Assembly (NCBI GenBank): GCA_017459895.1
Contig: JAFUCA010000039.1
Span: forward strand, 1-37,514
Length of the DNA: 37,514 bases
DNA from: Bacillota bacterium
GTDB taxonomy: Bacteria > Bacillota > Clostridia > Peptostreptococcales > Anaerovoracaceae
Direction of reading: 5' to 3'
Positions 1-37,514 of the stretch are shown here, piece after piece. The notes beneath the pieces were generated by a model. That model made no database searches. It had not been told where the DNA came from and saw nothing but the letters and a program-made list of their open reading frames with translations. Positions within the stretch are counted from its first letter, which is position 1. Every line of letters begins with the position of its first letter. Made by a program: the position numbers and the translations under genes.

Positions 1-95
1 ACCTGTGGCAGTTCGTAGCGGAGGAAGGCGTGCTCGATGAAGCAAAAGGCTACGTTGACGGACGAAGAGATGAGGCTATCCCGTTTGAGTGGTAA
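1..95 (+). CDS. C-terminal end of an unidentified protein (partial)
   Basis: One frame is open from the window edge to a TAA at 93-95 and encodes about 30 residues ending in ...DEAIPFEW. The other two forward frames are closed by stops within the first 40 bases. The peptide is charged and shows no motif I recognise. The start lies outside the window. The 260-bp spacer and the independent SOS promoter of recA that follow suggest it is not cotranscribed with recA. That this is a real gene end is inferred only from the open frame. Confidence 0.45.
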   Translation, partial: LWQFVAEEGVLDEAKGYVDGRRDEAIPFEW

Positions 96-355
96 CGCTC
101 AGACGAAAGCATAAACCGGGTCCGGAGGCTCGCGATGCATCGGCGAAGTTTCCGGGCCAGGGAATACTTCCCCGATGCCGTACGATATTGTCCTGCTGAA
201 AATGTGGAATTCCTCAGGATGAAAGTGGGGAATTCTGGACGCTGAAATTGAGGAAAAATGCTTGACTAAACAGACACACGCAATGAGAAAGACTACGAAG
301 GAAGTGTTGTTCCCGCAGTCTCTCCGGAACACTTCCTGCGATCTGAATTTTCATC
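96..355. repeat. Intergenic spacer with three potential hairpins upstream of recA
   Basis: No gene is seen here. Hairpin a is at 137-178 (42 nt): GCATCGG (137-143) pairs with CCGATGC (172-178), GAAGT (145-149) with ACTTC (166-170) and TTCC (150-153) with GGAA (161-164), leaving one C-C mismatch and one bulge. Hairpin b pairs GAATTCC (207-213) with GGAATTC (229-235). Hairpin c pairs GGAAGTGTT (300-308) with AACACTTCC (328-336). None is followed by a T-run, so they are not typical terminators. They may belong with the palindromes found in other intergenic regions of the window. Confidence 0.55.
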
Positions 356-404
356 TTGACACAGAGATCAAAATAGATTATTATTAAACAAGAACAAATG
401 TTCG
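356..404 (+). promoter_or_regulatory. recA promoter with LexA (SOS) box
   Basis: The -35 TTGACA (356-361) is separated by 17 bp from the -10 TATTAT (379-384). The palindrome GAACAAATGTTC (392-403) fits the Gram-positive LexA/DinR box, whose core is GAAC-N4-GTTC. It sits on the predicted transcription start, so bound LexA would block initiation. This is the expected arrangement for a DNA-damage-inducible recA. The ribosome binding site AGGAGG is at 411-416. Confidence 0.9.
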
Positions 405-423
405 TTATTCAGGAGGAACACAT

Positions 424-1545
424 ATGGCAACAAGAACAGAGAAGCCGGCCGGAGCTCCGGTCGTAGATCAGGCGGCGAGAGATAAGGCGCTGGAGAACGC
501 GATGGCGCAGATCCAGAAGCAGTTCGGCAAGGGGGCCGTTATGCGGCTGGGCGATGACAGCGCGCAGCTGAATATAGATGCGATTTCCACCGGATCCATG
601 AGCCTGGATCTGGCGACCGGAATCGGCGGTGTACCGCGGGGCAGGATCGTGGAGATCTATGGACCGGAATCTTCCGGTAAGACCACGCTGACACTTCACG
701 TGATCGCAGAAGCACAGAAGAACGGCGGCAAGGCTGCCTTTATTGACGCGGAGCACGCGCTGGATCCGGAATATGCCAGGAATCTGGGAGTGGATGTAGA
801 TGAACTGCTCGTGTCCCAGCCGGATTACGGAGAACAGGCGCTGGAGATCGCCGAAATGCTGGTGCGAAGCGGCGCGCTGGATGTCATCGTCGTTGACTCG
901 GTCGCGGCACTGGTGCCGAAGCACGAAATCGACGGAGCTATGGGAGATGCCGCAGTGGGTCTGCAGGCCAGGCTGATGTCCCAGGCCCTTCGGAAGCTGG
1001 CCGGCGTCATTAATAAGACCAACACTACAATCATATTTATCAACCAGCTCCGCGAGAAGATCGGCGTGATGTTCGGCAATCCCGAGACGACCACCGGAGG
1101 ACGGGCGCTGAAGTTCTTCTCCTCTATGCGCATCGATGTGCGCCGGGTTGAAACCATCAAGTCGGGAGACCAGGTCCTGGGCAACCGCACCAGGGCGAAG
1201 ATCGTCAAGAATAAGGTGGCACCGCCGTTCAAGCAGGCGGAGTTCGATATCATGTATGGCAAGGGTATCTCCAAGTCCGGAGATCTTCTGGACTGCGCTG
1301 TGGATGGGAAGATCATCGAGAAGGCAGGATCCTGGTACAGTCTGGACGGACAGCGGATCGGCCAGGGCAGAGAGAATGTCAAGGACTATCTGGAATCCAA
1401 TCCGGACGTCATGGATATGGTCGAGCAGAGGCTGCGGGATAATCTGCGGGCGGAGCGGGAGAAGGCCCGCGGGAATACGCCGGGAGCCGAAGGCAGCCTG
1501 CCCGATGGAATGAATGTCGACGCAGACGGCGTGGTGATCGACTGA
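424..1545 (+). CDS. recA: RecA recombinase
   Basis: The 373-residue product is the RecA strand-exchange ATPase and LexA co-protease, which forms filaments on single-stranded DNA in the cytoplasm. The Walker A motif GPESSGKTT is at residues 80-88, the region with [24 protein letters not shown] (Walker B and loop L2, quoted only in part here as INQLREKIG) follows, and the C-terminus is acidic and variable as usual. The length is typical. The ATG at 424 has an AGGAGG 7 bp upstream. The gene appears monocistronic: a LexA-controlled promoter precedes it and a separate promoter for the aromatic operon follows. No recX is found downstream. Confidence 0.98.
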
Positions 1546-1622
1546 GTCGGTGACGGAGGAGGACGTCCCGGGGAACGTTGATTTGGGATTGATGCACGAA
1601 ATAAATGTGCGAACCGGAAATG

Positions 1623-1644
1623 TTTTTGTGAAAAATCACAAAAA
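1623..1644. repeat. A/T-rich palindrome between recA and the aromatic operon promoter
   Basis: TTTTTGTGA (1623-1631) and TCACAAAAA (1636-1644) form a perfect 9-bp inverted repeat around AAAA. It ends 4 bp before the -35 box of the aromatic operon. It could be a weak bidirectional terminator for recA, since its arms are U/A-rich, or an operator upstream of the -35. The sequence alone does not decide between these. Confidence 0.5.
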
Positions 1645-1648
1645 ATGA

Positions 1649-1677
1649 TTGACATTCTCTGTGCGAAACGCTATAGT
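1649..1677 (+). promoter_or_regulatory. Promoter of the aromatic amino acid operon
   Basis: The -35 TTGACA (1649-1654) and the -10 TATAGT (1672-1677) are separated by exactly 17 bp. The predicted start is near 1684, giving a leader of about 210 nt before pheA. The leader contains the Phe/Tyr-rich leader peptide and an intrinsic terminator. Confidence 0.85.
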
Positions 1678-1716
1678 AGCATCAGGAACTACGAAATTCT
1701 GACAAGAGGTAAACCC

Positions 1717-1815
1717 ATGTTGATGAACACAAGGACAGTTGCATATTTCGGCTTTAGCTACCAGGGCTTTTACTTTAGCGCTGGACCTTTATGCTGCTGC
1801 GAACATCTCGGTTAG
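1717..1815 (+). CDS. Phe/Tyr-rich leader peptide of the aromatic operon
   Basis: This 33-codon reading frame (32 residues plus TAG) starts at an ATG with AAGAGGT six bases upstream (1704-1710). Codons 10-20 read Y-F-G-F-S-Y-Q-G-F-Y-F: seven of eleven codons are Phe or Tyr, the end products of the downstream operon. It ends 31 bp before a strong terminator. This composition and position match leader peptides such as enterobacterial PheL, where ribosome stalling at low charged tRNA-Phe prevents termination. No T-box sequence was seen in this leader. The peptide itself probably has no other function. The assignment is inferred from sequence. Confidence 0.85.
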   Translation: MLMNTRTVAYFGFSYQGFYFSAGPLCCCEHLG

Positions 1816-1878
1816 ACCTCTTCGGAAGAACGCATTATGAGCGAGGCGGTGTTTGCAGAGCAGACACCGTTATTTTTT
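1797..1878 (+). terminator. Attenuator: terminator with competing antiterminator pairing
   Basis: The terminator stem is CGGTGTTTGC (1847-1856), loop AGA, GCAGACACCG (1860-1869): 10 bp with one G-U pair, then TTATTTTTT (1870-1878). The segment CTGCGAACATC (1797-1807), inside the end of the leader peptide frame, can instead pair with GGTGTTTGCAG (1848-1858) over 11 bp including two G-U pairs, which would destroy the terminator. A ribosome stalled at the Phe/Tyr codons (1744-1776) leaves 1797-1807 free and favours readthrough. A ribosome reaching the stop at 1813-1815 covers it and favours termination. The pairing was read by eye; its energy was not computed. Confidence 0.85.
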
Positions 1879-1895
1879 ACGGAGGGACAATTACT

Positions 1896-2879
1896 ATGGA
1901 AGAACTGTTAGCCAGAAGAAATGAAATCGACCGTCAGATCCAGCAGCTGTATAAGCAGCGGATGGCCTTGGACCAGGAGATGAGCACAGAGGTTGCGGCG
2001 GGGAGCCTGCGCCAGCTTTTGCAGGAAGCCATCGAACATTCGGAGAAGTCGTTTCCGGAATACGCCACAGTGGCCTGTCAGGGTGTGGAGGGAGCCTATT
2101 CGGACGCGGCAGCGAGGAAGCTGTTTCAGTACCCGGGGGTTATGTATTTCCGGAATTTCGAAAACATCTTCAGCGCCATCGAGAGCGGTATGTGTGAGTA
2201 CGGGATCCTGCCCATTGAGAACAGCACCGTTGGATCGGTCAATAAGACCTACGACCTCATGTGCGACCACAAGTTCTATATTGTCCGGAGCATCCGCCTC
2301 AAGATCGACCATAATCTGATGGTGAAGCCCGGAACGAAGGAATCGGACATCCGGGAGATATATTCCCACCAGCAGGCCTTCGATCAGTGTGATCGGACCC
2401 TGCGCAGCCGATTCCCGAACGCGAAGCTGACCATGTGCGCCAATACGGCGGAGGCGGCGAAGCGGGTTTCGGAATCCACCGAAGGCGACAAGGCAGCGAT
2501 CTGCTCTCCGGAGTGTGAAGCGCTGTACGGACTGGAAACAGTGGTCGATGAGATTCAGGATAACAACCACAACTACACCAGATTCATCTGCTTCACGAAG
2601 AAGCCGATGATCTACGCGGGAGCGGACAAGACCAGTTTTCTGGCGATCCTGTCCAACAAGCCGGGAAGCCTTTATGAAGTATTGAAAAAGTTCAACGACA
2701 TCGGATATAATTTAATCAAGCTGGAATCAAGACCGATCCCCGATACCGAGTTTCAGTTCATGTTCTATTTCGACTTCGAGGCATCGGTTTACCACAAGGA
2801 TTTTATCGACACCCTGTGTGAACTGGAAGAACAGTGTGAGATGATGGAGTATCTGGGAAGCTACAGTGAGAAGATCTGA
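1896..2879 (+). CDS. pheA: Prephenate dehydratase with ACT domain and N-terminal chorismate-mutase-like remnant
   Basis: The 327-residue enzyme converts prephenate to phenylpyruvate for phenylalanine synthesis. Residues 1-30 (RRNEIDRQIQQLYKQRMAL) resemble the first helix of an AroQ-type chorismate mutase, but the rest of that domain is missing, so mutase activity is unlikely. The dehydratase domain spans about 56-235, with ENS at 108-110 and the catalytic TRF at 228-230. A C-terminal ACT domain from about 245 carries KPGSL and ESRP (277-280), the Phe-binding motifs, so feedback inhibition by Phe is expected. I chose ATG 1896 because GGAGGG lies 9 bp upstream; an earlier in-frame ATG at 1791 lies inside the attenuator and would add 35 non-homologous residues. 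Confidence 0.93.
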   Translation: MEELLARRNEIDRQIQQLYKQRMALDQEMSTEVAAGSLRQLLQEAIEHSEKSFPEYATVACQGVEGAYSDAAARKLFQYPGVMYFRNFENIFSAIESGMCEYGILPIENSTVGSVNKTYDLMCDHKFYIVRSIRLKIDHNLMVKPGTKESDIREIYSHQQAFDQCDRTLRSRFPNAKLTMCANTAEAAKRVSESTEGDKAAICSPECEALYGLETVVDEIQDNNHNYTRFICFTKKPMIYAGADKTSFLAILSNKPGSLYEVLKKFNDIGYNLIKLESRPIPDTEFQFMFYFDFEASVYHKDFIDTLCELEEQCEMMEYLGSYSEKI

Positions 2880-2893
2880 TCGAGGAGGATCCA

Positions 2894-3895
2894 ATGATAA
2901 CCGTATTAAAAGAAAACGCGACGAAACAGCAGCGGGACAATCTGATCAAATGGTTTGAAGCGCAGGGACTGAGCGTCCATGTGTCCAAGGGGGAATACCA
3001 GACCGTCCTGGGGCTGGTCGGAGATACCTCCCGGGTGGATGACAGCCTGGTGGAGGCACTGGATATCGTGGAGAGGGTCACCCGGGTGACGGAGAGCTAC
3101 AAGGCGGCTAACCGCAAATTCCATCCGGAAGATACGGTGGTATCCATCGGGGATGTGAAGATCGGCGGAGGTCATTTCGCCATGATCGCGGGGCCTTGCT
3201 CGGTCGAGTCGGAGGCGCAGATCCTGGAGGTCGCCGGGAAGGTCAGAGCTTCCGGTGCGGCCCTCCTGCGGGGCGGCGCCTTTAAGCCGAGGACCTCTCC
3301 CTATGATTTTCAGGGGATGAAGGCCGAAGGGCTGGAACTGCTGCTGAAGGCCAAGAAGGCCACCGGAATGCCGATCGTTACCGAGATCATGAACGCGGAG
3401 CACCTGCCTCTGTTTGAGGATGTGGACGTTCTGCAGATCGGTGCCAGGAATATGCAGAACTTCGAACTGCTGAAGGCCGTGGGAAAGACCGACAAGGCGA
3501 TCCTGCTGAAGCGCGGACTGGCCAATACCCTCAAGGAGCTTCTGATGAGCGCGGAGTACATCATGGCCGAGGGAAATGAGAACGTCATCCTCTGCGAACG
3601 GGGTATCCGGACCTTTGAAACCTATACGAGAAACACGCTGGACCTGTCGGCGATTCCGGCGCTGCGGGAGAAGACCCATCTGCCCATTGTGATCGATCCG
3701 AGCCACGCGACCGGAAGGGCAAGTCTGGTGGAGCCGATGGCGCTGGCGGCGACCGCGGCGGGGGCGGACGGCCTGATGATCGAGGTCCACAATGATCCGC
3801 AGAACGCTCTTTGCGACGGAGCGCAGTCGCTGACACCGGAGCAGTTTGACGAAGTTGCCGCCAAGGTAATGAAGATCAGAGAGGTGATTGGCTGA
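2894..3895 (+). CDS. aroF: 3-deoxy-D-arabino-heptulosonate 7-phosphate synthase, type I-beta
   Basis: This 333-residue enzyme condenses phosphoenolpyruvate with erythrose 4-phosphate, the first step of the shikimate pathway. The N-terminal 68 residues form a ferredoxin-like regulatory domain, as in the Thermotoga-type enzymes, where it mediates feedback inhibition, often by Tyr or Phe. The barrel domain shows AGPCSVES (99-106), GGAFKPRTSPYDFQG, IGARNMQNF, LLKRG and DPSHATG, which are the substrate and metal-binding signatures. The ribosome binding site GAGGAGG is just upstream of ATG 2894, 14 bp after pheA. It ends with a TGATG overlap into tyrA. Confidence 0.95.
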   Translation: MITVLKENATKQQRDNLIKWFEAQGLSVHVSKGEYQTVLGLVGDTSRVDDSLVEALDIVERVTRVTESYKAANRKFHPEDTVVSIGDVKIGGGHFAMIAGPCSVESEAQILEVAGKVRASGAALLRGGAFKPRTSPYDFQGMKAEGLELLLKAKKATGMPIVTEIMNAEHLPLFEDVDVLQIGARNMQNFELLKAVGKTDKAILLKRGLANTLKELLMSAEYIMAEGNENVILCERGIRTFETYTRNTLDLSAIPALREKTHLPIVIDPSHATGRASLVEPMALAATAAGADGLMIEVHNDPQNALCDGAQSLTPEQFDEVAAKVMKIREVIG

Positions 3896-4761
3896 TGGCA
3901 GAGTGTGCGATGGCAGCGCCCGAGAAAAAAACACTGGGGGTCGTCGGTCTGGGACTGATCGGCGGATCCTTTGTGAAATCCTACGAGCCATCGGAAGAAT
4001 GGCAGATCTTCGGTTACGATGTGGACGAGAGGATCAATCAGTTCGCTATGCTGGCTGAGGATATCGACGGCGTGCTGGATGAGGAGACCATCGGCCGGTG
4101 CGACCTGATCCTGCTGTGCGTTACCCCAGAGGCAGCCATCGGCTGGCTTGCGGAGCACGCGGATCTCATCGCGCCGGATGCGGTAGTGATCGATTGCTGC
4201 GGCGTGAAGGAAAGCGTCTGCGATTCCTGCTTTGCTATTGCCCGGGAGCACGGATTTACCTACGTGGGCGGCCATCCCATGGCAGGACGCCATTACTCCG
4301 GCTACAAGTACGCCACGGAGAAGCTCTACCGGGGAGCACCGATGGTCATCGTGCCGGAGGTTTACGATGATATTGAACTGCTGGCGAAAGTCAAGGACCT
4401 TCTGGCGCCGGCCAGGTTCGGATCCATCAGTGTGACCACTGCCCGGGAGCACGACCGGATGATCGCCTTCACTTCCCAGCTTGCCCACGTAGTGTCCAAC
4501 GCCTACGTGAAGAGCCCGACGGCCGAGGGCCATGACGGCTTCAGTGCCGGCAGCTATAAGGATCTGACCCGGGTCGCCTGGCTCAATGAGAAGATGTGGA
4601 CGGAACTGTTCATGGATAACCGGGAGAATCTGAGCCGGGAACTGGATCATCTGATCGATCGGCTCACTGAATATCGGGACGCGCTGCGGGAAGAGGATCA
4701 CGAACGGATGGAACAGCTGCTCGCCGAAGGCGTGAAGAGAAAAACGGAGATCGACGGATGA
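3895..4761 (+). CDS. tyrA: Prephenate dehydrogenase
   Basis: The 288-residue protein oxidises prephenate to 4-hydroxyphenylpyruvate with NAD(P)+ in tyrosine synthesis. A Rossmann nucleotide-binding motif GLGLIGG is at 18-24. The family signature GGHPMAGRHYSGY with the substrate-binding region follows around residue 125, and the helical dimerisation domain makes up the C-terminus. There is no ACT domain, so feedback control must act elsewhere, for example on AroF or the attenuator. ATG 3895 overlaps the aroF stop by one base with GAGGTG 9 bp upstream; a second ATG at 3910 is an alternative start. Confidence 0.93.
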   Translation: MAECAMAAPEKKTLGVVGLGLIGGSFVKSYEPSEEWQIFGYDVDERINQFAMLAEDIDGVLDEETIGRCDLILLCVTPEAAIGWLAEHADLIAPDAVVIDCCGVKESVCDSCFAIAREHGFTYVGGHPMAGRHYSGYKYATEKLYRGAPMVIVPEVYDDIELLAKVKDLLAPARFGSISVTTAREHDRMIAFTSQLAHVVSNAYVKSPTAEGHDGFSAGSYKDLTRVAWLNEKMWTELFMDNRENLSRELDHLIDRLTEYRDALREEDHERMEQLLAEGVKRKTEIDG

Positions 4762-6035
4762 ACATAAGAATCACGGGAGCACCGACCGGCGGCCGGGTGC
4801 AGGCGATCCCGTCAAAATCGGCGGCGCACCGGATCATGATCGCTGCAGCCATGTCAGGCCTGGATCTGACGGACCAGCTGGACGGGCTGTCAAAGGATAT
4901 CACAGCGACAAAGCATTGTCTGCTGGCGTTGATGCAAAGGCTGGAGGGCACCTGCGGAGGGGCGAATGCAGAACAGATTGCCGGCGAAGAACCTGCACCG
5001 GCGCAGCTTCCCTGCGGGGAAAGCGGCTCGACCCTGCGGTTTCTGATTCCTCTGGCGGGAGTGCTGGGGATCAACGCGGACTTCATCTGCGAAGGAAGGC
5101 TGCCGGATCGTCCGATGGGTCCGTTTCTGGATCAGCTGATGCAGCATGGATGTTCCGTTGCCGGACGAAACCCGAAGCAGCTGCGGGGGGAGCTTCGCGG
5201 CGGAGTGTTCCGGCTTCCAGGAGACATCTCCTCCCAGTATGTGACCGGCCTGCTCATGGCGCTGCCTATGGCGGCGGAAGACAGCCGGATCATCGTGGAA
5301 GGGACACTGCAATCCCGTCCCTACATCGATCTGACGCTGGAGGTTCTGGCAAAGGCCGGCATTCAGGTTTCGGAACCTCGGAGCTCCGTTTTTGAGATTG
5401 CCGGCGGCCAGACATACCGTCTCCCGAAGGATGCGCTGGATCACATCGAAGGAGACTGGTCCAATGGAGCCTTCTGGCTGGTGATGGACGCCATGAACCG
5501 GGCCCGAGGCCGGGAAGGCATTGACTGCTTCGGTCTGGATTCCTGCTCCCGTCAGGGGGATAAGGCGATCGTCCCGGTGATCGATCAGATGCGCGCTGCG
5601 GATGATCCTTCGCCGGTACAGCGGGCAGAGGATCCCAGCCCGGTTCAGATCGATGTTTCCGATATTCCGGATCTGGTTCCGGCCATCGCGGTTCTTGCGG
5701 TAAGCCGGCCGGAAGGAGCTGTGACCCATATTACAGGCGCGGGGCGGCTGCGGTACAAGGAAAGCGATCGGCTGGCAACCGTCACCGGGACGCTGAATGC
5801 CCTGGGGGCGAAGATCACCGAAGAGCCGGAAGCTCTGCTCATTCCGGGACAGGGGAGCCTGCAGGGCGGGGAGATTTCTTCCTGCAGCGATCACCGGATC
5901 GTGATGATGGCCGCTGCCGCGGCCTGCATCTGCGAGGGAGAAATCCTCATACGCGATGCCCAGACTGTGGAGAAATCCTATCCCCGGTTCTTTGAGGATT
6001 ACCGGATGCTTGGCGGGCAGTGGGAGATCATCTGA
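4758..6035 (+). CDS. aroA: 3-phosphoshikimate 1-carboxyvinyltransferase (EPSP synthase)
   Basis: The 425-residue enzyme transfers enolpyruvyl from phosphoenolpyruvate to shikimate 3-phosphate. Visible signatures are IPSKSAAHR (K20, S21, R25), the CGESGSTLRF loop (86-95), RPYIDLTL, IPDLVPAIAVLA with the catalytic Asp, RYKESDRL and CSDHRIVM. At the position of E. coli Pro101 in the LGNAGTAMRP loop there is a Phe (F95), which may affect glyphosate sensitivity (inference). A short duplicated peptide DPSPVQ...DPSPVQ precedes the IDVSDIPD segment. The start overlaps tyrA by 4 bp (ATGA), indicating translational coupling. Confidence 0.95.
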   Translation: MNIRITGAPTGGRVQAIPSKSAAHRIMIAAAMSGLDLTDQLDGLSKDITATKHCLLALMQRLEGTCGGANAEQIAGEEPAPAQLPCGESGSTLRFLIPLAGVLGINADFICEGRLPDRPMGPFLDQLMQHGCSVAGRNPKQLRGELRGGVFRLPGDISSQYVTGLLMALPMAAEDSRIIVEGTLQSRPYIDLTLEVLAKAGIQVSEPRSSVFEIAGGQTYRLPKDALDHIEGDWSNGAFWLVMDAMNRARGREGIDCFGLDSCSRQGDKAIVPVIDQMRAADDPSPVQRAEDPSPVQIDVSDIPDLVPAIAVLAVSRPEGAVTHITGAGRLRYKESDRLATVTGTLNALGAKITEEPEALLIPGQGSLQGGEISSCSDHRIVMMAAAAACICEGEILIRDAQTVEKSYPRFFEDYRMLGGQWEII

Positions 6036-6074
6036 AGTTATAACAGGGAGAAAACATTGGAACAGGAGTAAACT

Positions 6075-7205
6075 GTGACAGTACCATTCGGAGAAAACCT
6101 GCAGATCGAAGTGTACGGGACGTCCCATGGCCCCTGCATCGGGGTCCGAATGGAGGGATTTCCGGAAGGGATCGTGATCGATCCGGAACAGCTGCAGACC
6201 TTTCTGGACCGGAGGGCGCCGGGCCGCAACGCCTGGTCCACCCCGAGGAAGGAAGCGGACCGGCCGGTCTTTCTTTCCGGTGTGGAGGATGCCGGAAGCG
6301 GAAGCGAAGCAGAGCAGGAGGCCGGGCAGGCCCAGCCTTTGCATCTTCTGCGGACAAACGGCGAGGCGCTGGTCGCAGAGATTCGAAACACCAACACCCG
6401 GCCCCAGGACTATGAAGCGAGCTCCGTCGTGCCCCGGCCGGCCCATGCCGACTATCCGGCCTGGATCAAATACGGGAAGATCGAATCCGGCGGCGGACAG
6501 TTCAGCGCGCGCCTTACAGCGGCCCTCTGCATTGCCGGAGGAATCGCACTGCAGTGGCTTAAGAGAAGAGGCGTCCGGGTCGCTGCCCACATTGCTTCTA
6601 TTGGGGATATTCAGGATACGCCCTTTGATCCTCTGGGCCTGCCGGAGCAGGCCGGCCGGGAGCCGCTCATTCAGCCGGATTTCCCGGTGATCGACCCTGC
6701 GCGGGGAGAAGCGATGAAGGCTTTGATTGCGGAGGTGAAGTCGGAAGGGGATTCCATCGGCGGGAGCATCGAGTGCATGATCTACGGCGTGCCTGCAGGG
6801 GCAGGGGAGCCGCTTTTCGGAAGCATCGAGGCGAGGATCTGCCAGAGTCTGTTCGCGGTGCCGGCGGTCAAGGGCATAGAGTTTGGTGCAGGCTTCAGCG
6901 TTACGGCAATGAAGGGCTCCGAAAACAACGACCCGTATCAGATGGAAGGCGGCGCTGTTGTCACCGGAACCAACCATCACGGCGGGATCCTCGGCGGACT
7001 GGCCTCCGGTATGCCGATCGTGTTTCGAACCGCGATGAAGCCGACACCGTCCATCGCATTGCCGCAGCGCAGCGTCGACCTGGTGTCGATGACGGAAACA
7101 GAACTGCAGATCAAGGGCAGACACGACCCGTGCATCGTCCCCAGAGCGGTTCCATGCATTGAGGCTGCGGCGGCGATTGCCATTATGGATGTACTTCTGG
7201 GGTAG
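6075..7205 (+). CDS. aroC: Chorismate synthase
   Basis: This 376-residue FMN-dependent enzyme makes chorismate from EPSP. The N-terminal motif is YGTSHG (H18); the usual acidic or serine residue before SH is a Thr here. Other family motifs are RRAPGRN, RPAHADY with the second catalytic His, SGGGQFSARLTA, GSENNDPYQ and GRHDPCIVPRAVP near the C-terminus. I accept the GTG start at 6075 because CAGGAG lies 6 bp upstream and the alignment of the first motif fits. It is separated from aroA by 39 bp and lies in the same operon. Confidence 0.94.
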   Translation: MTVPFGENLQIEVYGTSHGPCIGVRMEGFPEGIVIDPEQLQTFLDRRAPGRNAWSTPRKEADRPVFLSGVEDAGSGSEAEQEAGQAQPLHLLRTNGEALVAEIRNTNTRPQDYEASSVVPRPAHADYPAWIKYGKIESGGGQFSARLTAALCIAGGIALQWLKRRGVRVAAHIASIGDIQDTPFDPLGLPEQAGREPLIQPDFPVIDPARGEAMKALIAEVKSEGDSIGGSIECMIYGVPAGAGEPLFGSIEARICQSLFAVPAVKGIEFGAGFSVTAMKGSENNDPYQMEGGAVVTGTNHHGGILGGLASGMPIVFRTAMKPTPSIALPQRSVDLVSMTETELQIKGRHDPCIVPRAVPCIEAAAAIAIMDVLLG

Positions 7206-7225
7206 TATATGCGAAAAGAGAGATC

Positions 7226-8746
7226 ATGACTGATTTACTGAGATATCGAGAAGAGATCGATCACATCGATCAAAAAATCATTGAACTTCTGGAGAGGCGC
7301 TTTGATACGTCGCAGGAGATCATCCGCTATAAGCAGCGAAAGGGATTGCCAATTCTGGACGCCGGGCGTGAACAGCAGAAGCTGGATGCGATGGCAGATA
7401 TCTGCGCTGAGGACAAGAAGTCATATATCGCGGAGATCTTGAAAGAGACCATGGCACAGAGCCGCCGGTATCAGGCGGAGCACCCGCTGCGGTACGGGCT
7501 GCTCGGACGTACCCTGGGCCACAGCCACTCGCCGGCGATCCATCGGATGCTGGGAGGATATGAGTACGGCCTCTTTGAGAGAGAGCCGGAGCATCTGGAC
7601 GCGTTCTTCGCACAGACCGACTGGCAGGGCATCAACGTGACCATCCCTTATAAGCGGGATGTGATGAAGTACTGCGATGAGCTCTCGGATACAGCGCAGC
7701 GCTGCGGCAGCGTCAACACCATTGTGCGCCGCAGGGACGGCCGGCTGTACGGAACCAATACAGATTACTATGGGTTTAGATATATCGTTGAACGATCCGG
7801 GATCGATCCCGCCGGCGCCAGAGCTCTGGTGCTGGGCAGCGGAGGGGTTTCCGGAACGGTGGTGCAGGTGATGAAGGATCTGGGCGCGGACCCGGTCATC
7901 ATCTCCCGCACCGGCGAGAACAATTACGGGAACCTGGAGCTTCATGCGGACGCGCAGATCATCATCAATACCACTCCCGTCGGCATGTTTCCAAAGGCTG
8001 GCGAGGCGGCGCTGGATATCTGCGCTTTTCCCCGCTGCCAGGCGATCTATGACCTGATCTACAACCCCCTGCGAACGAAGCTGATGCTGGATGCGGAGAA
8101 GGCAGGAATCCCGGCGTTCGGAGGGCTTCCGATGCTGGTTGCTCAGGCGGCGGCGGCAGCGGAGGAATTCGGCTATCCGTTGCAGCTTTCTGTGGAGGAT
8201 GCCTGCCGCAAGCTGCAGGAGGGACTGCAGAACATCGTACTGATCGGAATGCCCGGCGCCGGTAAAACAACGACGGGAAAGGCCCTGGCGCAGCAGACGG
8301 GAAGGCGTTTTCTCGACATGGACAATCTGATCACGCAGCATCAGGGAAAGACCCCGGAGGAGATCATCAGGGAAGACGGTGAAGCGCGGTTTCGGGAGAT
8401 CGAAACCCAGGTGCTGGAGGGGCTGGTCCGCGGACCATCGGCTTCTGCAGGCGGCCTCGTGATCGCCACCGGTGGCGGGATCGTTGAACGGGATGAAAAC
8501 CGGGAGCTGATCCGTGAAAACGGCCAGATCATCTGGCTGCGCCGGCCGCTGGAGGAACTTCCGACGGAGGGCAGACCCATTTCACAGGCAGACGGGCTCG
8601 CCGCGATCCTGAAACGAAGAGAGCCTTTGTATGAAGCCTGGAGTGACATAGCGGTCGACGGGATCGGCCCGGAGGAGACCGCGGCCCGGATCGAGGAGGG
8701 CTTGGGAAGAGAAGAGAGCCAGAGGGTATTGTCAAGTGATGTATAA
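7226..8746 (+). CDS. Trifunctional chorismate mutase / shikimate dehydrogenase / shikimate kinase fusion
   Basis: The 506-residue protein carries three domains. Residues 1-86 are a full AroQ-type chorismate mutase with R8, R25, K36, R48, E49 and Q78 at the expected catalytic positions. Residues 88-325 are AroE: GHSHSP, NVTIPYK (K143), NTD (D180), a GSGGVSG nucleotide loop (204-210) and NTTPVGM. Residues 336-495 are AroK: Walker A GMPGAGKTT (341-349), LDMDN, RFREIE, TGGG (415-418) and the lid Arg in EGRP (R450). It would reduce dehydroshikimate, phosphorylate shikimate and rearrange chorismate. It ends just before a palindrome array. The kinase and dehydrogenase motifs look intact; activity of all three is inferred. 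Confidence 0.92.
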   Translation: MTDLLRYREEIDHIDQKIIELLERRFDTSQEIIRYKQRKGLPILDAGREQQKLDAMADICAEDKKSYIAEILKETMAQSRRYQAEHPLRYGLLGRTLGHSHSPAIHRMLGGYEYGLFEREPEHLDAFFAQTDWQGINVTIPYKRDVMKYCDELSDTAQRCGSVNTIVRRRDGRLYGTNTDYYGFRYIVERSGIDPAGARALVLGSGGVSGTVVQVMKDLGADPVIISRTGENNYGNLELHADAQIIINTTPVGMFPKAGEAALDICAFPRCQAIYDLIYNPLRTKLMLDAEKAGIPAFGGLPMLVAQAAAAAEEFGYPLQLSVEDACRKLQEGLQNIVLIGMPGAGKTTTGKALAQQTGRRFLDMDNLITQHQGKTPEEIIREDGEARFREIETQVLEGLVRGPSASAGGLVIATGGGIVERDENRELIRENGQIIWLRRPLEELPTEGRPISQADGLAAILKRREPLYEAWSDIAVDGIGPEETAARIEEGLGREESQRVLSSDV

Positions 8747-8755
8747 AAACTGGCT

Positions 8756-9096
8756 TTGTCACGAGTAGGATCAAATTGCGAAACTACGTGACAATCCTGA
8801 CAAGCCGGCCCAGCTTTTGCAGAGAAAATTGTCACGGCAACTTCAAAAGCGTTGCCTGGCGTGGCAAAACGAAAAACAGATTGTCACAGAGTGAGCGAGA
8901 ATGCGAAGCTGCGTGACAAAATGAAGAGCGGATTGTCACGAGAAGAGCTAAAATGCAAAGCTACGTGACAATCTTGACAAGCCAGTCCAGCTTTTGCAGA
9001 GAAAATTGTCACGGCAACTTCCAAAACATTGCTCTGCGTGACAAAACGAAAAACAGATTGTCACAGAGTAAGCGGAAATGCGAAGCGGAGTGACAC
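8756..9096. repeat. Array of six 39-bp palindromic units in a 177-bp duplicated pattern
   Basis: This fills most of the 402-bp gap between the fusion gene and aroQ. Units lie at 8756-8794, 8829-8867, 8881-8919, 8933-8971, 9006-9044 and 9058-9096, each exactly 39 bp. They begin TTGTCAC and end GTGACAA; units 2 and 6 deviate by one base at the 3' end. Spacers are 34, 13, 13, 34 and 13 bp. Units 1-3 and 4-6 are copies offset by 177 bp. Units 1, 3, 4 and 6 share a centre like AATGCGAAGC, while 2 and 5 share GGCAACTTC. Both 34-bp spacers hold CCAGCTTTTGCAGAGAAAA. Each unit could fold as a DNA or RNA hairpin. No gene is seen. Confidence 0.93.
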
Positions 9097-9148
9097 TTTG
9101 CAGTACGGAGCACTCATCACTGCGATACCTGAGAAAGGAAGAGACCAG

Positions 9149-9586
9149 ATGAACATACTCGTCATTAACGGACCGAACCTGAATATGCTGGGGATCCGGG
9201 AGCCGGACATTTACGGCAGGAAGACCTACAGAGATCTGGAGGACTTCGTGCGTACAGCCTTTGCAGAAGCGGGCGTTTCAGGAGACATCTGGCAGTCCAA
9301 CCACGAAGGTGCGATCGTCGATAAGATCCAGGAGGCCTACGGCGTATACGACGGGATCGTGATCAACCCCGGGGCTTATACCCATACCAGCGTGGCGATC
9401 CTGGACGCGCTGAAAGCCGTTGCCATCCCGACGGTGGAGGTGCACTTGTCCGACGTGGACGCCCGGGAGGAGTTCCGGCGGATTTCCTATGTCTCGCTGG
9501 CGGCGAAAAAGACCATCAAAGGCAAGGGCTTCGAAGGATACCGGGAAGGGATCCGGTATCTGACCGGGAAGGATGCGGACCGATGA
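9149..9586 (+). CDS. aroQ: 3-dehydroquinate dehydratase, type II
   Basis: The 145-residue enzyme dehydrates 3-dehydroquinate and is of normal length for the dodecameric type II family. Motifs are NGPNLNMLGIREP with R17, the catalytic Tyr (Y22) in DIYGR, the substrate loop INPGAYTHTS and the catalytic His in VEVHLSDVDAREEFR. ATG 9149 is preceded by AAAGGAAG; an upstream in-frame ATG at 9029 would extend into the palindrome array and is rejected. It completes an operon-like set with aroF, aroA, aroC and the AroE/AroK fusion, but no aroB is present to supply its substrate from this locus. Confidence 0.95.
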   Translation: MNILVINGPNLNMLGIREPDIYGRKTYRDLEDFVRTAFAEAGVSGDIWQSNHEGAIVDKIQEAYGVYDGIVINPGAYTHTSVAILDALKAVAIPTVEVHLSDVDAREEFRRISYVSLAAKKTIKGKGFEGYREGIRYLTGKDADR

Positions 9587-9897
9587 AAGAAAAACTGGAA
9601 CAATTGCTCCTGAATCAGAAATTCCTGATCGGCGCCTGGGCGCTTCAGACCCTGTGGTATGTGGTGCTGCATCTTCTGCATATGGCAGGGAGCGGCGGGG
9701 CGCTGATGGGAGTTTTTCTTGCCGGGAACGTACTGCTCGCCTATCTGATTCCGATCTATACCCTGGCGTTTATCGCCTATGGTTTCGTGCGCAGGGATGG
9801 CTACATCCGGTATAAGGCGATCCCGGTGGGGGTGTTCTTGCTCTGCTATATCGGACAGACGATCATCTATGCCATCGTGGATCGTGTGCTGGTCTAA
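9583..9897 (+). CDS. Small integral membrane protein of unknown function
   Basis: This 104-residue protein overlaps the aroQ stop by 4 bp (ATGA), which implies coupled translation. It has three hydrophobic stretches, approximately residues 14-34, 41-66 and 79-98, with basic residues RRDGYIRYK in between, so three membrane helices are likely. I do not recognise the family. Its place at the end of the aromatic operon could be incidental or could point to a transport or signalling link; nothing in the sequence settles this. The rplU promoter begins immediately after its stop. Confidence 0.75.
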   Translation: MKEKLEQLLLNQKFLIGAWALQTLWYVVLHLLHMAGSGGALMGVFLAGNVLLAYLIPIYTLAFIAYGFVRRDGYIRYKAIPVGVFLLCYIGQTIIYAIVDRVLV

Positions 9898-9905
9898 AAA
9901 AAGCT

Positions 9906-10029
9906 TTGACAACCCGGTGGAATTGTTGTATCATAAATGGGTATGAGCCGCACTGAGATGGTCGATCAAAGGAGTCACGAAGGTTCCTGCCATGGAGGGC
10001 GAGACTGGATAGAGGAGGAAACTATAACA
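9906..10029 (+). promoter_or_regulatory. rplU promoter and 5' leader, possible L21-type autoregulatory leader
   Basis: The -35 TTGACA (9906-9911), a 17-bp spacer and the -10 TATCAT (9929-9934) predict a start near 9941 and a leader of about 90 nt before rplU. The leader contains short complementary segments (for example GAGTC with GACT, and AGGA with TCCT). Clostridial and bacillar rplU genes often have a ribosomal-protein leader; I cannot match the consensus by eye, so the leader call is tentative. The ribosome binding site AGGAGG is at 10013-10018. Confidence 0.7.
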
Positions 10030-10479
10030 ATGTACGCAGTAATTGAAACAGGCGGTAAGCAGTACAGAGTACAGAACGGAGATCAGATCTGTGTTGAGAA
10101 GCTGAACGTCGAGAACGGCGCGGCGGTCGTATTCGATAAGGTTCTGGTCTGCGGTGAGGGCGCGGACATCAAGGTCGGCACTCCGTACCTGGAAGGCATT
10201 ACCGTAGAGGGTGAAGCTGTAGAATCCGGCAAGGGCAAGAAGGTCGTGATCTTCAAGTACAAGGCCAAGAAGGACTACAGGAAGAAGCAGGGACACAGAC
10301 AGCCGTATACGCTGGTGGAGATCACAGCCATCGCGGGAGAGAAGGCTCCGGCGAAGGAGGAGGCTCCGGCTGAGGAAGCAGAAGAAGCAGAGGCTGAGGC
10401 TCCCGCCGAGGAGGCACCTGCTGCAGAAGAAGCAACAACAGAAGCTCCGGCAGAAGCCGCGGCTGAGGACGCAGAATAA
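10030..10479 (+). CDS. rplU: 50S ribosomal protein L21 with acidic Ala/Glu-rich C-terminal tail
   Basis: Residues 1-103 (MYAVIETGGKQYRV... to VEITAIAG) are ordinary L21, a 23S rRNA-binding protein of the large subunit. Residues 104-149 add a low-complexity tail built from Ala, Glu and Pro (APAEEA-like repeats), giving 149 residues compared with about 100-105 in most bacteria. The tail is in frame with no sign of a frameshift. ATG 10030 is preceded by AGGAGG. It is followed 30 bp later by rpmA. Arginine codons are mainly AGA, as in other highly expressed genes of this window. Confidence 0.95.
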   Translation: MYAVIETGGKQYRVQNGDQICVEKLNVENGAAVVFDKVLVCGEGADIKVGTPYLEGITVEGEAVESGKGKKVVIFKYKAKKDYRKKQGHRQPYTLVEITAIAGEKAPAKEEAPAEEAEEAEAEAPAEEAPAAEEATTEAPAEAAAEDAE

Positions 10480-10509
10480 TTACAGAATCAGAGAAGGAGG
10501 TGTCTAGAC

Positions 10510-10770
10510 ATGGCAAGTAAGAAAGGTGTAGGTAGCTCGAAGAACGGTCGTGATTCTGAGTCGAAACGGTTAGGCGTCAAGACTGGTGACGGTCAGTTCG
10601 TAAGTGCTGGCAGCATTCTCGTTAGACAGAGAGGAACCAAGTTCCACCCGGGCAACAACGTAGCCAAGGGCGGAGATGATACACTGTTCTCCAAGATCGA
10701 CGGAACGGTCAAGTTCGAGAGATACGACAAGAAGAGAAAACAGGTCAGTGTATATCCGAAAGAAGCATAA
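10510..10770 (+). CDS. rpmA: 50S ribosomal protein L27, without the Firmicute N-terminal extension
   Basis: The 86-residue L27 begins directly [16 protein letters not shown]. Its N-terminus reaches the peptidyl transferase centre. In most Firmicutes the protein is made with an extra MLxxxLQFF-type peptide that the Prp protease removes, and prp lies between rplU and rpmA. Here there are only 30 bp between the genes, the upstream in-frame codons run straight back to the rplU stop without another start, and no prp is present. A very strong AAGGAGGTG precedes the ATG. Beyond it lies a GC-rich hairpin and then obgE. Confidence 0.97.
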
Positions 10771-12723
<1,953 letters not shown>

Positions 12724-12727
<4 letters not shown>

Positions 12728-14634
12728 ACATCGACAAAAACCTGGAGCGGCTGCTGCGCCGCGTCGAGAAGCCGGCCCGTTACATCGGCGGCGAAGTGAA
12801 TATCGTACGAAAGGATCCGGCCGCGGTCAAGACGCGGCTGGCTTTTGCGTTTCCGGACACCTATGAGATCGGTATGTCCTACATGGGTCTCCAGATTTTG
12901 TACAACATTCTGAATCAGAACGACGCCATCGCCTGTGAGCGCGTGTTCGCTCCTGCGACGGATATGGAGGACTTGATGCGCTCCGAGGGGATGCCTCTGT
13001 TCACTCTGGAGAACTTCACGCCGGTCAGTGAGATGGATCTGCTGGGCTTCACCCTGCAGTACGAGATGGCTTTCACCAATGTGCTGAACATGCTGGAACT
13101 CGGCAATATCCCGGTGCGCGCATCGCAGCGGATGGAGCAGGATCCCGATTGCAGACAATGGCCGGTGATCATCGCCGGCGGTCCCTGCGCCTTCAATCCG
13201 GAGCCTTTGGCGGATTTCATCGATGTGTTCCTGATCGGGGACGGTGAGGAGCTTCTCGAAGAGGTGTGTCTGGAGTACGCGGCAGTGAAGGAAGAATTCG
13301 CAAAGGCTGGAGCTGGCCCCGACGCTGCTGCGCCGGAAGGGGAGCACCCGGGACGGAAGCCGGCATTCCTGCGGCGGATCGCGAAGATGGACGGCGTATA
13401 CGTTCCGGCCTTCTATAAGCCGGAATACAATGAGGACGGCACCCTGCGGCGAATGCAGGTGATGGATCCTGCGGCGCCGGAGAAGGTGCGCCGGGCGATC
13501 CTGCCGGATATCGAGAAGGCGGCCTTTCCGACGAAAAACCTGGTGCCGCTGATCGAAACGGTCCATGACCGCAGCGTGGTGGAGACCTTCCGGGGCTGCA
13601 CCCGGGGCTGCCGGTTCTGCCAGGCGGGGATGATCTACCGGCCGGTGCGGGAGCGGAAGAAGGAGACGATCCTGAACCTGGCAATGGAGCAGCTGGCAAA
13701 CACCGGCCACGATGAGCTGTCGCTGCTGTCTCTGTCCACCAGCGATTATTCCCGATTTGAAGAGATGGCCGTGGAGCTGATGGGACTCTGCCGGGCGCAG
13801 AATGTGGCCCTGTCCCTTCCGTCACTGCGGCTGGATTCCTTTTCCTTTAAGGTGCTGGACGAGATCCAGGGGTACCGCAAGTCGGGGCTGACCTTCGCGC
13901 CGGAAGCGGGGACCCAGCGCCTGCGGGATGTGATCAATAAGAACATCACCGAGGAGGACATCTATTCGGCGACCCGCCAGGCCATCGAGCTTGGCTGGGA
14001 GCACATCAAGCTCTATTTCATGATCGGGCTTCCCACGGAGACCTACGAGGATCTGGACGGCATCGCCGAGATCGCCAGAAACATCATGGACATCAACTTT
14101 CAGGTCCGCGGGCGAAAGGGCGGGCGTTTTCGCGTCACCGTCAGTGTGTCCAATTTCGTGCCCAAGGCCCACACGCCTTTTCAGTGGGAGCCCCAGGATA
14201 CGGCGCAGGATTTCATCGATAAACACGACTATCTGTCCCGGAAGCTCCGGATCAAAGGCGTGACCTTCAACTATCACGAATCGGGCACCAGCAGTCTGGA
14301 GGCGGTGTTCGCCCGGGGCGACCGTCGCTGCGGCCGTGTGCTGGAAGAGGCGCGAAGGCTGGGCTGCCGGTTCGATGCCTGGAGCGAGCATTTTGATGTG
14401 CAGAAATGGGCACAGGCCTTCGAAGCCTGCGGAGTGGATCCGGACTTTTATACGGTCCGGCCGCGGAAGGTAAGCGAGGTGCTCCCATGGGATCACATCG
14501 ATCCGGCGATGCTCCGATCATTTCTGGAGGAGGAACGGGAGAGGGCCATTCGTGAAACCACGACCCCGGACTGCCGGGAAGGCTGCGCCGGCTGCGGCAT
14601 GAATCGAGTAACGGAGTGTTTCTGCAATGTCTAA
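12724..14634 (+). CDS. B12-binding-type radical SAM protein, TIGR03960 family
   Basis: The 636-residue protein has an N-terminal region with ARYIGGE...RLAFAFPDTYEIGMSYMG (quoted in part as FPDTYEIGMS) typical of the family. A radical SAM core around 292-299 contains CTRGCRFC, the CxxxCxxC cluster ligands (C292, C296, C299). The C-terminus ends with a Cys-rich segment DCREGCAGCG...CFC that could bind metal. The molecular function of the family is not established to my knowledge. It is normally paired with the TIGR03936/DUF2344 protein, as here, and lies close to rplU-rpmA-obgE in clostridia; the usual rng gene is not present. Confidence 0.9.
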
Positions 14635-15343
14635 ATACATCATCGAGTTTTCAAAAACAGGAACGATCTGCTACACGTCCCATCTGGATCTGATGCGGAT
14701 CTTCAAGCGCGTGTTCAAGCGGACCGGCATCGCGCTGGCGTATTCCCAGGGGTTCAATCCCCATCCGAAGATGGGATTTGCCCAGCCTTTGTCTCTCGGA
14801 TACGAGAGCAGGGAGGAGTACATCGAGTTCGAGACCGCCGATGAATGGCAGGAGGACCAGCTTTTGCAAAGGCTGGCCGGCGGCCTTCCGGAGGGCATTG
14901 AACTGAAACGGGCGCTGCAGGCGGAGCATCTGACGAAAACGCTGGCGGCGCATACCGTTGCGGCGCAGTACCGGATTGAGATTCCGGCGTTAACTGCAGA
15001 CCTGCAGGATCCCCGGGGGATGTGGCACGCCTATATGGATCAGGAACCGATTCTCGCCTGGAAACGGCAGAAGAAGAAAAAAGAACCGAAGCAGGTCGAC
15101 ATCAGGCCGATGATCCGGGAAATCACCTTCACGCCGGCTGCAGATCCCGGGTCCGGGGGGAGCATCCTCGTCGTGGATGCGCTGCTGGATGGGGGCAGCC
15201 ATTCGAACCTGAGCCCGGAACTGGTCATCACGACCGTGCTGGAGCGGCTGGGGATCAGGACGGACCGCAGCGAGATCAGCGTGGCCCGGGAGAAGCTGGT
15301 GTTTGATAAGCCTTTGGAGGAACTGCTTCGGGGGCAGAGATAA
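14627..15343 (+). CDS. TIGR03936 / DUF2344 family protein, radical SAM partner
   Basis: The 238-residue protein starts MSKYIIEFSKTGTICYTSHLDLMRIFKRVFKRTGI and contains SQGFNPHPKMGFAQPLSLGYES, the family's best conserved stretch (given here as FNPHPKMGFAQPL). It overlaps the preceding radical SAM gene by 8 bp. In some lineages the two are fused, so they probably act together, possibly in RNA or ribosome-linked modification (inference). Two copies of the AAAGGCTGG motif lie in it, at 14782-14790 and within the inverted pair at 14857-14876. Confidence 0.88.
   Translation: MSKYIIEFSKTGTICYTSHLDLMRIFKRVFKRTGIALAYSQGFNPHPKMGFAQPLSLGYESREEYIEFETADEWQEDQLLQRLAGGLPEGIELKRALQAEHLTKTLAAHTVAAQYRIEIPALTADLQDPRGMWHAYMDQEPILAWKRQKKKKEPKQVDIRPMIREITFTPAADPGSGGSILVVDALLDGGSHSNLSPELVITTVLERLGIRTDRSEISVAREKLVFDKPLEELLRGQR
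14857..14876. repeat. Inverted, overlapping pair of the CAAAGGCTGG motif
   Basis: CCAGCTTTTGCAAAGGCTGG is a near-perfect palindrome (one mismatch): the motif TGCAAAGGCTGG and its reverse complement share the TTTGCAAA centre. It lies inside a coding sequence, in the frame that reads QLLQRLAG. Sixteen exact copies of AAAGGCTGG or CCAGCCTTT were counted in the window. Confidence 0.85.
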
Positions 15344-15350
15344 ATAGTTG

Positions 15351-15398
15351 TTGACAAATACTTCCAAATGCTGTAAATTTATAACAGGGATTGGAGGT
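15351..15398 (+). promoter_or_regulatory. comEA promoter and ribosome binding site
   Basis: TTGACA (15351-15356), a 17-bp spacer and TAAATT (15374-15379; a slightly later TTATAA is also possible) form a promoter. GGAGGT at 15393-15398 lies 8 bp before ATG 15407. The gene is therefore expressed separately from the radical-SAM operon. Confidence 0.75.
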
Positions 15399-15406
15399 AT
15401 TTTTTT

Positions 15407-16216
15407 ATGAAAGAATTATTGGAAGATCTGAGGAGCGGGGAACCGGTTCTCGACGTGCTGATGGAGCACAAAAAAGAAACCATTCAGCTGGCGGCCCTGG
15501 CGGTGGCGGTACTGCTGGGACTGCTTCTGTATATGCATCAGAGCAGCGCAGATCTGCTGGTCAATGACGAGGGCGGCAGCCGGGCGGTCACCCAGGAAGA
15601 AGCAACCAGCGGGGATGGCAGAAGCGAAGGAACGGGAGATGCGGCTGCCGGGCGCGGTGCCGGCAGCAGCGATGCCGGGATCACAGGTTTCACCGATGCA
15701 AGCGGCCAGCCTTTGGACACGGATGGGATCGTCTATGTCGATATCGGCGGTGCGGTGAAGAATCCCATGCTGGCGGAACTTCCCAGCGGCAGCCGGGTGG
15801 AGGATGCCATCGAAGCTGCGGGAGGGCTGAAGAAGAACGCGGACATGACATCGGTGAACCGGGCGCAGATTCTGACGGACGGGGAGAAGGTCTACATCCC
15901 GGAGGAAGGAGAATCGGCCGAAAGCGGATTGGCGGGAGGCGCAGGCAATGGATCCGGAGCAGACGGAAGCGGATTTGGCGGCGGAAGTTCCGGGAGCACC
16001 CCCGGAATGGTCGGGATCAGCGGCGGCCGGATCAACATCAATACCGCCGATGTGACTCTGCTGCAGCAGCTGACCGGAGTCGGTCCTGTCACCGCGCAGA
16101 AGATCGTGGATTACCGGGAGCAGAACGGGAATTTTCAGTCGATTGAAGATCTGAAAAACGTTTCCGGCATCGGCGATAAGACATTTGAGAAGATGAAGGA
16201 CGATGTGACGATCTGA
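15407..16216 (+). CDS. comEA: ComEA-like DNA receptor (SLBB plus helix-hairpin-helix)
   Basis: The 269-residue protein has an N-terminal cytoplasmic stretch, one membrane helix at about 25-43, a Ser/Gly-rich linker, an SLBB domain (about 107-165, IVYVDIGGAVKNPMLAELP), a second Gly-rich linker and tandem helix-hairpin-helix motifs (about 207-266, RININTADVTLLQQLTGVGP). This matches ComEA, which binds incoming double-stranded DNA outside the membrane during transformation. No comEC or comEB follows; it is a stand-alone gene with its own promoter, so competence rests on genes elsewhere. It also contains a CCAGCCTTT motif at 15706-15714. Confidence 0.9.
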   Translation: MKELLEDLRSGEPVLDVLMEHKKETIQLAALAVAVLLGLLLYMHQSSADLLVNDEGGSRAVTQEEATSGDGRSEGTGDAAAGRGAGSSDAGITGFTDASGQPLDTDGIVYVDIGGAVKNPMLAELPSGSRVEDAIEAAGGLKKNADMTSVNRAQILTDGEKVYIPEEGESAESGLAGGAGNGSGADGSGFGGGSSGSTPGMVGISGGRININTADVTLLQQLTGVGPVTAQKIVDYREQNGNFQSIEDLKNVSGIGDKTFEKMKDDVTI

Positions 16217-16271
16217 GGGCAAACTTTTTTTATGTCATCAGGGGGCGCGGACCCGAGGAAGCCATCCGGAG

Positions 16272-16348
16272 CTACCATAAAAACGTCATTTCCTGGTCAG
16301 GATGGTAGGCGCCTACCATCCTGAGCGGTTTTTCTGATTATATGGTAG
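16272..16348. repeat. Alternating CTACCAT / ATGGTAG inverted repeats upstream of deoD
   Basis: CTACCAT is at 16272-16278 and 16313-16319; ATGGTAG is at 16302-16308 and 16342-16348. They form two consecutive palindromes of 37 bp (16272-16308) and 36 bp (16313-16348) separated by GCGC. The last copy ends 5 bp before the deoD -35. They may be operator half-sites for deoD or a third family of the intergenic palindromes. Confidence 0.7.
16297..16333 (+). terminator. Perfect 28-bp palindrome followed by T5, probable comEA terminator
   Basis: The segment 16297-16310 (TCAGGATGGTAGGC) is exactly complementary to 16311-16324 (GCCTACCATCCTGA). As RNA it would fold into a 12-bp stem with a GCGC loop, followed after GCGG by TTTTT. 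It is nested within four alternating CTACCAT/ATGGTAG copies, so it may also serve as a protein-binding site. Confidence 0.7.
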
Positions 16349-16353
16349 AACGG

Positions 16354-16409
16354 TTGACGGAAATCAAAAATCCGTTATCATATACACAGAAGGGGGATGA
16401 AATGAGGTG
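16354..16409 (+). promoter_or_regulatory. deoD promoter with internal dyad
   Basis: TTGACG (16354-16359) and TATCAT (16376-16381) are separated by 16 bp. An inverted repeat ACGGA (16357-16361) / TCCGT (16371-16375) lies within the promoter and could bind a regulator. The ribosome binding site GAGGTG is at 16404-16409. Confidence 0.65.
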
Positions 16410-16417
16410 AAAACAGA

Positions 16418-17122
16418 ATGAGTACACACATCAATGCGGAGAAGGGGCAGATCGCGGAGTCGATTCTGCTGCCCGGGGATCCGCTGCGGGCGAAGTTCAT
16501 CGCGGAGAATTTCCTGACCGGGGCGAAGTGCTACAACGAAGTCAGAAACATGTTCGGATACACCGGGACGTACAAAGGCGTGCCGGTCTCGGTGCAGGGA
16601 ACCGGGATGGGGATGCCTTCCATCGGGATCTACTCCTGGGAGCTGATCAGCGATTTCGGCGTCCGCAACCTGATGCGGATCGGAACCGCCGGATCCTACC
16701 ATAAGGATATCAAGGTCAGGGATATTGTCGCAGGGGTATCGGCGTCGACGAACTCCAATTACGCGGAAGCCTTCGATCTGCCCGGCACGTACGCGCCCTG
16801 CGCCAGCTTTGAGCTTCTGATGAAGCTGGAGGATGCCTCGGAGGAACTGGGAATTCCGTTCCACGCCGGCAACATCCTCTCCAGTGATACTTTCTACGAT
16901 ACGAGGGAGGATACCTGGAAACGCTGGGCGAAGATGAACGTAATGGCGGTAGAGATGGAGGCGGCCGCGCTGTACATGAATGCCGCTTATCTCGGGGCGA
17001 ATGCTCTGGCGATCATGACCATCAGTGATCATTTTGTTACCGGTGAGGAGACCACGGCGGAAGAGCGGCAGGAAAGCTTCACCGACATGATGAAGCTGGC
17101 GCTGGAGACGATCACCGCGTAG
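16418..17122 (+). CDS. deoD: Purine nucleoside phosphorylase, DeoD type
   Basis: The 234-residue enzyme cleaves purine (deoxy)ribonucleosides with phosphate in nucleoside salvage. DeoD-type features are H4 near the N-terminus, [13 protein letters not shown] with the phosphate-binding Arg, [20 protein letters not shown] with the ribose-binding Glu, and the catalytic Asp in TISDHF. The length is normal for the hexameric enzymes. ATG 16418 has GAGGTG 8 bp upstream. It appears monocistronic, with its own promoter and a palindrome-rich region downstream. Confidence 0.96.
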
Positions 17123-17135
17123 CCGCCTGAGCTGG

Positions 17136-17354
17136 AACTCTGCCGAATGATCTGATCATTAATGTGGAACTCTGCCAAATGACCTGATCATAGATGGATT
17201 GGCAGAGTTAGAGCCCTTTAAAAGGACAAAAAAACTTCAAACTCTGCCAAACTGCGAGATAATTCCCAAATTGGCAGAGTTTTCGCTTGATCCATGGGTC
17301 AGGGCTGCAAAAAACTCTGCCAAAAGCGATGATATCGCTCTATTTGGCAGAGTT
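17136..17354. repeat. Array of 42-bp palindromes with AACTCTGCC...GGCAGAGTT arms
   Basis: Three complete units, each exactly 42 bp, lie at 17168-17209, 17240-17281 and 17313-17354, separated by 30 and 31 bp. They start AACTCTGCCAAA and end with its complement or a near copy; the roughly 18-bp centres differ. A half unit (AACTCTGCCGAATG...) begins at 17136 directly upstream of the first. The arms are unrelated to those of the 39-bp units near 8.8 kb, but the design is the same. No gene is supported here. Confidence 0.92.
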
Positions 17355-17379
17355 CACAGAATCGCCGTCCCGCGGTGCC

Positions 17380-17551
17380 CAGATCGCTGGCGCGATCTGA
17401 CCGCTCTGGCGGCTGGCCTGCCGCCGCTCTGTCAGCCCTTCGGTCTGACAGTCGCGGGGCTAGGAACAAGCCGCAGAAGAACCGCCACGGAGCAGAGCTC
17501 CTGCGGTTCTGGCGTTTGTTCTGCGCGCCAAATCAGAGATTTGGGCAGAAC
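17380..17551. repeat. Cluster of five further hairpins between deoD and rpsT
   Basis: Successive palindromes are CAGATCGC/GCGATCTG (17380-17399), GGCGGC/GCCGCC (17408-17425), CTGTCAG/CTGACAG (17429-17451), AGAACCGC/GCGGTTCT (17478-17510) and a long hairpin at 17518-17551, in which GTTCTGC and CCAAATC pair with GATTTGG and GCAGAAC around AGA with a GCG bulge. The stretch is GC-rich and holds no gene with family support. A 118-residue open frame crosses it but reads only through repeats. Confidence 0.8.
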
Positions 17552-17554
17552 ATA

Positions 17555-17585
17555 AAAAGAACCGGGAGACACATCCGGTTCTTTT
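17555..17585. terminator. Bidirectional terminator between deoD and rpsT
   Basis: AAAAGAACCGG (17555-17565) and CCGGTTCTTTT (17575-17585) form an 11-bp stem with a 9-nt loop. The T-run on either strand (TTCTTTTC on plus, TTCTTTTTATG on minus) allows termination in both directions. It lies 52 bp beyond the rpsT stop and is its likely terminator. Confidence 0.85.
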
Positions 17586-17636
17586 CTCATTCTCGGTGTG
17601 CATTTAACTTATGCACGGTGTGGGGACGGGTGAGAA

Positions 17637-17903
17637 TTAGGCGTTCGCCTTGTTGAATCTCTTGGTCAGACGGGAAACCTTTCTGGAAGCGGCGTTCTTG
17701 TGGATCGTTCCCTTGGCTGCAGCCTGCATCAGCTTCTTCTCAGCCTTGGTCAGCAGTTCCTTCGCCTGCTCCATTTCGCCAGCATCGAGGGCTGCATCAT
17801 AAGCTTTCAGGATTGCCTTCAGATGGTTGCGTACTCTTCTGTTTCTGGCGGTCTTCTTGTCGATGACACGGATTCTTTTTTTCGCGGATTTAATGTTAGC
17901 CAT
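17637..17903 (-). CDS. rpsT: 30S ribosomal protein S20
   Basis: The 88-residue, strongly basic protein begins [26 protein letters not shown] and shows the S20 pattern [15 protein letters not shown] near its end. It binds 16S rRNA early in 30S assembly. It reads on the minus strand, divergent from lepA, the usual neighbour in Firmicutes. Its start ATG at 17903 has GTGGGG upstream on the minus strand. It has its own promoter and a terminator downstream. Confidence 0.97.
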
Positions 17904-17974
17904 TCAATTTACCCCACTTTCTTAATATCGATAGCCTGCCGCAGCGGATGCCGCAGCATAAATACGCAAAAAAC

Positions 17975-18003
17975 AGTATAACCGACAAAAAAGAAATATG
18001 CAA
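17975..18003 (-). promoter_or_regulatory. rpsT promoter
   Basis: On the minus strand TTGCAT (18003-17998) and TATACT (17980-17975) are separated by 17 bp. The leader of about 65 nt contains a direct repeat of CTGCGGCA (about 17957-17937) that could fold with the intervening bases. The promoter is back to back with that of lepA, whose -35 begins only 8 bp away. Confidence 0.8.
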
Positions 18004-18010
18004 GGAAATA

Positions 18011-18046
18011 TTGAACCTTTTTCGTATTTCAAGTACAATAAATACC

Positions 18047-18047
<1 letters not shown>
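18011..18047 (+). promoter_or_regulatory. lepA promoter predicting a leaderless mRNA
   Basis: TTGAAC (18011-18016), a 17-bp spacer and TACAAT (18034-18039) place the transcription start at about 18046-18047. The lepA ATG is at 18047. No Shine-Dalgarno sequence is found in the 25 bases before that ATG. This predicts a leaderless or nearly leaderless message. Confidence 0.7.
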
Positions 18048-19844
<1,797 letters not shown>

Positions 19845-19858
<14 letters not shown>

Positions 19859-20993
19859 CCTGGGACTGTATATTCATATTCCGTTCTGCCGGCAGAAATG
19901 CAAATACTGCGATTTTCTGTCCTTTCCTTGCAGCAGTGAGCAGGTGTACCGGGAATATGTGACGGCTCTCTGCATCGAAATGGAGTCAAGGGCCGAGGAA
20001 TGCGCGGGCAGGCCGGTGGACAGCGTCTTCATCGGCGGAGGAACTCCCAGCCTGATCCCGCCGGCGGACTTTCGGCGGATGATGGAGTACTTGCGAAAGA
20101 GTTTCCAGGTGGCGGAGGACGCGGAGATCACCATCGAGACCAATCCCAACTCCATCACCCAGCAAAAGCTGGACGCCTACCTTGAGTGCGGGATCAACCG
20201 GATCAGCATCGGCATCCAGTCCTTTGACAATCCCATTCTGCGGCGGCTGGGCCGGCTTCACGACAAGAACGAGGCCTTCCAGAAGATCCAGATGGTGCGG
20301 AAGTCCGGCTTCACCAACATCAACATCGACCTGATGTTCGGCATCCCGGAGCAGTCCATGAAGACCTGGCTGGATACCATCCGGCAGGGGATTTTCCTGG
20401 GACCGCAGCACATCTCCCTGTACAGTCTGCAGCTGGAGAAGGGAACCCCCCTCTATAAAGAAGTCTACGAAGATAAGATTTACGCTCCCACCCCCGAGAT
20501 CATCGACCGGGAGATGTACCATGAGGCGATCGCGCTTCTGAAACAGGCCGGCTACGTGCACTACGAGATTTCCAACACAGCCTATCCAGGCAGAGAGAGC
20601 CGGCACAACCTCAAATACTGGTCCTACGAGGAATACCTGGGACTGGGGCCGGGGGCCAGCTCCTTTTTCGGCGGACAGCGGTTCAAAAACCATGAGAAGA
20701 TGAACCGCTACATCGACTGCATCAAGAAGCGGGAAGTCCCCGTCGACGGGCAGAGCATCGAACACTATACGGCAAGGGAAGAGATGGGAATCTACGTTTT
20801 CACCGGCCTGCGAAAGAAGGAAGGCATCAGTCTGGATGACTTCCGGCGCCGCTTCGAGGTGGATCTGTTCACCGTCTACGACCCCGCCATTCTGAAGCGC
20901 CACAAGGGCCTGATCAATCTCTACAACAACCAGCTCTATCTGACCGATGCGGGTATGGACGTATCCAATTCCGTCATGGCAGAGTTCGTTTAA
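19845..20993 (+). CDS. hemW: Radical SAM heme chaperone HemW
   Basis: The 382-residue protein starts [24 protein letters not shown] with C15, C19 and C22 in the CxxxCxxC arrangement that binds the [4Fe-4S] cluster, followed by the extra Cys found in the HemN/HemW family (SFPC). GGGTPSLI and the SIGIQSF motif are SAM-binding features. HemW proteins carry heme and lack true coproporphyrinogen oxidase activity; the older name is HemN-like. It is coupled to lepA as in most Firmicutes, but is followed by glpK rather than the hrcA-grpE-dnaK genes. Confidence 0.93.
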
Positions 20994-21028
20994 TCCGGAT
21001 TCCTTCAGGCAGAAAACAGGAGCAGCAC

Positions 21029-22531
21029 ATGGCAGGCAAATACATCATGGCCCTCGATCAGGGCACCACAAGTTCCAGATGCATCATCTACGACAGGACC
21101 GGGCAGCAGATCAGCGTCGCCCAGAAGGAGTTCCGCCAGATCTACCCGAAGGCCGGCTGGGTGGAGCACGATCCGATGGAGATCTGGTCGTCTCAGCTGG
21201 AGGTCGCCCGGGAAGCGATGCGAAGGATCTTTGCATCGCCGCAGGACATCGATGCCATCGGCATCACCAATCAGAGAGAAACCACCATCGTCTGGGACAG
21301 ATCCACCGGCCGTCCGGTGTATAACGCCATCGTATGGCAGTGCCGCAGGACCGCCGGCTTCTGCGATGAGCTGAAGAGGGAAGAGGGCCTGGCCGGGGCG
21401 TGGCGGCAGAAGACCGGTCTTCTGATCGATGCCTATTTCTCCGCGACCAAGATCCGGTGGATTCTGGACCACGCAGAAGGCGCGCGGGAGAAGGCGGTGA
21501 AGGGGGAGCTCCTGTTCGGCACCGTTGAGACCTGGCTCATCTGGAATCTGACCGGCGGGAAGGTCCACGTTACCGATTATTCCAACGCTTCCCGCACCAT
21601 GCTCTTCAATATCCATACGCTGCAGTGGGATGAGGAGATCCTCCAAAGGCTGGACATTCCCTCCTCCATGCTGCCCGAGGCGCGGCCCAGCAGCGGGATC
21701 TACGGATACACATCGCCGGAGCTCTTCGGAGCGCCGATTCCCATCGCCGGGGCGGCGGGGGATCAGCAGGCGGCTCTGTTCGGACAGGCCTGCTTTGAAG
21801 AGGGGCAGGCGAAGAATACCTACGGTACCGGCGGATTCATGCTGGTCAACACGGGAAACCGCATCGTATCCTCGGATCACGGCCTGCTGGCCACCATTGC
21901 CTGGGGTCTGAACGGGGAGGTCCGCTACGCGCTGGAGGGATCGGTGTTCGTATCCGGCGCCACTATCCAGTGGCTGCGGGATGAGCTGGGGCTGATCGGA
22001 TCCGCTGCCGAGACGGAAGCCATGGCCCGGCAGGTGCCGGATACCGCCGGAGCCTACATCGTGCCGGCCTTCACGGGGCTGGGGGCGCCCTACTGGGATC
22101 CTTACGCCAGAGGGGCGATCCTGGGACTGACCCGGGGGGTGAACCGCAATCACATCGCCAGAGCCGCGCTGGAATCCATGGTCTATCAGACCTGCGATCT
22201 GGTGCAGGCGATCACTGAGGATCTGGGCTGCGGCATCAACATGTTCAAGGTGGACGGAGGGGCTTCCGCCAACGATTTCCTGCTCCAGTTCCAGGCGGAT
22301 ATGATCGGACAGCCGGTCTACCGGCCGGTGTGCATCGAGACCACTTCCCTGGGAGCGGCGTACCTGGCAGGCCTTGCCACCGGATACTGGAGGGACCAGG
22401 AGGACATCCTGTCGAACTGGCAGCTGGACCGCAGATTCGACCCGCAGGAGGGACAGGAGAAGCGGGACCAGCTTTTGGACGGATGGCACCGGGCGGTCCG
22501 CAGAGCCCTGCAGTGGAGCGAAGAGTCATAA
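21029..22531 (+). CDS. glpK: Glycerol kinase
   Basis: The 500-residue FGGY-family kinase phosphorylates glycerol with ATP. The N-terminal phosphate-1 motif [13 protein letters not shown], the substrate region [29 protein letters not shown] and the adenosine motif [15 protein letters not shown] are all present. The length is typical. ATG 21029 has CAGGAG upstream, 35 bp after hemW. No glpF or glpD is nearby, so the partner genes must lie elsewhere. Confidence 0.96.
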
Positions 22532-22565
22532 ACGTTGCAAAAATGCAAAACTTTCTTGCGATGGT

Positions 22566-22589
22566 GCCCTGAAATCGGGTTTTTAGGGC
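22566..22589 (+). terminator. Weak hairpin after glpK
   Basis: GCCCTGAAA (22566-22574) pairs with TTTTAGGGC (22581-22589), including one G-U pair. The T-run is part of the stem, so efficiency is doubtful. An inverted repeat AAAAATGCAA (22541-22550) / TTGCATTTTT (22609-22618) brackets it. Confidence 0.4.
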
Positions 22590-22598
22590 CGGAACCGC

Positions 22599-22660
22599 TT
22601 GAAATGGGTTGCATTTTTAATTATACTATATGATAGATTGATACGTTTTTGACGAAAGGA
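22599..22660 (+). promoter_or_regulatory. Promoter of the NifU-like gene
   Basis: TTGAAA (22599-22604), a 17-bp spacer and TATACT (22622-22627) form a good promoter. AAAGGA (22655-22660) is the ribosome binding site for a TTG start at 22669. Confidence 0.75.
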
Positions 22661-22668
22661 CGAAATCA

Positions 22669-22953
22669 TTGGAAGAAGCAGTCAGGAAAGTATTAAGGGA
22701 ACAGGTGGATCCGGTATTATCGGAGCATTTCGGCGGCTCCCAGCTCACGAAGATCGAGGACGGAGTCGCGTATGTGAAGCTGACCGGGGCCTGCGCCGGA
22801 TGCCCGTCCGCTCAGGACACCCTGGAGGAAGTCGTCAAGGACTTCGTCATGGGCGGTGTTCCTGACGTGAAGGACGTGGTTCTGGACACCTCCGTCAGTG
22901 AGGATCTGCTGGATATGGCCCGGAAGATCCTTCGGGGCGAGATGAAGGAGTAG
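22669..22953 (+). CDS. NifU-like (C-terminal domain) iron-sulfur protein
   Basis: The 94-residue protein is a stand-alone NifU C-terminal domain: VRKVLREQVDPVLSEHFGG, then the CAGCPSAQDTLE motif whose CxxC can hold or transfer an Fe-S cluster. The start is TTG, supported by AAAGGA 8 bp upstream and by the natural N-terminus of the domain. It precedes the [4Fe-4S] enzyme AbfD by 77 bp, so a role in cluster delivery to that enzyme is possible but not shown by the sequence. Confidence 0.88.
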   Translation: MEEAVRKVLREQVDPVLSEHFGGSQLTKIEDGVAYVKLTGACAGCPSAQDTLEEVVKDFVMGGVPDVKDVVLDTSVSEDLLDMARKILRGEMKE

Positions 22954-23030
22954 TATGATCCGCAGCATATCTGCGATCAGATAATTCAAAGGCTAATCTA
23001 TTTTTTATTAATTCAAAGGAGAGAGAAGTT

Positions 23031-24503
23031 ATGTTAATGACAGGCGAACAGTATGTTGAGAGTTTGAGAGCGATGAAGACGAGAGTCTACATGTTTGGCG
23101 AGAAGATCGACAACTGGGTAGATCATCCGATCATCAGACCGTCCATCAACTGCGTTAAGGTTACCTATGACCTGGCTCAGGATCCTGAGTATGCAGACCT
23201 GATGACCGTCAAGTCCAACCTGACCGGCGAGACCATCAACAGATTCGGACATCTGCACCAGAGCACCGAAGACCTGAGAAACAAGGTTAAGATGCAGAGA
23301 CTTTGCGGACAGAAGACCGGCTCCTGCTTCCAGAGATGCGTAGGTATGGACGCGTTCAACGCTACATTCTCCACAACTTATGAGATCGACCAGAAGTATG
23401 GCACAAACTATCATGAGAATTTCGTGAACTTCCTGAAGATGGTTCAGGAGAAGGACCTGGTCGTTGACGGCGCTATGACTGACCCGAAGGGTGACAGAGG
23501 CCTGGCTCCGCACGCTCAGAAGGATCCTGACCTGTTCGTACACATCAAGGAGTACAGAGAAGACGGTATCGTCGTCAGCGGCGCTAAGACACACCAGACC
23601 GGTTCCATCAACTCCCACTGGCACATCGTAATGCCGACACAGGCGATGAGAGAAGAGGACAAGGACTTCGCAGTAGCTTTCGCTCTCCCGACGGATGCTG
23701 AGGGTCTGTACATGGTATACGGCAGACAGTCCTGCGACACACGTAAGCTGGAAGAGGGCGCTGACATCGATCTGGGTAACGCTCAGTTCGGCGGACAGGA
23801 AGCTCTGGTCGTATTCGACGACGTATTCGTTCCGAATGAGTACATCTTCATGAAGGGCGAGTACGACTTCGCCGGAATGCTGGTTGAGAGATTCGCGGGA
23901 TACCACAGACAGTCCTACGGCGGCTGCAAGGTCGGCGTCGGCGACGTTCTGATCGGTGCTGCTGCTCTGGCTGCTGAGTACAATGGTGCTCAGAAGGCTT
24001 CCCACGTGAAGGACAAGCTCATTGAGATGACACACCTGAACGAGACTCTGTACTGCTGCGGTATCGCTTGCTCCGCTGAGGGTCAGGCGACAGCTGCCGG
24101 CAACTATCAGATCGACCTGCTGCTGGCCAACGTCTGCAAGCAGAACGTTACAAGATTCCCGTATGAGATCGTAAGACTGGCTGAGGACATCGCAGGCGGC
24201 CTGATGGTAACCATGCCGTCCGAGACAGACTTCAGATCCGACCTCAAGGTTGGCAAGAACGGCGAGACCATCGGCGAGATCTGCAACAAGTTCTTCTCCG
24301 GATCCCCGGCTTGCACAACTGAGCAGAGACAGAGAATCATGAGACTGATCGAGAATATGTGTCTGGGCGCTTCCGCAGTCGGATACAGAACCGAGTCCAT
24401 GCACGGTGCCGGTTCCCCGCAGGCTCAGAGAATCATGATCTCCAGACAGGGCAACATCGAAGGCAAGAAGGCTCTGGCGAAGGCGATTGCCGGAATCAAA
24501 TAA
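23031..24503 (+). CDS. abfD: 4-hydroxybutyryl-CoA dehydratase / vinylacetyl-CoA delta-isomerase
   Basis: The 490-residue flavoprotein dehydrates 4-hydroxybutyryl-CoA to crotonyl-CoA by a radical mechanism with FAD and a [4Fe-4S] cluster. The ligands C99, C103, H292 and C299 fall at exactly the numbering known for Clostridium aminobutyricum, in SCFQRCVGMDAFN and AGYHRQSYGGC. The first codons MLMTGEQY match that enzyme too. AGGAG lies upstream of ATG 23031. Nearly all Arg codons are AGA, unlike the CGG-rich neighbours, suggesting very high expression. A strong terminator follows. The enzyme is oxygen sensitive, which fits an anaerobe. Confidence 0.97.
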   Translation: MLMTGEQYVESLRAMKTRVYMFGEKIDNWVDHPIIRPSINCVKVTYDLAQDPEYADLMTVKSNLTGETINRFGHLHQSTEDLRNKVKMQRLCGQKTGSCFQRCVGMDAFNATFSTTYEIDQKYGTNYHENFVNFLKMVQEKDLVVDGAMTDPKGDRGLAPHAQKDPDLFVHIKEYREDGIVVSGAKTHQTGSINSHWHIVMPTQAMREEDKDFAVAFALPTDAEGLYMVYGRQSCDTRKLEEGADIDLGNAQFGGQEALVVFDDVFVPNEYIFMKGEYDFAGMLVERFAGYHRQSYGGCKVGVGDVLIGAAALAAEYNGAQKASHVKDKLIEMTHLNETLYCCGIACSAEGQATAAGNYQIDLLLANVCKQNVTRFPYEIVRLAEDIAGGLMVTMPSETDFRSDLKVGKNGETIGEICNKFFSGSPACTTEQRQRIMRLIENMCLGASAVGYRTESMHGAGSPQAQRIMISRQGNIEGKKALAKAIAGIK

Positions 24504-24544
24504 GAATGATCCACTGAGGATAGCTACATACTGACAGTATTAGC

Positions 24545-24580
24545 GAGGCCGCTTTGCAGTCCGAAGCGGCCTCATCTTTT
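24545..24580 (+). terminator. Terminator after abfD
   Basis: GAGGCCGCTT (24545-24554) and AAGCGGCCTC (24564-24573) form a perfect 10-bp stem with a 9-nt loop, followed by ATCTTTT. Confidence 0.9.
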
Positions 24581-24604
24581 AGGAAGGAACGTTAAATACT
24601 TAAC

Positions 24605-24868
24605 ATGAAGTGCGGAGTGAAGTTCTGCGGCGGATGCAATCCCCGCTACCAGAGAGGAGATGCATACAGAGCGATCAAGGCAGACCTGCCCCAGATCGAC
24701 TTTGAATACGCCGAGGAGGGCGTGCCCTACGATCAGCTTCTGGTGATTGGCGGCTGTCCGGCCTGCTGCGCCAGCTTCCGGCAGTATACTGTCAATGATG
24801 AAGTGCTCAAGATGTGGTCCCCGGATCACATGGAGAATATTAAACAAAAGCTTCTGCAAAAGCTGTAG
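24605..24868 (+). CDS. Small Cys-rich protein of unknown function in the 4-hydroxybutyrate cluster
   Basis: The 87-residue protein begins MKCGVKFCGGCNPRYQRGDAY and has a second Cys group in IGGCPACCASF (C51, C54, C55 with C3, C8, C11). The pattern suggests a metal or Fe-S site or redox-active thiols. I do not know a function for this family. It sits between abfD and abfT after the abfD terminator; AAGGAA is rather far from the ATG. A hairpin made of two inverted CAAAGGCTGG-type motifs overlaps its stop codon. Confidence 0.78.
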   Translation: MKCGVKFCGGCNPRYQRGDAYRAIKADLPQIDFEYAEEGVPYDQLLVIGGCPACCASFRQYTVNDEVLKMWSPDHMENIKQKLLQKL

Positions 24869-24881
24869 CCAGCCTTTGCAG
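24854..24881 (+). terminator. Hairpin of an inverted motif pair at the end of the Cys-rich gene
   Basis: CTGCAAAAGCTG (24854-24865) pairs with CAGCCTTTGCAG (24870-24881) over 11 of 12 positions around the loop TAGC, which includes the stop codon. One arm is an exact CCAGCCTTT motif, the other a one-base variant. Inverted uptake sequences used as terminators are known in Haemophilus and Neisseria; the T-run here is weak, so termination is only possible. Confidence 0.55.
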
Positions 24882-24909
24882 ACAAATAATTATTGGAGGT
24901 ACCGTTTTA

Positions 24910-26232
24910 ATGAGAAACTGGAAAGAACTGTATGATGCCAAGAAAATGACATCTGATGAAGCTGTCAAGCTGATCAAATCCGGTGACAAGGTCGTGTTCC
25001 AGCACGACGTCGGCGAGCCGGCGGAGCTGGTCAGAGCCATGGTCAGAAACGCGGAGAACTATAAGGACGTTGAGATTTCCCATATGTTCTCTCTGGGCCC
25101 CGGAGACTACTGCAAGGAAGAATACAAGGATAACTTCAAGCCGAACATGTGGTTCGTATCCGGACAGACCAGAAAGGCTGTCAACAACTGGGGTGACTAC
25201 ACCACCTGCTTCTTCCACGAGCTGCCGGAACTGATGAGAGACGGAGTCATTCAGGTGGACGTCGTTCTGATCAACGTTTCCAAGCCGGATAAGCTGGGTT
25301 ATGTTTCCACCGGTGTTTCCGGAGACTACACCGTGCAGGCGATCCGTTCCGCGAAGACGGTCATCGCGCAGGTGAACGAGCACGTTCCGTTCTCCTATGG
25401 CGATGTCGTTTTCCCGCTGATGGAGTATGCGGATGCAGTCGTTGAGTATGACGAAGAGCTGCCGGCACTGGGCGCTTCGAAGATCGGCCCGGTGGAAGAA
25501 GCCATCGGTAAGTACTGCGCGGACCTGATCGAGGACGGCGCGACACTGCAGCTGGGCATCGGCTCCATTCCGGACGCGGTCTGCGAGCAGCTGAAGAACA
25601 AGAAGCATCTGGGTCTGCATTCCGAGATGCTGGGTGACGGAGCGATGAACCTGTACTATGAGGGCATCATCGACAATACCCAGAAGTCCTTCGATAAGGA
25701 CGTCATGGTCGCCAACTTCGTCATGGGCTCCAAGGAACTGTATGAGTTCTGCGATCACAACCACGCGGTCAAGATCATGCCGGTCGACTACGTCAATGAT
25801 CCGACCATCATCATGAACTGCTCCAAGATGGTCGCCATCAACGGCGCGCTGGGCGTTGACCTGTTCGGACAGGTTGCTTCCGACTGTATGGCCAACAACT
25901 TCCAGTTCTCCGGCGTCGGCGGACAGGTCGACTTCATGCGCGGCGCGGCTATGTCCAGAGACCGCAAGGGCCTCTCCATCATCGCGATGCCGTCCATGAC
26001 CGTGAAGAAGGACGGAACCAAGATCTCCAAGATCTCCGCGACACTGGCGCCGAGCCAGGCCATCACCGACTCCAGAAACGACACCGAATACGTCATTACC
26101 GAGTACGGTGTTGCGAATCTGTGGGGCAAGAGCAATTCCGACAGAGCAAGAGCGCTGATCGATATCGCGCATCCGGACTTCAGAGATGAGCTGAAGGAAG
26201 AAATGGAGAAGATGTTCCACCACAAGTATTAA
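24910..26232 (+). CDS. abfT: 4-hydroxybutyrate CoA-transferase
   Basis: The 440-residue enzyme moves CoA from acetyl-CoA or butyryl-CoA to 4-hydroxybutyrate. It belongs to the acetyl-CoA hydrolase/transferase family: QLGIGSIPDAV is the CoA-site glycine motif, and E239 in LHSEMLGDGAMNL is the catalytic Glu (E238 in C. aminobutyricum AbfT). GGAGGT precedes ATG 24910. Arg codons are mostly AGA as in abfD. It supplies the substrate of AbfD. Confidence 0.95.
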   Translation: MRNWKELYDAKKMTSDEAVKLIKSGDKVVFQHDVGEPAELVRAMVRNAENYKDVEISHMFSLGPGDYCKEEYKDNFKPNMWFVSGQTRKAVNNWGDYTTCFFHELPELMRDGVIQVDVVLINVSKPDKLGYVSTGVSGDYTVQAIRSAKTVIAQVNEHVPFSYGDVVFPLMEYADAVVEYDEELPALGASKIGPVEEAIGKYCADLIEDGATLQLGIGSIPDAVCEQLKNKKHLGLHSEMLGDGAMNLYYEGIIDNTQKSFDKDVMVANFVMGSKELYEFCDHNHAVKIMPVDYVNDPTIIMNCSKMVAINGALGVDLFGQVASDCMANNFQFSGVGGQVDFMRGAAMSRDRKGLSIIAMPSMTVKKDGTKISKISATLAPSQAITDSRNDTEYVITEYGVANLWGKSNSDRARALIDIAHPDFRDELKEEMEKMFHHKY

Positions 26233-26307
26233 AGATTACCTGCGGGACCGGGGAATTCCCCCGTTCCCGTACTATAAACTGTAGTTAACCATAAGGAGGT
26301 TTACGTT

Positions 26308-27432
26308 ATGCAGGCATTAAAATTAGTCCCAACCATTCATTATTTTGACACGTTCGCAGAGTTTGCGAAGGAATTCAATGTAGGCAAAGGCGACATTCTC
26401 GTCACCAACGAGTGGATGTACACACCGTACGTTGCTCCCACCGGCGTTGAGGTTCCTGTCGTATATCAGGAGAAGTACGGCGCAGGCGAGCCGACCGACG
26501 AGATGATGGATGCTATGAAGGAAGAGATGGACAAGTACGAATACGATCGTATCATCGCTTTCGGCGGCGGCACCATCGTTGACTGCTGCAAGGTTCTGGC
26601 ATGCGAGATCCCGGACAAGGTCGCTGACCTGTACACCGGCAAGGTCGCTCCGAAGAGAATCAAGGAACTGATCGTTGTTCCGACCACCTGCGGCACCGGT
26701 TCCGAAGTAACCAACGTTGCGGTTGCCAGCATTCCGTCCCTGAACCTGAAGAAGGGCATCGCGGACGAGCAGACTTATGCGGACGTTGCGGTTCTGATTC
26801 CGGAATCCCTGCAGGGACTTCCTGACAAGGTCTTCGCGACTTCCTCCGTCGACGCTCTGATCCACGCGACCGAATCCTTCCTGAGCCCGAAGGCTTCCCC
26901 GTTCACCGAGATGTACTCCCTGAAGGCCATCGAGATGATCATGAACGGATACAAGGGCATCATCGAGGCAGGCGGAAACACCAAGGAGAACAGAGCTCCG
27001 TTCCTGAAGGACTTCCTGATCGCCTCCAACTATGCCGGAATCGCTTTCGGCAATGCCGGCTGCGGCGCGGTTCACGCTCTGTCCTATGCACACGGCGGCG
27101 CATTCCACATTCCGCACGGCGAAGCGAACTTCATCTGCTTCACAGCGGTATTCAAGATGTACATGAGAAAGCAGCCGGTGGGCAAGATCGAGATCCTGAA
27201 CAAGGTTCTGGCAGACATCATGGGCTGTGACGTTGCGAACGTTTATGATGAGCTGGATGCATTCCTGGGCAAGCTGATCGAGCTGAAGCCGCTGAAGGAG
27301 TATGGCATGACCGAAGATCAGATCAAGACCTTCGCGCAGAGCACCATTGACAATCAGCAGAGACTGCTGGGCAACAACTACGTGCCGCTCACACTGGAAG
27401 AGATCGAGGAGATCTTCGCGGGACTGTACTAA
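26308..27432 (+). CDS. abfH: 4-hydroxybutyrate dehydrogenase (iron-type alcohol dehydrogenase)
   Basis: The 374-residue NAD-dependent enzyme reduces succinate semialdehyde to 4-hydroxybutyrate. The family III (Fe-dependent) ADH signatures are the nucleotide loop AFGGGTIVD, PTTCGTGSEVT, the first metal His in DALIHATESFLS and the further His residues in GAVHALSYAHGGAFHIPHGEAN (shown as HALSYAHGG and HIPHGEAN). AAGGAGG precedes the ATG. With abfT and abfD it makes crotonyl-CoA from succinate semialdehyde. The genes for semialdehyde formation are not in the window. Codon use is of the AGA type. Confidence 0.94.
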   Translation: MQALKLVPTIHYFDTFAEFAKEFNVGKGDILVTNEWMYTPYVAPTGVEVPVVYQEKYGAGEPTDEMMDAMKEEMDKYEYDRIIAFGGGTIVDCCKVLACEIPDKVADLYTGKVAPKRIKELIVVPTTCGTGSEVTNVAVASIPSLNLKKGIADEQTYADVAVLIPESLQGLPDKVFATSSVDALIHATESFLSPKASPFTEMYSLKAIEMIMNGYKGIIEAGGNTKENRAPFLKDFLIASNYAGIAFGNAGCGAVHALSYAHGGAFHIPHGEANFICFTAVFKMYMRKQPVGKIEILNKVLADIMGCDVANVYDELDAFLGKLIELKPLKEYGMTEDQIKTFAQSTIDNQQRLLGNNYVPLTLEEIEEIFAGLY

Positions 27433-27458
27433 GCACAGAATACGCAAATTACGCACGA

Positions 27459-27488
27459 AAAAGAGGTGTTCGTCAGAACACCTCTTTT
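27459..27488. terminator. Bidirectional terminator between abfH and the metalloregulator
   Basis: AAAAGAGGTGTTC (27459-27471) and GAACACCTCTTTT (27476-27488) are perfectly complementary over 13 bp with a GTCA loop. The T-run and A-run on the two sides suit termination of both convergent genes. Confidence 0.92.
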
Positions 27489-27514
27489 GTTACGAAATAT
27501 CCGGCCGGCAGGGG

Positions 27515-27880
27515 TTAACAAAGGCCTGCGTGCCGGCACAGAGCTTCGAAGGTCTCCGGATTGAGATCGTGTTCGATCTTGCAGGCGTCTTCCTGCGCGA
27601 TGGCGGGATCGACTCCGATGGAAACAAAGAACTGCGTCAGAACCTTATGACGGGTGTATATCTTCTCTGCGATCTCCATACCCTTGTCAGTCAGTGTGAT
27701 CAGGCCGTCGCTGGCCATGGTGATATATCCGTTTTCACGGAGGTTCTTCGTCGCGTAGGAGACGCTCGGTTTGGTCACGCCGAGATGCTCTGCAATGTCG
27801 ACCGAACGGATGTAACCGTGTTCTTCCTTGAGAATCAGCATAGTTTCCAGATAATCTTCAGCGGACTTATTGATCTGCAT
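27515..27880 (-). CDS. DtxR/MntR-family metal-dependent repressor
   Basis: The 121-residue protein has an N-terminal winged helix (SAEDYLETMLIL, VDIAEHLGVTKPSVSYATKNL) and a short dimerisation domain without the SH3-like extension. Candidate metal ligands are D9, E12, H78, C100, E103 and H104. B. subtilis MntR has Glu at the position of C100, while iron-sensing DtxR has Cys there, so iron rather than manganese may be the effector (inference). It likely represses metal uptake genes, which are not in this window. AAAGGTG lies upstream on the minus strand. Confidence 0.9.
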   Translation of the reverse strand: MQINKSAEDYLETMLILKEEHGYIRSVDIAEHLGVTKPSVSYATKNLRENGYITMASDGLITLTDKGMEIAEKIYTRHKVLTQFFVSIGVDPAIAQEDACKIEHDLNPETFEALCRHAGLC

Positions 27881-27915
27881 TTATTTCACCTTTTATCCTT
27901 TCATTTCATGATACA

Positions 27916-27955
27916 AGATTAGCATATTCACCGGGAAATATCAATATACATATTG
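27916..27955 (-). promoter_or_regulatory. Promoter of the metalloregulator with possible operator
   Basis: On the minus strand TTGATA (27944-27939) and TAATCT (27921-27916) are 17 bp apart. The imperfect palindrome CAATATACATATTG (27942-27955) overlaps the -35 and is a candidate autoregulatory site. It does not match the MntR consensus that I know. Confidence 0.55.
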
Positions 27956-27975
27956 TTCTGAATTCAATGCATCAA

Positions 27976-28004
27976 TTGCGTTTTTCGGAAGGCTGTGTTA
28001 GTAT
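27976..28004 (+). promoter_or_regulatory. Promoter of the DUF975 gene
   Basis: TTGCGT (27976-27981), a 17-bp spacer and TAGTAT (27999-28004) make a moderate promoter reading away from the metalloregulator. Confidence 0.5.
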
Positions 28005-28045
28005 AAAGCTCTGAGCAAAATGATAACAAGAAAGAGGATAAATAC

Positions 28046-29062
28046 ATGCAGAATAATATGATAGGACAGAATATCATCATTACAGAACGGTGTCAGGCGC
28101 TGCGGCAGCTCGGCAGAAACGCGCTGCGGGGCAAATGGGGGCAGGCCATTCTGGCGGTAGTGATCTATACAGTGGTTTTGAATGTGCCGGTGGCGGTCTT
28201 TGACAAGCTGTTTGGGATCAACATGGCCAATCTGGTGACCAACGACGGATACACCTACGATATGGACGTGGAGATGTACTCGCAGCTGTATAACTCCATG
28301 CCGCAGACAAGCATCCTGTCATCCATCTGGGTGATCCTGATCGCAGGCCCGCTGATGCTGGGACTGATGATCTTCTTTCTGGCATCCTTCCGGGGACACA
28401 ATGTAGTAGCCAGGGATGTCTTCCTGGGATTTGAACGGTTTGGCAAGGCGCTTGGTCTGCTGCTGTTTCAGGGACTGTTCATTTTTCTCTGGTCGCTTCT
28501 GTTCATCATTCCGGGAATCATCGCCTCCATCCGCTACAGCCAGGCATTCTATGTTCTGGCGGATGATCCGAGCAAATCGATCCGTCAGTGCATGAATGAG
28601 AGTAAATCCATGATGAACGGCAACAAGGCGAAGTATTTCCTGCTGAGTCTGTCCTTCATTGGATGGATCGTTCTGGCGGCCATTCCGGGGGGTCTGCTGA
28701 ACGCCATTGCCGGGACGGTCTCTGACAGCGATGCTGTGGCGGGAGCAGTATCCGTCATCGCCGCGCTTCTGATGACACCGGTCTATGCGTACATGTATTC
28801 CACCTTTGCCGGATTTTATGAGATCCTTTCGGGTCACCTGATCAAGGAGACGGAACCGGCACCTCTGTCGGTGGATCAGATCGAGGCCAATGCGCCGGTG
28901 GCTCAGATCGAGGAAGTCATCGACGAGGTGGAGAATGCTGCAACGGATGGTGCCCGTGAGGAGACGGAACCGGACATGGAGTCCGTGCCGGATGCGGAAA
29001 TCCTACCGGACGCGGAAGTCCTGCCGGAGCCCCTGGAGGAAGAGGATACATACCATGATTGA
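28046..29062 (+). CDS. DUF975 family integral membrane protein
   Basis: The 338-residue protein has several hydrophobic segments (around 35-50, 95-115, 138-160, 195-217 and 225-255) consistent with five or six membrane helices, and motifs typical of DUF975 such as ALRGKWGQAI near the start and IIPGIIASIRYSQAFYVLAD (20 residues) in the middle. The C-terminal 75 residues are acidic and Pro-rich with repeated DAE(I/V)LP, probably a cytoplasmic tail. The function of the family is not known. It overlaps the M16 peptidase gene by 8 bp. Confidence 0.85.
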   Translation: MQNNMIGQNIIITERCQALRQLGRNALRGKWGQAILAVVIYTVVLNVPVAVFDKLFGINMANLVTNDGYTYDMDVEMYSQLYNSMPQTSILSSIWVILIAGPLMLGLMIFFLASFRGHNVVARDVFLGFERFGKALGLLLFQGLFIFLWSLLFIIPGIIASIRYSQAFYVLADDPSKSIRQCMNESKSMMNGNKAKYFLLSLSFIGWIVLAAIPGGLLNAIAGTVSDSDAVAGAVSVIAALLMTPVYAYMYSTFAGFYEILSGHLIKETEPAPLSVDQIEANAPVAQIEEVIDEVENAATDGAREETEPDMESVPDAEILPDAEVLPEPLEEEDTYHD

Positions 29063-30305
29063 GATAAGAAAACTGCGTAACGGAGCGACGATGATTATGG
29101 AACGGACGGATTTCGTCCGTTCTGCTGCCCTTGGCATCTGGGTCAGGACCGGTTCGTCCCATGAGAGCGGGGATAATTCCGGTGTTTCTCACTTTATCGA
29201 GCATATGATGTTCAAGGGGACCGAACAGAGAAACGCCCGCCAGATCGCGGAAGCCGTGGACCGGATCGGCGGCATGTCCAACGCCTTCACCGGTAAAGAA
29301 GCCACCTGCTACTATATCAAGACGCTGTCATCCAATATCTATGACGGCGCAGAGATCCTGCTGGATATGGTGACGGGCTCTACGTTTGCCGAGGAGGAGA
29401 TGAACAAGGAACGGCAGGTCATCCTGGAGGAGATCAAGATGATCCGCGATACCCCGGATGAGGATGTGATTGATATGATCTCAGAGCTTGTGAACGGCAA
29501 GAATGCCATCGGACAGACCATCCTCGGAACGCCGGAATCGCTGGCCGGAATCGACCGGCAGAAGCTGGTGGACTATTACTGCAGGGAGTATTCCAGAGAC
29601 AGCATCGTAATCGCAGCCGCCGGCAATTTTGATCCGGAAAGGCTGGCAGCTCTCTTCGAAGAAGGGCTGGATTCTCTGCCAGCGGACAAGCCAGCCTTTG
29701 CACCGAAAATCTACCCCTACGAACAGCAGTTCCAGGTCCGGGTCAAGGACATCGAGCAGACCCATCTGTGCATGGCGATTCCGTCGGTTTCCCTGGGAGA
29801 TGACCGATACTATACCTTCGTGCTTCTGAGCAGCATTTTCGGCGGAAGCATGAGCTCCCGCCTGTTCCAGAACATCCGGGAGGAACGGGGGCTGGCCTAT
29901 TCCGTCGCGTCGATGAACGCGTTTTCCAGCCGGTCCGGGTTCTTTACGATCTACGCGGGAGTTGCTCATGAGAAGCTGAAGGAGACGGTGGAGGCGATCA
30001 AGTACGAGATCGAGAAGCTGTGCGAAGACGGGGTGAGCGAGGATGAGCTGGCGATGGCCAAGGAACAGATGAAGAGCTCCTTCATTTTCGGCCTGGAGAA
30101 TATCAACAGCCGCATGTTCAACCTGGGCAAGAACAAGCTGCTTCTGGACCGGGTCTTTGAGGCGGATGAAGTTCTGCAGGCGTACGATGCGGTCACCCGG
30201 CAGGATATCCTCGATGCCGCGCAGCTGATCGGACAGTCCACCAGCTACTGCGGCGCGGCCGTCACAGGCAGGGAATTTGATCTGGAGGCGCTGGTGCGGT
30301 CATGA
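29055..30305 (+). CDS. M16 family zinc metallopeptidase
   Basis: The 416-residue protein has the inverted zinc motif HFIEH (H46, E49, H50) and the distal Glu in ERQVILEEIKM. A second, inactive-like M16 domain includes the typical R-Y-like ERGLAYSVASM loop. It resembles the processing-peptidase-like proteins (YmxG/MlpA type) of Firmicutes, whose substrates are poorly known. I chose ATG 29055 because GGAGGAAGAGGA precedes it and the homologous N-terminus begins IEIRKLRNG; an upstream frame extension back to 28890 is not family-like. It overlaps dut by 4 bp. Confidence 0.93.
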   Translation: MIEIRKLRNGATMIMERTDFVRSAALGIWVRTGSSHESGDNSGVSHFIEHMMFKGTEQRNARQIAEAVDRIGGMSNAFTGKEATCYYIKTLSSNIYDGAEILLDMVTGSTFAEEEMNKERQVILEEIKMIRDTPDEDVIDMISELVNGKNAIGQTILGTPESLAGIDRQKLVDYYCREYSRDSIVIAAAGNFDPERLAALFEEGLDSLPADKPAFAPKIYPYEQQFQVRVKDIEQTHLCMAIPSVSLGDDRYYTFVLLSSIFGGSMSSRLFQNIREERGLAYSVASMNAFSSRSGFFTIYAGVAHEKLKETVEAIKYEIEKLCEDGVSEDELAMAKEQMKSSFIFGLENINSRMFNLGKNKLLLDRVFEADEVLQAYDAVTRQDILDAAQLIGQSTSYCGAAVTGREFDLEALVRS

Positions 30306-30733
30306 AGATCCGAATGATCAGCAGATCCGGGATCTACCCGGAATACGAAACACAGGGCGCCGCGGGGATGGATATCCGGGCGTGGCTGCCGGAGCCGGTG
30401 ACCATCGAGCCAGGTAAGAGAGCGCTGATCCCCACGGGTCTTTTTATGGAGATTCCTCCGGGTTTCGAAGTACAGCTGCGGGCGAGAAGCGGCCTTGCCA
30501 TCCGGCAGGGGATCTGTCTGGCCAACGGCATCGGTACCATCGACAGCGATTACCGGGGAGAGGTGCAGGTGGCACTGATCAATCTGGGGGAGGAACCGTT
30601 TACCGTTCGCAGCGGAGACCGCATCGCCCAGATGGTTGCTGCCTCCTATGTCCGCGCTGAGATCGAACCGGCGGAGGAGCTGACCGCTTCCGGACGGGGC
30701 GGCGGAGGTTTCGGATCCACCGGAATCGAATGA
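30302..30733 (+). CDS. dut: dUTP diphosphatase
   Basis: The 143-residue trimeric dUTPase hydrolyses dUTP to dUMP, preventing uracil incorporation. The five family motifs are visible: AAGMDIRAW, RSGLAIRQGI, GTIDSDYRGEV, GDRIAQMV and the C-terminal P-loop-like GRGGGGFGSTG. It overlaps the M16 peptidase gene by 4 bp and precedes the dGTPase-like gene by 13 bp, giving a small nucleotide-pool unit. Confidence 0.96.
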   Translation: MKIRMISRSGIYPEYETQGAAGMDIRAWLPEPVTIEPGKRALIPTGLFMEIPPGFEVQLRARSGLAIRQGICLANGIGTIDSDYRGEVQVALINLGEEPFTVRSGDRIAQMVAASYVRAEIEPAEELTASGRGGGGFGSTGIE

Positions 30734-30746
30734 GGTACGGGACGAT

Positions 30747-31760
30747 ATGATCACAAGAACACTGGTTGAACAACGGGAACACGACATACTGTCGGAATAC
30801 GCAGCCAAGGCAGATGAGAGCCGCGGACGGCGGATGGAGGAAGAACAATGCCCGATCCGGACCGTTTTTCAGAGGGATCGGGACCGTATCATCCATTCCA
30901 AATCCTTTCGGCGTCTGATGCACAAGACGCAGGTCTTTCTAGCTCCCGAAGGGGATCACTACCGGACCCGCCTGACGCATACCATCGAAGTATCGCAGAT
31001 CGCAAGGACCATCGCCCGGGGCTGCGGTCTCAATGAAGATCTGACCGAAGCCATCGCCATGGGACACGATCTGGGACACACCCCTTTCGGACACAGCGGA
31101 GAAGCCATTCTGAACCGGATCTACAGCCGGGGCTTCCGGCACAATGAACAGAGCCTGCGGGTGGTGGATGTGCTGGAATCCGGAGGATCGGACCGGCGGG
31201 GGCTCAATCTGACGGAAGAGGTGCGGGACGGGATCCTCAATCACACCGGACCGGAGATGCCGTTTACACTGGAAGGGCAGGTCGTTAAGATCAGTGACCG
31301 GATCGCCTATATCAATCATGACATCGATGACGCGATCCGAAGCGGAGTCATCACCGCGGCGGATCTTCCGGAAGAGAGTCTGCGGGTTCTGGGAAGGACC
31401 CACAAACAGAGAATCGATACCCTCGTAAATGACATGATCGAACATACCGACGGACAGCCTCAGGCGCGGCTCAGCGATGAGAAGACCCGGGTAATGAACG
31501 AGCTGCGGGCCTTCATGTTCCGGAACGTATACCACAGCTCCCTGGTCAAGCGGGCGGAGGACGTGGCTAAGAGCGAGAGCGTGATCACATCCCTCTTCGA
31601 GTACTATCTGGATCATCCCCGGGAACTTCCCACGGACCTGCGGATGATGTCCGAGGAATACGATACCGAGGAGCTGGCGAAGGATCACGTTGCCAGTATG
31701 ACGGACCGGTACGCCCTCAATCTGTACAATGAGCTGTTCGTTGTCAAAGGCTGGAGATAA
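30747..31760 (+). CDS. Deoxyguanosinetriphosphate triphosphohydrolase-like protein
   Basis: The 337-residue HD-domain protein has the dNTPase signatures RDRDRIIHSKSFRRLMHKTQV, given in part as HSKSFRRLMHKTQVF, then RTRLTHTIEV, GHDLGHTPFGHSGE with the HD pair, and DRIAYINHDIDDA. It probably hydrolyses a dNTP to nucleoside and triphosphate. The length fits the shorter dgt-like subfamily commonly next to dnaG in Firmicutes. An AAAGGCTGG motif is at 31746-31754 over its last codons. Confidence 0.93.
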   Translation: MITRTLVEQREHDILSEYAAKADESRGRRMEEEQCPIRTVFQRDRDRIIHSKSFRRLMHKTQVFLAPEGDHYRTRLTHTIEVSQIARTIARGCGLNEDLTEAIAMGHDLGHTPFGHSGEAILNRIYSRGFRHNEQSLRVVDVLESGGSDRRGLNLTEEVRDGILNHTGPEMPFTLEGQVVKISDRIAYINHDIDDAIRSGVITAADLPEESLRVLGRTHKQRIDTLVNDMIEHTDGQPQARLSDEKTRVMNELRAFMFRNVYHSSLVKRAEDVAKSESVITSLFEYYLDHPRELPTDLRMMSEEYDTEELAKDHVASMTDRYALNLYNELFVVKGWR

Positions 31761-31849
31761 AAATAAAAAAAATAAAAGAAACCGGACTTATTCTGACGTA
31801 AATATATATTGTCCAAGGGAATGGGGACAGGAAGGGATCAGAGGTCAGA

Positions 31850-33601
31850 GTGAGTTCATCGAATATCGTTGAAGAAATCAAAAGCAGGTGTAACATCGTT
31901 GATGTTGTCGGCAGAGTCGTCACTCTGAAAAAGGCAGGGAGCAATTACAAGGGTCTCTGTCCTTTTCACAATGAGAAGACACCTTCTTTTAATGTGAACG
32001 AAGACAAGCAGATCTTCAAATGCTTCGGCTGCGGCGCTTCCGGGGATGTGATCGCCTTCGTGGAGAAGTACTATAACCATGATTTCCGCGGGGCCTGCGA
32101 GATGCTGGCAGGAGAGTACGGCATCGATCTGACCGGGGCCTTCGGCAGCAGCGAGCAGAAGAAGGAACTCTACGAGATCAACCGTCAGGCGGCCATGTTC
32201 TTTTATAAGGCCCTCCGGTCGAAGATGAACCCCGGATACGCCTATATGAAGAATCGCGGGATCTCCGAGGAGACGATGAACCGGTTCGGGATCGGATACG
32301 CGGACGGGCAGTGGCAGAGCCTGCTGAGTCATATGGAGTCTCTCGGCATTTCCCGGGAGAAGCTGCTCCGGCTGGGGCTGATCTCCCAGTCCAGGGGCAG
32401 ATATTACGATAAGTTCCGGGACCGGGTGATTTTCCCGATCATCAACATCGGGGGCAAGGTCATCGGCTTCGGCGGACGGATCATCGGCGATGGGAATCCG
32501 AAGTATCTGAACTCACAGGAGTCGGATATCTTCCAGAAAAAGAACAATCTGTACGGGCTGAATCTGGCGAAGACGGATATCACCCGGGAGGACCGGATCG
32601 TTCTGGTGGAGGGGTATATGGATGTTATCTCCCTCTATCAATCCGGGATCCGGAACGTCTGCGCATCCCTTGGGACTGCGCTGACGGAGAACCAGGCGAG
32701 GCTGATCCGGCGCTATACCCGAAATGTGATCCTGTCCTACGATGCCGATGAGGCGGGGCAGAACGCAGCCATGCGGGGCATCGATATCCTCTATCAGGAG
32801 GAGCTGCGGCCGAGGGTGCTCCGGGTCACCGACGGCAAGGATCCGGATGAGTTTGTCAAGAAAAACGGCAGATCAGCCTTTGCAGAACTGATGGATCAGG
32901 CGCTGCCCTACGGGGACTTCAAGATGGCCCGGCTCAGCAGCCGCTACGATCTGAAGGATGAACAGCAAAGGCTGGACTACCTGCGGGATATCATCGCGCA
33001 GCTGCAGTCCATGAAGCCGGTAGAGGCGGATCTGTACATCCAGAAGATCGCCGAGCAGACGGGGATCTCGTCCCAGGCGATCCGGAGGGAATACGAGGCA
33101 GGAAGGCAGCAGGAAACCGGAGCACCGCCGCCGTCCGCGCATCAACAGCCGGCGGAGGCTTCCGCGATCAGTGAGGCGGAGAAGACCCTTCTCAAACTGA
33201 TGCTGACGGACATGAAATATACGGATCTTCCGGAGGAACTCAGCGGACAGGTGTTTCGAAGCGAGGAAGGAACTGCGCTTTATCAGATGATCCTGGGCCA
33301 GAGGCAGGAGCAGGGCGGTGCAGCGGGCCCCGCGCATCTGCAGAGACTGCGGGAGCAGGCGGGAGCGGAGCTCGCCGATGTTCTGGAGGAAGTCAGCGGA
33401 ATCGTCATTCCTCCGGACAAAGAAGAAACCATCTATGCGCAATGCATTGATTATATTCAGAAAGAAGAACTGCGGCGTCAGGACCAGGAGATCACCTGGA
33501 AGCTTTCTCTGGATGACGGAAGCATTTCCGATGAGCAGCTGGCAGAGCTGATGCAGAGACAGGCGCAGATACAGCGGATACTGAAAGGACAGGGGGTATA
33601 A
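31850..33601 (+). CDS. dnaG: DNA primase
   Basis: The 583-residue primase makes RNA primers at the replication fork. The zinc ribbon has C37, H40, C58 and C61 (CPFH...CFGC). The TOPRIM core shows VEGYMDVISLYQSGI with the metal Glu and the SYDADEAGQNA motif. A C-terminal helicase-binding region follows a variable linker. The start is GTG (31850), in frame with the conserved SNIVEEIKSRCNIVDVV; the ribosome binding site is imperfect (AAGGGA, then GAGGTC). It lies 6 bp upstream of rpoD, the standard arrangement. Confidence 0.96.
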   Translation: MSSSNIVEEIKSRCNIVDVVGRVVTLKKAGSNYKGLCPFHNEKTPSFNVNEDKQIFKCFGCGASGDVIAFVEKYYNHDFRGACEMLAGEYGIDLTGAFGSSEQKKELYEINRQAAMFFYKALRSKMNPGYAYMKNRGISEETMNRFGIGYADGQWQSLLSHMESLGISREKLLRLGLISQSRGRYYDKFRDRVIFPIINIGGKVIGFGGRIIGDGNPKYLNSQESDIFQKKNNLYGLNLAKTDITREDRIVLVEGYMDVISLYQSGIRNVCASLGTALTENQARLIRRYTRNVILSYDADEAGQNAAMRGIDILYQEELRPRVLRVTDGKDPDEFVKKNGRSAFAELMDQALPYGDFKMARLSSRYDLKDEQQRLDYLRDIIAQLQSMKPVEADLYIQKIAEQTGISSQAIRREYEAGRQQETGAPPPSAHQQPAEASAISEAEKTLLKLMLTDMKYTDLPEELSGQVFRSEEGTALYQMILGQRQEQGGAAGPAHLQRLREQAGAELADVLEEVSGIVIPPDKEETIYAQCIDYIQKEELRRQDQEITWKLSLDDGSISDEQLAELMQRQAQIQRILKGQGV

Positions 33602-33607
33602 GAATCA

Positions 33608-34855
33608 ATGGCACAGAAGGAACCAAACGAAAAAAACGTGAACGTTGATGCGGAACTGGAGGTGTTTCGAAGCAACATCCGTGACATCCTGGAGAAGGGG
33701 ACGGACAGCAAGCTGTTCACCATCTCCAGGGACGAGGCGGCGCTTCAGAAGCTGATCGCCCGGGCGAAGGGACGCAAGAACCAGTCCGTAACGAAGGCGG
33801 AGATCCTGGACACCTTCGATCAGATGGAGATCGATGCCGGCCGTATGGACGAGATCTTCAAGGAGATCGGCGCGAACCGGATTCAGATCCTGGATGAGCA
33901 GGAGCCGGATGAAGCGGATCTGCTGGAGCTGGAGGAAGAGGGTCAGGAGACCGATCCCGAGATCGAAGCCGCTCAGGCGGCCGGTGCTAAGGAGATCGAC
34001 CTCGAAAGCGCTCTGTCAAAGAACATTTCCGTCGAGGATCCGGTCCGGATGTACCTTAAGGAAATCGGCAAGGTGCCTCTGCTGACGGCGGAGGAAGAGG
34101 TGGAACTGGCCAAGCGGATGGAGGCCGGCGATGAATACGCCAAGCAGAAGCTCTGTGAGGCCAACCTGCGTCTGGTCGTTTCGATCGCGAAGAAGTACAT
34201 GGGCCGCGGCATGCTGTTCCTGGATCTGATCCAGGAAGGAAACCTCGGTCTGATCAAAGCCGTCGATAAATTCGATTACCGCAAGGGCTACAAGTTCAGC
34301 ACCTACGCCACCTGGTGGATCCGGCAGGCCATTACCCGTTCCATCGCCGATCAGGCGCGGACGATCCGGATCCCGGTGCATATGGTCGAGACCATCAACA
34401 AGCTGATCCGGGTATCCCGGCAGATGCTGCAGGAGCAGGGACGGGAGCCGACCCCGGATGAGATTGCGGAGGAAATGGGAATCTCCGCGGAGAAGGTGCG
34501 GGAGATCCTGAAGATCGCGCAGGAGCCGGTTTCTCTGGAAACCCCCATCGGAGAGGAAGAGGACAGCCATCTGGGAGATTTTATTCCGGACGAGGATGCT
34601 CCGGCGCCGGCGGATGCGGCGGCCTTCACCATGCTCAAGGAGCAGCTGGTGGATGTGCTCAGCACCCTGACGGATCGGGAGCAGAAGGTGCTGAAGCTGC
34701 GCTACGGTCTTGGGGACGGCAGGGCCCGTACTCTGGAGGAGGTCGGCAGAGAGTTTGACGTCACCAGGGAGCGGATCCGTCAGATCGAAGCGAAGGCTCT
34801 GCGCAAGCTGAGACACCCGACCCGAAGCAAGAAGTTAAAGGATTACCTCGAGTAA
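33608..34855 (+). CDS. rpoD: Primary sigma factor SigA/RpoD
   Basis: The 415-residue housekeeping sigma factor has an N-terminal region 1.1 with an acidic linker, then region 1.2 ([11 protein letters not shown]), 2.1-2.4 ([21 protein letters not shown] in part, with [18 protein letters not shown]), region 3 and 4.2 ([28 protein letters not shown] in part as [14 protein letters not shown]). It recognises the TTGACA/TATAAT promoters seen throughout the window. It is cotranscribed with dnaG and ends with a TAATG overlap into trmK. Confidence 0.98.
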
Positions 34856-35649
34856 TGTGCGCGCAGGTGATGCAGCTTCGGATGAAGCTCTCGGAGCGCA
34901 TGCAGGTGATCGCAGATCATGTGGATGCCGGGGAGGTCGTTGCGGACATCGGTACGGATCACGGACAGATTCCGGTATGGCTGTTCGCCAGCGGCATATC
35001 CCCCCGGGCGATCCTTTCGGACATCAGCGACGGATCGATCCGCAAGGCGGAGGAGACGGCAGCGGCCTATCAGTTTGGCGAGGGTATGTCCTTTCGGACC
35101 GGAGACGGTCTTTCGGTGCTGCGGCCGGGGGAGGCGGACACGGTGATCATCGCCGGGATGGGCGGCAAGCTGATCCGACAGATCCTGGCGGCGGATCCGG
35201 GGCATACGGCGTCCTTTCGCAAATTTATCCTGCAGCCGAGAAAGGGGCAGGGGCCTCTGCGAAAATGGCTGCTGCAAAACGGCTACCGCATCCTCTGCGA
35301 GGACGTGGTCCGGGAAGGTCGGTTCCTCCCGGAGATCATCACCGCCCTCAGTCCAGCCTTTGCAGGATCGGGGGAGGCTGCGAAGCACGGACGCGCGCCG
35401 GATCTGGCCGCGGCGGACCGGGAGCATCTGAAAGGTCTTGAGGAGCAGGACATCCGTCTGCGGGTTCCGCCCTGGATGGTTTTCGCAAAGGGCCCGATGG
35501 AGGAATTTTTCGATCTGCGGATCGCGCAGGAAACGCTGATTCTGGAGAATCTGCAGCGGGCGAAGGCCCGCAGGGAAGACAGCGAGCAGAAGGCCCGGGA
35601 TAATCTGGATTACCTTCGGCAGCTCAAATGTAAATATAAGGAGATTTAG
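34855..35649 (+). CDS. trmK: tRNA (adenine(22)-N1)-methyltransferase
   Basis: The 264-residue protein is of the TrmK/YqfN family, which methylates N1 of A22 in tRNA. Motif I, VADIGTDHGQIPVWL, and the later IIAGMGGKLI and LQPRKGQGPLRKWL stretches are family-typical for the SAM-binding Rossmann fold. A C-terminal coiled-coil-like region follows (residues about 220-262). The start overlaps rpoD by one base; a second ATG at 34870 is possible. trmK next to rpoD and nif3 is the usual order in Firmicutes. Confidence 0.93.
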   Translation: MCAQVMQLRMKLSERMQVIADHVDAGEVVADIGTDHGQIPVWLFASGISPRAILSDISDGSIRKAEETAAAYQFGEGMSFRTGDGLSVLRPGEADTVIIAGMGGKLIRQILAADPGHTASFRKFILQPRKGQGPLRKWLLQNGYRILCEDVVREGRFLPEIITALSPAFAGSGEAAKHGRAPDLAAADREHLKGLEEQDIRLRVPPWMVFAKGPMEEFFDLRIAQETLILENLQRAKARREDSEQKARDNLDYLRQLKCKYKEI

Positions 35650-36510
35650 ATGAATTATCAGGACTTGATCGATATCATAGAGGAAATCGCCCCGACGGAG
35701 TGGTTTGAGGAGGAAGACAATTCCGGAATTCAGATCCACACGGGCAAGGAGGAGATCGACCGCGTACTGGTCTGTCTGGAGGTCAATGACGCGGTGCTGC
35801 AGGAAGCGCAGGACAAGGGCGCGGACATGATCATCACGCATCATCCGCTGCTGTTCCATCCGCTGCAGCGCATCACACCGGATACGCCGGTGGGAAGGTA
35901 CGCCCTTCACGCCATCGAGCAGGGCATCGATATCTATTCCTCGCATCTGGCGTTCGATGCGGCGGTTCATGGCAATAACATGTATCTGGCGGACCTGCTG
36001 CGGCTGCAGAATGTGGCCCGGCCCGAGGATGAGGACGAGGATGAAGATGAAGAGTATGATTTCGCCGGCATCGAATTTGATGGGGATGACGAGGACGACG
36101 CGTATGAATACGATCCGGACGAAGTAGGGAGCATCGGATTCCTTCCGAGGACTCTGAACTTCCGGGAGTTTCAGACCTATGTGGAGCGGTGCCTGAATCT
36201 GCCGCAGAATTACGTGCGCTGCGTGGACGGCGGAAGGGACGAGATCTGCAAGGTGGCGTTCTGCACCGGCGCCGGAGGGGACTACATCTATACGGCAGTC
36301 AGGGAAGGCTGTGATGCCTACATCACCGGCGATCTGAAGCTGCACGAGGCGCAGTATGCCAAGGCAATGGGACTTACCGTGATCGACGCCGGCCACTACG
36401 GTACGGAGAAGATCTTCACGGAGAACATGGCGGCGCAGCTTCGCGCAAAGGCTGGAGACGCTCTGGAGGTCATTGAGGCGGAGTCGAACACGAATCCGTA
36501 CACTCTGTGA
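35650..36510 (+). CDS. Nif3-like dinuclear metal protein with an acidic insert
   Basis: The 286-residue protein belongs to the Nif3/YqfO family (also annotated GTP cyclohydrolase 1 type 2). Metal ligands are visible in THHPLLFHP (H64, H65) and, near the C-terminus, in DAGHYGTEKI with the His and Glu. Between the two halves, residues 125-158 form an Asp/Glu-rich stretch (PEDEDEDEDEEYD...) in place of the usual structured domain linker. Function is uncertain across the family. It starts directly after the trmK stop with AAGGAG upstream. Confidence 0.92.
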   Translation: MNYQDLIDIIEEIAPTEWFEEEDNSGIQIHTGKEEIDRVLVCLEVNDAVLQEAQDKGADMIITHHPLLFHPLQRITPDTPVGRYALHAIEQGIDIYSSHLAFDAAVHGNNMYLADLLRLQNVARPEDEDEDEDEEYDFAGIEFDGDDEDDAYEYDPDEVGSIGFLPRTLNFREFQTYVERCLNLPQNYVRCVDGGRDEICKVAFCTGAGGDYIYTAVREGCDAYITGDLKLHEAQYAKAMGLTVIDAGHYGTEKIFTENMAAQLRAKAGDALEVIEAESNTNPYTL

Positions 36511-36541
36511 GGATGACAGAGCTGTCCATTTGTTAAGAATG

Positions 36542-36905
36542 CTTTGGGTAAGACAGACGGTCGCGCGCATCTTCGGGATGTGTGAGGAAAGTCCGGGCTC
36601 CGCAGGGCGAGGATGCCGGATAACGTCCGGCGTGGGTAACCATAGGGAAAGTGCAACAGAAACACACCGCCGAAACGGGTCATGCCGTGGTAAGGTTGAA
36701 ATCGTGAGGTAAGAGCTCACGGGGAGGTATGGTAACATATCTCTCGTGTAAACCCCATCCGGAGCAAGACCAAAAAGGGCATCAGGGCTTCGGCCTGGCG
36801 GCGGCCCGTCGCCGCCCGGAAGGTAGGTCGCTGGAGCCTGCTGGCAACAGCAGGTCGAGATAGATGATCGTCAGATACAGAACCCGGCTTACGTCTTGCC
36901 CAAAG
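36542..36905 (+). ncRNA. rnpB: RNase P RNA, class A
   Basis: The catalytic RNA that trims tRNA 5' ends is recognised from GAGGAAAGTCCGGGCTCC (about 36587-36604), GATAACG, GGGTAACCATAGGGAAAGTGCAACAGAAA (read in part, with the conserved ACAGAAA), GGTAAGAGCTCAC and the 3' AGATACAGAACCCGGCTTACG. The ends pair: CTTTGGGTAAGAC (36542-36554) with GTCTTGCCCAAAG (36893-36905), forming P1 over 13 bp with one G-U pair. A T7 run follows at once (36906-36912), so P1 plus T-run likely doubles as terminator. Exact mature ends are inferred. Confidence 0.95.
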
Positions 36906-36924
36906 TTTTTTTATGTGTTATAAT
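36896..36924 (+). promoter_or_regulatory. mscL promoter, overlapping the 3' end of rnpB
   Basis: The -10 TATAAT (36919-36924) is consensus. At 17 bp upstream lies TTGCCC (36896-36901), inside the 3' strand of the RNase P P1 stem. RNase P transcription would therefore run across this promoter. Confidence 0.75.
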
Positions 36925-36970
36925 ACGTTTCGGCAATTATTCAAATAAGTTATAGGAAGGATCTGATTTT

Positions 36971-37384
36971 ATGAAGAGTTTCATTAAGGAATTCAAGGAA
37001 TTCGCAATGCAGGGCAATGTGATGGATATGGCCGTCGGCATCATCATCGGTGCTGCGTTCACAGCCATCGTAACATCCCTTGTCGATGACATTCTGAACC
37101 CGATCATCGGTCTGTTTGTCGGCGACAACTTCGCGAACCTGGTTGCTAACTTCGCAGGTGTTGAGCTGGCCTACGGCAAGTTCATCATGGCAGTGATCAA
37201 CTTCATCATCGTTGCTCTGGTCATCTTCTGCATCATCAAGGCGATGAACAAGGCAACCAGCCTGAAGAAGACCGAGGAGCCGGAAGAAGCGCCGACCACC
37301 AAGGTCTGCCCGTTCTGCAAGTCCGAGATCGACATCGAAGCGACCAGATGCCCGCACTGCACATCCGAGCAGCCTGCGGAATAA
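36971..37384 (+). CDS. mscL: Large-conductance mechanosensitive channel with C-terminal zinc ribbon
   Basis: The 137-residue protein has the MscL N-terminal helix (MKSFIKEFKEFAMQGNVMDMA in part as FKEFAMQGNVMDM), TM1 about 18-40 and TM2 about 68-90, a pentameric channel that releases solutes on osmotic downshift. After residue 100 the usual C-terminal helix bundle is replaced or extended by a CPFC...CPHC zinc ribbon (C113, C116, C127, C130) connected by a charged linker. GGAAGG precedes the ATG at 36971. Codon use is of the AGA type. Confidence 0.95.
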   Translation: MKSFIKEFKEFAMQGNVMDMAVGIIIGAAFTAIVTSLVDDILNPIIGLFVGDNFANLVANFAGVELAYGKFIMAVINFIIVALVIFCIIKAMNKATSLKKTEEPEEAPTTKVCPFCKSEIDIEATRCPHCTSEQPAE

Positions 37385-37441
37385 TCGATTGCCGGATTTC
37401 CTGCGAGGGAATGCGGCGGACGACTTGACAATGCCAATGGC

Positions 37442-37460
37442 GGCGGGCCGAAGGCCCGCC
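37442..37460. terminator. GC-rich hairpin between mscL and the tRNA
   Basis: GGCGGGCC (37442-37449), loop GAA and GGCCCGCC (37453-37460) form a perfect 8-bp stem. No T-run follows, so it may be a weak terminator or another intergenic palindrome. Confidence 0.55.
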
Positions 37461-37466
37461 TCACAT

Positions 37467-37514
37467 GCGGATGTAGTTTATTGGTAAAACTCGAGCTTCC
37501 CAAGCTCGCGTCGA
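37467..37514 (+). tRNA. tRNA-Gly (anticodon CCC), truncated by the window end
   Basis: The 5' part folds as a tRNA: acceptor GCGGATG (37467-37473), TA, D stem GTTT/AAAC, anticodon stem CGAGC (37492-37496) / GCTCG (37504-37508) with loop TTCCCAA. The anticodon CCC at 37499-37501 gives Gly (codon GGG). The T arm and 3' acceptor strand lie beyond the window. Confidence 0.85.

Follow-up and report, generated by a model that had tools for sequence, protein, structure and literature searches.

The question raised by this locus is whether a short word that recurs along the 37,514 nt analysed here (the whole stretch, referred to below as the window) serves its host as a DNA uptake sequence. To our knowledge, uptake words have so far been described in two families of Gram-negative bacteria, where they serve to identify and import DNA from the same kind of cell. 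A first-pass annotation that proposed such a role had listed 16 copies of AAAGGCTGG, and all 16 coordinates proved to be exact matches; one further copy on the forward strand (19116-19124) had been missed, which brings the window total by exact-match count to 17. The reported orientation of nine against seven becomes 10 on the forward and seven on the reverse strand, still roughly balanced, and the 15 copies said to have C immediately 5' of the word stand, now out of 17 rather than 16 (the exceptions lie at 19116 and 29638). The expectation of about 0.3 copies was reproduced by dinucleotide shuffles (0.30), an order-2 Markov model giving 0.51, and the excess corresponds to a Poisson log10 p of about -19.7. 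With one change tolerated (G to A), CAAARGCTG gave 25 matches in the window against 0.60 expected. Both inverted pairs noted earlier were confirmed, a consensus copy being combined with a variant copy in each case (14858-/14867+ and 24857+/24870-). Inverted pairs within 45 bp number 12 in the sample of contigs, and no T-run is visible at them in the printed stretches, one side of which shows only 6 bases; the pairs being few and no T-run visible, a terminator role finds no clear support here.

Table 1. Copies of the word, related variants and genes of uptake and recombination in the window
Feature	Position	Strand	Remark
Consensus copy CAAAGGCTGG	4935..4944	+	
Consensus copy CAAAGGCTGG	6332..6341	-	
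Consensus copy CAAAGGCTGG	7992..8001	+	
Consensus copy CAAAGGCTGG	13301..13310	+	
Consensus copy CAAAGGCTGG	14782..14791	-	
Consensus copy CAAAGGCTGG	14867..14876	+	inverted pair with variant at 14858
Consensus copy CAAAGGCTGG	15706..15715	-	within comEA gene
Consensus copy CAAAGGCTGG	18904..18913	-	
AAAGGCTGG, G before it	19116..19124	+	absent from first-pass list
Consensus copy CAAAGGCTGG	21644..21653	+	
Consensus copy CAAAGGCTGG	24869..24878	-	inverted pair with variant at 24857
AAAGGCTGG, G before it	29638..29646	+	
Consensus copy CAAAGGCTGG	29691..29700	-	
Consensus copy CAAAGGCTGG	31745..31754	+	
Consensus copy CAAAGGCTGG	32966..32975	+	
Consensus copy CAAAGGCTGG	35353..35362	-	
Consensus copy CAAAGGCTGG	36446..36455	+	
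CAAAGGCTG minus last G	9255..9263	-	
CAAAGGCTG minus last G	11819..11827	-	
CAAAGGCTG minus last G	32874..32882	-	
Variant CAAAAGCTG	2013..2021	-	
Variant CAAAAGCTG	8811..8819	-	
Variant CAAAAGCTG	8988..8996	-	
Variant CAAAAGCTG	14858..14866	-	inverted pair with 14867
Variant CAAAAGCTG	20163..20171	+	
Variant CAAAAGCTG	22469..22477	-	
Variant CAAAAGCTG	24857..24865	+	inverted pair with 24869
ComEA-like gene (SLBB domain and helix-hairpin-helix pair)	15407..16216	+	candidate DNA receptor step of uptake
recA, recombination step	424..1545	+	named by eye from translation

The genome-wide count is not the near-expectation value against which the first-pass annotation had cautioned: 923 copies of AAAGGCTGG were found, as opposed to 17 for a reversed-pattern control. 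The density of the word is about 370 copies per Mb, mostly within genes, and in the k-mer ranking that had been suggested, carried out on the sampled genome, the word family came first among 8- to 13-mers. The logo of the sampled genome extends the word to TGCAAAGGCTGG followed by a weak C about one helical turn downstream (at about +15 to +17); at +15/+16 this C is present in intergenic and off-consensus copies too. Beyond the 12-mer and this C the flanks carry little information and are nearly random, and a dispersed repeat was therefore ruled out. As a whole, an artefact of assembly redundancy, of codon or composition bias, or of a dispersed repeat bearing the word has, in our estimate, a negligible likelihood. 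Redundancy does exist, two of the five small sampled contigs duplicating others (C12 is part of C6, and C14 part of C34), and these duplicated stretches, some 20 kb in 384-424 kb, remain part of the logo, orientation and frame counts; however, counts made without the five small contigs barely differ, CAAAGGCTGG remaining at 125 copies against 1.1 expected in the 389 kb of that reduced sample, and in four further genomes the word is strong as well.

CAAAGGCTGG occurs in all six reading frames and in intergenic DNA (genes being called by a simple script), and shuffling of synonymous codons in the predicted genes of the sample abolished it, leaving a mean of 1.8 copies where 107 were observed. 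This loss speaks against the artefact and, together with the use of six frames, rules out a codon-pair or composition effect, including the one-frame codon-pair explanation considered beforehand; the earlier claim that selection acts on DNA and not on protein was thereby borne out. Replication polarity, the subject of a further suggested check, was absent, with 97 copies on the leading and 99 on the lagging strand as judged by GC skew in the sample, and the genome-wide copies of AAAGGCTGG split 458/465 by strand over the contigs. Chi and KOPS sites are short, enriched, conserved, non-palindromic and polar words, and the clostridial word resembles them in being non-palindromic, conserved and spread genome-wide. 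Because polarity is lacking, a recombination or segregation signal of this polar type is nonetheless extremely improbable, in agreement with the first-pass view that disfavoured a Chi-like role. HIP1 of cyanobacteria is a palindromic octamer, whereas the consensus 12-mer is not palindromic.

Conservation of the sites was significant in three of the five relatives compared. In G011, the nearest relative, 15 of 19 sites were intact as opposed to 26 of 151 permuted controls (p 1e-7), and the corresponding figures were 5 of 10 in G010 (p 0.013) and 5 of 14 in G369 (p 0.027); conservation was not significant in G001 (3 of 10 sites) or G012 (1 of 6 sites). Conserved sites and an even spread would also fit a word recognised by an abundant chromosome-binding protein, either nucleoid-associated or active in segregation, with a specificity that drifted in the genus; selection would then act on the cell's own chromosome, with no uptake involved. 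Known systems of chromosome-binding sites display polarity or regional clustering. The lack of polarity described above argues against such a protein, which we judge unlikely, and both the high, mostly genic density kept across frames and the presence of two dialects within G369 are features of uptake words.

These dialects are built on a shared core, GCAAARGC, which was found at raised density in 33 of the 48 genomes of the genus surveyed. The endings differ, CTGG marking the window's clade and CAGG its neighbours, position 9 being T in the CTGG and A in the CAGG species. Within the window's clade the CAGG share varies between 0.85 and 0.04, and G369 has both dialects side by side. The dialects broadly follow the species tree, G001 and G369 being out of order. 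A LepA tree of 41 of the 48 genomes (LepA came as fragments in G025, G028 and G029, and no full LepA was obtained from G003, G021, G035 and G349) has a single branch that parts high- from low-density genomes, with weak support (56/99). For G279, with 321 core copies per Mb, composition alone predicts about 250 per Mb (14 vs 9.9 in 40 kb); this genome was for that reason counted as low-density on the tree, and it was excluded from the comparison of genes between 33 high- and 14 low-density genomes. Outside the genus (g1), mild enrichment of core words was seen in G102 (GCAAAAGC, 32 vs 7.5 in 80 kb) and G089 (GCAAAAGC, 14 vs 4.5, and GCAAAGGC, 12 vs 3.8, in 48 kb), which goes against a strict limitation to one genus, and G205 gave 5 vs 3.2 and 6 vs 2.5 for GCAAAAGC and GCAAAGGC in 31 kb; no comparable longer word was found in these three genera of high core density. 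Among the matches listed when viral contigs were scanned with the extended word and with its reversed form, no contig had two copies.

Genes for ComEA, ComEC/Rec2, DprA and RecA are present in the genome, as are two pilus-type loci. The ComEA-like gene of the window scored above the cut-offs of Pfam HHH_3 and SLBB and of the NCBIfam ComEA HhH-repeat model, and below that of the full-length comE model. Across the set, a ComEA-like protein at E 6e-24 or better was found in 43 of 49 genomes, ComEC/Rec2, which scored above its cut-off, in 40 and DprA in 45. At this strict level ComEA was not found in G002, G003, G011, G012, G035 and G349, which are incomplete assemblies; words are strong in G003, G011 and G012. 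ComEC was present in 28 of 33 motif-rich vs 10 of 14 motif-poor genomes, and the PilT family in 20 of 33 vs 6 of 14, the latter figures being read by hand from a table in which many assemblies are incomplete. As a discriminator of motif-rich from motif-poor species the machinery was thus rejected, since uptake genes do not separate them, and a density split that does not track these genes would suit a chromosome-binding protein. The PilT-family operon is doubtful as an essential pilus, because 13 of the 33 high-density genomes gave no match to it. In the small ORFs of this operon no pilin family scored above its cut-off. In G369, contig C61 carries pieces from both flanks of the operon, about 0.9 kb from each other and one in inverted orientation, and the operon's place there is therefore rearranged, with no clean empty site. 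A bias of some other exchange or conversion, such as gene transfer agent packaging or a recombination hot spot favouring the word copy, would need no uptake receptor, and any copy-favouring process would lead to strand-neutral and frame-neutral accumulation; however, ComEA, ComEC and DprA are present, we know of no sequence-specific gene-transfer or conversion system with dialects, and we regard this explanation as quite improbable.

Density, strand balance, frame use, conservation, flank and dialects, with competence genes present, support the first-pass proposal at the level of sequence, and we consider it likely that a Bacillota lineage uses this motif as a DNA uptake sequence, one with an independent origin. 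In Neisseria, ComP is the sequence-specific DNA receptor, and the USS of Pasteurellaceae carries flanking AT tracts. Here, in contrast, the host belongs to the Bacillota, and the word, which is another one than USS, has a C pair, AT tracts not being seen. The DUS of Neisseriaceae has eight dialects on a shared core (PMC3630211), and the likeness lies in a highly enriched 10-12-mer with dialects that retain a small invariant core and for the most part track phylogeny, one species there having two dialects as G369 does here. The core there contains CTG, whereas here it is GCAAARGC; all DUS dialects but one contain a stop codon in one frame, whereas none was found by direct reading in the six frames of the clostridial 12-mer, and the consensus TGCAAAGGCTGG differs from the USS words and CTG-core DUS words given there (PMC3630211). 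The USS has a 9-mer-type core, an extended consensus and the related dialects Hin and Apl, with ComN/PpdA as receptor candidate (PMC12616744); core, extension and related dialects recur here, as does a weak second contact about one turn off the core. In the wider Firmicutes, Veillonella parvula is competent and shows a preference for its own genomic DNA over PCR product, the authors of that study reporting no sequence of at least 10 bp present at least 100 times, and no uptake word was shown (PMC5397411).

We lean towards a third, independently evolved uptake-sequence system, which would be the first beyond the Proteobacteria; its dialects would form a family on GCAAARGC, in which a switch from CAGG to CTGG stands half-way in living species, and which is perhaps read via a Tad-type pilus; an uptake bias, a receptor and a drive are what we infer. 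The preference for double-stranded DNA with TGCAAARGCTGG and, roughly one turn downstream of it, the weak contact would reside in a surface pilus or in a DNA-binding protein attached to the pilus; ComEA and ComEC would then bring in one strand, and DprA and RecA would recombine it into homologous DNA. More frequent uptake and recombination of word-bearing DNA would let the word accumulate and stay at homologous places through biased transfer, whatever its coding, and drift in the preference of the receptor would rewrite it, giving rise to dialects that share the core.

If true, a separate origin in Bacillota would mean that such self-recognition evolves repeatedly and that a proteobacterial outer membrane is not needed for it. 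With about 33 species bearing graded dialects, and one bearing two, the explanations offered for uptake words, molecular drive or choice of kin DNA, would become testable by comparison. The same reading would predict natural transformation as a route of gene exchange in these uncultured gut clostridia, and may offer a handle for transforming them.

A recount of the window for the 9-mer AAAGGCTGG returned 17 exact copies (+ 10 / - 7) where 0.30 were expected. All 16 positions listed in the first-pass annotation were exact, while its total of 16 had overlooked the copy at 19116, and the C said to precede the core was present in 15 of the 17; CAAARGCTG matched 25 times in the window against 0.60 expected. 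The over-representation extended to the whole of G000, the genome that holds the window (2.50 Mb, 55 contigs), with 458 + 465 copies of AAAGGCTGG against 9 + 8 of the reversed control, and 395 + 396 of the extended word CAAAGGCTGG against 4 + 3. With an order-3 Markov model as background, the motif family came first at all lengths in a ranking of 8- to 13-mers from 20 genome stretches and the window (384 kb). The small contigs C12 and C14 were copies of parts of C6 and C34 (99.97-100% identity), and the assembly is thus partly redundant. In a 389 kb recount sample, from which five small contigs were left out and to which further stretches were added, CAAAGGCTGG occurred 125 times where order-3 and order-4 models predict 1.1 and 2.3, and TGCAAAGGCTGG 61 times where they predict 0.07 and 0.15.

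As had been argued from the balanced orientation in the window, the copies displayed no Chi-like polarity, 97 being leading and 99 lagging with strand inferred from GC skew. Their spacing was near random and slightly even (CV 0.87 vs 0.97, p 0.055); 12 inverted neighbour pairs lay within 45 bp, with no T-run visible at such pairs in the sequences printed. Genes were called with a simple codon-model script, no annotation being used. Among 130 copies of CAAAGGCTGG, 106 fell within predicted genes, divided 52 to 54 between the strand of the gene and the opposite one, and 24 between genes, a slight excess over the 12.5% of bases that are intergenic (p 0.047). All six reading frames were used, which, together with the intergenic copies, supported selection on DNA and not on protein. 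Codon usage failed to explain the word, synonymous-codon shuffles averaging 1.8 copies against 107 observed in coding sequences.

Among single substitutions in GCAAAGGCTG, G6 to A was well tolerated (25 vs 1.6) and position 1 was soft (10-27 copies vs about 1); C2 to G (16 copies vs 2.2) and changes at T9 and G7 gave a mild rise, and those in AAA, C8 and G10 no rise over expectation. On direct reading, the 12-mer contained no stop codon in any frame. A logo of 200 copies displayed T at -2 (0.64), G at -1 (0.74) and G at +9 (0.72) and, separate from the 12-mer and some ten bases past the core middle, C at +15 (0.56; p 5e-16 in a copy set that includes a few duplicates) and at +16 (0.47). Since the downstream C was found in intergenic copies (0.63, n=30) and held in five of six reading frames (0.31 in the sixth, n=13 copies), it seems to be part of the site; its presence in off-consensus copies (0.66, n=41) indicates that these variants, too, seem to be genuine sites.

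CAAAGGCTGG was strong in five of 346 family genomes (G000, G001, G010, G011 and G369), all from the window's genus; apart from G012, the other 42 genus genomes held 29 or fewer copies, and 298 genomes from other genera 25 or fewer. The nearest LepA relatives of G000 were G011, G010, G001, G369 and G012 (94-98%), and locus L022 of RGIG2569 carried five AAAGGCTGG within 9.3 kb. Conservation of the sites in relatives, a check proposed in the first-pass annotation, was significant in G011, the nearest relative at 81% identity (15/19 sites intact vs 26/151 permuted 9-mers, p 1e-7), in G010 (5/10 vs 14/101, p 0.013) and in G369 (5/14 vs 14/123, p 0.027), and not significant in the alignments of G001 (3/10 vs 13/81, p 0.24) and G012 (1/6 vs 4/66, p 0.36).

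A k-mer search covering parts of another 34 genomes of the genus returned related spellings: GCAAAGGCAGG in G012 (7 vs 0.06 in 56 kb), GCAAAGGCAA in G003 (15 vs 0.09), GCAAARGCAG in G007 (17 and 10 vs about 0.2) and GCAAAAGCTC in G033 (6 vs 0.12). In G017 and G333 the words were GCAAAGGCAG and GCAAAGGCAA, while G004, G015 and G018 showed GCAAAAGC with mixed endings. The named public loci closest to the window's genus likewise showed the core, L021 (RUG14246) with AAAGGCAA (8 vs 0.63) and L026 with GCAAAAGC (8 vs 0.8) and GCAAAGGC (9 vs 0.9). Whole-genome counts of CAAAGGCAGG were 118 in G007 and 71-110 in nine further genomes. The CAGG share tracks the LepA tree except at G001 and G369, which do not fit the branching order; both spellings are in use in G369.

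Whole-genome word counts and CAGG share of CAGG + CTGG endings, in LepA branching order (G000 and G011 together last)
Genome	CAAAGGCTGG	CAAAGGCAGG	CAGG share
G012	41	229	0.85
G006		106	0.83
G001	375	138	0.27
G369	334	445	0.57
G010	388	68	0.15
G011	477	110	0.19
G000	791	37	0.04

The density of the shared core GCAAARGC in 48 genus genomes was 305-862 per Mb in 33 and 70-186 in 14, and 321 in G279, where composition nearly accounts for it. When 41 of these genomes (28 high and 13 low, G279 scored low) were placed on a LepA tree, one branch parted high from low density (support 56/99); a single change sufficed in 58% of 200 bootstrap trees, and a value as low arose in 0/500 label shuffles. On this unrooted tree the split represents one gain or one loss, depending on root position. 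No comparable word was seen in 36-60 kb from each of eight low-density species, G022 being a possible exception (GCAAAGGGCA, 5 copies vs 0.1). Outside the genus, GCAAAAGC was mildly enriched in G102 (L297-L301, 32 vs 7.5) and G089 (L295-L297, 14 vs 4.5), which belong to two further genera of the family, and no longer word was found in either.

With regard to uptake machinery, the window encodes a ComEA-like protein (E 6e-24 or better in 43/49 genus genomes) and a RecA gene recognised by translation; ComEC/Rec2 scored above the NCBIfam cut-off, with 40/49 genus genomes positive, and the DprA family was present in 45/49. A PilT-family operon differs from the classical comG set. Each of its four small ORFs starts with a hydrophobic stretch; one is DUF4860, and the other three matched no family above cut-off. 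A Tad-like locus encodes a T2SSE ATPase, two T2SSF proteins and one TadE protein, all above cut-off. Since the sole T2SSE match above cut-off in G369 (assembly 83% complete) has a size and profile range similar to those of the Tad ATPases, a Tad-type pilus would be the better candidate in that genome.

Other features were observed alongside. A second word, CGTGACAATT, was over-represented (14 vs 0.26 in 389 kb); several copies are opposed by TTGTCACG about 15 bases further, hairpin-like, and some adjoin uptake-type words. A hairpin array in the window had no Rfam match at gathering score. The 4-hydroxybutyryl-CoA dehydratase of the window had its best named neighbours in RUG14246 (95%), goat-gut RGIG2569 (95%) and UBA1191 (89%), against 81-83% for Gallibacter, Clostridium aminobutyricum and Emergencia; the family is probably Anaerovoracaceae.

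Positions of features in the window and in other loci (L-numbers)
Feature	Position	Content
Hairpin array	window 17133-17355	past ORF 16418-17122; units AACTCTGCCAAA...TTTGGCAGAGTT; three 43-nt copies, 72-73 bp spacing, loops diverged
4-Hydroxybutyryl-CoA dehydratase region	window 23031-27432	dehydratase, then CoA transferase-like and iron-type alcohol dehydrogenase-like ORFs (by translation)
RNase P RNA	window 36545-36906	class A, full-length
CGTGACAATT	L008 18300-18550; L012 7290-7370; L004 10658; window about 9003-9013	
PilT-family operon	L151 7070-10891	T2SSF protein, four small ORFs, PilT-family ATPase above cut-off

To our knowledge, a strand-neutral, frame-neutral and orthologously kept word with core-sharing dialects is known only from uptake-sequence systems. 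The DNA uptake sequence (DUS) of Neisseriaceae and the uptake signal sequence (USS) of Pasteurellaceae are unrelated to the G000 word, which is thus a member of neither. According to PMC12616744, DNA discrimination of this type is known only in these two families, and PMC3630211 describes eight dialects with a common CTG core in Neisseriaceae, one species having two. In the literature searched, subscription papers and preprints aside, no report of an uptake-type word in Clostridia or Bacillota was found. Judged by its sequence properties, in a host without a known system of this kind, the G000 word looks as if it works like DUS and USS.
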